DNA from: Rhyacophila brunnea
Lineage: Eukaryota > Arthropoda > Insecta > Trichoptera > Rhyacophilidae
DNA length: 64,000 bases
Direction of reading: 5' to 3'
NCBI GenBank assembly: GCA_022495005.1
Contig: JAGYXB010001610.1
Span: forward strand, 170,108-234,107
A program made the position numbers and the translations under genes. Shown one piece after another: positions 1 through 64,000 of the stretch (position 1 is the first letter of the stretch; each line of letters opens with the position of its first letter). Under the pieces are notes generated by a model. The model did not search any database, was not told where the DNA came from, and was given only the letters and a program-made list of their open reading frames with translations.

Positions 1-33
1 GCTTTTCTAAGGACTTATTGACCCACCCTCGTA
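1..33 (-). mobile_element. mariner terminal inverted repeat, element cut by window edge
   Basis: Bases 1-31 match the right end of the complete mariner at 62065-62095 and run into a TA dinucleotide (32-33), the usual mariner target site. The rest of this copy lies outside the window. Orientation equals that of the copy at 60791-62095. Confidence 0.85.
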
Positions 34-1453
34 ATTTCTTAAAAAAAGAACTACGTTCCACGCTTTATATCGGAAACGAAGAACTAAGTCCCATGACACA
101 ATATTAACTAAACGGCACTTAGCGCTTATTTTAAAAATCATTACGCTGCCTTTTACACCCAAAGCCATCTTTGAATATCCATAGAAGCTTTAATATGTTT
201 TTTGTCACTGGGTATTTGCAATGGCACATAGAAAAATTATGCATATTAACTTTTTTGTCGATTTTCTGGCACTTAATGCTTATTTATAGTAAAGCTTACT
301 ATGAGAGGAAAACAAGTGTCGCAAAACAATTGTTACATGTGGTGAATAACTAAGTGATAAACTCTTTTTATTTATTATCACAAACTAAACGCTGAATTTC
401 TTGAAAAGATTAAATTTAGTACACTTTCTTTATAAAAGATTTCATATTTTCCATACCTTTTTTCCAACTTGTATTTGATGGATAGCAAAAGAAAAATGGG
501 TTTACTTGGAAATTCAACGTATTAAAAAGGCATGTTTAGAGCAGATTCTAGAATGATGACTTTTATAAAATTTATGATACGCTGGCCATGTCTAATAGCA
601 AAAACTAGGATTCTTATTCCGTATATAACGTAAACTAACATTAAATATTTATAAATAACAGATTCTTTGCAGTGGAGGGAGGGAGAGAAAGACGTTATGT
701 TATGGTATATAGAGGAAGACGGATTGAGATCGATAGGGTGGGTAGGAAAAAGGTTTTATTTCTGGTAGGGCGAAAAATTGGATGCGAGATACCCCCGGGC
801 AACCAATTTTATGGACGTCCGATGGTATAGCGTAGGGTGACGACACATTGTGATAACTGTAAATATTCCTATAATAGAATAATTTAAAAATACTATTATA
901 GCTGTCAACAGATTATTGATAGGCAAAAGTAAATACTGTGCTCAGTGCTTATTTATCCATTTCCGTAGTGTCGAATTATAGTAAAATCAGTAAATATTAT
1001 TTTATTGTTATTTCCGTGATATCTATATGTTATACAATAGTCAGCTATTTGGATGTCTATTGACGCAAATGACAGTAAGTAGCTGACTCGAATAATAATT
1101 GGTATTTCTTAAATTATACTGTTTAGATATTATTGTGAGTGGATAAATAGCGAATAAGAATTCATCGAAAAAAAGGTCACTTGAATCTAAGTACCTGGTT
1201 TGTTACTATCTCAGTATATATCTTATTATTATACCAATTGTACCCTTGTACTTATGTAACCATAAATAAACTCTCACTTCTCTATCATCGCGAATAACCA
1301 CGATCGTCTTTCATCTACTACACCATCGATCACTCATACACTATCAATTGTATGGATCAGAATCAGACTTTTCCAACCCATAAAAATGAAAAAAAAAAAC
1401 TGAACTAGACGTCTCATCGCTATTAATTATGCATTTTTGTTAGGTTAAAATAT
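34..1453. other. no recognisable feature
   Basis: AT-rich sequence with short open frames only. A purine-rich GGAGGGAGGGAG stretch lies near 675 and a slightly GC-richer patch at 720-850, but I recognise no gene or repeat family here. Confidence 0.5.
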
Positions 1454-1881
1454 GAATACGTGTATTAAATAAGGCTCTAAGTACCAAAAAGTAGTATTAC
1501 CTGTAGTTACAAAATACCGAGTCATTGCAGTAAAATTTCATGAAGCAGACCTTTTGAAAAATGTAGTTTTACAGTGTGAAGCAATCACGGCAGCTTCTAT
1601 AATTTTAGGTATTAAGAACTCACAAGTGTCAACACACCATCGTCAGTTATTTTATATTGAATGCCGTTGACCACTGCAGTGCTACTTACGCCATTATAAA
1701 TAAAACACGCCAACGGACTTACAACGTCGACAGGTTTAATTATTTTGCTGTATTTTTTTGACTTGCTTGAGGCACTTAGACTATAGTTGAAGTTATTAGC
1801 GTTGGTATGTAGAACATTTTTCTATAAAAATGTAATTTTTTATTATTTTGGTACTTAGCGCCTTAATTAATACACGTATTC
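1454..1881. mobile_element. MITE family G, copy 1 (4-bp target duplication)
   Basis: A 428-bp element with about 36-bp terminal inverted repeats starting GAATACGTGTATTAA (34 of 36 matching by eye) and flanked by ATAT on both sides (1450-1453, 1882-1885). It carries no coding capacity. The copy at 16340-16768 is nearly identical along its length, so both moved recently or came from one active source. The superfamily is not clear: a 4-bp A/T-only duplication does not fit hAT (8 bp) or mariner (TA). Confidence 0.85.
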
Positions 1882-3061
1882 ATATGACTATCACTAAAAA
1901 TTGTCGTTTTATGACATTACCATCTAGTCATTTCGTGCAATCACATAAAATAAATTCATTATGTGTACACTATTTGTCTATTCCACATAAAAATGGCGAC
2001 AAGTCGGATATGCTGGAAGAAACAGATGAAAAATTTTCAACAGATAACAGTGAATACAAGCCTTCAAGTGATTCATCTGATACATTATGAGGTATTTTGT
2101 CCAAAGAATCTATAACTTTAACTCACAATTGAATAAATTTGGGTTGGACAAGTCTGGATCTGGTCCATACAATTAAGGTAGTGGAAGGACATGTTATTCT
2201 GGCATAGCGACCGACGCGCCAAGTGGTCATTCGGTTAAGTTCTTGTGTTAACTGTATTTTATACGCCTTCAAATGGAAAACTTTATGAAGAATATTCTAT
2301 ACACAGCCATAAGAAAATCCACAAACAGTAGTACGGTTATAACCTAATTGACTGTTCTGGATTTTTATCTACGCTTTGATGCACAATGTTTTTGATGGAT
2401 TGGATTATTTAAATCACAAACATTACCACCAATTTTTCAATTAAATTACAAATAGTAAACTTTATAGGTCGATTATTTTGACCATAATTTCACGTAATGC
2501 CTGAAAAGTAGCTCGAATAGATTTATTATTGTTGTTTATTTTAACAATCTGTATACGCTGTACAGCTTAATATGTATCCGTTCATGATGATTTGCCAAAC
2601 AATACTGAACACAAATGTCAATGAAATGAAATCAGAGAGAATGGCTGCTATGATGTTTTAAAAGTCTGTAAGTAGGTACTAATTTGATAACCCTAAACAA
2701 AAGGGCTTATTAGGCTTTATACAAAAAGCTTCAGGTCACGTGATAGTTTAATACTGATTTTGAAATTGTGGGTATGTGTTTTTACAATACGTGTGTACTA
2801 ATTATTTATATATTATATTGTATGCGTGTAATTTACCACATTACTTGAAGCCTCTGTATGATTGTATTGGTTTCTGATACGTATTAGTACCATTATTATT
2901 GGCCCAGAATGAGTAGATACATGTTAGTCTAGCCGAGAGTCAATCATTTAGAATATATTCTTTCATATAGGTACGATATAATATGTCGTTGGAAAATTAT
3001 TATTTTTGTAGAATATAAATAATCAAGTTATTATTTAGATACGTTTACATAAGGCGATTGG
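1882..3061. other. no recognisable feature
   Basis: The open frame reaching 2090 (DKSDMLEETDEKFSTDNSEY-like end) is acidic and serine-rich. It begins inside MITE G and matches nothing I know. The rest is AT-rich without visible repeats. Confidence 0.4.
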
Positions 3062-3402
3062 GTTTAAATAATCGCCTAGTATGGAGTCTTCGCCATTGCA
3101 AGATACCTCCATCCCGTATACGAATATCATTATGTTTCGTACCTCTGTACCTACTTACATTGCATCCATTATTAGTTTGGGTATATACAGCTGAGGATTG
3201 TGGTTATGCTGAAATGCAGTTATCTTTTTTATATGTGAAGACCTGAAGACTATCGACCGTTCAAAACCCTGCTTCTCTCCAGGTATATTATGTCATTAGT
3301 ATAATCGTGTAAAATCTCATAAATACGTTAGAAAATTAAAATTTATTTTTCTTAAAATTGTAGAGTTTAAATAATTGCCTAGTGTGGAGTCTTCGCCACA
3401 AG
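3062..3402. mobile_element. two end fragments of hAT-like family X
   Basis: 3062-3098 and 3299-3402 both contain the end sequence TTTAAATAATCGCCTAGTAT followed by GGAGTCTTCGCCA, the reverse complement of the left end of the complete copy at 30943. The second fragment also matches the next ~70 bases inward. No matching opposite end or target duplication is visible, so these are broken copies. Confidence 0.6.
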
Positions 3403-3774
3403 TGTGTGGTCACCCTTAGACCAAAATTCATGTGTTGCGTGAATATTGGCAGACAAGTCCTCACACTACTTGGTGTTGGTGGGATTTTCAATACATGATT
3501 TATGACATAAAAAAGTAAGCATTTCGCACTGGAAAGTAAGTTTTATAAGTTTTAAAACAATTCGTATACGATATAAGAAATTAAAATACTATGATTCTAC
3601 GATTCTTAATTCTCAACTTCACTCATGTAATTAGTTAATTTGTAGTATATGTATTAACTATAGCATCGCAAACATCTATTTCGAAGATTAGTAGAAAATA
3701 TGTGTTTGCGATGGATACTGGGTGTGTGTTGATACTCGTATGACTTTAGGAGTAGCGAAGATATAACATACTAA

Positions 3775-4060
3775 GCAGCTTCTAATCACGCTGAGGGTGA
3801 AGAAGCGACGTTGGACCTGGCTCGGCCACGTGCTGCGGATGCCAGAATATAACCTCAACCTGGCTTGCCTGTTCTTCAAGCCAACCAGATTAGAGATTCG
3901 TTGGTCCTGGAGGGCAGCTATACGGCAGAGCTTCAGGATACTGGTATGACCTGGAATGACGCAATAAAACTGGATAGCGAGAGAGATTCTTGGAGGCACC
4001 CCATGGTGTGCATATGCACCAACTAAGCGGCGGATATGGCTGAAGAAGAATAAGTATTAA
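3775..4060 (+). pseudogene. RTE-like LINE reverse transcriptase C-terminal fragment
   Basis: Conceptual translation in shifting frames gives RRWTWLGHVLRMPE, then TGMTWNDAIKL and a D-R-D-S-W-R motif. This is the tail that follows the reverse transcriptase domain in RTE-like insect LINEs (K/RRWxWLGHVxRM ... DRxxWR). Frameshifts break it between 3880 and 3990. It would have belonged to a protein copying element RNA at nicked DNA, and is now dead. Clade assignment is from the tail only. Confidence 0.65.
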
Positions 4061-4199
4061 CTATTCCTACAGCCAAATTTATGTACTTTATATCAACTGA
4101 AATAAGAACATAATAATATATTTATATACATAATATGTCAAGATTGAGCCTTAACCTAAACTAAACCAAGAGTGTACGGCAGGAGTAGTCCACTTTTTT

Positions 4200-4670
4200 A
4201 TACCTACCGCCCACTTTTGTATCTCTGTTAGTAGCAAAATTTTCTAACCGTCTACCGGTTCCACAGTAATAGAAAATAGTGATTTATAAAGTGGAGAAGT
4301 AACTTTACTTTATAATTGAAAATATCTGTTAAATAAAAGGCATACTTATTCTTTATTGGTTTTAACTGTTGACACAAATTGGTTTCATTATTACTTTCCA
4401 AAAATTGTATGACACTATCATATAATGCTACAAAACGAGCGAAAGATGTACTCTTTGATAGCCACCAAACTTCTGTGTGAAAAGTAGACTAATAAAATCT
4501 TGATTATTGTCCTGGCAAAGCTGTCGAAACATTCTATCATTTTTTGAATTAGACTTGATCTTGTTTACGGCTCGAATTATTATAGTTTATTATGAATAGA
4601 GACTTATACTTGGAGGTTTAAACATGATGAAAATGTTCTGGAACGCCCACTAGTGGGCGGTAGGGACTAA
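4200..4670. repeat. possible element with TACCGCCCAC inverted ends
   Basis: TACCTACCGCCCAC near 4207 and GTGGGCGGTAGGGA near 4654 are inverted, about 450 bp apart. No clear target duplication is seen and the inside is AT-rich noncoding DNA. It may be chance or an old MITE. Confidence 0.3.
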
Positions 4671-5429
4671 GTTGACTACACCTGGTGCAGGGTGTAAGTA
4701 ACATTTTTCAAAAAATTCATAGAGCAATAAAATAAAATTATTATTATATTGTATATTTAAAATGTTTCCAAAATCGGGAGCGCATAGCAACAGAGTGATT
4801 CTAAATATGGATACCATATTTCTAAAAGGAAACAACTCATAATACCGTGTTCTAAGATAATCTAACTCTTTTCAATATGAAAGACTTAATTTTTTTTATT
4901 TAGTTCAAAACGAACTTAGCAACATAAAATAAAATTTTATAGTTTAACAAATAATCAACCAAGAAAATCCAGTTTATAACAATTGAATTATTAATGAAAC
5001 CCAGAAAGGATTATTCGATTTCATGAACCGTTGAAGAAATTTTTGATTATTTTTTTCATTGAATTATAAAGAAAAAACATTGAAAATTTTGAGTTGTTTC
5101 CCTATAAAACTAGGGTATTGATATATGTCAACTATTCATTCTACAAATTTGCTTCCATCGAACGTGTGAAATCATTTATTGCAAGCTACTATTCATATAA
5201 AATGTTAGTAGGTGGAATGAATACCTACTAAAAGTTGCGGAAAATTAACATCAGCATCAATGCATGAACTTCAACATTTTTTCACATGTTCGAGCCCATG
5301 CTACCACACTTCATCCATTCCTCCTCATACATACAGTACACTAGTTTACACAACTAATACTTTTAATATTTTTACGGAATTTTAAATATATTGGGTAGCG
5401 GACTTATAAGTACCTACTAATTTGCATGT

Positions 5430-5845
5430 ATTGTTTATTTATTTATGAAAACAAAACATTGTGGACATAAAAATCTACATTCTAGACGTTCACAACATGA
5501 GATTTATATTATAACAAATATTACCCTCACAAGAGAGAAGAAAATAATATATAATAATATAAATAGTACAATTCTATACAGAAAAATAAAAAATTGAAAA
5601 CAAGAAACATACAATTTTATACAGAAAAGTAAAATTTCGAATCCAAAATATGTACCCCTCACTAATGGTGCCTGATAGGCTTGCCACGAGGAAACGGTTC
5701 CGATCCCGAATAAATCATGGCTGCGACCACGTAGGTAATTGACAGGCGCATGTAAATTCAAGTTCATTTGGACTCCAGGATTGGAAAACATTTCTCGCGA
5801 TAACAGGCAAAAGTGTTTACATATATTATATTCAACAACGGATAA
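5430..5845 (-). pseudogene. LINE family X-L 3' end (reverse transcriptase C-terminus)
   Basis: On the minus strand the frame reads APVNYLRGRSHDLFGIGTVS then SWQAYQAPLVRG. The copy at 27945-28480 reads PPVNYMRGRS, AVSSCQIHQAPIARTMR and NALPRDVDIF, so the two are related tails of one non-LTR retrotransposon. The + strand begins with TTATTTATTTATG, which is the A-rich 3' tail seen in reverse. Only the 3' end is present, as expected for 5'-truncated LINE copies. Confidence 0.6.
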
Positions 5846-5937
5846 GATCACTTATCTGGACAGTGAATATGAGAGTTTGAATCTTTCAATCTTATCCAAC
5901 TTTTCGAAATTATGTATTTTCATAGGAACATCTATAT

Positions 5938-6635
5938 TTATAATTAACTATTTATTTTATTCACAAGATTTAAGAATGTACCATTTTAATTATTGAACAT
6001 ACATCATTTTGAAAAACACTTTTAGATTTAGATTAGATTTAGATCTACACAAAAAATAGAGGTAATGCACGGACGGGGCGCGTAAACCCAGGAGATGCAG
6101 GGCTCGATTCCCTGCGGGGTGGCTTACTTTTTTCAAAAAAGATTTTTTCTATTGGTTAAAATATATTTTCTCAGAAAGTGTTTTTCAAAATTATGTATGT
6201 TTAATAATAAGAATGGTACATTCTTAAATATTCTGAATTATTCGTTTAATAAAAGAAATAGTTAATTATAAATTATTAGCTAGTTCAAGTAAGTTACATC
6301 ATAAAAATATTGGAGAAATCCACGACGTCGATTAGTAATTGAAGTAATAGGTATCTACTTTGATTTAATAAGCAAAAACCGATTGCCAAAGTAGCTTGAT
6401 TTAGAAGAACGATGATGAGAGGTTATTAAAAAGGCCAATAGTTAAAATTTGTTGCAATTAGTACGTCACCTTGTAGCATAGAGGTAATGCACTGACGGGG
6501 CGTAAACCCAGGAGATGCAGGGTTCGATGCCCTGCCGGGGTGGCCTACTTTTTTCAAAAAAGATTTTTTCTATTACTTATAATATATTTTCACAGAAAGT
6601 GTTTTTCAAAATTATGTATGTTCACAAGGAGTTGT
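5938..6635 (+). mobile_element. tRNA-headed SINE family A, dimer with inverted 5' module
   Basis: Two tRNA-like heads lie in tandem. The second (about 6470-6545) has an A box TAGCATAGAGG and a B box GGTTCGATGCC, and the first (6052-6122) keeps GGCTCGATTCC. Both run into the same body with TTTTTTCAAAAAAGATTTTT. Bases 5938-6023 are the reverse complement of the tail at about 6180-6260, so the first unit is bounded by TAATTAACTATTT and AAATAGTTAATTA. It is not a tRNA gene: there is no cloverleaf 3' acceptor and the body is repeated elsewhere. Confidence 0.75.
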
Positions 6636-6945
6636 TTGGATATAACAAAGTATAGCTGGTATAATAACTTGTTTGTAAGTATACGCGTCAATGAACAGGA
6701 AAAGTTTTAACGGACGTAATGTGTAATGAAATCGACAGCTAAGAGAGTGGGATGCCCATGGTTTTATATTGGTAATAAAATGTTAGTAAATCTTTGAAAT
6801 GACAAGCATTTTTTTGGAATGTGTTCGAAGAATATAGAAGAAAAATATTTCGAGTATGTGTAAAAAATAATTTTCTTCTGTTGACAGATCAAAAAGTAAT
6901 GAGTATTTTTTCAAGGACGAAGTATTTGTCACGATTGTTACACAA

Positions 6946-7835
6946 TCTTATTTGGTGACCCGAAATCAATTTGCATCAATGGTATGGAAATCCTCCAGGA
7001 TAGGATACATGAGCTTCTAAATGAAAGCTGCAAAGTAGGTTTAAAGATAATAAAGTTGTTATTATATTGAGATGCACGTAGCGTACTGTGACGCTGTCGC
7101 GGCGACAAATTGAGTCTATGGTTTCGTCATTTTGCAAAATAGTTTGAACGATCCTCGGTAAATTCAATGATGGAGAGTGCCAACTCTAATGAATTAGTAT
7201 TTTGAATTATTATTCATTATTCATGCTAATTTCAATTATTTCAGTTTCTACGTGTGCGTACGTTAAAATTACTTGCTATATTTTGAACAGAACCCAACCT
7301 GCAGATCGTAGATAATAGACAACATTCTTATATAAAATACATGGTGCCAACCGCTAAAAATAAAAAAACACGCGATTTTAACATGAGTCAAAAATGTATT
7401 AGCATGTAGAAAATGATAAAAAACATTCGTTGAGTCATAGAGGTATTGATGCAATGCAGTACAACGTGAGGTGACCTCATTGTTGTTCTGGTGATTTCGG
7501 CAGATTTTGTTAACTGAAAATGTTGGTTTAAAGATTCAAAATGTGCTACGTGATGGGAGCATCAGTCTGATAACATTTTTAACACAAAAAACGACATTAC
7601 CTACACACTTTTTTTCTCGTAGCGGTAGCTTACTGTGACGTCACGTGATAGTACTCAACATGCATCTTAATATAATCACAACTTTAATGTCTTGAAGACA
7701 AAAGTCATGATAAACTGTTTGGTAACCCAAAAGTGATCTTCGTCAATGATATGTAGATAAATCGTCAGGGCCAAAAATCTTACAAGACTGGATGGATGAG
7801 TTTCCAAATGAAAGCTGCAAAGTAGGTGTACCTAA
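6946..7835 (+). repeat. repeat family D, interrupted by TTAA element E
   Basis: The pieces 6946-7053 and 7684-7835 match a continuous stretch at 33975-34142 (CTAAATGAAAGCTGCAAAGT ... AATGTCTTGAAGACAAAA). A second GGTGACCC...GCTGCAAAGTAGG unit recurs inside it, so D itself contains a direct repeat about 775 bp apart. Its function and class are unknown. Confidence 0.65.
7054..7683. mobile_element. TTAA-type DNA element E inserted in repeat D
   Basis: Terminal inverted repeats AGTTGTTATTATATTGAGAT and the inverse of TCTTAATATAATCACAACT bound a 630-bp noncoding segment. TTAA follows the right end; the left has TAA, one base short. The paralogue at 34030-34045 shows the unoccupied GATAATTAATGTC site. 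TTAA specificity is the hallmark of piggyBac; no transposase is present, so class is inferred from the site only. Confidence 0.7.
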
Positions 7836-7875
7836 TTCAAAGTAAAAAAAAAAACTAATAATACCCTGCATTGAT

Positions 7876-8120
7876 TATCTTCATTAATGGTATTAAAATC
7901 GGACGGGTCTATAGTTACACTAGACGATATTTATATTTGGCCACGTATATTTTCCTCCACTCCAATATACTCCATGGTGAAAACAACTATTTGATTAAAT
8001 GCTATACGAACACATGTTTCAAAGACAACTGCTCACGAAGAAGCGTCTTACGGTCAATTCTATACGTACACATTTCCAGACATCCGCCAAACCAGTTAAA
8101 TTACAATAACTGGTCACTTA
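7876..8120. repeat. foldback family F, partial copy
   Basis: Contains ATATACTCCATGGTGAAA, TGATTAAATGCTATACGAAC and CTTACGGTCAATTCTATACG, matching one arm of the hairpin elements at 36150-36545 and 59735-60150. The opposite arm is degraded or missing. Confidence 0.55.
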
Positions 8121-8714
8121 TGACACCGAAACTGATAATCGGTTGACGGAATTCCATCGATGGAGGGTTAGTGTCGAGTTGGAAACACCTTGGACATCCA
8201 AAACTGAAGGGAAGCAGCTTTAAATAGACCTGCAAAATGGCAAATATTATAGGTCCGCATAAAGTTGTGGCACCAGGAAGAAGAAGATGAAGATATTTAC
8301 AAAAAATACAGATGTTGTTTTTATTCAAATCCTTACCCAGTTTACAAAGCATAAACAAAAACACAGGTGTTGTATTTCGTGTCCGCATACAGAACTGTTA
8401 TATATTATATTATATATTTGAATATACTCATACATATGTCCAATACGTATCTACATATAAAACAGTTCTATCTTAATATGATTCTTTCAAGTTGGTAGGT
8501 GGCAGCTGAAACGGTGAAATTATTCTTTCTGTCTGTGAAATTTGCCCTATACTAGGTAAGCATTCCATGGACAGCAAACATTTAAATTCAATTCTGACAA
8601 ATAAATACATTAAACATTTTTTTATTTTCTAATGTAAGTTGTATGACCTTTCGATGACAAAAATAGTAATAGAATTTGCATGTTCGGTAATTTCACGAAG
8701 AGAAATTCTGATGA
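8121..8714. other. mostly unassigned; possible LINE tail
   Basis: 8200-8300 ends in GGCACCAGGAAGAAGAAGATG, resembling the 3' ends of RTE-like LINEs, but the upstream frame is not recognisable. The rest is unassigned AT-rich DNA. Confidence 0.3.
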
Positions 8715-9195
8715 AAGAATAATTACAAGATAAAAAGAACTTTTTATATACTTACAACGTTTTTAAATTTTCTGTTGAATTATTATGCTCAATATGCTCA
8801 AACTTGTACTTGATATGAAGTAAATAAAAAAACAAACAAATATAGAATGCTGAAATGTCATTTTGATTTCCATAGTAACGCACGTATATATTAATAATTT
8901 AGTTGCTAGGACGACCCAGTTAGCAACCAATAATAGTGGATTGGATTATGGATTTCTTCCGAAATAACTTTTCATACAAAACAGAATTAACTGAAAATGA
9001 ATTCAATTCTACTCAAAGATGGCTAAAAGTATTAAAAAATGCATTGGCATCGTGTTCTGATATATTTTAAAAGTTTCAAATGTCTAGCTAGTCGGGAAGT
9101 TAGTTAAAAATCGATTGCAAGATTTGTACTGGATAAACAACCACCGGACAAATAAGAATACGAGCTACGAAAAACGTTGTAAAAATTGATTAGTT
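8715..9195 (-). repeat. repeat family H, copy 1
   Basis: About 480 bp matching four other copies in this window. Ends read AATTACAAGATAAAAAGAAC on one side and AACGTTGTAAAA on the other. Inside are a short hairpin GAAATGTCA/TGACATTTC variant, TTGGTTGCTA blocks, and GAATTCAATTCT. No coding potential or target duplication was found, so the class is open. Copies 1 and 2 lie in opposite orientation 440 bp apart. Confidence 0.75.
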
Positions 9196-9635
9196 CGATT
9201 CACAAATGGCAGAAAAGTAGGTACTAAAAGTACAGAATTGAATTCATACAAAATGATAAAAACGGGTAAACCGTTTGATTGAGAGCAGTAGTTATAGTAT
9301 GTATTACCTGTGCCAGGTTTGGAAAACTTAGGAGATTACACAACGGAAACTCCCTACCGGAAACAAGTCAATAATATCAAGATTTAAAGAGTTCTCCTTT
9401 AGATCGCGTATATGCCAATAAATAATATACATAAGAGTCAGATAAAGCTAGTATAGATGGTATTCATATTACTACAAGTGATTGTCTATTAACATTTTCT
9501 CATATCTTTCAAAGTTTTTTCATATTTAATTATATTATTTAATAGAATATTATAATTTTATTAAATAGTTATTATATTAGCATGTTCAATATCCAGGCAC
9601 TCAAGCACCGCAGTAAATTAAATAGTATCTATTTT
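9196..9635. other. spacer between inverted H copies
   Basis: Unassigned AT-rich sequence separating the two inverted family H copies. Together they could form a large stem-loop. Confidence 0.4.
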
Positions 9636-10115
9636 TTACCACGTTTTTATTAGCTCGTATTCTTGTTTGTTCGGTACAGATTTTTTCTTGTTTGTCCAAG
9701 ATTTTTAAGTAACTTCCCGACTAGCTAGACATTTGACACTTTTAGAATATATCAGAACACAACGACAATGCATTCTTTTAATACTTTTGGCAATCTTTAA
9801 GCAGAATTGAATTCCTTTTCAGTTGATTCTGTTTTGTATGTTTTGGAAAAAAATCGTTAAAAGTAATATTTACTACTTACTATTATTGGTTCCTAAGTGG
9901 GTCCTAGCAACAAAAATTTTAATATATACGTGTGTTTCTATGGAAATCAATATGAAATGTCAAAATGACATTTCTGTATTCTATAATATTTATTCAGTAT
10001 TTCTATCAAGTACAAGAAAAAGTTTTTATTAATACATAGAATTGTCAAGTTTATATGATTCAATAGAAAATTTAAAAACGTGGTATATAAAAAGTTCTTT
10101 TTTATCTTGTAATTA
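9636..10115 (+). repeat. repeat family H, copy 2
   Basis: Inverse orientation to copy 1. It starts ACCACGTTTTTATTAGCTCG and ends near TTTATCTTGTAATTATT. The hairpin GAAATGTCAAAATGACATTT is intact at about 9953-9973. It lacks the TTTATTTACTTCATAT segment present in copies 1, 4 and 5. Confidence 0.75.
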
Positions 10116-10660
10116 TTTTTTATTTATTTCTAATTTAACCATAATTACCCAACAATACTAATTTTTATTAATCTTGTTTGTTATATTTAAGCGCATGCGG
10201 CATTTATAAAATAAATACTTTAATATAATATATTACAAGTTATAGATAGCAAACATTTATATGATAAGATGGCAAATTCCATTGAACAGTTTGTCAGGCG
10301 ATGCGATATATGAAATATGAATTTTCTCAAAAATGTTTATAATTCCTGAGTTATGTAATTGTACCTATGCTTCCATACATGTGGAAAACTGGAAGCCCTA
10401 CGTATCTATAGCGAATTCACTCGTATTGTTTTATTCATGCTTTTCCGTAGGAGGGTGAAGTCGGATTTGAAAGTAAAACCTCGTGGAAAATTTGAGTATT
10501 TTTTAAACACAATATTTTGTTTGCCATTTCAATATTATGTAGATTTAGAAAATGGATTAATTCATCGTGTCTTTGAAAAATAATGTATTTTTTACATACA
10601 TCGCCTACCACACACTCACAGATTTTTAGATGAATACCGTGCCGTAGAACCGACAACACA
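10116..10660. other. no recognisable feature
   Basis: Overlapping small frames occur on both strands (for example 10359-10583), none with a recognisable motif. I see no gene here. Confidence 0.4.
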
Positions 10661-10668
10661 AACATGGA

Positions 10669-11472
10669 CAGTGGCGCACTCAGGATTTAATATTGGGGGG
10701 AGCACAAGGAGGAGAATGTAAATTTGACCCATAAGCTCTTTTTCTTCTTCACAGCCTAATTTCTCGTTTATCGGTCTTTTATCTATTGCACTCGTTGTAC
10801 CTACACCATGGTCCCCATATCCTGAAACGGGCCATCAAGCTAGGATATTTGGTGGTCCCCCTACCTACCGCTAAGATTAAAGGTTAAATTAACACTACAT
10901 TAACGTTTTTCAAACAGTGTTTTAGTTCAAATTAAGGGTACTTACACAGTGACTTATCGGTGATTTTTAATACATCTACTTTAATAATGGAGCTGTCGAG
11001 TATCGACACATAATAATCATAAATGTATTGCACAATTATACAATTGAAAGTATTCATGGCCATGAAGTATAATAGCGCCATTTTTTACTATTAAAGCTAA
11101 TTTATGATGTGTGTTTATCTCACTTATCTGGTCAACCCGACACGCCGGGCTCCCAGGCTAGAGCCCTGTCAGCCCTCCCTAGCCATGACCTACACTACTC
11201 CGGAATTTGGGTGGACACCGATTTTTTATTTTTTTAATTTCCATTTAGGATTGGGTTTCTAAAAAAACCCGACATTAGTGTTTCGAAATTTTTGTGTTAG
11301 AAATTAAAATCTAAGAAATTTTTCTATAAAGGGTGCTTTTTTGCCGTGTTTTTATTTGTCTAAGCCGAAAGGTATAGTTTATTGGCTTTCATTTTCACTG
11401 TTTAAAATCATTCTGATAATTTTCATGTTTGGGGGGTGCCAGGGTCCCTTGCCCCTCCTGGGTGTGCCACTG
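10669..11472. mobile_element. hAT-type element I with perfect 8-bp duplication
   Basis: Ends CAGTGGCGCACTCAGGA and, inverted, CAGTGGCACACCCAGGA. Flanks are AACATGGA at 10661-10668 and 11473-11480, 8 of 8. CAGTGG-type ends and 8-bp duplications define hAT elements. Without the nested element J (10807-11187 plus its duplication) it is about 415 bp and noncoding, so it is non-autonomous. Confidence 0.9.
10807..11187 (+). mobile_element. hAT-like MITE family J, copy 1 (nested in I)
   Basis: Starts CATGGTCCCCATATCC, ends CCCTAGCCATG, flanked by ACCTACAC on both sides (10799-10806, 11188-11195), 8 of 8. GC-rich ends with an AT-rich centre; no open frame. Five copies occur in this window, four of them with a duplication matching at 7 or 8 of 8 on visual reading of separate sites. 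Confidence 0.9.
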
Positions 11473-11809
11473 AACATGGACCTCAACAAACCAACCAGCC
11501 CGCACAACACTCGGTCTAAATCGAACGTATCATAAAGCCCTACGTTTGGGTGTAAAGCATCTGAAGTTGTTTACGTTAACTTTATCACCTACCTATTAAG
11601 CCAAGGATACGCAACGCAAAATTTAAAAAGTAACTTAATTATGTACTATATAATTCAGTCAATCTTGCCGTACTAGCAATATTTATAATATTAATACTAT
11701 CGACCGAAGAAACGTGATGGAATTTAAATTTCATAGATAGGTGATTAAGTTTTTAGCTACTTTATTGTATTAATTTGTTATATATTAAATTATATTGAAG
11801 TGTGGACGC

Positions 11810-12196
11810 TAAACCAAGAGATGTCACTGAGACTTGAAGCTTTCGAGATGTGGCTGTATAGGCGCATCCTCAAAATTCCTTGGACTGACCGGGTGACAAA
11901 TGTTGAAGTTCTCAATCGAATGGGGAAGGACCGAGAAGTTCTAAAGTTCTAAACCAGGAAACTATAGTACCTTGGCCACATTATGAGAGGACAAAAATAC
12001 AGCATTCCCCAACTTGTCATTCAACGAAAGATCAATGAGAAGCGTAGCAGAGGATGGCGCCGCATTTCGTGGCTTAAGAACCTCCGTGATTGGTACGAGT
12101 GCAGCTACACTGAACTGTTTCGGGTAGTAGACGACAAAGATAAGATCGCCTTGATGGTGGCCGACCTCCGCTAGGGGATTGCACAATAAGAAGAAA
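11810..12196 (+). pseudogene. RTE-like LINE reverse transcriptase C-terminal tail
   Basis: Translation gives LEAFEMWLYRRILKIPWTDR, then after a frameshift near 11945 YLGHIMRGQKYSIPQL, RGWRRISWLKNLRDW and the end DDKDKIALMVADLR before a stop at 12173. This is the standard C-terminus of insect endonuclease-reverse transcriptase LINEs (LEAFEMWxYRRxLKIPWTD ... YLGHIMR ... RISWLxNLRxW). The short 3' untranslated end GCACAATAAGAAGAAAAT fits too. A duplicated AAGTTCTAAAGTTCTAAA accompanies the frameshift. Confidence 0.85.
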
Positions 12197-12379
12197 ATAT
12201 TAAATTATATTCGTTGTCAGTGTATATTATGCCTTTAAGTGAGTGTACATAGTGCATAAAGATGCCGAAAGGCGAATCCCGGGTTGCAAATAACGACTCA
12301 AATAGAATAGTACAAAACTTAAATCCATTAGAATTTTAATTTAAATTCCTATCAAGTACCTTCGGTTGATAATATTGAT

Positions 12380-12786
12380 CATGGCCCCCACAGGGCTGAT
12401 AGGGCTCTAGCCTGGGGGCCCGGGCTCAGGAGGGGCCCGGCGAGGCGAGACGACCAGATAAGTGAGATAAACACATATCAAAAATTTGCTTTAATAGTAA
12501 AAAAAGTCGTCTACGGCACTATTTTCCTTCAGTATTATTATTATTTAAAGTTATCTGATTGTACGATACAATTTTCAATTGTGTATCAATACTCGACATC
12601 TCCATAATTCAAATGGATGTATTAAAATATACAATAAAACACTAAACATACACATTAATTTTACCGCGTACACCATTTTGGAAAACGCTACTGTAGAGCG
12701 TCACACTGCCTTTATCCTTAGCAATAGGTAGGGGGGCCCGCCAAAGATCCTTGCCTGGAGCCCCGCTTCACGGTGTGGGACCAATG
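12380..12786 (-). mobile_element. hAT-like MITE family J, copy 2 (nested in K)
   Basis: Reverse orientation: begins CATGGCCCCCACAGGGC, ends GGTGTGGGACCAATG. Flanks ATATTGAT at 12372-12379 and 12787-12794 match 8 of 8. Removing it rejoins the right arm of family K. Confidence 0.9.
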
Positions 12787-12842
12787 ATATTGATATAATA
12801 ATACTATAATACTGCGTTATAAATATTGCTAGTCTTTCTTAT

Positions 12843-12965
12843 TTGCATATTTAACGCGTTCGCTGCTGAAGAGATAATGAGATTTTAATTGCCCCCTTTA
12901 AAATGCACGTTAATTACATCGATCGGCTTCCTGGTCATTACGCGCCGTGTGCGTCTTCCGCGTCC
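12843..12965. mobile_element. TTAA-bordered MITE family L, copy 1
   Basis: Begins with TTAACGCGTTCGCTGCTGA and contains AAAATGCACGTTAATTACAT and CATCGATCGGC, matching 52205-52330. Related copies at 24830, 25278 and 34144 start TTAACTCATT with CAGTGCTAACACCG. TTAA border and about 115-bp size suggest a piggyBac-like MITE. Confidence 0.55.
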
Positions 12966-13913
12966 AAAGTATTAACGACTGAGAGATGGCATCTGTAAAA
13001 TGTATATTAATTGCATCTCGGTACAAAACGAAACTTATTCAATCGATTTACAGTTAAGTGTGTTTATTTTGTCAACAAATGGAACCGTCGTTTGATTAAC
13101 GTGTTGGTATCAGAATATACTGAATATATAAAGTTAGTAGTCTAAACCAAATTAGGAGGATAAAAAAATAAAAATTTCACAAGGATTTGACAGTAGTAAC
13201 AAAATGTTTTATGACTTAGACTCGATTCGTTTCCAGATTTTATCTGAAATTAAATGTTAGAGTAAACTGGGAGTCAGCATATTTCCGCAGATAATTCTAA
13301 AATATGCAAAAGCTTTTTCGGAAAACTCCTAAGCGCTGACACTAACAGTTAAGTTTACGGCTTCCGCGTTAAGTATTATTGCAGTATTGCAAAAAAGTAT
13401 ACTTTTAACAGGTGTTTGATGACGTTAGCATTTTTCCCCGGAGCATATTATTATAAAGGAAGCCTTTGAATTACTTACTGTTTCCTCGTGGAATCATTCA
13501 TTCTCATTTAATACTATCAAAATAATAATATCGTCACCTTACTATTAAAACCTGGTAAGTCTATTTGAGAAGAATTTTGAGGGGAAGGAAAAAACCTAAT
13601 AAAAACAATATTTTAAACACCTCTCTAATCGATGAATTTGCTCACACTGTTTGTGAAATACGAAGTTTTAATATCATGTTTGAAACCACGAAACTGCGAG
13701 TTTTTAAAATTTGTCTATAGATGGAAAATATATTAGTCTAAATAACCGAGGTTTGGTATGATTTAAATTTTTTTTTTGCTTAAAATTTTGTCGAAAAAAC
13801 TCAATTTTTCCATAATATCCGTCTTACAAAGTCTTCCTGGTCACCCTACTGGTGACAATATATTTTGCTGCTTGGAACTACTTCCTATAAGAGCAAGTGG
13901 TGTGGTGTGGGAT
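12966..13913. other. no recognisable feature
   Basis: Unassigned AT-rich sequence. Frames such as 13776-14039 overlap the SINE that follows and are not genes. Confidence 0.4.
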
Positions 13914-14109
13914 TGTTTTTTTTATATAGAATTATTAATAACCATGTCCTTGCTTTTTCGTACAAGGTGGTTGTTAGTAATTTTGAACAATCACAAACGC
14001 CCAGGCTTTGAGAAAAACACATACATGTTTTTGTCATGACCGGGAATCGAACCCAGAACTCTCGGGTGGAAGGCCAGCGCCTTACCCACTGCACCACAAG
14101 AGCCACCTA
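13914..14109 (-). mobile_element. tRNA-derived SINE family B, copy 1 with 11-bp duplication
   Basis: On the minus strand the head shows A box TGGTGCAGTGGG and a perfect B box GGTTCGATTCC, in a tRNA-like context (GGCTCTTGTGGTGCAGTGGG). The opposite end is A-rich (T-run at 13914-13923). TGGTGTGGGAT at 13903-13913 is repeated at 14110-14120, an 11-bp target duplication typical of LINE-driven insertion. The body cannot complete a tRNA fold, so it is a retroposon. Confidence 0.85.
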
Positions 14110-14159
14110 TGGTGTGGGATGGGTTGTGAAAAATATATTTGGTATAGTGAAAATTTAAC

Positions 14160-14395
14160 CCACTCTACTTACGGTGGCCGAGCGGTTTATAATGTTGTGG
14201 GTCCCAGGTTAGAATCCTGGGTCTCGCAAATACAAATATTGTTTTTAAATTCGTATTTGGGGTGCGAGTATGGACCTAATAGGTTGAGCAAGTGACTAAT
14301 ATCCACTTCTCGTAAAAATAAAAAATCTGTTAATACAAAACTCAATTCTGTGGAGGCCCATATTATTATGATCTTATTAGGATCGGAAATTGTCA
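14160..14395 (+). mobile_element. tRNA-derived SINE family C, copy 1
   Basis: Head GGTGGCCGAGCGGTTTATAA resembles a leucine- or serine-type tRNA A box; B box GGTTAGAATCC follows. The body has ATGGACCTAATAGGTTGAGC and ends in a GATCTTATTAGGATC palindrome. It stands head to head with SINE B, about 50 bp apart, giving two outward-facing pol III promoter-like regions. Confidence 0.8.
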
Positions 14396-15204
14396 AAAGA
14401 AGATAAATTAAAAGTGTTGTTTTAATATTACATGTGGACTAATATACATATATATTCTATCTGTTAAAAATTAAGTTGTAAATAAGTTAAATACGTTTAG
14501 TTTGGTCACTTCACACACAATTTTGTTAGATGGCAATTCTTAATATATTTTTATAATTCTCAGAGCATCCAAGTTGCTCCGATAGATTTTTAAATTCGTT
14601 GCAACATACTAAAGGTAAAAAATTTACACCGCACAGAATTTTTATTAATTCCTTCAACGTGCAATAATGTGTATGGAAATTGAAGAGTTGCTTAAGTCGG
14701 TTAAACCGGTTATTGGGCCCACCAAGCCGTCTGACCTGGTCGCCATAAAGGCCAATTTTGTTGCATTTAGAAAATTTGCAACATCATATTGCCAATGTGT
14801 AGATCTCTTCACTTAGATTGTTCAGCGCTTTTGTATTGACTTTTGTTACTTAAATACAATTTTTAATTATGCCTCTACGTGCTCCTTTCTCCCATTAAAT
14901 TGAAGTCATATAGGTAAATTCAGTTACAGCACATTCGAGTGGACGGTGACGTTAGTCTTGGATAACTGATCCTCAGACATTCCCAGTCATAAAAAATGAT
15001 GCTTCATGAAAATTTCATGAAACGCCCGATTAAGACCGAGTGTGGTTTGGTGGGGGTCATTAAATTGAAAGTGCAATCATAAATCTTCACGTGACAGCAA
15101 GTTTGACGTCACATAAAATAGCGACCTAAACTGGCATTATAAGTATTATACCCGTAGTAGATTTAGTAGAAGATTTACGCTGCGTATCTTAAACCTTAAT
15201 ATCG
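14396..15204. other. no recognisable feature
   Basis: Unassigned sequence; 14680-14790 is locally less AT-rich (CCGGTTATTGGGCCCACCAA) but shows no repeat partner or coding signature that I can find. Confidence 0.4.
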
Positions 15205-15688
15205 TGGGGTAAATGCCAAAAGTTGGTAAGTCTCGAAATCATGTTTTGGAGTAATTGCAATTTGAAGTTTGACATGCCTTCTAAAATCAGGCATTACGCT
15301 CATTTTTTTGGGCTTTATGTGTATGTTCTATAATATATCGGATAACCTTGAATCTTTCTAAGATATATTTTTTCGACCTTGTCCGATCCTAATAGGATCA
15401 TATGAGCCTCCACAGAGTGGAGGTTTGTATTAACAGTTTTTATTGTTTACGAGAAATGGATGTCAGTCACTTGCTCAACCTATTAGGTCCATACTCTGAC
15501 TCATACACAAATTGAAAAAAAATATGTGTACTTGCCAGACCCAGGATTCGAACCTGGGACCCTTGACTCAATAGGCCGGCGTTTAAGCCACGCGGCCATC
15601 GTGGGTGGATATATATGGACACTTCATAATCCGTTATTAACTTATAATACTTAAATTATCGACTTACCAACTTTTGGCAGCAGCCCCA
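15205..15688. mobile_element. element family M, copy 1, split by SINE C
   Basis: Inverted ends GCCAAAAGTTGGTAAGTC and GACTTACCAACTTTTGGC flank the segment. The second copy at 27885-28790 has the same ends. Both copies have been hit by later insertions: SINE C here, a LINE tail there. No transposase or duplication seen. Confidence 0.7.
15369..15607 (-). mobile_element. tRNA-derived SINE family C, copy 2 (nested in M)
   Basis: Reverse-oriented full copy: the 3' end GATCCTAATAGGATC lies at about 15383 and the head with GGATTCGAACCTGG, CGTTTAAGCCACGCGGCC near 15545-15600. GATATAT at 15362-15368 and 15608-15614 is a probable 7-bp duplication, with a T-run next to the left one as expected for a 3' A-tail. 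Confidence 0.8.
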
Positions 15689-16339
15689 CAAATTAACTTT
15701 AATCTTCAAATTGTTTTCATTTAATTAAATACGATGAATACATTTTATAATGACGGTAAACTATTGTCATTTAACTTAACTAAAAAGGGATTTTTTTCAA
15801 ACGAGAATAGAAAAGCTCTCTTTGGCTTCTACGGTCCTCTTATTACGCAAAGAATTGAAGAAATTTCCAAATCAAGTCGTTTAATTCCCAGTGAAAAGAA
15901 ATTTAATTAACCGACCTCTCCCCATTGGCTGCTAGGCCTTCTACGTCTTCCCTTCCTCACAGAATAAAGTCGTTCCGCTGATTCATATCACGGCAAAGGG
16001 AAATTGTGTCGAATAAAAATAATAAACCTCTTATACACCCGAAAAGAAAAATGTAATCCAACATTTTCGTGACGTAATTTTCCTTTTAGTAAATATTTCA
16101 ATGATATACCAAAGGAAGCTTTAATTTATGCAATCTCCTGATTGTTTGATAAAAAATTTCAATCGTTTTATTATGCTATCGTAAAGTCGTACTGTGTAAA
16201 TGGCTTTGATATTAGCGTTACACGAGGACAGCAAAGTTTATTCTACACTTGTCCATACCTTACTTATGTGGCATGAGTGGGGAAGTAAAAAATATATTAT
16301 CACTTATTGAATTAGAAACAGATTTCTTCAACAAAAATT
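15689..16339. other. no recognisable feature
   Basis: AT-rich sequence with no repeat partner or gene that I can identify. Confidence 0.45.
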
Positions 16340-16768
16340 GAATACGTGTATTAAATAAGGCTCTAAGTACCAAAAAGTAGTATTGCCTGTAGTTACAAAA
16401 TACCGAGTCATTGCAGTAAAATTTCATGAAGCAGATCTTTTGAAAAATGTAGTTTTACAGTGTGAAGCAATCACGGCAGCTTCTATAATTTTAGGTATTA
16501 AGAACTCAGCAAGTGTCAACACACCATCGTCAGTTATTTTATATTGAATGCCGTTGACCACTGCAGTGCTACTTACGCCATTATAAATAAAACACGCCAA
16601 CGGACTTACAACGTCGACAGGTTTAATTATTTTGCTGTATTTTTTTGACTTGCTTGAGGCACTTAGACTATAGTTGAAGTTTTTGGCGTTGGTATGTAGA
16701 ACATTTTTCTATAAAAATGTCAGTTTTTATTATTTTGGTACTTAGCGCCTTAATTATTACACGTATTC
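16340..16768. mobile_element. MITE family G, copy 2
   Basis: 429 bp, same ends and orientation as 1454-1881 and only scattered single-base differences by eye. Flanked by AATT on both sides (16336-16339, 16769-16772), confirming a 4-bp A/T-only target duplication at a second site. Confidence 0.9.
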
Positions 16769-16925
16769 AATTTATTCTACACTTACAGAATTTAGACTTA
16801 TGATACAATTTATGATGCTGTTTTTTAACACTACAGCAGCCTACGATGCCCAATAATAGTATTGTAGTGAAACAGTATTGTGTTTAGTAATATATATGAA
16901 ACAATCAAAATCACGCAGGTTTTGA

Positions 16926-17225
16926 TAAATTCATAAAAATATATTGTGATCCCAACGAGAATCAAACTCGGGGCTGCCGAATGAAAGGCCAACGCGTTAC
17001 TCAATGGACTACGAAGACCCGGTATTATAATGCTTCCGCTTATAATGTCATAGATTACAAGTCTGATGAATTCCCGTTGTTTCTAAATGCGTGTTTGAAC
17101 CATAGTATGGACCTAATAGATCGAGCAAATGGCTGACATCTATTTCTCGTAAAAAAAAAAAAATCTTGTAATAGAACATCCACTCTGTGAGGTCTACATG
17201 ATCTTGTTGGGATCGAACATGGTAA
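16926..17225. mobile_element. SINE B copy 2 (-) next to SINE C 3' part (+)
   Basis: 16926-17022 is a minus-strand tRNA-like head (GAGAATCAAACTCGG is the reverse of a B box region; GAATGAAAGGCCAACGCGTTA corresponds to SINE B). 17050-17225 matches the body and 3' end of SINE C (TATGGACCTAATAGATCGAG, GATCTTGTTGGGATC) without its head. They are either two insertions or a chimeric retroposon. Confidence 0.65.
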
Positions 17226-17284
17226 AATATAAATATATTATATAATATAATAATACCTGAGGTATTTTGTGTATTTAAATTATG

Positions 17285-17356
17285 TATATTCAATTAAGAA
17301 TGTTTCCTACATTCTCAAATTTTGTGAATTATTCGTTGAATAAAATAAAAATAGTT
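17285..17356 (+). repeat. SINE A tail fragment
   Basis: ACATTCTCAAATTTTGTGAA followed by TTATTCGTTGAATAAAATAA matches the 3' tail of SINE A at 6220-6260 and 40745-40790. Confidence 0.6.
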
Positions 17357-17396
17357 TAATACAATATTGCTTTGTCAAAAACTATATTTACAATAA

Positions 17397-17545
17397 TATT
17401 AATACTATCAACCAAAGGAAACGCACTTGATGAAATTTGAATTTAAATTCTAATGGATTTAAATTTTGTACTATTCTATTTGAGTATCAGAGTTCACTCA
17501 AATAGAATAGTACACAAATTAAACCCATTAGAATCTATATTTACT
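17397..17545. repeat. family K hairpin copy
   Basis: Two inverted arms of about 45 bases meet at 17487-17496: ATTCTAATGGATTTAAATTT ... TATTTGAGT, and ACTCAAATAGAATAGTAC ... CCCATTAGAAT. It looks like both terminal repeats of family K joined with almost everything between them lost. Confidence 0.65.
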
Positions 17546-18165
17546 ATTTATGTTATCAAAATGTCATTTTTTGACAGCGCTGTCAGTTTGTTTCAGAGTT
17601 TTTCCACTTTATCTAAATATTCGCTGACTACAAGTGATGAAGTATAGTTTATTCAAAAATTGAAATTAGAATTTATTAAAAAATAACGTTATTACACATT
17701 TTTTGTGGCACCACAATTTGAATCATTTATAAAATTAAACAGCAGCTTTTTAAAAAAGCTCTCTATGAAACGCCAAAGTTAATTATTTTTGCTTCAATAA
17801 ACAAAATGAGTGCTAAGTAAGGAGTGAAAATTTTACCATAAAATAAATTTACTATACAAATATTAGTAAAGTTTACTTAATTAAAAAGATCTGAATATTT
17901 TATGAACTGTTTTAACAACCAAAAGATTAACTATTATCATACAAAAGCTATTAAGAAGAGATATTTGCATATTCAAATTTTTAGTTTTTCCAACCACTCT
18001 AAGGACCATAATTTTCTCGTATCTACATTTATCATCAATTTATAATATAATGCGTAAAGACCTCGAAGTAAAAATGGGCAGGCACATTGTTCAAAAAACA
18101 CATGTAATTATAATAATATCATCACTGGACAAGTCTTGTCGTCTAGTCATATTATAATACAGTGC
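17546..18165. other. no recognisable feature
   Basis: AT-rich, short frames only; nothing identified. Confidence 0.45.
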
Positions 18166-18300
18166 GACCAAGAACTTGCTGGATCGATGGGAGAATCAAC
18201 GTTAGCGGAAGTACATGGAAACGATAGAGAATAGGAAAGACAGCATGGAAAAGCCTCCACCCAGCAGTGGATTGAGAATGGTTGTGTTGTCTGTGCAATT
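18166..18300 (+). pseudogene. RTE-like LINE extreme 3' coding fragment
   Basis: AACGATAGAGAATAGGAAAG then GGAAAAGCCTCCACCCAGCA and GTGGATTGAG correspond to the usual last codons of RTE-like tails (DRxxWKSLHPAVD, stop). It is too short for clade assignment. Confidence 0.5.
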
Positions 18301-18620
18301 TACAGTCGAATTCCTGTCGATTCCAAATCGTTGTTAGTGTTGGTTAAATTGACCGACTGTCGTTTGCACAAAATAAAACGGAAGCCATTGTCATTAAACG
18401 TCCAGGCCGACAAAAATGTATGCGGCCGCCCACAGTCCGTATAGCTTTGTTTATATTCGGGGATTTTTTTGTTCGATAGACGAACGCCTCGGAGTGCATG
18501 TATAGCTTGCGCATTGCTCGCCTCAAATCGGTTATAAAATAGGCGTTTTTCGTAATGAAAGTACTAGCGCAAGTAGATCCATTACCGACGGACATCTTTT
18601 CAACATCATATTATCATTGT
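18301..18620. other. locally GC-richer unique segment
   Basis: 18340-18590 stands out from its AT-rich surroundings (GGCCGACAAAAATG, GCGGCCGCCCACAG, GCGCATTGCTCGCC). An 83-codon minus-strand frame (18344-18595) crosses it but resembles nothing known. It has no repeat partner in the window, so it could be host regulatory or exonic DNA. Confidence 0.3.
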
Positions 18621-18819
18621 TGCCTACCGAATGATTCCGCGAAAATGTGTAATAGTATAATATTATACTATAATTTTATGCCAAATAAGCCAAACATACT
18701 ATAATTGTTACATCATTGTATTAAAATCAGCATTATAAAAATATATTAACACTGCTTCCCGTGAAGAATTAAATTTTATTTAACGTACAAGTGTAGACAG
18801 TTGACGCGGTGCGTAACAC

Positions 18820-19300
18820 GCTTTCCACATAAAACTTGCGCAAAACTTCTTCTTCTTCCACCCTGTCACGTCCCAACATTGGGGCATAGGGCAAGCACAA
18901 GTTGGCGCCACTTCCCTCGGTCCATCGCCAACTCCTGCGCCTCCCGCCATGTCAGACCTGCAGCACGTAGGTTGCTTTTGTAGTACCGCTGCAGGGTGAG
19001 GGAGAGCCGGCCACGGCGACGGAACCCTTGAGGCTGTGCCACAAGGGTACGAAGTGCCGCACTCTTTGGCGGCATCCGGAATACGTGTCCCAGCCACGTA
19101 AATCGTCTCTTCGTGATAACTTCAAGCCGAGACTCTTGAAGCTTAGTAAGATGCCATGTCTCACGCGTTAAACAACCGACATTTGTTTAACGTGTCGTTT
19201 TAACGCGTGCGTGCTACCTGTGCTGCTGTATGGCTGCGCAAAATTACTTGGTGTTAAGCCAGAATTAAAAAGTTGAAGCGAAGTGGAAGACAAGTGATCA
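18820..19300 (-). pseudogene. RTE-like LINE tails in opposite orientations
   Basis: Minus strand 18820-19175 reads ETWHLTKLQESRLEVITKRR, FTWLGHVFRMPPKSAALRT, then AAGLTWREAQELAMDRGKWR, matching the post-RT region of RTE-like LINEs with one frameshift. Plus strand 19195-19300 reads the preceding motif V-L-P-V-L-L-Y-G-C. They adjoin in inverted orientation, which suggests a 5' inversion of one insertion (twin priming) or two insertions. Confidence 0.7.
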
Positions 19301-20134
19301 TTGATGTAGACATAGCTTATGGGGGATAATAATGAGTATCCAAATTAGTCACATATCTCAGTTTCCTTCCAGGAAGATGGCCGTGTGGGTGGTGAAAGAT
19401 GGGGTCTAAGAGTAAGAGGGCTTAAAATAGCCTATGTCGACACTTTCATGGGGGTCGAATCAGGGGATATTTTGTGCGAGTTAAGTATTTATTTTTAATG
19501 GTTTTTATGAATAATAAATAATTGTTGATTCAACATTCAAAGATTTCACCTAGCTTAGAAATTATTTTTTTCCCAATTTAATAGTTTCTTTATATATAAG
19601 GTTTCTTTCTAAAAAGTTACTTGATTTTTACATTTTTTTAGTGTTGACATTAAAGTCTCGGCTCGAAACCTTTTCCCCTACAAAAGATACTTAAGTATGG
19701 ATTTATTTTCAAAAATGAATATTATTTTTTATATCGTTTTTGGTATACACTGTAATCTTCTAATAAAGCTTTAAAATAAATCTAATATTTAACAAAAAAA
19801 ATATTTACCAAGTACAATGAGTGTTCGCCACTGAAATTCATGTGGTTCGAACGCCACGTTTGGATAAAACACATTTTGGTTTTCATGTCACTTAATACTC
19901 ATTTGTGATTTCAAAACGTTTTTGTTAGGTTGAAGACGATGAAGTGGTCGCAATTGAACATAAATACTCTGTGCGTTGGCGGATTTACAAGATAGTGACG
20001 TTTCGGTAAATATTGTATTTTATTAAAAAAAATGGACAGCCGCTGGATAAATGTAGTCATAAAGCAGTATTAAAGGGTGGAGGTGGGCTGTTAAGATTCG
20101 ATATAAATAGTGCACACTAAAGTTTCTCAGTTAT
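19301..20134. other. no recognisable feature
   Basis: AT-rich, no identifiable gene or repeat. 19320-19460 carries GA-rich stretches without clear coding meaning. Confidence 0.4.
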
Positions 20135-20171
20135 ATAATATATTTGTTTTCATTGAACTAAGAATACAATT

Positions 20172-21766
20172 GAAGATCTTGGCATAAAAACATCAAATGT
20201 CCACTTTTTTCCATTTTCATTTTATTGCATTTCTATATTCCCTGTGTATGATTACATACAACTGTGCAAAGATACATTTTAAAAAAAAATTATAAGTCCC
20301 TCAAATCTGCTCTCGAAAATATGCCACTTTTCTAAAAACCGCAATAGTCCAGGCATTTTTGTGTGAAAACAGCAAAGGTCCAGTAGTTCTACACTTTTAT
20401 CACCAGGCGGCGTTAGTAATGTTAGTATACATTCCATACAATTTAGTGTCTGAGCTGTCAAATTATCCTTGATTCGTTTAATTATTGCTTTTTATAACGT
20501 TTTCTAATGATTGTTTTTATATTTTATCATGAATATTCCTAGCAAGACATCTGAAACGTCTCGAAAGAGAAAAATTAACAAAACTATGCAACGTTTTTAC
20601 CAAATAACGGTGACTTTCATTATTATTCAGTTTGATGCAATAAGGAAAATTCTGGGCCCTTCATTATAAAATCTAAAGAGACCGGAGAAAATTTTTTTTT
20701 TAATATGAAATATAGGTTAAAACTTTGACATTTTTCTGTAAAAATTTGTAGGCTAGTTATAATGTACAAAATAGACCAGGCTAGTAAGGGAGAAGTGCTT
20801 TGCGAACATTTCAGTTTCTCTCTTAGCTGTGGGATTGATTCAATGTAGTGAATAAAAATCAAATGCAAGTCACGATTGCATTTAAAACAACATATGGTGG
20901 ATTAGTTCCATTGAAAGTAGTTTAATAAAAAAATATTTTAAAATTAGCTAAATATTTACAAAACCCAATAAATGTAACGTTTAATTTGCTGATAGTGAAG
21001 GTGTCAGACGAGGCTCATCGGTTTTCTTTTTTCATGTTAACTATCAATTCATGGTAGAAATCCATTGAGTTAATGATTTAATTTATTAAAACACATTTTT
21101 TTAGTACTTGTTCCACTTTTAATAAATAAATCTGGATAGGTTTCGTCCACCTTATAGGGACATTTTCAACTGTTGAAAACAGTTGGCAGAAAAACAGAGG
21201 CGGACGAAACCGGCCCAGATTTATTTATTAAAAGTGGAATAAGTAGATACTAAAAATGTGTTTTATTAAATTAAATCAATAATAATAATATGAAGCTAAT
21301 CAGTATTAACCCGCACATGATTAAAACATTTTTCAAATATTTAATTCTTGATTTTTTAGAAACATTGAAGTCGTTTGTTAATAGGTAAATAATATGTCCA
21401 AACCTTATTAAAAGTTGTATTATGATCAAAAAATAACAGAAATATATATTCTTTATTTTATTTAATAAAATTATAGTTTTAGTCATACTATTTACATTTC
21501 GATCTTTTCAATTTTGCAATAAAAACAACAAATGTCCAAAAATTGTGTAAAAACAGCAAATGTCACACTCATTCTTTTTTAAATATCTATTTAACCGAAA
21601 TACATTTAATATTTTTTTTACATTCATATAGTGCATATACGGTTTCTCTATAATTTCTCATTGTCAAATTAATAAAATTTCTTTTGATAACCAAGATATT
21701 ATGTTTTTACCCTCTCCTGAAAAAAAAGTGTTTTGTGACATTTGCTGTTTTTATGCCAAGATCTTC
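20172..21766. mobile_element. 1.6-kb non-autonomous element N with repeated sub-terminal motifs
   Basis: Terminal inverted repeats of about 32 bp (GAAGATCTTGGCATAAAAAC inward) bound 1595 bp, flanked by AATT on both sides. The motif TAAAAACAGCAAATGTC or a close variant occurs at about 20185, 20361, 21527, 21549 and, inverted, 21736. This is the arrangement of transposase-binding sites near element ends. Inside lies a long hairpin (21073-21277). No transposase frame is visible, so the enzyme must come from elsewhere. It sits inside a copy of repeat P. Confidence 0.75.
21073..21277. repeat. long hairpin O inside element N
   Basis: Two arms of about 75 bases pair with few mismatches (AAAACACATTTTTTTAGTAC, CACTTTTAATAAATAAATCT, GGTTTCGTCC and their inverses), with a loop of about 45 bases. 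It may be a foldback MITE that landed in N. Confidence 0.8.
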
Positions 21767-22176
21767 AATTTGCAGATGGTGCTGGTTAATTTTTAAAATT
21801 CAACTAAACCTTGCCTAAACCAAACCTGAATAATTTAGGTATGCTGTGGGTGAAAATAGTGAACAATTTTTCAGTCATACTTATTTGTTTTTGTTGAATT
21901 AAGAATACATAATATTATTGATGGTGTTGGTTAGTTTTTCAAAATTCTTTAAGCCCTGCCTAAACTAAACAATATCTAATCGATAAAAAATATTCTTTTA
22001 TCCATAAAACATCTAAAATAGTATATTTTTTAATGTCATAATTTAAGATATTTTCTAGTTGAACGAATATGTTTTTGACTGTTATCTACTATTGCTTGGA
22101 TTAGGCAGGGTTTATTTAAATTTAAAAAAAATAACAAACACCATCTATACACTGTAGTTCTTAATTCAATGAAAAC
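21767..22176. repeat. repeat P units
   Basis: Unit with GAATTAAGAATAC, GATGGTG(T/C)TGGTTA and C(T/C)TGCCTAAAC occurs at 20135-20171 continued at 21767-21840, again at 21884-21972, and inverted at 22085-22176. The first is split by element N. Direct and inverted units 100-200 bp apart may be the sub-terminal regions of one old element. Confidence 0.6.
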
Positions 22177-22182
22177 AATTAA

Positions 22183-22598
22183 GGGCGGACATGCTCAGCA
22201 TTGGTCAAAATGGAGCTTTTATTGTATTTTCAAAACATGATCCTGGACATTCCTTAAACGTTGTAGATAATCTATTTGAATAATTTTGAAGCCTTATTAT
22301 CCTTTATATTTATTTGCGTTTAAAAATTAATAAATGTAAAAAATCTTAACACCACTGCACAAGTATGTACTGAAATATTACTATATTCTAAAACATTAGG
22401 GCGAGAGGTTTAAAAGAAAACTATTTTATGTAGTAAAAATACTTTATGCAGTCATCAAATGTTTAAAATAAATATAAAGGATAATAAGGCTTTAAAATTA
22501 TATACATAGATTATCTACAACGTTTAAGGAATGTCCAGGATCATGCTTTTAAAATGCAATAAAAGCTCCATTTTGACCTACGCTGAGCATGTCACCCC
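22183..22598. mobile_element. TTAA foldback family Q, copy 1
   Basis: 416 bp with inverted arms of about 140 bases (GGGCGGACATGCTCAGC at the left; GCTGAGCATGTCACCCC at the right), both abutting TTAA (22179-22182, 22599-22602). Long arms, TTAA site and no gene fit a piggyBac-like foldback MITE. Confidence 0.8.
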
Positions 22599-22854
22599 TT
22601 AACAGTCCTTTAATGTTTATATTAGTTTTCTAATCAATCACATTTAATTTTTAATATTGTTATACATAAACAGTGGCTAAAAACTATGACTGTTTTATCA
22701 GCTCACACACAGAAGAGAACTGCAAGTTTTTAAATAAAATTTCATTCGCACAAAAAATATAAAAAATGATAGGAACCGTTTGTTGCTGAAAGGTAACACC
22801 ATGCAATTAAGGGTTAAACGACTAAAGGTCGAAAAAAAGGAGGAAAAAGAGATG

Positions 22855-23175
22855 TCACGGAGACTTGAAGCTTTCGAGATGTGGCTGTATAGACGTATCC
22901 TCAAAATTCCTTGGACTGACCGGGTGACAAATGTTGAAGTTCTCAATTGAATGGGGAAGGACCGAGAAGTTCTACGTAGTATCAAAACCAGGAAACTACA
23001 GTACCAACTTGTCATTCAAGGAAAGATCAATGGGAAGCATAGCAGAGGACGGCGCCGCATTTCATGGCTTAAGAACCTCCGTGATTGGACAGCTCCACTG
23101 AACTGTTCCGGGTAGCAGACGACAAAGATAAGATCGCCTTGATGGTGGCCGACCTCCGCTAGGGGATGGCACAAT
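22855..23175 (+). pseudogene. RTE-like LINE C-terminal tail, second copy
   Basis: Same family as 11810-12196: LEAFEMWLYRRILKIPWTDR, then RRISWLKNLRDW and DDKDKIALMVADLR with stop and GGGATGGCACAATAAAAAGA. Relative to that copy it lacks the segment containing TTGGCCACATTATGAGAGGA and has further indels, so it is inactive. Confidence 0.85.
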
Positions 23176-23310
23176 AAAAAGAAGACTAAAAGACGCAGCG
23201 ATGAACTCATAAAGCTTAGCAGATGTACGTGGTAACAAAAAACTAGTAGTAACCGAGAAGAGTGAAAGGAGCCGGGGAAGGCTTTCAGCCGGTAGTGTGT
23301 CGATCCCAGT
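23176..23310 (+). pseudogene. possible second LINE 3' end abutting the first
   Basis: AACCGAGAAGAGTGAAAGGA followed by GCCGGGGAAGGCTTTCAGCC and GGTAGTGTG resembles the closing segment of RTE-like tails (E-x-R-x-x-W-K-x-L-G-E-A-F-Q-Q). Weak, short evidence. Confidence 0.35.
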
Positions 23311-23654
23311 CAATGTTGAATTTGAAATTAATTTAAATGACAGTGATAAAGCTTAAATGAGACTTTTCAAACGTTTTTTTTAATATCTGAGAATTTTACG
23401 ACGCAATGGGAAAGCTACTTTAAAACATCTAAAAAAGCTAATGTTTTATTGTAATTATGTATTCAGTATGGGTCCGTTTAACGGGACATTTTCACGGTTC
23501 AGTGATCACCCTATGCCATCATCAGGAACTGCCTTATTCCTCCTTATTAAAACCGTCCCTTGGATACCTTAGGAAATCTCACAACTTTCTCCCGGAAAAT
23601 AGAGTAAGTTAGCAAATACATATAACCTTAATGTGTCGATTATAAGACGCACCC
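23311..23654. other. no recognisable feature
   Basis: Unassigned; a GC-moderate patch at 23465-23590 has no partner in the window. Confidence 0.45.
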
Positions 23655-24130
23655 TTATTACAACGTTTTCTTAACTCGTATTCTTATTTTTCTGGTGGTT
23701 TTTTGTCCGGTAAAAATCTTGCAATCGATTTTTAACTAACTTCCCAACTGGATAGACATTTGAAACTCTTAGAATATATCAGAACACGATGAAAATACAT
23801 TATTTTAATACTTTGAGCCATCTTTAAGCAGAATTGAATTCATTTTCAGTTAATTATGTTTCGTATGGAAAGTTATTTCGGAAGAAATCAGTAATCCAAT
23901 CCACTATTATTGGTTGCTAGGGGTCTGGGGTCCTAGCAACTAAATTATTAATATATACGTGCGTTACTATGGAAATCAATATGACATGTCAAAATGACAT
24001 TTCAGTATTATTTCTATCAAGTACAAATTTTTTGATCGTTTAAGCTAGTCAAGTCAAGTTTATATGATTCAACAGAAAATTTAAAAACGTTGTATTTAAA
24101 AGTTATTTTTATCTTGTAATTATTTTTAAA
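23655..24130 (+). repeat. repeat family H, copy 3
   Basis: Starts TTACAACGTTTTCTTAACTC, ends in TTTATCTTGTAATTATT. Same orientation as copy 2 and the same internal deletion. Contains the hairpin ACATGTCAAAATGACATTT. Confidence 0.75.
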
Positions 24131-24221
24131 TACAACTAATAAAAACTTTGCCAAAAAGATAACATTTATTATTTATGGACTATAAGTCCGTAATATCTCC
24201 ATTTCTTCATACTCTTCAGCG

Positions 24222-24519
24222 CATCTATTTTATACATAAGACTACTATCGGTCGCTATCGGCGTTTAACTAGAGTAGTTTATCATTTAAGTTTGTATTGA
24301 AGGATTATAATTGTTACAATAAGTTAGCCGACTAAACAGTCAAAACTGTCTATCTCGCTCTAAAATTTAACACAGCCAAGAGAAGTGCTGTTAAAACATA
24401 GCACTTGTTATAACGATTACAACTAACTTATTGTAATTGTTATAATAAGTGCCAATACTTCGATACAAAAATATGAAAAACTACCCTCGATAGCAGTCTT
24501 GTGTACAGAATAGATGGAT
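24222..24519. repeat. MITE-like element S with inverted ends
   Basis: CATCTATTTTATACATAAGA and, inverted, CATCTATTCTGTACACAAGA bound about 300 bp. A second inner pair (TGTTACAATAAGTTAG and inverted TATTGTAATTGTTAT) lies inside. No target duplication was identified. Confidence 0.55.
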
Positions 24520-24829
24520 TTTTCAATTATTTAAAATATCATTTCGACCCAAGGTTGCAGATCTCTGCATTTTTCGTAAAATATTGTCCTCTGTGCTATT
24601 AATGATGCAGTATTTCTTAAAATAGTCCTCTAATTTTGTATCTTCCGAACAGCTGACGTCCATTCTGCACGTTTTGATGCTGGCGTTTTTTTCGTACCGA
24701 AAGGGGTCAACAAATGGTTGTTTATCTATAATAATTAGGACTCATATTCCTTCCTTAAATAAAGACAAAACACTTTTGGAGGTGTCATTACCAAGGTTTT
24801 AAGTCGATAAGCCAAAAAAACTAATAACT

Positions 24830-24956
24830 ACTATCAATCACTGGTGAGTGCGCATAGTGCCTTCACTGTTAACCTTTTAATTACCACATTTAAATAACAC
24901 GTTTATTATATCTAACGACTCCAAACACGCCAGTCGCGGTGTTAGCACTAAATGAG
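24830..24956 (-). mobile_element. TTAA MITE family L, copy 2
   Basis: Reverse complement of the 25278 copy: CGCCAGTCGCGGTGTTAGCA with ACTAAATGAG at its outer end. The outer TTAA is degraded (GAGCGAAG). Confidence 0.6.
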
Positions 24957-25277
24957 CGAAGCCCAGGTCGCAAAAAACGATTCAAATGGAATAGTACAGG
25001 TGTTTATCTAGCCAAATATATTTTATATTTATTTGTGCCTTTGCTGTTCTGCTTCGAAAATTTTCTGGTAGATGTCTTGTCATATTTTATATAAAAGATA
25101 ATAAATTTCAAATCACTATTATAGCCTTCGAATGATTATAGTTTTTTGACGCATGAGTGTCAGCTGTAAATATACGTTGAAGCATATTTTTGTAGGTAGA
25201 TCCATTGTCTTACAAAACACTTTGTGTTGACTGAACGGTCACGTGTGCTCTTATTGTAACGTTGGTTGTCAAAAATC

Positions 25278-25395
25278 GGTTAACTCATTCAGTGCTAACA
25301 CCGCGACTGGCGCGTTTGGAGTCGTTGGCCATTAGATATAATTTATTTTAATGTGGTAATGAAAAGGTAATTGGAAGGTTAGCAGTGATTGTGAC
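25278..25395 (+). mobile_element. TTAA MITE family L, copy 3
   Basis: Starts TTAACTCATTCAGTGCTAAC and ends near GGTTAGCAGTGATTGTGA, whose inverse resembles the start; about 115 bp. Copies 2 and 3 point away from each other across 320 bp of unassigned DNA. Confidence 0.65.
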
Positions 25396-26784
25396 ATCCT
25401 GATCTACACAAGATTGTCGAGACAATTAAAAAGCTAAAATTTCTGTTAGTTTGTTGTTGATATAGTGTTATATTAATATAATGAAAAAAAATAGTATTTT
25501 TAAAGTAAGCTACATAAATAATCGCCTAATAAGGAGTCTACGCAATGTTTGAAATATACATCAAATTTATACACATTATTTAATAACAAATCGTAGAAGT
25601 AAAAACAATTTAAAATATGAGTTGCCGACGAACTATTTGCGATTGTGTGTAGGCTTGCTGAAATAGCTCAAAAAGCAAAGTTTTCCCGACCGCAGTTAAA
25701 ACAAAAGAAGTGGAATGAAAGAATGAAAGGGAATCGAAAAAATGTTTGTTTCTTCTCAGAGGCCGAGAGTTTTAAAGTTGTTCGAGGCTGGAAGTTTCGA
25801 TTCGACGGGCCCATGGGACGTGGTGGATATAACCGATGGTCTTGAATACTAAGTATCTTCCTCCTTCCGATCGATATTATTTGTAGTGATAATGTTTGTA
25901 ATTAGTGAGCGGTCGCCAGGGGTTTTCAATTAATTGCGCTGTAAGTATATAAACCGAACGAAAAAACATTAAGAGGTTTTAAGAGGACGCTCTACAGAAT
26001 CGGCCTTGAGAATTGAAAATATGATTTTTTTACATGTGGTCCATAATAACTGGTCTACTAGTTAATATAAAAAGGTTGCCGCCAATGTTTGTCTCAATAA
26101 ACTCCCTCAAGTGAAGTGAAGCTATGGGGTGACCAAAAAATAGTACTTTCTAATAAAATTTATTTTCTAATAAATTTACTAATAACATTTAATGTTACTA
26201 AATTCAATATGTTTATCAGTTCTTTGGTGGGAAGTATTGCAACTGATATGATGGATATGATATAAACTTAATAATATATTAATAACTTTTTAACCTGAAA
26301 TTGTCCGAGAACTAAACATACGAAGGATGTTGACATACATATCTACCTACATTTTTATTTCATGTGCTATCCAAAAAACATTACTAATGAATAGTGCTAA
26401 TTTGTAATGTTTAGGACCTACATATTAAAAATAATAGGTATTGTTTAATTCTAATGCATATTTTTTAAAACGTAAAATTTACTGTCTGCCTATTATAAAA
26501 AGAAAGTGACTTTTTATTGCCTGCGCAACTTCACTTTTATACTAGTGAAACAAGTGGTAGGTAAAGCCAATGGGCGAAATAATTTATATCATGAGTGCCT
26601 AAAAATAATTATTAACATACAGTCACTAGACACATTATTTTTTTATTAATCCATCGGACTGGCGGGTATATAAAAAATGACTGTCGCTATAAAAAGTGTC
26701 TGACAGGGCTGCCGATGCAATTAATTATATTGTACTTTTTAAATTTAATTTATAAAATATTTTATTTAAGTTTTGTGCATCTAA
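25396..26784. other. mostly unassigned; small hAT-X end fragment
   Basis: 25513-25546 (AATAATCGCCTAATAAGGAG) is an eroded end of family X. The 66-codon frame 25645-25845 (rich in K and R) overlaps a GC-richer patch, but is unrecognised and has no splice or promoter evidence. The rest is AT-rich. Confidence 0.4.
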
Positions 26785-26941
26785 TGCCGGGTCCACACTG
26801 GCGCAAAACAATGTCGCGCGACAACCTCGATAAATTTTACGATAATTATCATAATGGCTTAAAATTTTTTACGATAATTATCATACTTATCGTAAAATTT
26901 AACGAGGTTGCCGGCAACATGTTGCCAATTTGGACCCGGCA
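26785..26941. mobile_element. Harbinger-like MITE T (157 bp)
   Basis: Ends TGCCGGGTCCACACTGG and, inverted, TGCCGGGTCCAAATTGG, flanked by TAA on both sides (26782-26784, 26942-26944). An inner pair TTTTACGATAATTATCA and its inverse makes almost the entire element a hairpin. TWA duplications and GC-rich short ends point to PIF/Harbinger. Confidence 0.75.
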
Positions 26942-27884
26942 TAATATCCACTGTGGTTCACGTAGTGGCATGTACCTGTTTTTCTGGGGTCAACTAATTC
27001 AAAAAGTAAACACCCATAATAGAATATTTCCAGTTTTGGTTGCATTATATTCCAACTCATTTCCGATATTATTAATGGAAATTTCTCGGTGTACATAGTA
27101 AACAAACCTACGAATAAAAAAAGACAGTAAGGAACACAGTGATTCATCGCAGTAAAAACTGGCAACCAAAATGGATTATATAATATATTCCATCGTATTA
27201 TTTTCTCGAAATCATAAAGATACTATAATAGTATTTGAGTATCAACCTATGTTCAATTTGAATTAGGTTATAATAATAATATACCCGTAGATATATCAAT
27301 AGTATGTTTGCCACGATATCCACCCAAGTTATCAGTATGTACTTGCACAGGTTTGATTAAAAACTATGATGAAATTAATATTTTACAAATATTATATTAT
27401 TTTGACAGCCCTGTTTTCTGATCAGCGGACACGTGCAGGTGTTTATCAAATAATAATGTAAGATTGTCCACAATAATAATAATGTAGAAGGTCGACAATA
27501 GTAATTACTAATAATAATGTTTTTTTTTAAATAAAATCTCCGATGATTAGTGATTTTTGCCAAAAGATCGATTTAAATTAACGTGCGTACGACGCCGAGG
27601 TCCATTTCATACTAAATTATATTTGAATACCGAGCTCTTCAGCCGCCCCTTAATGCAGCAGGTATTTCATTTAGTTTTCATTAAGTACAAACTTGAGTAA
27701 AATGCACTTCGAAATATTTTAATCTCTTTAAAATATATCCATTAAACCTGTCATCATGTAATTTGCGTCATTATTGAGAATGGTGATTAGTAAACTGACA
27801 AGCGTTGTCAATGATCTTCTTCCATCTGGAGCAATCCTACGCTGATCTTCAGTGACGCGTTTAGTGACGCAGAGGCCCGACGCA
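26942..27884. other. no recognisable feature
   Basis: Overlapping frames at 26715-27098 (+) and 26899-27165 (-) are partly MITE and partly unassigned. Nothing recognised. Confidence 0.4.
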
Positions 27885-28790
27885 ATTTACTGCGAAAAGT
27901 TGGTAAGTCGATAATTTAGGTATGTAGAGTTAACAACGGATTACTTATTTATTTATTAATATACATAACAAATTATTAATTCAGGACGTTCACAACATGG
28001 CATTTAGAATAAAAAGTACAAGTAATCAGTTAGAGAAAAAAAACAAAGCATAAAATAGTTTTATACAAAAGAAAAAATAAAAAACAGCAATAATTAAAAA
28101 AAAATACAAATTAAACAATAAAATAGAATTTTAAAAGTAGAATATATAATGCATCGCTAAAAATATCTACATCTCTAGGGAGTGCATTGACCAGTCGCAT
28201 AGTCCTCGCTATTGGTGCCTGGTGAATCTGACATGAGGAAACAGCTTTCACACAAAATAGGTCATGGGCTGCGACCACGCATATAATTGACGGGTGGATA
28301 AAAATTCAAATTATCTAGAATATCGGGATTGGAAACTATACCACGTGAGAGCAGGGAAAATGCTTTAAGAGCAGAAGTGACCTACGAGCTTCAAGAGAAT
28401 GAATGGCGAGCATGCCTTGAAGAAAGTTAGTCGGAATCTGTCAAAAGGAAAATAATTATAAACTTTAAAATAAAGATGACGAAGAATTTTTTCCTGAACG
28501 TGTCTATATTATATAGATATGTCCGCTAGAAAAAATTGAAAGTCACTCGATATATAGAACATGCACGTAAAGCATACATAAATTACAATTATGCCTGATT
28601 TTAGAGGGCATATCAAACATCAAGTTATTGAGTGGTTCATAAGCCAAGTGAACCAAGTCCATTCTGGTTAGTTTTGAATAAACTATGTTCAAACCTAATA
28701 TTTAAGTATTTCTAATTCTGTAAAGAAACCACTTAATTACTCCATAATATGATTACGAGACGCACCAACTTTTGGCAGTAACCCTAGTTA
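27885..28790. mobile_element. element family M, copy 2, split by LINE tail
   Basis: Inverted ends TTACTGCGAAAAGTTGGT and ACCAACTTTTGGCAGTAA. The flanking inner stretches (AAGTCGATAATTTAGGTAT at the left) match copy 1 at 15205-15688. Confidence 0.7.
27945..28480 (-). pseudogene. LINE family X-L 3' end nested in M
   Basis: Minus-strand translation with one stop gives PPVNYMRGRS, then AVSSCQIHQAPIARTMR and NALPRDVDIFSDAL. The + strand starts with TTATTTATTTATTAATA, the reversed A-rich tail, and shares GACGTTCACAACATG with 5430-5845. A truncated retrotransposon copy. Confidence 0.65.
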
Positions 28791-29266
28791 AATTTTAATC
28801 TATTGATTCGCCCGATGAATTGAGTGAATCACTGACAACTTTAATATTCCTTCTAAAAGTCTATTGGACTAGCCTTCGCAGAAAAGCTTTCCAACGATAG
28901 ACGGAATATTTAATATTGTGTCTTGAAATTTATATGCACAAGCTGCGACCGCAGGGTAGCCTAAAAGTTTACATTCTCACCTTATGACAGTGAAAATAGC
29001 TGCGAAAGAGTGGTTGTAATTGGTTATAGTGGTTTCCAAACAGTATTCCTTGCGCTGTGGATAAGTAGTGATATGTAACAAGATTAATTGAGAAATTAAT
29101 GTAGAACCCTAGCGCATCACATTGATTAAATATATTATTTCACTGAAATATAATTAAATAAAAAATAAACTAAAATTTTATCCCTAGAATTCCTCCCTAA
29201 AATTCGCACCTATCTTTAAGAGACCGATATCAGTATCTTGGATTGCGTTGCTTACAGTATCCATAC
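28791..29266. other. no recognisable feature
   Basis: Unassigned sequence before the tandem MITE pair. Confidence 0.45.
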
Positions 29267-29274
29267 ATCATAAT

Positions 29275-29682
29275 CATGGCCCCCATATCCTGAAGCAGGC
29301 CTCCAGGCTAGGATGTTTGGCAGACCCCCCTACCTTTCGCTAAGGGTAAAGGCAGTGTGACGCGCTACAGTAGCGTTTTCCATGGTGTACGCGGTAAAAT
29401 TAAGGTGTTTTTTAGCGTTTTTTTGTATTTTTAAAATGTACATTCTTTGGATTATAGAGTTGTCGAGCATCGGCACACAGTTAAAAATTGCATCGTACAA
29501 TCAAATATTTTAATTATTAATATATATTGATGGAAAATAGCGCCGCATGCGACTTTTTTTACTATTAGAGCAAATTTGTGGTCTGTGTTTATCACTTATC
29601 AGTCGACTCGTCACGCCGGGCCCTTCCTGAGCCCGGGCCCCTAGGCTAGAGCCCTGTCAACTCCTGCCTTGTGGGGACCATG
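29275..29682 (+). mobile_element. hAT-like MITE family J, copy 3 (first of a tandem pair)
   Basis: CATGGCCCCCATATCC to TGGGGACCATG, 408 bp. Flanks ATCATAAT (29267-29274) and GTCATAAT (29683-29690), 7 of 8. The right flank is also the left flank of copy 4. Confidence 0.9.
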
Positions 29683-29690
29683 GTCATAAT

Positions 29691-30069
29691 CATGACCCCC
29701 ACATCCTGAAGCGGGCCCCTAGGCTAGGATATTTGGCGGGCCCCCCTATTTATTGCTAAGGGTAAAGTCGGTGTGACGCTTTACAGTAGTGTTTTCTAAA
29801 TGGTGTATTCAGTAAAATTAGGGTGTATTTTTAATACATCCAATTGAAGTATGGTGTGTCCGAGTATCAACACTCAATGAAAAATGGTATCACACAACTA
29901 TATAGGTATTTTAATATAATAACATTATTGAAGTAAAATAGCGCCGCAGGCGACTTTTTTCACAACTACAGCAAATTTGTGATGTGTGTTTATCTCATAT
30001 ATCTGGTCGACTCGCCACGCCGGGCCCCTAGGCTAGAGCTCTGTCAGCCTCCGCCTTGTGGGGGTCATG
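29691..30069 (+). mobile_element. hAT-like MITE family J, copy 4 (second of a tandem pair)
   Basis: CATGACCCCCACATCC to GGGGGTCATG, 379 bp. Flanks GTCATAAT at 29683-29690 and 30070-30077, 8 of 8. Same orientation as copy 3, separated from it by exactly one target copy. Confidence 0.9.
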
Positions 30070-30077
30070 GTCATAAT

Positions 30078-30769
30078 ATAACAGTTAGTAAATCTATGGA
30101 AAAAGACAGTGACCCATAACGAAGTCATTTTAAATACTGTTAAGGCACGCCTAAGTCAAGCTAAATTAGCAACTCTGGGTGGGTATTTATTGGTGGTCTC
30201 GGTGTAAGACTTACAATAATTAATTATTGTCAAATGCCCATATCTATAAATTTTACGGGTATAGAATAAGTCTATACACCACCAATATGACGATTTATCT
30301 GAAGTCTTCAAATTTAATATCTTCTTGTTTATAAAGAACGTAGTAAGTAATTCTATCCAATTATATTATGTATGAGTATATTTAATATATTTCCTTGGAA
30401 TAAAATAATACCCGAATATCCCATATAGTACTTTTCAGTTTCAATTCTCGCATTGTATATTTATGGTGAAAGCTCGTATCACTACCATTTTATTGTTAAT
30501 ATATCAAAGTTCATCCCTTCTGTCGCATTCAATAAAAAATATACTTATATTCAATCTACTTTCCACGCTTGCGATCTTCGGAAAATATTTCGTTCGTATA
30601 TAAAAGTATTCACACGGTATTCTGAGAGATTAATAGTTAATAAAGGTATTTCATGTAAGTAATAATAATACAATTAATTTGTCCAGGTACACGTGTAAGT
30701 CACTTTCCAAATATATGATTTAAGGTCAGATTTTTAACTATTTTCATGATACCAGTTATTAATTACTAC
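30078..30769. other. no recognisable feature
   Basis: AT-rich, unassigned; the frame 30453-30662 shows no motif. Confidence 0.45.
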
Positions 30770-32027
30770 TAGGGAATCCAATCCGAGCCAAAATTTTGGT
30801 CCCGGGATTTCGGTGTTTTATAGTTTTTTTGAATTTTTCTGGAGATTCGTAACTTCGGGGACTTGGATAATGAGGACCCCCTGTATTAAAAGATAACAAT
30901 TACAATTTCAATTAAAATTAAAAAATAACATATTGTGTTGACCAGTGGCGAAGACTCCATACTAGGCGATTATTTAAAGCCTACCTTCTTAAGAAAAATA
31001 ATTTTTATTTTCATGTTGACGTATTTACGAGTATATAATCACAAATAATAATATATTCAATATGCCCAAAGACATCTTTCGTATAATTGTCATAATTTTA
31101 CGATCTTTTTCCATATTTCAATAAGCACCATCTATGGCATCTCTCCAAAGTTTAAAAAAATAGAACACAACGTGTTTCGCTTCACATATTGTATAGGATT
31201 ATTTTCGCGTGAATCGACGGACTTTTTAATATGAAGTTTTTTTCTCATTATTTCAAAATGTCTGGAGGCATATAAATGTACAAGCTGTTCCGTTTGCGCT
31301 TACGTCGCGAGAGCACATTTATTCAAAATAATTAATAAGAAGATAATTTAAAAAATAATTTCTATGGGATTCAATCACATAAATAAGTATTGATTGTTGT
31401 TAAAAATATAAAATAATTTATCTCGTGATTTTTATTTATTTATTAGTTCACTCATTTGACAATTTAGATATCTGATATTGTACCTACCTAAGTCTGTGTT
31501 TTAAATATAGAAGTATTTTAAAATGTCTAGGTTTACGGGTTATATTATAAATTGTTATGGAACATAATATATATACAACAACGGATATTTTCATAGATGA
31601 TAGGTAATATATTGTGAGCGTATGTTACGTTTATAAATGTTTAGGAAAATACATAAGTTATTCAAACTAATTGCTTATTTTTATGAACTAATTATAACAA
31701 ACCAATTAAGATTTTGAAATTTCTTCGTTTTAGCGTACCTATTCATCAGTTATATATAGGGTTATCTTCTTATTTCCCGCAAATATATCTGACAAGCATG
31801 GTTACTCCCACAGCCTACCTCTTTCAAAAAGTCACCTTTCGCCACTGGTGTTGACAATACGTACAAAACGTATAATAAAATTCACAAACATAATGATTTT
31901 GTACACATACCAATTTTACTGATTTTGATTAATAAAAAATGAATCCCGAAAGTTTCGGGATTTGTTTACTAATCCCAGGATTCATAGGTATTGAAATTTG
32001 TCCGGGATCCCGGGATTGGATTCCCTA
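30770..32027. mobile_element. hAT-type element W, copy 1, containing hAT X
   Basis: Ends TAGGGAATCCAATCC and GGATTGGATTCCCTA; flanks ATTACTAC (30762-30769, 32028-32035) match 8 of 8. Without the nested 905-bp element and its duplication it is about 345 bp. Sub-terminal CCCGGGAT blocks recur in both orientations. No transposase. Confidence 0.9.
30943..31847. mobile_element. hAT-type element X, copy 1 (nested in W)
   Basis: Ends CAGTGGCGAAGACTCC and, inverted, CAGTGGCGAAAGGTGAC; flanks GTGTTGAC at 30935-30942 and 31848-31855, 8 of 8. 905 bp, AT-rich, no recognisable transposase. A second copy covers 33385-33945 and fragments lie near 3.1, 3.4 and 25.5 kb. Confidence 0.9.
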
Positions 32028-32119
32028 ATTACTACTAATTATAACTCAAAAACTACAAAGCCAATATTAACTTGCACAGTTTATATTATATTAAACTATT
32101 ACTACCGATTCAATCTTCA

Positions 32120-32610
32120 TAATTAGCCGGAGTAGATCCACTGCTGGATTAAGGCCTCCCCTAGCTCCCTCCACTTTTCTCGGTTCTTAGTGTTTGGCTG
32201 CCACTTATATCCACCGCACTTTATGAGTTTGTGGCGTTTAGTGGCCTTTGTATGACGGCATTTACCCAGTTCTGGTCCACTCGCCGAGCAACATGTCCAG
32301 CCCATTCCCATTTCACCTGCTTAGCGACCTCTGTATTTCTCAGACTTCTTATCCATTGGTTTCTTTTGTGATCTTTACGCGTTATGTCCAATTTGCACCT
32401 TTCCGCGGCACGTTGCGCTACTTCTTATTTTTGGATTTATCTTATATTTAATTAAGAGTCCATGTTTCACATGCATACGTGAGCATTGGCAGCACACATT
32501 GGTTGAACAATTTATGCTTAAGACACACTGGGAGGTCAGTTTTGTAGCTTATATTCAGGCGCCCAAATGCACTCTATGCCAGTTTGATTCTGTGAGAAAT
32601 CTTTTCATAA
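32120..32610 (-). pseudogene. RTE-like LINE RT C-terminus
   Basis: Minus strand: N-Q-C-V-L-P-M-L-T-Y-A-C-E-T-W near 32500, RCKLDITRKDHKRNQWIRS, then EVAKQVKWEWAGH near 32320, and the end NREKWRELGEALIQQWIYSG at 32123-32185. This order is diagnostic of RTE-like reverse transcriptase tails. Frameshifts separate the blocks. The fragment at 40087-40245 is from the same family. Confidence 0.85.
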
Positions 32611-32884
32611 ATATCAATTCAGTAAGGTAATATTATAAATATAATATATATATAATATAATTAATAGTAGTATATAAGTTAAGATAAAACAACGCCCACA
32701 ATGAATGTAGTTGTAACAATTTATAGCGAGTAGGTGAAGTGGTCAAATAGCAATGATGGAGTGGTGCGGTGAGGTGAGGTGAGGTCAATGACTCGACACC
32801 GTACAAAAATATAAATTACAGTTCCTAAATTTAGTTAAGTATGTTGTATTGTATAAATTATTGATTTCATTACATGTAATAATG
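32611..32884. repeat. short GGTGA tandem run
   Basis: GGTGCGGTGAGGTGAGGTGA near 32762-32786 is a small tandem array of GGTGA units; the rest is AT-rich. Confidence 0.5.
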
Positions 32885-33235
32885 ACTGCTTAATCTACAA
32901 ATCAGCTAACTGCACTTTTATCCAAACAATGAGATTTTGATCGCATTTGTTATAAAGCATGTTTTCTATGCTCACACAATATATTAAACTCCTAAACCTA
33001 TAAATAAATGCGTTATCGTTCTTCACACAAAACAGACAACTGCAGGTGCCAACTTTCCAATATTATAAATGGAAAAACTCAGCTCCTTATATGAATTTTC
33101 TTTATATATATAAAAGGGAAGCTAAAATAGTGTATTAATTCATAGTGTATTTTTGAAATTGTTAAATTCCGTTCGATAGTTAAAGTATTAAGCTTTTTCT
33201 ACTTCCTGAACAATTTGCCAAAGTGGAGTTGCCAT
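32885..33235 (+). repeat. repeat family R, uninterrupted copy
   Basis: Matches 49425-49531 plus 50236-50465 (shared blocks: ATGAGATTTTGAT, CTATGCTCACACAA, AGGGAAGCTAAAATAGTG, GTTCGATAGTTAAA). It supplies the empty site for foldback Q copy 2. Class unknown. Confidence 0.7.
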
Positions 33236-33384
33236 CTATCTTGACGTATATAAAGGTCGGATTATGTGTGAAGGAATTGTGATATTTTTTCTTATGGACT
33301 TTACGTCACGTAACCTAAGCCAGTTTATCGAATTGTATGAAATATGGTAGGGTCCTATCGCAGAGCCTAACCTTCGCGCATAAT

Positions 33385-33945
33385 ATTGTTGTCATGACTG
33401 CTCTTTGTCCAAAATAATTAATAATTAGATAATTTAAAATATATATTTATATGGCATTTAATCGCATATTAATAAAAATATAGACTGTTTTTTAAAAATA
33501 AAAAGAAATTTTATCTGATGATTTTTAATGTGTATAAATGTTTTGAAAAATACGTAATTTAAACTCATCGCTCAATTTTATGTCGTCAGTGAGTTTTTAA
33601 AGTTTCATTAAATTAGTGTGTACCTACCTATTCATTAGTAGTCATCATCATTATCATCAGCCTGAATCTAGCCACTGCTGGATGAAGGCCTCCAAGCTGA
33701 TTCCACTTTTCTCGGTCCTGTGCGTTGCGTTGCTACGTACTTCCGCAGAACTTTCATTTCATGACCACTGCATGAGTAAATTTGTCCAATGATTGGCCCT
33801 TCTTCGAGATATGTGTCTAGCCCATTTCCATTTATTATTCATCGTATTATCTTCTTATTTCTCGTAAGTGTACCTGACAAGTGTACTATTTTTCTCAGAT
33901 CTCCATAGCTTACCCCTTTCCAAAAGTTACCTTTCGTCACTGATT
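33385..33945. mobile_element. hAT-type element X, copy 2 (truncated), split by LINE tail
   Basis: Shares AAAATAATTAATAA, GTGATTTTTA-like and GTTACCTTTCGTCACTG blocks with 31310-31847. The left end is missing. It is interrupted at 33636-33835. Confidence 0.65.
33636..33835 (-). pseudogene. RTE-like LINE 3' end inserted in X copy 2
   Basis: Reverse complement ends GAGGCCTTCATCCAGCAGTG then GCTAGATTCAGGCTGATGAT with an ATGATG-type microsatellite tail, characteristic of RTE-like LINEs. TATTCAT at 33629-33635 and 33836-33842 is a probable 7-bp duplication. Confidence 0.7.
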
Positions 33946-33974
33946 AATAGCATGCAGATTGAGAGAGTGAAAAA

Positions 33975-34142
33975 AACTTCCAGGATAGGATGCCTGAGCT
34001 TCTAAATGAAAGCTGCAAAGTTGGTTTAAAGATAATTAATGTCTTGAAGACAAAAATTATGATAAACTTTTTTGGTGACCCAAAAGTGATCTTTGTCAAT
34101 GATATGTAGGTAAATCGTGCGGGCCAAAAATCTGGGTGGATG
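33975..34142 (+). repeat. repeat family D, unoccupied paralogue
   Basis: Continuous version of the region interrupted by element E at 7054-7683; the unoccupied TTAA is at 34036-34039. Confidence 0.7.
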
Positions 34143-34143
34143 A

Positions 34144-34258
34144 GTTACTTTAACTCATTTAGTGCTAACACCGCGACTGTCGTGCTTGGAGTCGTTGGGC
34201 ATTATATATAATTAGCGTGTTATTTAAAAGTGGCAATTAAAATGTTAGCAGTGATTTG
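34144..34258 (+). mobile_element. TTAA MITE family L, copy 4
   Basis: TTAACTCATTTAGTGCTAAC through GTTAGCAGTGATT, about 115 bp, adjoining the end of repeat D. Confidence 0.65.
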
Positions 34259-35309
34259 AAGAATTGAAAGCTACTTTAGAAACTGCTACGAAAGGTACTA
34301 TATTCAATAATATTTTGATCAAACAACGAACGAAAACGTCTATGTATGAAAGAGAGTTAAGAAAAATTCCTGGCCGATATTTTGCTATATATATTAATGT
34401 CCTTCCTTTGTGGTTTTTATTCGGAAAACTGTCTACAGAGTTTTCAGATTGCTTCTTCCCATTGTACGCGTAAAATCTTTTTATCCGTGAAAGTGCGAAA
34501 ACGCCTCTGTTCCACACAATAAAAAGGACTTAGCAGGTAATATAAATAAGACACGTTACGAGAAGAACGATCCCTCTTTGGTAAATGTATTAGGCGCGCA
34601 GAATAGGGGCGAAGGGTTGAGTGATAAGTTGCGGGCCCTCCTAATCTGTCTTTGTTGATTGCGGCTTGCGGACGTTCGGGAGATAAAACTACGGCATGCC
34701 TTTCTCGCTTTCTGCGGCCCTGGTAGGTAGGTGCCCGCTAACCGCTTTGCCGATTACCGGGCGAGATTGTTTTGCGAGGAGGGGGGGGGGAGACTTTGTA
34801 TAGGGGTATTTTATCACTACCACGGTAATTTCGGATTAAATATTACTAATTAGTTACTTAGTAAAATAATAGGGCCTTAGAATTAGGCTAGGGATATTTA
34901 TGTGATAGGTTGAATCGAAAGACTTTGGACTAAATAGAAGGAGTCTTAAGTTGTGATTATATTTTGCTGCATGTCGCTGTAAAGGTTTACTCAACTCTAC
35001 AATTGACGTATTATTGTCTATGCTCATTTAAATATCATATACAATAATACGAATAAGAAATGACAGTCAATCAAACAGTTGCATTTTGGCCTTTCAACAA
35101 TGTAGTGAATATACGCGCACAACTTCGCGTAACATTCAACCTAAATTCAAGTCATAATGTAATCCTTCCAACAACATAAAACCAATGTGATAGTCCTTTA
35201 TTGGTGTCGTGTTTATCCAAACTTTATACTACAATATAAAACCAAGAAAATACCAACACTGAGTATTATTCATCACTACCAGAATTTACCATATCACGCA
35301 CACTCAACG
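34259..35309. other. unassigned, with a GC-rich unique island
   Basis: 34560-34800 is clearly GC-richer than its surroundings (GGCGCGCAGAATAGGGGCGA, TGCGGCCCTGGTAGGTAGGT, CCGATTACCGGGCGAG) and ends in an 11-G run near 34783. No frame is recognisable and no partner occurs in the window. It is one of few candidates for host function here. Confidence 0.3.
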
Positions 35310-36003
35310 CAACCGTCTAAACAAGATATTAATAACATCGGGGCTAAATCAGCACCATCGACAACTTCCGATATCGCGTACTATCACGTGACGTCACAAT
35401 AAGCTTATGCTACGGGAAAAAAGTGTGTAATGTCGTTTTTCTTTTGGTGTTTAAAATGTTATCAGACTGATGCTTCTATCCCGTAGCACATTTTGAACCT
35501 TTAAACGAACGTTGACAGTTAGCAAATCTGCCGAAATCACCAGAACAAGAATGACGTCACCTCATGCGTACCGCACTGCATTGATACCCGCATAGCGCAA
35601 TGAACGTTTTTTTATATACATGCCTACAAATTTTCGACTATGTCAAAATCGCATGTTTTTTGTTTTTAGCGGTTGGCACTATGTATTTTCTATAAGAATG
35701 TTGTCTATTATCTATGGTCTGCGGGTTGGGTTCTGTTCAAAATATTATCTGTGGTTGTAAAGTTGCAAGTAATTTTATCGTACGCATGCGTAGAAACTGT
35801 TAAAATTAATTGAAATTAGCATGAATATGTGATGAATAATAATTCAAAATAATAATACATTAAAGTTGGCAATCTCCATCATTGAATTTACAGAGACGGT
35901 GATCATTCAAAATATTCTGCAAAATCACGAAACCATAGATTAAATTTGTCGCTGTGACAGTGTGACAGTACGCGACGTGCATATCAATATAATCACAACT
36001 TTA
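35310..36003 (-). mobile_element. TTAA element E, copy 2 (inverted, one end truncated)
   Basis: Reverse complement of 7054-7670: CACGTGACGTCACA, GTTATCAGACTGATGCTTC, GCAAATCTGCCGAAATCACC, CAATATAATCACAACTTTA. The left end beyond 35370 does not match. A duplicated TGACAGTGTGACAG lies near 35955. Confidence 0.6.
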
Positions 36004-36149
36004 CTCACAAATAATTTTAAATATACCTACGTTATTTCTGTTATCACATTTGAAAATATTTAGCAAGCAAACGGAGTATTAGTAAATTGTACAAATATTA
36101 ACATCACTCAATTGCCATTCCAATTTTCTTAGCACGCAAAATGGCTGTC

Positions 36150-36545
36150 ATTTTTCGTGTCCGGAAATTTGTACGTATACAATTGACCGTAGGACACTTC
36201 TTCGTGAGCCGTTGTCCTTGAAATATGTGTAGTATGGCATTTAATCAAATGTTGAGTTGTTCGTTGCCATGGAGTATATTGTACGTACATATGATACAGA
36301 TTATTTAAATTATTTAAAACCAATAAAAACATCTCATAAAATTTGTACTGAATCTAATTGGAATATTACTGTTTGCAAACTAGCGCCGTATTTTGTAATA
36401 TACGTACAATTAATATACTCCATGGTGAAATGTTTGACGAACAACTTGCCGTTTGATTAAATGCTATATGAACACATGTTTCAAGGACAACGACTCACGA
36501 AAAAGTGTCGTACGGTCAACTGCATACGTACAACTTACATGTAAC
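36150..36545. repeat. foldback family F, copy 2
   Basis: TTTGTACGTATACAATTGAC near 36168 pairs with GTCAACTGCATACGTACAAC near 36516; CCATGGAGTATATTGTACGT pairs with ACGTACAATTAATATACTCC. Arms of roughly 150 bases, no coding capacity. Confidence 0.75.
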
Positions 36546-37334
36546 CCTCATTTTTATGTTCATTGAAATTACTTACTCGAGTTTAAATGGTTTTACAGAC
36601 AGACTACAGAATTTTCAACTGAATAATAATGCCGAAGTGTAGCGTCTTGGCTGCATATTTTCTAAACATGACGAATTGTATTGTATATACGCCCTATGAA
36701 TTAGTTAATACATGCCATTGCAGTAATGTGAAGTTCTCTGCAAATTTTATTTATTTGTAGCTAACTTAATCAGTCCCTTTTTTGCTTAAATTTCGTACAC
36801 GTAGACTTTATTTCTACGTATAAAGTTTTTATCATTTTACTTATACATTATATCTATAATGTTATTTTAATATCCACATATCAATATTTATAAGTTTTCT
36901 TTTTAGACTAGCTAACTCAAGTAATAGCTGCCACCTTTTTATATTAATTCTGCTGTTTATTCACTCACGTGATGTTTTAAAAGATTTTGTAGAATTTTAA
37001 AAACATGAATAAATTTAGATAGATATGAGTGCTTTTTATTAGATGCCTTCTTAGAAATCAAGACTAACTTAGAGATCTGAAACTAAAACATCTTTACTTG
37101 GAACGATGTTAATCAATGAGTATTGATATTATTTAATTTCGAGATTTATTGACAAACAATGTAATATTAATATGAAATGTAATAATTGAAGTAAAACTTC
37201 TTTAGCTGAAGTAGCGTACAAATGCATAAAAGAAAAAGAATGCGGGATTAAAATTATTTACGAAATATAAGTAGGTATCAGAGCAGTATAATTTATGAAA
37301 AGGTGTTTGATTCTAAAGTTGACAAACACGATAT
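36546..37334. other. no recognisable feature
   Basis: AT-rich, unassigned. Confidence 0.45.
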
Positions 37335-37815
37335 TAAAATAATTACAAAACAAAAAGAACTTTTTAATTACAACGTTTTTAAATTTTCTGTTGAATTATT
37401 ATGCTCAATATGCTCAAACTTGTACTTGATATGAAGTAAATAAAAAAACAAACAAAAAAATATAGAATACTGAAATGTCATTTTGATTTCCATAGTAACG
37501 CACGTATATATTAATAATTTAGTTGCTAGGACCACCCCTTTAGCAACCAATAATAGTCTTTTACTTTTTACGGATTTTTCTGAAATGACTTTCCATACAA
37601 AACAGAAATAACAGAAAATGAATTCAATTCTCCTTAAAGATGGCTAAAAGTATTACAAGAATGCATTGGCATCGTGTTCTGATATATTCTAAAAGTTACA
37701 AATATCTAGCTAGTCGGGAAGTTAGTTAAGAATCGATTGCAAGATTCGTACTGGACAAACAACCACCGGACAAACAAGAGTACGATCTAATGAAAACGTT
37801 GTAAAATATTAGTGT
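37335..37815 (-). repeat. repeat family H, copy 4
   Basis: Same orientation as copy 1 and very similar along its length, from AATTACAAAACAAAAAGAAC to AACGTTGTAAAAT. Confidence 0.75.
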
Positions 37816-37962
37816 ACATTCGAACAAGTGAAATGAATTCTCATGTCAGATCAATGCATCATATTATTTATTATGTACCTAAATCTTTATACAAACAACG
37901 GTATCATAAGAAGACGATTTCTTGGTCCTGAAATAAAGTTATTTTTAATAAACCATTTCGTT

Positions 37963-38240
37963 TATTCAACGAATAATTCACAAGATTTTGAGAACACACT
38001 AACTGGAGAATACCAGTTTTGAGTAATTTGACTTTGAAGTTGTTAAAATGTTTGAAATGGTCTATCATGTGAGTTTATTAAGTAATCGTAAAAAGGATGA
38101 CTTTAAAATAAAGACTGTTTATTTATTAAGAAGGTTTCCAGACGGTAAAGTTTGGAATAAGGAACATTTTGGTATAACTAACTCAATATGTCATTTTTTC
38201 GAATTAGTGTCTTCTGCCAGAACAGTGACGATACATATCT
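37963..38240. repeat. element V, copy 2, joined to a SINE A tail fragment
   Basis: 37963-37996 is an inverted SINE A tail (TTTATTCAACGAATAATTCA). 38000-38236 is the inverse of 51084-51346, ending TCTTCTGCCAGAACAGTGAC. The opposite terminal repeat is lost at the junction. The open frame 38048-38242 inside is conserved between the two copies but unrecognised. Confidence 0.6.
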
Positions 38241-38405
38241 GAGGTGTATTTGCACTTTTCCACTATTTAATATTTTTTATATAATACCTACTGTTTTAAT
38301 AATATTTCTTTATTTCTAAATATCATATTGTGAACGTCTTAAATTAATAATTTGTAATCTTTGCTATATGTAAAAAATAAATAAAATTTGAATTTAAAAA
38401 AAATT
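38241..38405 (+). pseudogene. LINE family X-L 3' untranslated tail
   Basis: TTGTGAACGTCTTAAATTAA and the terminal A-rich TGAATTTAAAAAAAATTGAA match the inverse of 27955-27990. Only the noncoding tail remains. Confidence 0.5.
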
Positions 38406-39249
38406 GAATTTTTCTACGAGACGGAGCGATAATTTATGGGATTTAATGAACCGGAGCTGCGTTCCGGTACGCTCCGACCATTTCGAGAGCTGAGAGTCTT
38501 AAATTGTTCATGAGACGTATTGGCACAGCGTTTTTTTTAAATTTATTGTTCTCTCTCCATATTGTGCTATTATGTAAAGTTTGGAGAGATTCAAAGATGT
38601 TTAAGAAACTTTCAATTACCTATTATTGTCTAAGCTGTCCGAGCTTTCGAGAAATGTTTTATTTTGTAACATTTTATTTGTATTGAAAACGATTAAACAG
38701 ATCATTATATAATATATATATATATATATTGCGTAACAGCTCTCATTGAACGCCAGTCTTTAAGAGCACTTTGAAAATAAACACGGCCATAATGTATTTT
38801 GTCCGTTATGTGAAAAAATGTGCAAACTCACCATCGGTCGCTTAGCAACAGATAAGTGAAAATAATCTCTCTCCCAAAAGAAATAATATCCCATTTCCAT
38901 CACTAGCCTTTGACGACGTAATCCCTTCATGGACGGAGCCTTTCATGGAAGCTCCTCTTAACTTTCTTTCAGAATGGCTAAGTATGTTGCTCACTAGTCG
39001 TAATCCGATTAAGCTGTTTTGCCATTTTAATTTTTTATATGCGCCGAGCCAGGAATATCTCTAATATTATAATATCCAGTTGCTTTTCAAACGCCAGACT
39101 GGCTTATAAAGCGACATTATTTTTATTTATCGGTTGTAGGTAGTGGGGTCTTTAGCACGTACACTACTTGACAATACAATTCTACATTTTTTGTGTGGTT
39201 GAATTTGTACCATTAAAAAATTCATATTCCATGTCAGTTGTCAGAAATG
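38406..39249. other. no recognisable feature
   Basis: AT-rich with an (AT)n run near 38706-38730; otherwise unassigned. Confidence 0.45.
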
Positions 39250-39925
39250 TACTCTATTATAATAAATGGCTATATAATGTTTGAGACTTTCACGGTTGTT
39301 TTTTTTATCGTAATAGATTTTTGGGTTTCCGCTGTGTGTATTTCTTCCTTCTTTCCTCTACGTTTTAGGCTCGTTGCAGACACCGTTATCAATAGATAAG
39401 TGTTATGATGAAGTGTAGTGTTGTAGGTGTATGAATGCAAACGTCGCTCTAAGAATGTCAAAAGAAATCAGATTACCTGTGAGCAAACGTTGCTCAGAGT
39501 AACATGTCACTCGTTATGAACAGAGTTACCGGATCGAATATTGGATTTTGCTGACAGCATCAGAAACCATGACGTTTTTAACCGTAACTCATCTTTTCTA
39601 TTCATATTTTCAGGGTTTCTATGGATTTCGTCCTCTTTTACAAATCGTGAGAAATATCCCTTATTCCGACCCAGTAGCTTGGTTTCGAAGTCAAATTTGT
39701 TTCCTGTATCCATTGAGTGCTCGGCAATTGCTGACATCATGTAGTGTTTAAGTTGGTATGCCCTCTCGTGTTCACTCATACGCTTCTTTACCGTTCGAGA
39801 AGTTTGGCCTATATGCTTTTTCGGGAAACGTCGTGGAAGGAGGAGGAGGAAGAAGAAGTGCACACGGTCGAAACCCAAAAATCTATTACGATAATAAATG
39901 GCTACTCTCCACAGTGGCGGGTTTA
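39250..39925 (-). pseudogene. Penelope-like element remnant with GIY-YIG endonuclease
   Basis: Minus-strand frame 39507-39810 reads HIGQTSRTVKKRMSEHERAY, then AIAEHSMDTGNKFDFETKLL, GRNKGYFSRFVKEDEIHRNP and NRKDELRLKTSW. This is the C-terminal GIY-YIG endonuclease of Penelope-like elements: (Y)IGQT, the R and H of R-M-x-E-H, AEH, and E-I-x-x-x-P-x-N-x-N-R. The first YIG tyrosine is H. The upstream RT is missing. AAACCCAAAAATCTATTACG occurs at 39868-39888 and inverted at 39303-39325, so a terminal segment flanks the remnant in inverted orientation, as Penelope pseudo-LTRs often do. Confidence 0.8.
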
Positions 39926-40086
39926 GGGACTTTAAAATTTCCTACACAGCTGCTAATTTGGTGACAATATATTCTATTATTCTACAAATAATCAACCGAT
40001 GTGTGCTCCCCACGCTCACCTATGCATGATAAATATAGACTCTTAATGTACGAGAAATCCAAAAACTACTAGTACCGTAACGTGTC
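39926..40086. other. no recognisable feature
   Basis: Short unassigned interval. Confidence 0.4.
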
Positions 40087-40245
40087 ATGGAAAGGTGCAT
40101 ATCGGTCGTAACGCGTAAAGATTATAATAGAAACCAATGGATAAGGAAACAAACAAGGGTTCACGATGAGATAGAGGTCGCTAAGCAGGTGACATGGCAA
40201 TGGGTTGGACATATCGCTTGGATAAATGCCGTCATACAGTGGTAA
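40087..40245 (+). pseudogene. RTE-like LINE RT C-terminal fragment
   Basis: One clear frame: MERCISVVTRKDYNRNQWIR, KQTRVHDEIEVAKQVTWQWV and GHIAWINAVIQW, then stop. It matches the 32120-32610 fragment (TRKDHKRNQWIRS ... EVAKQVKWEWAGH). Roughly 50 residues survive of a protein of several hundred. Confidence 0.8.
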
Positions 40246-40314
40246 CCAAAGGGCAATACAAGCAACCGGGGCAATGGGGTTTGCCCTAAACCGGTGGTTG
40301 TACGTGGCACGAAA

Positions 40315-40795
40315 ATTTTAATTAATGGCTTTTAATACTCACTGAAGCACTTTCTAAATTGAGATACATTGGTGATCGGTTACGTCATCGGCGATCAAGT
40401 AGGTAAGTTACAACAAAAAAATTTGGAGTGATCCGTGACGTCGGTTAGTAATTATTAAAGTAATACCCACTTTGATTTAAAATACAAAAGCCGATCGCCA
40501 ATGCAGCTCAATTTAGAAAGCGCTTCAGTGAGTATTAAAAGCCATTAGTTAAAATTTGTCCTAATTAAGTATGACTCCTTTAGCATTATGTTCAATGAGC
40601 GTGGGCGCGATACCCAAGAGATACAGGTTCGATCGTGCAGGGTGTCTTACTTTTTTCAAAAAGATTTTTTGGGCTTTCATTTCAATGGGTTATAATATAT
40701 TTTCTCAGAAGTGTTTTCAAAAGTATGTGTGTTCAATAATTATTAGAATGTTACATTCTTAAATCTTGTGAATTAGTCGTTGAATAAAAAAAATA
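40315..40795 (+). mobile_element. SINE family A with long inverted 5' arm
   Basis: Body from about 40395 with GTGACGTCGGTTAGTAATTA; tRNA-like head near 40570-40650 with B box AGGTTCGATCG; 3' end TTGTGAATTAGTCGTTGAAT. 40315-40380 (TTTAATACTCACTGAAGCAC) is the inverse of 40487-40550, a 65-base arm copying an internal part of the same element. Confidence 0.75.
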
Positions 40796-41237
40796 GTTAC
40801 ATAAATAACGATTTGTAGATTTGTATCGTACATCATGTGCCATCGACCACGAACAGATTCTTAATCGACTAGACAGTTTTACAACCACTCGTTTAAACTA
40901 TTCACCCTTATCTTAAATTTTATTTTAACATCATACTAAAAGAAAAGTAAAAAATTTCTTTCCCGTACTCTACAAAATATTGGGAAATGACTCACCGATT
41001 AAAACAGTTTTTTTTATCTGAAAATAAAAGTCTTCTAGAGTGATTGATTACAACCATTATTTATAAAAAATAAGCACTGAGTTGAGATGTCTGCATTAGT
41101 TTTGTTTTGTTTAAAATGTGTTGAAAAACAGTTTTTTTAGTGGAAATATTTTTTATTGTTCATTGATTAATTTTGTTCTGTCTAAACATTATAATATTAT
41201 GATTCATGTTTCGTTATTTTTTCTTCTTCTGCAGACA
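40796..41237. other. no recognisable feature
   Basis: AT-rich, unassigned. Confidence 0.45.
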
Positions 41238-41640
41238 TAGATTGCAATACCGGTATTTCAAAACCGGTATCCCAGTATATTTCGATACCGAAATACCGGT
41301 TTTAAAAATCGGACAATACCGATTTATTCGGTATTGAAGTGGAAACAAGATGTATTATTAACTAACATAAAAGATTTAATATGGCTGTATTTTTTGTCGA
41401 GTTACGCGATGTCTGGTTTACTTCCGTTGCCCTTCAGCACCCTTAGAGATCAGCAATGGCACGTGCTATAAAATAGTAATCTTTAAAAAAATTGTATATA
41501 AGTAGGTATATAGCCATATATATTTATCAGTAGGTAGATACTTCTGTTTGTTTTCCATATATTTTTTCAGGAATACCGGTATTCAATAAAAAATACCGAA
41601 ATACCGGTATTAGTATTTTCATTTGGTATTGCAATCCCTA
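41238..41640. mobile_element. hAT-like MITE Y (AATACCGGTAT-rich)
   Basis: Left end TAGATTGCAATACCGG and, inverted, right end TAGGGATTGCAATACC. AATACCGGTAT palindromes recur six or more times in sub-terminal positions. No convincing target duplication. Density of one palindrome near both ends suggests protein-binding sites. Confidence 0.6.
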
Positions 41641-41924
41641 GGCACAAGGTGAGATCCATAAGTTCGCGGAATGGGACAGAATGAAAAGAATATAATATAT
41701 AATATGTTTCATATTTTTATTTTTCAATATAATCTCTTCGGATATGAATACACTTCTTAGATCTATTGATTACTTTTTCTAAATCTTCATTAAAATAATA
41801 TTCTGATTTGCCTTGAAAATTATAGTTTACGACTACCTGCGGGGATTCATCATCATCAAAATGTTTTTAACGCAAGTCTTTCTTCAAATTTGGATACTTA
41901 TATAAGTTAGATTAAGTTAATAGT

Positions 41925-42110
41925 ATTTGTTATCAGTGTGTATTTTCCTTTTGGTGATTAGGTATACACAATGCCTGAAGTTGCCGAAAGGCGAAACCCG
42001 GGTCGGGGAAAACGACTCAAATAGAAATAGTACAAAACTTAAATCCATTAGAATCTAAATTCAAATCCTATCAAGAATCTTCGGTCGATAGTATTAATAT
42101 TAATTAATAA
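41925..42110 (+). repeat. family K right-arm copy
   Basis: GCCGAAAGGCGAAACCCGGG, GACTCAAATAGAAATAGTAC, AAATCCATTAGAATCTAAAT and CTTCGGTCGATAGTATTAAT match 12255-12371. Confidence 0.65.
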
Positions 42111-42698
42111 TATAAAACATATCAGTTTTGTATAAATTGTATAAATCGATCAAAGACTACAATATATTATTATATAATATTATACTGGCTATCACAAAAC
42201 GTAGGTATATGTCTAATGGAACTGTTACCTTTTGAAAAGTTTTCAATTCTTATGTTATTTCCTAACACCAAAAACTCTCAAGATCGAATAATGACGATAA
42301 TAAATCGAAATCAAAATAAGTTTGTTCTAATAATAAATGAGTGCTAGGTGTATGGCTTGTTTGTATCGATCTTTCTGACATATATATGTAATACTCAAGT
42401 CTGTATGCTCGTAAGTTTTAATGAGTTTTATAAACTTTAATGATTTAGCCCCAACTTCACCCAAGTCGTTGTTTGCCAGATACTAATCCGCAAATGCTGG
42501 ACCAACCAGAGTGGAAGAATGTTGATTCTATCGAACTATAATAATATGTGAGATTTGAAAATATATTTACACATCTTAAAGTTTTTTCTAGACAATTTAG
42601 ATGCACAACTTTGATAATATTATATACTTTGCAGCGGTGAAATGTGTAGGTAAGCTGATAAGATCCGATATCTACTACGATAGTTGAAATTACACACT
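42111..42698. other. no recognisable feature
   Basis: AT-rich, unassigned. Confidence 0.45.
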
Positions 42699-42739
42699 AT
42701 TGGTACCAGTAAATCCATGCTCGTGTACAGGTGCTATAA

Positions 42740-43766
42740 TACCTCGTTTACACGTGCATGGATTTACTGATTTAAAATTTTAAAGTTGTTCATTATTTTA
42801 ATTTATTAAATTCTGTCAGGCGCGAATTGAACCCGCATCCATCGGATTCCGTCCAGTGTGCTTTACTGATTTAGTCACCTGCACATTTCTTCTGTCATGT
42901 CCATGCCAGCGATACGCCTAGACTCTTCACAACCATGCCTTAGCCAAGTTATTGGAATGAATGGACTTACCTTCACATGTGCGGGGTAATGTGCAATTTA
43001 AATGGGCATGGTAAGAACCTGCATAGTGAACTACTGACCAATCTTATCACTACCGGCAACACGATGCACAGAAAATCTACAGCCTATCTAATTACGACGA
43101 AATTAACTAATAGTCATGTAACTGAAGCGTTTACAATAATACTATTCTATTAGGTACATTAAAATATTGTATGTGAACATGCAAGATTAATTATTTCAAA
43201 GCTGAAAAAAGATAGGATATCATAAGGAAATTATACAAATTATTCAAAGTTAGCTTCCAAATATACTCAAAAATCTTAATTTTCGATGATGGGGGTAAGT
43301 AACGTTGTAAAATCCTTTGTAAAAAATTGGCTTGTTATAATAGCGCCTGTACATATTTATTGAATTACTGTCGGCAATTGTGCTTATTTTAAACTGTCAT
43401 GACAATAACTGTTTACACGTAAAAGTGCTATCTCTCCAATCTCATTCTTCAAGAGTAAGCGAGACGCGAGGTTGTCATTTTATTTACTACTCTGATGATC
43501 TACTATGATCTGACAGGTCGTATTGAAAATCGGAGCTCAAAATGAGTAGTTCGTTTATTTACCGGCATGTTCTCTATCGCTATCTCGCTCTCAATCGCTC
43601 TACTGCGCAAGCGCAGATCGAAAATAATCATACTGTCACGTTGAATTTGGAACCTTTCAAACTTGTTTGATTTATAAACGCAATCTTGCCAACTGCAGGA
43701 TAATACATGTTTCCCCATACATTTTATTACTGTGCACACTAAATCTATGCACGTGTAAACGGGGCA
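42740..43766. mobile_element. Harbinger-like element U, 1.03 kb, TAA-flanked
   Basis: Ends TACCTCGTTTACACGTGC and, inverted, TGCCCCGTTTACACGTGC, each followed by ATGGATTTA or ATAGATTTA. TAA flanks both (42737-42739, 43767-43769). TWA duplication fits PIF/Harbinger. No transposase is seen. A minus-strand tRNA-like SINE head (GCGAATTGAACCCGCATCC, 42820-42890) lies inside. A second, inverted end of the same family (TAAATCCATGCTCGTGTACA) abuts the left end at 42705-42734. Confidence 0.75.
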
Positions 43767-43994
43767 TAACGATAAATTATTATATTATTATTTTTTCTTA
43801 TCAATGTCTGGAGCGGCCGCCATCTTGGATTCAAGACATCACACCCAGGCTACCTGCAACGTTTTCAAACACTAGAAAAACACCAGTAAGTACTAATGAT
43901 TGTGGAGTAGGTACACGAGGAATGTATATATTCCAGGTGGCGAATCAATTTCTTCATTTAAAATCCCACGGCATAATATTTTCTGCCCCCTGAC

Positions 43995-45167
43995 TGGGAA
44001 TCCAATCCCGAGCCAAAAATTTGATCCCGGGATTTCGGGATTACAATTTGACAATCCCGGAATCCGAGACTGGTCCCGGGATTGGCATTTTTTTTCTCGA
44101 TTGGTAGTTAAAATTCATTTTTATATGTAGAAATAGCATTGATAAAATTAGTAAAAAATGTCTCGTCTAATTTGTACCTACTATTTAAGATATTTATTGT
44201 TAATATTGTGTACGTTCAATATTGTAAATACATAGCTTTAATGGAGTAAATAATGTTGTAATATATTAATGTGATAGTAAATCAGTTTTATTTATTTATT
44301 CAAGAAAAGATATCAAATACAAGTTTAATGAAAATAAAAAAAATAACATATTGTAATTAACTAATTCTTTTATTCAACGAATAATTCACAAGATTTAAGA
44401 ATGTACCATTCTGATTATTGAACATACATAATTCTGAAAAACACTTTCTGATAAAATATATTATAACCGATAGAAAAAATCTTTTTGAAAAAAGTAAGCC
44501 ACCCCGGCAATAGTTAAAATTTGTCACAATTTGTATGTCACTGCGTAGCATAGAGGTAAATGCGACGGACGGGGCATAAACCCAGGATATACAGGGTTCG
44601 ACAGTGGCTTACTTTTTTCAAAAAGATTTTTTCTATTGGTTATAATATATTTTCTCAGAAAGTGTTTTTTAAAATTATGTATGTTCAATAACATATTGTA
44701 TTGAAAATAAATACAATATAATAAAATTCACAAACGTTCTAACGATTTACGACATTCTAACAATTGCTATTCATTCGGAGATATTGTGTTAATTAATAAT
44801 AATTAAATTCAATGAGAAAATAATTAAAACATTCATTCATAAAATTTGGTGTAGAAACAAGTGCATACCTGCACGTCTATGACATCTAACTGGTTTTAAA
44901 TAAACGGATTTATTATTTTTTTTTGATATTGTTACGATTATTTATGGCAGAAAAACAAGGTTATTTATTATCCGTGAGCATCCGGTGTTTCCCCTGTGAC
45001 ATGTGACATGTGCAGGTACATACACGTCACTAACATAGTGATTTTGTACGCACGTCAAATGATTATGATTGATAAAGAAATCAAACCCGAAGTTTAGGGA
45101 TTATGCTTACTAATCCCGGGATTCACGTGTATAAAAATTGTCCGGGATCCCGGGATTGGATTCCCTA
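43995..45167. mobile_element. hAT-type element W, copy 2, split by SINE A
   Basis: Ends TGGGAATCCAATCCCG and CGGGATTGGATTCCCTA; possible duplication CCCCTGAC/CTCCCGAC (6 of 8). About 830 bp without the SINE, longer than copy 1 at 30770, so the two are different deletion derivatives. Confidence 0.8.
44356..44686 (+). mobile_element. SINE family A in W copy 2, with 14-bp duplication
   Basis: AATAACATATTGTA at 44342-44355 and 44687-44700. The first ~150 bases (from ATTAACTAATTCTTTTATTC to AAGCCACCCCGGC) are the inverse of the SINE 3' half. The rest is a direct-oriented head (A box TAGCATAGAGG, B box GGTTCGA) and body. The paralogue at 30921-30942 shows the site without the SINE. Confidence 0.85.
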
Positions 45168-45896
45168 CTCCCGACTAATTGGCGACTCAATCAAGCATTT
45201 CTGATAATTTTTAATACAGTATATTTTAGTGTTTTAGAAAAAAGCTATAGTAAGCACATCGTCATTATTAATAATGACTGCTTAAATATTATAATTTTTG
45301 TCGTAAAATTTTCTTACTATTTTTCGTGTAACCAAAATTATAATACGATTGGCAACACCGATGGAAGGCTAAAATTGCGGTTTTATTCATATTTTGATAA
45401 ACCTGTAAAAAATTTATTGAGCAATTTACTTGAGTTACTCTGCCTCAAACGATGATTATTTACGATTCATCAAATTCCAATCGGGAACTCAAACAAGTAC
45501 ACTTACAACTTTTTAATATTGAAAATGTGGCGATGAGATTCCCTTCCAGTAACTAGTCCATATACTGAAGATAATAAAAACTTATGAATTATAATAGTTT
45601 TGCCATAAACTTGGTCGTTAATAAACCCCTTTAAGTGCATTATGTATTTTAAGAGCATGGCCTTCAGTAAATAACATACCCTCGCTGGAGTAATGACAGA
45701 ATGCTCATCTCAAATTCCATAGATCAGTGGTATTCAAACCCCAGGGTGTCACATCTAATACCCACAGTAATGCAAGCTATTTAAAAAGAAATATTTCTAA
45801 TGGTTTTGAAACAAATTTATTTTTTGAATATGTATAATTTGAAAACATTTCATGCATATACACAAGAAAAAATCATTTTGTAGAAAAAAAATACTA
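45168..45896. other. no recognisable feature
   Basis: AT-rich; unassigned. Confidence 0.45.
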
Positions 45897-46330
45897 CACC
45901 CGACGGGGATTGAACCTATATCTGCTGGATCGAGCAGATAAATTATTTTTTCTAGTGTGTATATGGGTTAGGTCTGTTAATTCACTCATAGGGAAGAGGG
46001 CCAGGACAAATCGGGAGCATCTATTGTTTGTTCTTTCAAGGTGCGGAACTAACCTGCAATGTGTAATACCAATCGGGAAGGCAATTACTATGTTTAATCA
46101 AATCGCTTCAAATATTTATATATTCCACTTACGTGAAGGTTTTAAAGGTATATTCTATCAATTTAGTTCACTCTGTGTGCTTCCATGAACTTTAGTTTTT
46201 ATTATTTTATTATTGTACTATTTATTCATATTAACCTGAATTTTTCTTTGAAAATAATTGTTAACACTATTTTTTTTTATGTCATGTCGTGAACACTTTG
46301 AGTTTTATAAATTTGAATTTAAAAATTGAC
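45897..46330 (+). pseudogene. LINE family X-L related C-terminus with 3' tail
   Basis: Frame 45910-46186 ends KAITMFNQIASN(I)-IF ... GIFYQFSSLCVLP, resembling N-A-L-P-R-D-V-D-I-F of the 27945 copy in position and spacing. The 3' part has ATGTCATGTCGTGAACACTT and an A-rich end. A tRNA-like GGGGATTGAACC (minus) sits at the 5' edge. Confidence 0.5.
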
Positions 46331-47330
46331 AAATTAGTGTAGGGTGAAAGCGGTATTTTACATTTAAAAATATTATATTTCAGTACCGTGTTAACTGCAT
46401 TTTTTCCCAGAGATTTAGCATATTATAATTCGAGTGCTTAAAGTCAGACAACGTTATCTACAAAAAAGTGTTGGTTTTTTTTTTGACATAACGTTATTTT
46501 ACATTTACGGCTACATGATAGTCAAACAACGTTATGTCAATCTTTTCTAATTTCTTATTAAATCGTCAGTAAAGTTTAACGCTAACTACATAAGTTACCC
46601 TTGTTTTCATATTTTTTAAAAACTATCCCTATAAATTTTAACATCATCATAAGCAAGATAAATCTACATTACACAACAAATTATAAAATATTAACATTAG
46701 GTTTAAAATAAACATTTCCCTTGTTAAGTTACAAGAATCTAAAATAACGATTTTTGGCTCTCCTGTAAAGTTGCACTTTTGTAGATAGTGTTGTTTGACA
46801 CTATGCCCTCGAATTATTCATGATCATTAAACATATATAGTACTAGTAAATCCAAACGTTTAAACTATAATCTGCAGAGATACTGATGCCATCTAAGAAA
46901 TTATTAGTTAGTAATGTGTACAAGTTACGAAGTTACCTAGCATAAAATTTTCATTATTATTAATAACATTTGAAAACACCTTAGGTGCGTAGTTAAGAAT
47001 TTTTTGCATGGTTATTGAATATTAAAATCAGTTAGATATGCTTCTAAGGCAATTCCAAATTATGTTTTTTTCCAATAAATATAATTACATTTATTAAATT
47101 TTCTTAATTATTAAGTGTTAGATAAAAGTAAATAATTGTATAAAAATCACTATTTTTAAAAGGGATAATACTGTTTTTTATTTTTCCATTGTGCTCAACG
47201 GTTGAAATAGGTTCGAAAATTCTGATAGCTGATATCAATTATATGTTGGTATTTTTAATGAACTTTTACTTCCACACGTAAACAGTATAACAGTTGATTG
47301 TTCTGCAATAATTGGGATTACCCAATAGGC
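46331..47330. other. unassigned, with a small hairpin
   Basis: TTGACATAACGTT at 46482 and AACGTTATGTCAA at 46523 form a hairpin, with a third ACAACGTTATCT at 46447. It may be part of an old MITE. Otherwise AT-rich. Confidence 0.4.
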
Positions 47331-47600
47331 TAGAGTTCGCCTGACGTTTGAGCATCCCAAAAACCTGCGAAGAAATAAACAAGTTTCGTCCCCCGCGGGA
47401 TTTCAATCAATCGTCCAGAACAGCTTCGGATACGCCCTTAGGAAAACTAATTTTGAGCGGGAAAAGGAAAAAAAAGGCGGGAAAGAGGTCAGTCGGGCGC
47501 CATTTTTCCTTTGCGAGCCGGACACGCGAGAGCCGCGGGGAATTCCAGATTTTTTTTCTTCCGCCACTGACGCTAGCGCAATCGTAACAGGTCTTTTAAT
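47331..47600 (+). other. GC-rich unique segment, possible host exon or promoter
   Basis: A 79-codon frame (47348-47587) spans CCCCGCGGGATTTCAATCAA, GTCGGGCGCCATTTTTCC and GCGAGCCGGACACGCGAGAG. Composition differs sharply from the surroundings and no copy exists elsewhere in the window. The protein is basic, unrecognised and lacks a family motif. I do not call a gene. Confidence 0.3.
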
Positions 47601-48139
47601 TGGATGTGTTTGAATAAATGTACCTCCATAATGAATAAATCATCATCATTATTTATATTGTACAATATTTGATGTTGCGCAATTGTTTTGATAGACTTTT
47701 GTTGAATATATTGTGTTAAACACATAATTTTTGTTGAACTGCGTTATGCAATATTGCTATAGTTATTATTACAATGTGATACAGCGATGTTCCTGACAAA
47801 GAAGTACAAATAAAAACAAAACCTTATGACTTATACAACCTTATGAATTATGAATAGTTGAAGTGTTTGCAAAAAACCCCTACCTTATCAATAATAATAC
47901 ACTCGATAAGCTTATATAAATCGTCAAAACCTAATAATAGATCATTAGTAATTTTAAACAATAAAAATACTGCAATCAAGAAGAGTAAAGTAAAATCGTC
48001 CATTCTGGGAACAATGGTAAGATGTAGGGAATTAATGGAGTTAACTAATGAGATATATCTATGATGTCAGTCTTTAAAAGTTATTAGTTAAACAATTAAT
48101 ATTAAATAATATTCTTACATGATATCTACTATTTTTTTT
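47601..48139. other. no recognisable feature
   Basis: AT-rich, unassigned. Confidence 0.45.
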
Positions 48140-48367
48140 AGTACAAAATAATACAAAACTTAAATCCATTAGACTCTAAATTCAAATTCCATTATATCAC
48201 CAAACTAATATTTACGATTAATCAATATTTAATGACAAAATACGTGAAACTTAATGACCGTAAGACTTTGAGAAAAATCACATATACATATTGTGACCTC
48301 ACTATAAATCGAACTCGGACCCCCGGATGAAAGGCCAATGCCTTACGCTCTGGATTACGAGGGCCGA
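48140..48367 (-). mobile_element. family K arm fragment and SINE B copy 3
   Basis: 48145-48200 carries AAATCCATTAGACTCTAAAT of family K. 48262-48367 is a minus-strand SINE B head (AAATCGAACTCGGACCCCCG, ATGAAAGGCCAATGCCTTAC) with the GAGAAAAATCACATATACAT body shared with 13990-14035. Confidence 0.6.
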
Positions 48368-48713
48368 CAGCAATGGGGTTATAAATAGTGCCCACAATCA
48401 CAAAATCACTTTTAACCAATTAAATGTATTTAGCGATAGAAAAATAATTATATTTACTTATGTTGTTTTTCTTCTTATTTTCAGGTAAGAATTTTGATGA
48501 TACCTTTGTTTGTAATAAATACAGTATCTACCTATTGACAGCGGCATACAAATTGATGTAAATTGTAAGTACCTATCGAAGGTTTCTCATACATTTTTAT
48601 AATTTAAAATTTTCATTATTCAATGCGGAGTGTTGTTTTATTAACAATTGATACACGTGTGTAATATATAATAGAATTTAAAAAAATGGTTATAAAGTTA
48701 AATGTCTTAGTAC

Positions 48714-49161
48714 TGTCACCTCCCTCCATTTACGAAAGTGGAAGGATGCTGTCACTTTGTTTCTTTGTATCGTTTTTCGTCTGGATTCGGGACTTGGAGG
48801 TGGACAAATAACACACCGGAATTGTGGTGGAAACGACGAGATTTATTTACGTTAATATATACTAATGGTTACATTTTTATAATTTATTTTATGCGCAGCG
48901 CGAGTTAACAATGTTTTCTCTCTGGCAGTCTGCCGCGTTCTGTCCGCCATTTTATGTTTCGCTTTCAACGGAAAGCGCTGTCAAAAACGGCGACATTGGC
49001 AACGTTGCAGATATTTTTAAACGGCCGCAATTTACAGCATTGCCGGCTTTATTATTATTTATTTTCGTAATCAACCCTTACTATTTGTAGGCTTGATACC
49101 GATTTAGGCTTCTCCAGATTCACAGAGACATCCCCATGTCAGACCATTTGGGAGTGTAACA
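48714..49161 (-). mobile_element. solo LTR, Ty3/gypsy-like
   Basis: Read on the minus strand the 448-bp unit starts TGTTACACTCCC and ends GGAGGGAGGTGACA, so it has TG...CA borders. GTAC flanks it on both sides (48710-48713, 49162-49165), a 4-bp duplication as made by Ty3/gypsy-type integrases. An AATAAA lies in its 3' half and a GC-rich CpG-containing region in its middle. No internal retroviral-type coding region adjoins, so it is a product of LTR-LTR recombination. Confidence 0.75.
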
Positions 49162-49424
49162 GTACCTACATAGGTGGTGAAAAGTTGAATTATTTTTATT
49201 TTGATTTTTTTTTGTTAAAACACAAATATCAACGTATTATTACTATTTTTTTTTAAATTTCCATCGATTTATTAAGTGTAAGAGGAAGAGTGTCGATAAA
49301 TCCAGCGCACAGAAATATTATCAAGGAGGTAATTAAACTTGATAAAAACTAGGACATATCTTAAATATAACTGCATTCGGATCAAGTAGGAAGTCTTATT
49401 ATAATATTCGTCGCACATACATAT

Positions 49425-50465
49425 CGACAGCTTAATCTGCAAACCAGCTAACAGCACCAAACCAAAAATGAGATTTTGATGACACTTTATTACAAAGCAT
49501 GTCTTCTATGCTCACACAAAATTACAAATACTTAACGGCCCACATGCTCGTCGTAGGTCAACATTGAGTTTTTATTGTATTTTTAGTTCATTCAGTTTCA
49601 GTCATAGTTTGTCAATTTATGGCTACGGCCGTATGTTGTAGCTTAACCACTGGGGAATGCCAAAAGAAATGGCGTATTTAAAAAAAAAACACTACCTTAT
49701 TCTTAGGTCAATAATTATTATAAAGCAATTATTATTCGTAGGAAGTTTATCACACTTGAATGGTCAAAAACATAGCTTATTATGAGTATCTTTAGAATTA
49801 TCTTCAAATGTGTTAATCTTGCCGATTTTTGAATAATAAAATGCCTAATTCTTGTCAAATTTGGGATCACAGAGATTATCAATATAATTTTTTATCGTGA
49901 ATATTTTACAAAAATTATCTCGCAATAAATTATACTAATGATTTTATAATTGCGTTTAAAAATTAATAAATGTAAAAAATCTTAACACCACTGCACAGTT
50001 ATGTACCGAAATATGACTATATTCTAAAACATTAGAGCGAGAGGTTTAAAAGAATACTATTTTATGTAACAAAAATACTTTATGCAGTCATCAAATGTTT
50101 AAAATAAATATGAAGGATAATAAGGCTTCAAAATTTTATAAATAGATTATCTACAACGCTTAAAAAGTGTCCAGGATCATGGTTATAAAATACAATAAAA
50201 ACTCAATTTTGACCTTCGACGAGCATGTCCCCCCTTATAAGTAAATGCGTTCTTCACACAAAAAAGCCAACTGCAAGTAACAAATTTCCAATATAATAAA
50301 TAGAAGAACACCGCTTTTTATATAAATGTCATTTATATTTTATAAAAGGGAAGCTAAAATAGTGCAGTTAATTTGTAAAACAAAGTATATTTTTGGAATT
50401 GTTAAATTTCGTTCGATAGTTAAATTATAAAGTTTTCTCCTTCCTGAACAATTTTCCCAAGTGAA
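49425..50465 (+). repeat. repeat family R, copy interrupted by foldback Q
   Basis: 49425-49531 and 50236-50465 are collinear with 32885-33235. Confidence 0.7.
49536..50234. mobile_element. TTAA foldback family Q, copy 2
   Basis: Left end CGGCCCACATGCTCGTCG next to TTAA (49532-49535); right end CGACGAGCATGTCCCCCC next to TTAT. Its right half (49945-50230) is collinear with 22310-22598. The middle contains about 300 bp absent from copy 1. Confidence 0.75.
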
Positions 50466-51083
50466 GCTATTCGGTTTGCAGATGAAGCAGTCTACATATT
50501 ATATAATATTTAAATTATGTCGATTCGTATATTACATAGATATTAAAATATATATATATATATAGGTACGTAGGTATTCTTTAGTGTTGTAACTGTTTTG
50601 GTATTAGAATCAAATATATCGCGTTTTCGTCAGGTGTGACCGGAATTCACTACTGGGAGAATTAGTGTACCGTAAGTGGTTTAACCTAAAAAATAAATTG
50701 ATATTATTAATTCGTTTTGACGACTATATCAATGACATTATTTGGACTATATACTTTAATCCTTAGCCCCTTAGTTATCGTACGCCACTGGTAGGTATAT
50801 AATGTACACGATGTTAATATTATTACGCGGTCCGCAAATGCTACAACATTAGAGCTGCAATTATAATTGTATTGTAATAACAAATTTAATTGTCGGTGAG
50901 ACCGCGAATTTTCGCTTCACTAATGGCTTTTTATGCTTCCTGATGCATTTGGCTCTAATAACAAAAAGAATTTAAATAACCAAATGAAAATAATAAATTT
51001 ATTGAAATGATTGTGGAAATTAACAGTAGCTACAGCCAGAAAATATATGTCTAATATGGTTTTATGTAGATTAAAGACATAAT
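50466..51083. other. no recognisable feature
   Basis: AT-rich with an (AT)n run near 50545; unassigned. Confidence 0.45.
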
Positions 51084-51346
51084 ATTCGTCACTGTTCTGG
51101 CAGAAGACACTAATTCGAAAAAATGACATATTGAGTTAGTTATACCAAAATGTTCCTAATTTCAAACTTTACTGTCTGGAAACCTTCTTAATAAATAAAC
51201 AGTCTTTATTTTAAAGTCACCCTTTTTACGATTACTTAATAAACTCACATGATAGACCATTTCAAATATTTTAACAACTTCAAAGTCCAATTACTCAAAA
51301 CTAGTATTCTCCAGTTAGTGTGTTCTGCCAGAACAGAGACGAATTA
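51084..51346. mobile_element. small inverted-repeat element V, copy 1
   Basis: ATTCGTCACTGTTCTGGCAG and its near-exact inverse CTGCCAGAACAGAGACGAAT bound 263 bp. Copy 2 at 38000-38240 is inverted and has lost one end. The class is not known. Confidence 0.7.
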
Positions 51347-51449
51347 TGTCGTAACATAAGACGTAATATGCATTATATTATAACGCAAATCTCGACCGTA
51401 ACATTTTTCATAGAAACCTTATATGTAAATTTCGTTAGCACTCTGTAGC

Positions 51450-51890
51450 TGATTTTACAACGTTTTTATTAGCTCGTATTCTTGTTTGTCCGGTGGTTGT
51501 TTGTCCAGTACAAATCTTGCAATCGATTTTTAACTATCTTCCCGACTAGCTAGATATTTGAAACTTTTAGAATATACCAGAACACGATGCCAATGCGTTC
51601 TTTTAATACTTTTAGCCATCTTTAAGCAGAATTGAATTCATTTTCAGTTAATTCTGTTTTTATGGAAAGTTATTTCAGAAAAATCCGTAAAAAGTAAAAT
51701 ACTATTATTGGTTGCTAAGTGGGTGGTCCTAGTAACTAAATTATTAATATATACGTGCGTTACTATGGAAATCAAAATGAAATGTCAAAATGACATTTCA
51801 GTATTCTATATTTGTTTGTTTGTTTGTTTTTTTATTTACTTCATCAAGTACAAGTTTGAGCATACTGAGCATAATAATTCAATCACTCAC
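51450..51890 (+). repeat. repeat family H, copy 5 (3' truncated)
   Basis: Starts TTTACAACGTTTTTATTAGC and stops abruptly after GAGCATAATAATTCAA, about 60 bases short of the other copies. Confidence 0.7.
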
Positions 51891-52204
51891 CAATATCATT
51901 ATTTTGTTAGCATTGTATGGTTTGACTGATTGTAATATTGGTAAACGACCATTGAAGTTAAAGGCCCCACCAGACAACACCCGCCCCGCACCACATCCGA
52001 TCAATCGGACGTATTACGGTACCCTACCTTTGGATGTAAAGCATAATTTTTTTATAACTGGGAATGTCTCAGGAGCAGTTACCCAAGACTAGAGTCGTCA
52101 TGCACTCAAATGTGCTTTGACTGAATTTACATTACTTTAAGTTAAGGTACCTACCCATGGGAGAGATGAGCATGTAGAGGCAATATTAAAACAATGTAGT
52201 AACA
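51891..52204. other. no recognisable feature
   Basis: 51955-52030 is slightly GC-richer (AGGCCCCACCAGACAACACC); unassigned. Confidence 0.4.
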
Positions 52205-52330
52205 GATTAACTCATTTGCTGCTGACTAGATAATGACTTTTTATTTACCACCTTTAAAATGCACGTTAATTACATCGATCGTCCGCCTGGTCATTACGCG
52301 CCAGGTGCATCTTCAGCGTCCAAAGTATTT
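52205..52330. mobile_element. TTAA MITE family L, copy 5
   Basis: TTAACTCATTTGCTGCTGAC and AAAATGCACGTTAATTACAT, nearly collinear with 12843-12965. Confidence 0.6.
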
Positions 52331-52335
52331 AAAGC

Positions 52336-52640
52336 TCATACAAAATTGCCGAACATTCTAACTGAAGAGATCTTCACGTTAGCAGTATGACGCCGCAAAT
52401 TTTCTAAATGCCATTTTGGTAAACGACCAAATACTCTACGTGGTGTAGTTCGTATTTTTTCCGGCAGGTTTGCCACTATGCAAGTTGCAACAATCGCGCG
52501 AAAATTCAGAAGCCGCTGGACTTTTTTGATCCATGCATGCAGTCTTGCAGGTTGCACGATAATATGTGGATACATCTGCATTTTCAATTATAGTCGCTAC
52601 CACCAGTAAATCCATGTATATGTAAACGGACTATATGCCT
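52336..52640 (-). other. unrecognised 83-codon frame beside a Harbinger-like end
   Basis: Minus frame 52336-52587 is basic and uninterrupted but matches no family I know. AGTAAATCCATGTATATGTA at 52606 resembles a degraded end of element U, so the frame may be internal transposon sequence. Confidence 0.3.
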
Positions 52641-52959
52641 GATATGGATTTATGTCGATTGGAGACTTATTATACAAATCTTGACGATAACACCTTTTCA
52701 TAAGTTGTGACTGATAGATAGGATAGATAGTTGAGTATGTGGCTAATATTCATTTCAAATATATATTGTTTTAAAAACACTTTCATAAGTGAGTTGAGAT
52801 CCATATCTGATGATAAAAACAAAACAGTTACGTAACTATATACATAGGGTTATGATTGAAACCGTACACTAGCATTTATGGGGTTTCGTTATGTTGTATA
52901 AAACGGACTCTATAACTAAAATTAATATTGAGAAACGCTGGGTTAAATAAAAACGATTC
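52641..52959. other. no recognisable feature
   Basis: AT-rich, unassigned. Confidence 0.45.
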
Positions 52960-53390
52960 AATCAACCATTTCTTTTATTCAACAAATAATTTGAAATATT
53001 CAATATATAATGAAGTATGGAATATTACATACTCAAATCTTGTGAATTATTCGTTGAATAAAATAAATATTTTCTTAAATTATTAGCAAGTCTAAGTACC
53101 TATGTTATAAAAACTGAATAATGGAGTGATCCGCGACGTCGGTTAGTAATTAATGAATTAATTGATACCTACCTTATTATAGTAAAAGAGATAGCCAACA
53201 TTGTAACGAAATTGTATAAACATTTCATTTACGAACTTCTAGTTGTATCGTCGTAATTAAGTAAGATGCCAGTAGCTTAATTACAAAAGTATACTGGCGC
53301 GAATCCAGCGGTTACAGGTTTAACTTTTTTTTTCTTTTCTAAAAAAGATTTTTATCGTGGGTATGCATGAGATGTTTTCAACTTAGTATG
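52960..53390 (+). mobile_element. SINE family A with inverted 5' module, diverged
   Basis: 52965-52995 (TTTTATTCAACAAATAATTT) is the inverse of 53045-53065, then the body follows with GTGATCCGCGACGTCGGTTA and a weak tRNA-like head near 53265-53330. Poly-T tract at 53322. Confidence 0.6.
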
Positions 53391-53442
53391 TTCAATAGTA
53401 ATTTATTTATATGTATAACGATATTTGTATTTTTTTTACCAT

Positions 53443-53985
53443 GTCTCATCATATGGGCTTCCACAGAGTGGATGGAGGTTTTGTATCAACATATTTTGTT
53501 TTTACGACAAAAGGATGTTAGCCACTTGCTCAACCTATCAGGTCCATACTCTGACTCATACACGCATGGCCTACACATCCTGAAACGGGCCCCCGAGATA
53601 GGATGTTTGGCGAGCCCCCCTACCTATCACGAAGAGTAAAAGCAGTGTGACGCGCTACATTAACGTTTTCCATGGTGTACACGGTAAAATTAAGGTGTAT
53701 TTTTTTGCGATTTTTTATATTTATTATTTATATTTATATTTAGTATTGAAGTAAAATAGTGGCGCATGCGACTTTTTTTTTAACGATTAGAGCAAATTTG
53801 GGGTCTACGTTTATCTCACTCATTTGGTCGACTCGTCACGTCGGGCCCTTCCTGAGCCCGGGCCCCTAGGCTAGAGCCCTGTTAGCCCCCCTCCTTGTGG
53901 GAGCCATTCATACACATATTGAAAAGCAATATATTGCGTACTTGCCAGACCTAGGATTCGAGCTTTGGAGCCACAACGTTATACG
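53443..53985 (-). mobile_element. SINE family C, copy 4, split by MITE J
   Basis: 53443-53564 (CATCATATGGGCTTCCACAG ... CATACTCTGACTCATACAC) continues at 53909-53985 (ATACACATATTG ... CCTAGGATTCGAGCTTTGG). Joining them restores the order seen at 15380-15600. Confidence 0.85.
53565..53908 (+). mobile_element. hAT-like MITE family J, copy 5 (nested in SINE C)
   Basis: CATGGCCTACACATCCTG to TGTGGGAGCCATT, 344 bp, flanked by CATACACG and CATACACA (7 of 8). The uninterrupted SINE at 15505 reads CATACACA, so the left copy mutated later. Confidence 0.9.
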
Positions 53986-54209
53986 TATCATTTACTGCTG
54001 CTTTTTTTTTTTTTTTTTTTTTTTTTGTGATTTTACCGAGGCTTTGACTGCGACTCGCTGTCATATCGCCTCTTCTCTTCTAGAAGGGGATCCTTCGATC
54101 AGGTCCTCACTCCTATTCTGTTAAATGGCTTTATAATTATTTTGTCTAGCTCTTCCATCTTTCTTTCTTTCTTCTTTAGACGCCAGTGTTTTATGCACCA
54201 GAATCGCTC

Positions 54210-54401
54210 TCCTCCGTATCCATCCCTTCTGTATTTTCGATACATCGTGTAATCATTGAATTTCAGATAGTCTAATTCAGACCTCAGCCAAGTCTCTGAG
54301 ATTAATGCTATTGAAATTTTTTGTCTTATTAAGTAGGGTTCTATATCATCCTTTTTTTGCTTCATACTTCTGGCATTCCATTGTAAAATCCTAATTTGTT
54401 T
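54210..54401 (-). pseudogene. LINE ORF2 start (AP endonuclease N-terminus), truncated
   Basis: Reads RILQWNARSMKQKKDDIEPY, then ISIALISETWLRSE and RKYRRDGYGG. The N (of QWNARS) and E (of SETW) are the conserved metal-binding positions of the AP-type endonuclease. After GYGG the frame passes into unrelated 3' sequence, so an internal deletion joins the first ~60 codons to the 3' region. Confidence 0.85.
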
Positions 54402-54404
54402 TTT

Positions 54405-55611
54405 CTATCCATTTTGCTCCAGAACCTCCCCTAGAATTTCCTTTAAGTGTCCTTCTTTGAATTGTTTGCATACCCAGTCCACTGCTTTAATTATTAGTTG
54501 TTTAATGATCTGCTGCCAGTCTCCCCTTTTCAGCAAGACTTTCATAATTTCTCCCATCGCGTTAACCTCTGTCTTCCCCTTTGAATTTTTCTTATTTTTT
54601 GTAGGCTTTACGCTACTACCTGTAGATATTATTGTTGAGCCTGAAGCTTCTACCACCACTTCTTCTTTCTTTTTGTTTTCCTTAGTTTTTTGAATTGTTT
54701 CGCTTTCATCTCTTCCTACGATTTTTTTTTGTTTTAATATGTCAGCATAGCTATTATTTAACATATTTTTTTTTGCTTCCTTGAAAGGTATGTTCATTTT
54801 TTTCATTGCTTCTTTGCAATTCTTTTCCTCTTGCCACTTTGGGCATTTTTTGGCTGTTTGCCGCGTGGTTGCCTTTGCAATTGATGCACGTAATTTCCTC
54901 ATTTTTTTCGCAGGTTTTGTGGTTTTCACCACACTTAGGGCACGTTTCTACTGTACGTCCGCAGTTGTTCGCGATATGCCCATATCGCCAGCATTTGTAG
55001 CATTGCATAACCCTGAATACATACGGTTCTACAGCAAAAGAGACTCCATATATGTAAATTGTTCTCGGCAATATTTTTTCCCCAAATTTAATACTGACTG
55101 ACGAGGTCTTTGTCAGCTCTCCTGTATCACCTTTTCTTGTCAACCTCTTAAGGTTGATTACTTTTGCATCACTTTTGATTTCCATTTGCAGTTCTTGGAG
55201 GTCCATATCAATATCGACTTTTCTTATTACTCCATAAGAACAGGAGTCATTCTCTTTGGTCACAAAACCGAGATCTTTGAGTTCTCCAGCTTGTTTCACT
55301 TTATCTGCTTCTTTTTCGTCTTCTAATTGGATGTACGTCTTTAAATTTTTATTGTAAATTTTCTGTACTTTTACTCCTGCCTTATGCAGCATCTGCGCTA
55401 TTTTCAATTTTAATGGAATTTTGCTTCCCGTCGCTATCATGACGATGTTTTGGTTTCCCTTTGGAGTGACCCCAGAGTCTCTTCTGGGTTTTTTTCCAGA
55501 GGTCACCGTCTGCCATTCTTCTTCTTTTTCTCCAACCCCTTCCTCTTCATCATCGTTTCTTTTCTTCTTCGTTTTTTTGGTTTCATTCACTTCCATCGTG
55601 GTGTTTTCCAT
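54405..55611 (-). pseudogene. LINE ORF1, gag-like RNA-binding protein with CCHC knuckles
   Basis: Start chosen at ATG 55611 (MENTTMEVNETKK), because the frame upstream begins only at a non-ATG codon. A lysine/glutamate-rich N-terminus leads to an RRM-like/PRE_C2HC-type region (GVIRKVDIDMDLQELQMEIK, INLKRLTRKG). Three knuckles follow: CYKCWRYGHIANNC (CX2CX4HX4C), CPKCGENHKTC and CINCKGNHAANSQK-CP. A one-base slip at the A-run near 54850-54856 throws the last cysteine into another frame, after which KCPKWQEEKNCKEAMKK to GEVLEQNG continues to a stop at 54405. Its role would be to coat element RNA. Confidence 0.85.
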
Positions 55612-55953
55612 TTTATTGCTTTTGCCGTTCACGCGGTCTTGGAATTCGCGCAACAGTGTGAACAAAACACCGTGTGGACAACCCCTCGCTTCACAGCGTT
55701 TGACGCACTCCCCGCACAAAGTGCACTATCCGTGCAACAATAAATATTTTTCACTTTTCTCAAGCACTGGCACTGATTGTCAAAATCACATGGGACCACA
55801 CATGTTGAGTTTATTGTCAAATTCATTTACAAACAATATTATTTTTGTTGTATCCCGTATTTATAACCGTTCGCGAGTAACCATGCGAATAGCGTCCCGA
55901 ATACGCAAGCGAAGTTGTACAACCTCACTCCACCGCTGTTGGCTTCCGACTGG

Positions 55954-56616
55954 CTGCTGCTTTAATAGTTTAACTTTTATATAATGCAAAATGATGTTGT
56001 AATAAAAAAAAAATAACGAGAGAATACTTTTTACCTTGCTGCGTTGAAAAGCGATTTTTTTTCAGCCTAGATTTTACGCTTGATTTGAAAATAATATTAA
56101 TCAAATATGTGCTGGATCGGGACAGAATCGTCAAAATCTGCGCTTTGAAAAGTGTGCGTGTGACAGTTTTCGGAATATAATTAATGGGAGAATCGCGAAA
56201 ACAACATCGTTTCCCGTAATAAACATACAAGTAATTTTTCATTACGCAACGAATAAAAAAATAACGTAGGTATTTTCGATTTTATAACGTAATTTGAAGC
56301 TTACACGAACTGTCAAAACTAAAATCAGTCAAAAAGACTGTCATAATGTTTTTATTTTCCATTTTATAAACACCGCTATATTGTTTTAAAATATTTATCT
56401 ACCACAATATAATTTAATCATTTTTTAATACCACACGTACTCCTTTAATTTTTAAGCTTTAAGTTTTTTTTTATATAATAATTGAGGTACTAAAAATTTA
56501 ACATATATAAATACACCGGTGACCAAATTGAGTTAATTTACTTAAGTATTTTATTGTAAATTTTATATAACTTGTGTGAAGTGTGAATGAAATACTCCGA
56601 CGCACTGACTAATTTT
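55954..56616. other. no recognisable feature
   Basis: AT-rich, unassigned. Confidence 0.45.
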
Positions 56617-56771
56617 GGCTATGCCAGGGGTCGGCAGTTTGTCATTTGAGAAGAGCCAAATTGTCAAGGAAACAGAATAACAAAGGTACCAGAGAGCCGC
56701 ATATATGTAATATACATATAGATATGGATTTTTAGGGGGAAAAAAGTTCAAGATTTTATATTAAAAAAATA

Positions 56772-57165
56772 ATTAGAACGGTGTCCATGCATCGCTTTTG
56801 ATAACTTTTTATCTAAAAAATAGCTTCTTATTTTTAATTGAATACATAATTGTAAATTTTCATCCGTCATTATGCTTCTAAGTTTATTTTTTATATGGTT
56901 AATAGATGAGAATGTTTGTTCGCGTTTATATATTATGTAGAGCCAAAGATTGTGAGAATACCAAAAGCTAGTTTTTTTAACGCGTCACACTCGTATGTTT
57001 CAGGCAAACTATTCCATGTATCAAATATTATTGTGTCTATTTTAGGCAGTTGTCTTATACCTGTCTAATTGTGCTGAGAAATCAAATTGGATTTCTCTTT
57101 TTCGAGTTCTTCCAAGCGGCTGGTCAGATCTGTAAATTTGTTGCTCCACAGATCCTTGCTTTTTA
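56772..57165 (-). pseudogene. hAT transposase C-terminal remnant (dimerisation domain)
   Basis: Minus strand: SKDLWSNKFTDLTSRLEELE at about 57155-57095, then after stops and a frameshift EQTFSSINHIKNKLRSIMTD, ENLQLCIQLKI and KLSKAMHGHRS at 56921-56775. This is the hAT-C region found in Charlie/Buster-type transposases and their domesticated relatives (ZBED/GTF2IRD2-type). It would mediate dimer formation. Stops at several points show it is dead. Confidence 0.85.
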
Positions 57166-57185
57166 AAGTTATTAACCGCATCTGG

Positions 57186-57466
57186 GGCCTTATGTTATAA
57201 CTTGTGACAGGAATTCACCCGACGACATGTCGTAATTGTGACGTAACCTCAATACACGCATCGAGGCGAGCCGCCCAAGCACACGGCTCACTATAGATAT
57301 TATTATGCTGAAACACCTATTTGTGTATGGGGACAATGAATAACGCCAGTATTTGAGTAGCGTTAATTTCTCGAATGCTATTATCACTCCGGTAGTACGT
57401 CACATTGATGTCATATGACGTCATGTCGACCGGGCGACTTCAACTTGCAAGTTACAACATAAGGCC
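57186..57466. mobile_element. MITE nested in the hAT element
   Basis: GGCCTTATGTTATAACTTG and CAAGTTACAACATAAGGCC bound 281 bp. GC-richer than its host element (CATCGAGGCGAGCCGCCCAA). No clear target duplication, though GCATCTG occurs near both sides. Confidence 0.7.
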
Positions 57467-57824
57467 ACAGGAGTGAAAAAGCATCTGTGTCGAACAGTGT
57501 AAATTAAGTTCATTGACATTTATTTTGAGAGGAAATACGTGTCTAAGTTTTTTGCGCGGCTCTATCTCATAAACTCATAAGGTACAAGGCTGCTTGAGAT
57601 GAAGTGAAATTGGAGTTTATGTTTGAAGAGCCGCAAACGTCTATGCAAGACCCGCTTCTGCCGACCCCTGGACTATGCTAAACAAAATAACAAACTAATT
57701 TTAATTCATTCATTCAAAAAATTCTTTATTTTAATTTCTTTAAAACCATTTAAAATAATATATAACGACATAATACGTATTATAATATAGGTACACTTCT
57801 ATTATTGTTAGAGTATGCGACGTT

Positions 57825-58045
57825 AGCGCCGCAGGCAAAAAATCACTTAACCATGGAATCTACCATCAAATACCGTGTTCAAATAGCGCGTTTTTACTCG
57901 CGCGCATTCCAGGTACATGTGACTTCATTGAGCCGTCCACAAGCATTCGCGCCGTGACGACTGTCGTGCGCGGTCGAGGTACATGTGACCTCATTTAAGT
58001 ATCCACATGTACTCGGGCCAAATTGCGGCAAGACACGCGCTATCT
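57825..58045. repeat. GC-rich segment with direct repeats
   Basis: AGGTACATGTGACTTCATT (57911) and AGGTACATGTGACCTCATT (57979) are direct repeats about 68 bp apart. TCAAATAGCGCG and CGCGCTATCTGGA flank them in inverted orientation. Function unknown. Confidence 0.45.
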
Positions 58046-58914
58046 GGACAAAGACTTAAATGATCAATTGTTGTTATACTGCGAAAAATAGTGATATTTT
58101 CGTATAAATAAATTTAGTGTTTGGTGGAGTTCAAGTCAACTCAAAACATTCAAACTATATACGGTTGCGAATAATAACGACAATATTATTTATACACCAT
58201 GTTTATTAGGTATAGGTAGGTACTCATAATTTATGTTGAGAATGATTTTTTTCAGTGATTTCCAACTGGAGTTCTGAGGAAACCTAAAGCTCTGTGGGTA
58301 GGGATCCGCAAGAATTCTTAGAAAGTTTTTTTTCATAAAGATTTTAAATGATCTATTTTTAAACAATAAAGTTTTTAAAAATGTTGCTTGATTCGCATCA
58401 AACGGTTTATTCAAGTACACATCTGGCGAGAGTTATAAATAATATTCGAAATTTTGAGGCAACAGGAAGAAGGAATAAAAATTAAGGAACTTGGCCAGTA
58501 ATGAGTATCGAAGAGAATTAGCAGGGAACTCAGAAATAATGGAAACTGAAATACCTAACGGGTAAGGAGAAGCAGGTAACCGATCTAGAGTAAGGAAACG
58601 GGATAAATTTAAACATGTGTCAAGAATATATCATACGTCGAATACTGACAACTGCTCTCGTTTTATGCATTGGCGCTTATTTAATATTGGTGTATTACAC
58701 ACATTGCACGTCTATAATGCGTGGATTACTTTCGTAGGACACTCACACATTCAAAACCCAGCTTTAAATTTACTGTATTGGTATTTATAGCCAATCGGAA
58801 TTCTATTTATTATCTGTTCTATGGTAATCAAGGAAATGATGTTTGGTACCTTGATTCAAACCACAAAAATCAGTCGCCAATATTAGCGATATTTGTCAAG
58901 TACTTCAGTTATTT
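58046..58914. other. no recognisable feature
   Basis: AT-rich, unassigned. Confidence 0.45.
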
Positions 58915-59410
58915 ATTTATTTAGAAAAAGAGTATTACAGCACTACAGCGATAGGCCAATGCGCCATAATACATAATACATACAAAATTATAAAAATATC
59001 TTGATTACAAATAACGACTAATATAACAAGAAAGTAGAAAAGACAGCATGTGTTTATGTAGATATTAAAGAAACAGGATAATAATATATACAATTATAAA
59101 TTTAACCTATTTCACACGTCCACAAACATTATATATAGTTAATAAAATCAATCTTTTTTATTGTGCCATCAAATAAGTTAATCGCACGATACACAGCATC
59201 ATGAAACATAACATCTGTCCTGCGACGAGGTATCTTGAAAACCGTAGAGTTACGAGTGATATTGGAGGGAACATGAAAATCAATATTTGCCGGTATGTAC
59301 GGATTGTAAATGAACCCACGAAGAAGTAAAAAGAAATGCTTTAAAAGAGCAATCGCCCTTCGGATGGACAGGGATTGCATTGATAGCATACCCAGAAGAA
59401 AACGAGTCGG
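58915..59410 (-). pseudogene. LINE 3' end (RT C-terminus)
   Basis: Minus frame reads DFHVPSNITRNSTVFKIPRR, then RTDVMFHDAVYRAINLFDGT before a stop near 59129. The pattern F-x-V-P-x-x-R-T-x-x-x-x-x-x-A-V-Y-R-A-x-x-L-F resembles the end of CR1/Jockey-type reverse transcriptase proteins. The + strand starts with TTATTTATTTATTTAG, the reversed 3' tail. Confidence 0.6.
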
Positions 59411-59734
59411 GAAATTCATTTTATTATCATTATCATACGGATTATGTATGATTATTGTCGTCGTAATAAGGTAGGGCGCAAGTGGTGAAATTTGTAAAGC
59501 ATATTGGCCCGCACCCCCCATGGGTATATGCATCCATATGCAGGTTGGGGACCTGTCGGGACCATATTTTTTTCATGATATTTTTAATATTTTTTGTGTA
59601 CTTATATACTCGTATGTGTAATAGTATAGCAACTATAGTAATAATTATAATATTCTTTACGTAAAATTGTAGTTATTTTACTTGATAAAGATTACCATAT
59701 GATCGAAATACGTATCGTTTTAACAAAAAATGGC
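59411..59734. other. no recognisable feature
   Basis: Unassigned; likely flank of the LINE tail. Confidence 0.4.
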
Positions 59735-60150
59735 AACTGGTCCGTATCCGGAAATTTGTACGTAAGCAGTTCACCGCAGGACACTAATATTCATGCGCCG
59801 CATTACGTGAAACATGAGTTCGTGTAACATTTAATGAAATGACAAGTTCTTCGTTGAACATTTCACCGTGGAGTATATTTGTACGTATACTACAGCATGT
59901 GGCGAATTTTATGAGATGTCTTTACTAGGTTAGATTAGGTTAGGGTTAATCTAATTGGAACAGTACTATTTTCAAACTATCGCCGCATTTTGTAAGATAC
60001 GTACAAATGTATTCCACTGTGAAATGTTCAACGAAGAACTCGTCATTTGATAAAATGTTATACGAACTCATGTTTCACGTACTGCGGCGCATGAATAAGT
60101 GTCCCACGATGAACTACATACGTACAACTTACATGTAACCCAACTGGTCG
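59735..60150. repeat. foldback family F, copy 3
   Basis: Arms of about 145 bases (TTTGTACGTAAGCAGTTCAC to GGAGTATATTTGTACGTAT, and the inverse from ATACGTACAAATGTATTCCA) match closely. The loop carries TTAGATTAGGTTAGGGTTA. No gene. Confidence 0.85.
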
Positions 60151-60788
60151 ATATCAATACTTCGAATAGTCCGGTTTCATAACAGTACCACGAGTAGTAT
60201 GAAAAAAAAATGGAAAAAATCATTCTTCACTAAAATATCTCGAGCATTCTCGACAATATCGATAAACAAATCAACCTCATCTCAAATTTAAGGTACTTAA
60301 TAAAAAAAAATATAATTTTTCGGCGAAAGCTTGAAATTTACATTTAACGACCTCAGTAAAATTCGAATTTCTGACATGGCTGAAACAGATTGTCAAAAAA
60401 TTACCTACGAACCCGGAAAACTGTGGAGATTTTCCTCAATCGCGACATCAAAGAGTCTTCAATTTTAAACTTTTCGACCCCCATTAGGTACGCCGCTGTA
60501 AAAAGCTTCGGTCGGGACCAAAGCTCGGACAAATGCCCTCACCCTGTCACCCCCCTTCTACCTCCCACACATAATACAGAGCGACCACACTGGGAATATT
60601 TATAAACGCAGTACTTACTGCTTGCTGCGTCAAACTGCTGGGCTTGTCAAAGCATTTTATGTCACAGTTAATTACGTCATACATTGCCAAATAAACAAAT
60701 ATCGCAGAAACTTTACTGCCCTACTAAACACATATAGGGTGTCTAGAAAAAAACAGCTCCTAAATATTGTTTTATCTATCAGAGTAGG
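60151..60788. other. no recognisable feature
   Basis: A 71-codon + frame (60390-60605) lies partly in a C-rich patch (CACCCTGTCACCCCCCTTCT); it is not recognised and I do not call a gene. Confidence 0.35.
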
Positions 60789-60790
60789 TA

Positions 60791-62095
60791 CGAGGGTGGG
60801 TCAATAATTCCTTAGAAAAAAGCATTAAAACAGTTTTGATTTTTGTATTTTTTTTTTATTTCTCAACATAATCTCCTTGGAGCTCAATACACTTGGTTAG
60901 ACGTTTCTCAATATTTTTTAAACCGTCAGAAAAATAAGTTTTCGGAAAGTCCTCAAAATAAGCATTTGTCCGATCGACGACTTCTTCATTTGAAAAAAAA
61001 CGTTGCCCACTTAGCCAATTTTTTAAGTTTGGGAAAAGGAAAAAGTCACTGGGGGCTAAATCTGGCGAATACGGTGGGTGGTCGACCAATTCGAACTTCA
61101 ATTCTTCAATTTTAGCCATTGATCGTAAACATGTGTGAACACGGGCATTGTCCTGATGAAAGAGGATTTTTTTTTCCTGTTTAAATGAGGCCGTTTTTCT
61201 TCAATTTTGTTTTTTAGCTGGTCCAATAAAGATGCATAATAATCCCTTGTTATTTTTTTTCCTTTTTCCAAATAGTCAACGAAAATAATTTCACGTGCAT
61301 CCCAAAATACAGTAGCCATAACCTTACCAGCTGATTTTACGGTTTCGCCTTCTTTGGACATGGTTCGCCTTTCGCAATCCACTGCTTTGACTGTTCTTTC
61401 GTCTCGGGAGTATAGTGGGTGTATCCATGTTTCATCTACAGTCACAAAGCGACGAAAAAATTCATCCGGATTGCGTTGCATGAGCGACAACAGGGCTTTA
61501 GTGGCCACCACCCTATTGCGTTTATTGTCGACTGTGAGCAAACGCGGCACCCATCTTGCAGAAATATTTTCATGCCCAATTTGTCATGTAAAATAGAAAT
61601 GACGCTACCTTTTGAGATCCCTGTAACCTCAATTATCTCACTCAACTTTAATCTTCGGTCACTTAACACCATATCGTGGATTTAATTGATCATTTCTGGT
61701 GTAGTCACCTCTACAGGACGTCCTGAGCGTAGTTCATCCTTTGTTGATGTACGACCACGTTTAAATTCATTTAACCAGTTATAAATAGTTGCAAGTGAAG
61801 GAGCAGATATGCCGTGAACTAAATCCAACTCATTTTTTATTTCCTTTGAGGTTAACCCTTTTATATTAAAATGTTTAATAACAGCCCTAAACTCAATTTT
61901 CTCCATTTTCCATTTTTCCATTTTCCACAAGCAAATTTTTTTTTTAAATGTACGAGAAACACACAACAACCCGACCAATCTGATTGAAACTTCGCAGCAT
62001 ACTGAATCAGTAGTGCCGCTGCATGAAAACAAACCGCTTACAGTACTAGTCGCGCCACCTGTCGGCTTTTCTAAGGACTTATTGACCCACCCTCG
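60791..62095 (-). mobile_element. mariner transposon, 1305 bp, nearly full length
   Basis: Inverted repeats CGAGGGTGGGTCAATAATTC (left) and, inverted, CGAGGGTGGGTCAATAAGTC (right), about 30 bp, flanked by TA on both sides (60789-60790, 62096-62097). Size matches complete mariners (about 1.3 kb). The transposase frame runs on the minus strand. Ends look intact, so a compatible transposase might still recognise it. Confidence 0.95.
60856..61921 (-). pseudogene. mariner transposase, inactivated (DD34D)
   Basis: Start at 61921 or the in-frame ATG at 61906 (MEKIEF). Order: N-terminal helix-turn-helix with TSKEIKNELDLVHG and TIYNWLNEFKRGR; linker GRPVEV; VTVDETWIH with first D at 61434-61436; HQDNARVHT with second D at 61150-61152; YSPDLAPSDFFLF with third D at 61045-61047. 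The last two are 34 residues apart, the mariner signature. A stop at 61682, a frameshift near 61570, a shift pair over about 61350-61425 and one at the T-run near 61170 break it. It once cut and pasted the element at TA sites. Confidence 0.95.
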
Positions 62096-62097
62096 TA

Positions 62098-62360
62098 CCT
62101 AAAGTTGGGCTTGTACGAATTGTCTTGAAGCATCGGCTATGTTCAATAATCTTTCGATTCTTTATACTCAATCATTAGAATATTTTCTAATGGACGACAG
62201 AAAACTTTTCGTTGTGTTTTCATCTCAAGAAAGTGGTGTGTATGTAAGAAAAAAAATCCACACAGTTAAGTTTTTTTTAATTATCCACGATTATACATAA
62301 ACTAAAATTATAGATAGCAGAAGGCTAAGGAATTCAGTACACATCTCACCGAGCTGTGAA
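62098..62360. other. no recognisable feature
   Basis: Short AT-rich interval between two transposons. Confidence 0.45.
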
Positions 62361-62970
62361 TAGAGTTGGGTTTTGGGAATTTCCCGACGGGAATGCTCGA
62401 GAAATTTTCGAGGTTTTCCATCCCGAATCTCGAGAATTGAAATTTTTAACATTTGAGGAAATCCCGGATCTCGAAGAATCTTTTCTCGGGATTCGGAATT
62501 TCTTTATTATCAAATATTAATTGAAAAAACGATTTTCTATATGAAAAAAGTGGACAGGAAACACAAAACGTCCAAATACTGATCGTGGCATTTAAGACAA
62601 TTAAGCCAACGTCGACTCAAAATGAGCGCAATTTTTTCAACATCAAGAAATTTTGTGTCTCAAAAGCGTACGGGATTGTCAGACGCAGCGATTAACAGTC
62701 TGTGTTTTTTGAAATCCTATTTTAATATGTAATGTTTTCAATTGTTTTTGTTTTCTTACTTCTGTTATGTTTGTCTTCTTAGATAAATAAAAAAAATCAT
62801 ATTTTTTTGGAATTTGTCTGTCCTAAAAGTTTTTTTTTAATTTCCCGATATCTCAAGAATTCTCGAGAATTATTTTCTGGAAATCCCAAATCTCGAGAAT
62901 TCAAAATTTCATCATTTCGGGAAATCCCGAATCTCGAGATTGAGATTTTCTCGGGAAATACCCAACTCTA
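62361..62970 (+). mobile_element. hAT element with TAGAGTTGGG ends
   Basis: Ends TAGAGTTGGGTTTTGGGAAT and, inverted, TAGAGTTGGGTATTTCCCGA; flanks GCTGTGAA (62353-62360) and GGTGTGAA (62971-62978), 7 of 8. Sub-terminal CTCGAGA and TCCCGA motifs repeat many times near both ends. It keeps a trace of transposase. Confidence 0.9.
62609..62732 (+). pseudogene. hAT transposase dimerisation-domain vestige
   Basis: T-S-T-Q-N-E-R (62609-62629) passes by a frameshift near 62627 into IFSTSRNFVSQKRTGLSD, then AAINSLCFLKSYFNM and a TAA stop at 62730. This is the end of the hAT-C domain (T-x-x-x-S-E-R-x-F-S ... R-x-x-L-S-D ... L-C-F-L-K). About 40 residues survive of a protein of roughly 600, so the element is an internal-deletion derivative. 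Confidence 0.85.
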
Positions 62971-62978
62971 GGTGTGAA

Positions 62979-63311
62979 GAATATAAAATGGTATGACTTT
63001 ACATTTAAAATCATCGAGTATTTTATACCGTAGTAAACGTTGACTGACTGAGATAAAGTTCGGTTAGTGAACTTTTGCTAGTGGAGATCTGACAGACGTT
63101 CGTTTCGCCCGATTATATACTTAGATATATTTCTGCATTTTTGTGTAGGTACATTGTGCAAATGGCGACACATTTGAAATTATTAAAAATATAACCCGAT
63201 GCGTTTAACTTAAACAAATATTCCAACCATAATAATGCATCGGTTTATAAGTATCAACAGTGCATTGTCATGCTGTTGGCAGTCGGTACTTTACGTTTTA
63301 ACTTATTTAAC
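62979..63311. other. no recognisable feature
   Basis: AT-rich, unassigned. Confidence 0.45.
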
Positions 63312-63323
63312 ATCTTTTATTAT

Positions 63324-63698
63324 TAATTAACTATTTTTTTATTCGTTGAATAAAAAAAATAGTTAATTAAAAATTATTAGCAAGTTCAAGTAAGTTACAA
63401 GAAAAATGTCGGAGTGATCAGTGACGTCGGTTAGTAATTAAAATTATACCTACTTTGAATTTAAATACAAAAGGCGATCGCCAATAGTAGCTCAATATGG
63501 AAAGCGCTTCAATGAGTATTAAAAGCTATTAGTTTAAAATTTGTCGCAATTAAGTATAACTCCTTTAGCACAGTGGTCCATGTGTGTGGGCGCGATACCT
63601 GAGAGATGCAGGTTTGATTCCTGCGGGGTGTTTTACTTTTAAAAAAGATTTTTTCTATTGGTTATAATATATTTTCTCAGAAGTGTTTTCAAAATTAT
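63324..63698 (+). mobile_element. SINE family A, complete, with 12-bp duplication and 5' palindrome
   Basis: ATCTTTTATTAT flanks both sides (63312-63323, 63699-63710). The element begins with a 46-bp near-perfect palindrome (TAATTAACTATT ... AATAGTTAATTA), then the body with GTGACGTCGGTTAGTAATTA, a tRNA-like head (A box TAGCACAGTGG, B box GGTTTGATTCC near 63566-63630) and the 3' part TATAATATATTTTCTCAGAA. This is the best reference copy of the family here. Confidence 0.85.
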
Positions 63699-64000
63699 AT
63701 CTTTTATTATATTATTTATGTATACCTGCTACCAATAGAAAAACAAAATGTCAATATTATACCAATTCCAATTTTTCTGAATACAACAAAAAATACACAA
63801 TTTCTTGGTATTGTCAAAGTTATGTGAATTGATTAATATTTAATAATATATAATATAATGTTGTTGTTTTGATAGAAAACCAGACACATGTATAAAAAGC
63901 TCACAGTTTCAAAAACTCTCCCAAAAGCTCTAGACCAGCCAGTCTCCACACATACATATACAGTAAAGCTTCCATAAAGTGGAGGCAGCATTTCTTTGAC

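Follow-up and report, generated by a model that had tools for sequence, protein, structure and literature searches.

In a window of 64,000 nt from Rhyacophila brunnea (GCA_022495005.1, contig JAGYXB010001610.1, positions 170,108-234,107 of the forward strand), why do copies of a short SINE-like element begin with an inverted piece of that same element? The case for the family is made from eight loci within this window.

Monomer and copies of the family

We drafted a 411-nt circular monomer by hand from the window copies, doubled it, and used BLAST searches against it to locate the arms of the long copies. The SINE-like element is non-coding and behaves as a 411-nt monomer whose tail (positions 346-411, ~65 nt) is joined to its head, with hairpins at 350-368 and 380-394. 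Five long copies had been predicted to start with a part of the element itself in inverted orientation; all five do, the worst arm having an E-value of 5e-5, and in each of them the same monomer positions are present in both orientations. A profile search gave three extra family loci, 17269 and, on the reverse strand, 37946 and 45819 (Table 1). No long inverted arm is present at these three short loci. A weak similarity at 47053 was absent from the profile search output and was dropped as a family copy.

Table 1 Features of the window. Positions count from the first base of the window; monomer positions refer to the 411-nt monomer.
Feature	Positions	Strand	Monomer positions and remarks
Copy 5938, inverted arm	5936..6026	-	411->~284 by BLAST, ~310 by eye; ~12 nt deleted internally; then ~30 nt of TAGATT-like filler up to 6055
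Copy 5938, direct part	6056..6624	+	200->411->1->345, partial tandem
Short copy 17269	17252..17361	+	~321->410; 7-bp hairpin 17252-17266 at 5' border
Short copy 37946	37946..38004	-	~348/363->410; 6-bp hairpin 38001-38018
GIY-YIG-like fragment	39273..39890	-	618 bp; ORF 39507-39941 (-)
Duplication of GIY-YIG-like fragment	39259..39272/39891..39904		14 bp exact
Copy 40313, inverted arm	40313..40381	-	172->~104-106, then ~15-20 nt of filler
Copy 40313, direct part	40396..40803	+	~11->~406; tail at right end
Copy 44354, inverted arm	44354..44506	-	410->257; has the tail
Copy 44354, direct part	44508..44686	+	158->344, without tail
Target duplication, copy 44354	44342-44355/44687-44700		AATAACATATTGTA, 14 bp exact
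Diverged copy 45819/45931	45826..45942	-	~227->~344; 8-bp hairpin 45919-45940 at 5' border
Target duplication, copy 45826-45942	45817-45825/45943-45951		TTATTTTTT, 9 bp, p about 0.007
Copy 52960, inverted arm	52960..53003	-	409->366
Copy 52960, direct part	53019..53401	+	~353->411->1->~350; flip near hairpin 350-368
Copy 63324, inverted arm	63324..63344	-	410->380 by BLAST, ~390 by eye
Copy 63324, direct part	63339..63698	+	380->411->1->336; shares hairpin with arm
Target duplication, copy 63324	63312-63323/63699-63710		ATCTTTTATTAT, 12 bp exact

The arms pair within a copy over 64 nt (91%) in 5938, 67 nt (93%) in 40313 and 88 nt (95%) in 44354, and over shorter stretches in 52960 and 63324. 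The direct part of 5938 contains the tRNA-like region twice, the first time without its first bases, and the flip of 63324 sits on the built-in hairpin TTATTC-GTT-GAATAA. The hairpins at the 5' borders of the short loci have backgrounds of about 1.5% (8 bp, 45931) and 3-4% (7 bp, 17269), and the 6-bp hairpin of 37946 is no better than background.

Outer ends, inner joints and target duplications

The insertions begin and stop at two favoured points of the monomer, ~336-350 and ~406-411, and their inner joints are variable. Out of the 13 outer ends tested, 12 lie in the two zones 336-350 and 406-411. The two arcs that hold them have a total width of 19 out of 411 positions, compared with a minimum of 76 over 3000 simulations; the zones had been noticed before the test and the simulated arcs were free to float. 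The eight loci have 16 outer ends in all; three left ends, those of 17269 (~321), 37946 (348/363) and 45931 (~227), were taken as 5' truncations and kept out of the test, and with them 12 out of 16 are in the zones. For the right ends of 44354, 52960, 63324, 45931 and 40313, for the left ends of copies 5938 and 40313, and for the inner points of 5938 and 63324, the position comes from visual inspection or from the edge of the duplication rather than from the aligner. The same simulation showed no clustering of the 10 inner points. On the BLAST E-values and the ends test, we reject chance as an explanation.

The original prediction held that the arms are different in every copy, and this is true of one side only. 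The flip differs in each long copy and varies freely, whereas the left outer end of the arm is 409-411 in four of the five, so that the arms are less free than was claimed. The outlier is 40313, whose left outer end (~174) is inside the element and in neither zone. The tail is one-sided, forming the left outer border in four long copies and the right one in 40313. Three of the five long copies (5938, 52960 and 63324) traverse the joint 411->1 and are thus partial tandems, and the joint of body and tail, 345->346, is unbroken in 5938 (direct part and inverted arm alike), in 40313 (direct part) and in 44354 (inverted arm).

Two copies were also said to carry a clean duplication of 12-14 bp around the whole structure. 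We find exactly this in 63324 (12 bp) and 44354 (14 bp), where the exact duplications enclose the entire inverted and direct structure; none of 600 random placements scored as high as ATCTTTTATTAT or AATAACATATTGTA. In 44354 the final 2 bases of the left copy of AATAACATATTGTA also match the element, and the 5 bases after the direct part match element and duplication alike. The random-placement test detected no target duplication at 5938, 40313, 52960 or 37946. The diverged copy has a 9-bp duplication (Table 1), and 17269 has a possible one of 10 bp with 1 mismatch (p about 0.11). The two clean duplications, and flips on or near hairpins in 63324 and 52960, support the proposal that template switching or snap-back produced the inversion while the element was being inserted.

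tRNA-like region and GIY-YIG-like fragment

The monomer has an A-box/B-box-like region with ~195 nt upstream of the A box. In copy 63324 this region (63559-63632) scores 23.4 bits against the Rfam tRNA model, short of its gathering score of 29, with an E-value of 0.014 in a small search region. There was no Rfam tRNA match in 5900-6650 or 40300-40820, and ARAGORN found no tRNA across the window. T6 runs, which are pol III terminators, are present downstream of the B box of the monomer. Judged from these features, the label SINE, given in the original prediction, appears only partly justified: the tRNA-like region is present, yet T6 runs follow its B box. What the element may have in common with tRNA-derived SINEs that have LINE partners is the A-box/B-box-like region; the long stretch before the A box, the T6 runs and the inverted and tandem structure set it apart from them.

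The same window contains a GIY-YIG-like fragment, which is probably a Penelope-like fragment. It is similar to the SINE-like element in anatomy, with a duplication, an inverted arm and a one-sided tail. An inverted copy of its own 3' end is placed at its 5' end, and the tail of ~36 nt is on one side only (39273-39308), being shorter if the bases shared with the duplication are given to the arm. The duplication was seen by eye; the random-placement test, run with ends 39301 and 39893, scored none, and a pattern search returned exactly two sites, with 0.14 expected at one mismatch and 1 out of 100 shuffles matching. The ORF, which is the sole protein link, was identified mainly by eye, its Pfam match to T5orf172 (E 0.023) ranking under the unrelated Fn3 (E 0.015). 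A protein search with the 97-aa GIY-YIG-like stretch gave no candidate relative, and its comparison with solved structures gave a single match at chance level (E 1). The ORF had one match of unknown function in PHROGs (E 0.15) and none in NCBIfam, and predicting its structure from the single sequence gave a poor model (mean pLDDT 62.4). A search of viral contigs for two exact patterns, 23 and 30 bases long, gave no match.

No likeness was found between the SINE-like element and the 3' end of this fragment. No Penelope reverse transcriptase was found among the 7 Pfam-tested ORFs, out of the 16 of at least 110 aa listed for the window. Many Penelope elements, but not all, carry a hammerhead ribozyme in the terminal repeat. 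No hammerhead was found in the window or in closer searches of three copies, and a relaxed hammerhead core pattern gave 8 matches in the window and 0 in family copies. Since the element is non-coding and the GIY-YIG-like fragment is separate, the element can be no more than a non-autonomous relative or client of Penelope-like elements.

How the copies may be made

The original prediction knew of no SINE family in which such inversions recur. The idea that they lack any precedent is not supported: the same combination has been described for Penelope elements. According to PMC3846280, these elements have partial tandems, a terminal repeat that is also present inverted and head-to-head at the 5' side, an optional 31-bp tail on one inverted repeat, and palindromes at the inverted junction. 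Examples of these endonuclease-containing elements (Adineta vaga Pen2a and relatives) have target duplications of 8-10 bp, and a preference for AT-rich targets is reported (PMC3846280). The copies described here are alike in having partial tandems, a head-to-head 5' inverted piece, a tail on one side only, palindromes where the orientation flips and, in two of the five long copies, exact short duplications. In contrast to Pen2a and its relatives, which encode a reverse transcriptase and an endonuclease in ORFs of ~830-840 aa, the present element has 411 nt, is non-coding, and has a tRNA-like region and a tail of ~65 nt. Short, enzyme-less Penelope elements are reportedly prominent in some clades of Heliconius butterflies (PMC6685494); a tRNA-like head goes unmentioned in the cited passages on them.

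That the inverted and tandem pieces resemble those of Penelope retrotransposons and keep fixed outer ends suggests Penelope-type copying. We lean towards reading the family as a tRNA-headed, non-autonomous retroelement that Penelope-type machinery copies, working from either side of a staggered cut. The like anatomy of the GIY-YIG-like fragment favours this reading; the negative results for a Penelope reverse transcriptase among the ORFs tested, for a hammerhead and for likeness to the 3' end of that fragment, the three long copies in which no target duplication was detected, and the left outer end of 40313 count against it. The more specific proposal, a short non-coding tRNA-headed SINE copied by Penelope and not by LINE enzymes, in which both strands prime at one of two fixed RNA 3' ends and the cDNAs meet at free positions, is plausible and is put forward tentatively. 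In such a reaction an endonuclease would cut the two target strands ~12-14 bp apart, and each exposed 3' end would prime reverse transcription near an RNA 3' end, that of the tail (~410) or that of the body (~345). On reaching the 5' end of an RNA, the cDNA may switch to the 3' end of a second one, or it may run round a circular or tandem RNA; either would yield a partial tandem. The opposite cDNAs would be joined where they stop, via microhomology, tail hairpins or filler. In short copies, a folded-back cDNA end could yield the 7-8 bp hairpins. A circular RNA template, as in retrozymes, which are hammerhead-bearing circular-RNA elements, would be in keeping with the tandem, circularly permuted arrangement of the monomer; unlike in retrozymes, a hammerhead was not detected here.

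An unlikely alternative is a LINE-dependent SINE with frequent snap-back, in which the end of the first cDNA folds on itself, primes its own copying back and is then joined to the target as a hairpin. In its favour, 63324 and 52960 flip at or close to built-in hairpins, and 45931 and 17269 have 8-bp and 7-bp hairpins at their 5' borders. A private variant (n=1) common to both arms of 40313 speaks for it too, as does the fact that the inverted arms of 40313 (63/69) and 44354 (84/89) are nearest to their own direct part among the direct parts. However, the arm-variant comparison points both ways: the 52960 arm is nearer to the direct part of 5938 (36/44) than to its own (32/44), and the comparison found no private variant in common between the arms of 44354, 52960 or 63324. 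Snap-back should moreover leave the outer end free, yet this end is constant in four long copies; the partial tandems and one-sided tail are left unexplained, and no simple-repeat tail is visible by eye after the copies.

It is improbable that the master element has one fixed 5' palindrome with a centre eroded by deletions, the arm variation being only apparent. Long palindromes do shrink from the centre, and the constant outer end in four of the five long copies would fit. But the 44354 arm (410->257) joins direct position 158 without crossing the tail, and the 40313 arm comes from elsewhere (172->104) with the tail at the right end, so these two structures are not both derivable from one ancestral palindrome. 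We reject this single shared palindrome, which the original prediction had allowed for, because the arms stem from different parts of the element. Less probable still is a miniature DNA transposon whose terminal inverted repeats are long, some of its copies being internally deleted. The element is flanked by inverted repeats and duplications, and long inverted repeats are common elsewhere in the window (47 pairs); however, this reading is rejected because the outer ends are unequal and not mutual inverse complements (left 409-411, right 336-350 in four of the five long copies) and the duplication length is inconstant (12 and 14), and head-to-tail joints exist. Classical twin priming, the single-RNA mechanism of L1 5' inversions, is scarcely credible: the inverted piece on the 5' side and its enclosure by target duplications in two copies agree with it, but it leaves adjacent, non-overlapping pieces of one RNA, and is excluded by the overlap of inverted and direct parts in all five long copies.

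The usual account makes SINEs parasites of LINEs, and a tRNA-headed client of Penelope machinery, if true, would widen this rule. The replication of Penelope elements is itself poorly understood; the 2013 authors (PMC3846280) favoured self-priming for the inverted pieces and asked for more experiments. If copying by Penelope-type machinery is correct, the small size of the element would expose the Penelope insertion reaction plainly, and with such a short client, with its fixed outer ends and free inner joints, copy counts in one genome could separate the models of Penelope replication.

Inverted arms on the 411-nt monomer

The element is a short repeat with a tRNA-like region. From its copies we drafted by hand a 411-nt monomer, in which the A box lies at 196 and the B box at 243, doubled it and mapped every copy onto the doubled sequence. 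The inverted 5' arms described in the original prediction proved genuine in all five long copies.

Copies of the element in the window; long copies are named by their start, and arrows join positions on the monomer
Copy	Strand	Inverted arm	Direct part	Obtained by
63324		410->~390	380->411->1->336	mapping on doubled monomer
52960		409->366	~353->411->1->~350	mapping on doubled monomer
5938		411->~310, then filler	200->411->1->345	mapping on doubled monomer
44354		410->257	158->344	mapping on doubled monomer
40313		172->104, then filler	~11->~406	mapping on doubled monomer
17269-17361 (short)				profile search
37946-38004 (short)	-			profile search
45819-45931 (short)	-			profile search

Two monomer zones with a total width of 19 hold 12 out of the 13 outer ends tested, a small number in which several positions were placed by eye or by duplication border. 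With randomly placed ends the best total width was 76 (3000 trials). Only one tested end, on the left of 40313, falls outside both zones. For the three short copies, all in direct orientation, the left ends were treated as truncation points and kept out of this test; once they are counted the proportion is 12 out of 16. In contrast, the inner points (n=10) do not cluster. One fixed palindrome is therefore rejected, and so is a wholly free arm: the arms vary on the inside, and their outside is fixed.

Copy 63324 has a target duplication of 12 bp and 44354 one of 14 bp, each with a score unmatched in 600 random placements. A 9-bp duplication surrounds the short copy at 45826-45942 (p about 0.007), and a candidate 10-bp duplication with one mismatch was found for the short copy 17269 with its start placed at 17252 (p about 0.11). 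The same test detected none at 5938, 40313, 52960 and 37946. The duplications detected are AT-rich.

The SINE label and other repeats of the window

The element was first taken for a SINE. This label is provisional because the match of the Rfam tRNA model to 63559-63632 (23.4 bits) is under the gathering score, about 195 nt of the element precede the A box, and T6 runs, the expected pol III stop sites, lie downstream of the B box. The Rfam model reported no match in copies 5938 or 40313 and ARAGORN found no tRNA anywhere in the window. Two further tRNA-like sequences with B-box-like motifs, 13950-14120 and 15480-15640 (-), gave no BLAST match to the element family.

The window has the look of animal DNA; its G+C content is 30-37% (4-kb steps) and pieces of mariner transposase are present. 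At 60785-62101 (-) lies a mariner-type transposase in broken form, which passes the cut-off for Transposase_1 and DDE_3 but not for HTH_48 and is bounded by 35-nt terminal inverted repeats (60785-60819/62067-62101, 97%). The sequence 22179-22602, with inverted arms of 137 nt (92%) and 150 nt between them, has the appearance of a miniature inverted-repeat transposon, and 59788-60097 is another inverted-repeat element (arms 118 nt, 89%; 74-nt spacer containing GGTTAGATTAGGTTAGG). A long hairpin at 17452-17529 (-), with 46-nt arms (89%), scores 45.6 bits against Rfam mir-3121, under the gathering score of 108, and is probably a palindromic repeat rather than a microRNA gene.

Likeness to Penelope elements

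In PMC3846280, Penelope elements of Adineta vaga are described as partial tandems whose terminal repeat is inverted at the 5' side, with an optional 31-bp tail on one inverted repeat, AT-rich targets, target duplications of 8, 9 or 10 bp that some copies lack, and palindromes where the inverted junction falls, head-to-head being the commonest arrangement. A curation guide likewise lists second copies in tandem, terminal repeats in inverted orientation and 3' ends with a short extension (PMC8969392). Taken together, the copies of our element display these features, the target duplications in some copies only; their tail measures about 65 nt. In a search of mostly open-access literature, the term 'nonautonomous Penelope' appears in one paper, PMC6685494, for short Heliconius elements. 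Among the matches listed there, no SINE tied to Penelope is described in the titles, the openings of the abstracts or the passages covered (those of PMC6685494, PMC5753468 and PMC10294476).

A second fragment, 39273-39890 (-), has an exact 14-bp target duplication, an inverted copy of its own 3' end on the 5' side and a one-sided tail of about 36 nt. By eye its ORF resembles the end of a GIY-YIG endonuclease; its Pfam match to T5orf172, a GIY-YIG relative, is weak (E 0.023) and ranks below the unrelated Fn3 (E 0.015). It is a probable Penelope-like fragment. Since its 3' end has no sequence likeness to the element, it stands as a parallel example and not as a proven partner.

Routes of insertion

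Judging from the anatomy of the copies, their most economical account would be that a Penelope-type enzyme carries out two-sided target-primed reverse transcription. Both cut strands would prime, each at an RNA 3' end (~345 or ~410). The RNA templates may be circular or linked by end-to-end jumps, and the cDNAs from the two sides would be joined at variable points, in some cases at hairpins.

The tail (346-411) contains two natural hairpins, 350-368 and 380-394; 63324 flips on the latter and 52960 near the former, and the flips of 44354, 5938 and 40313 are located away from both. Among the plain-looking copies, 45931 has an 8-bp hairpin at its 5' border (about 1.5% of random points lie within 10 nt of one) and 17269 a 7-bp hairpin (3-4%); the 6-bp hairpin of 37946 is at background level (8%). 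Snap-back alone accounts for the flips at hairpins but leaves the fixed outer end and the tandem unexplained. Arm and direct part have one private variant in common in 40313 and none in 44354, 52960 and 63324; in 5938 they share a single base at the end of the monomer. In 40313 and 44354 the direct part nearest to the arm is that of the same copy; in 5938 and 52960 it is not. The outer ends are unequal and the duplications vary in length, which disfavours a DNA transposon with terminal inverted repeats. L1 twin priming, where the two parts are neighbouring pieces of one RNA, is rejected because the same positions occur in both orientations in all five long copies. Two-sided priming and snap-back may act together, since self-priming on an antisense template was inferred for Penelope itself by the 2013 authors (PMC3846280).
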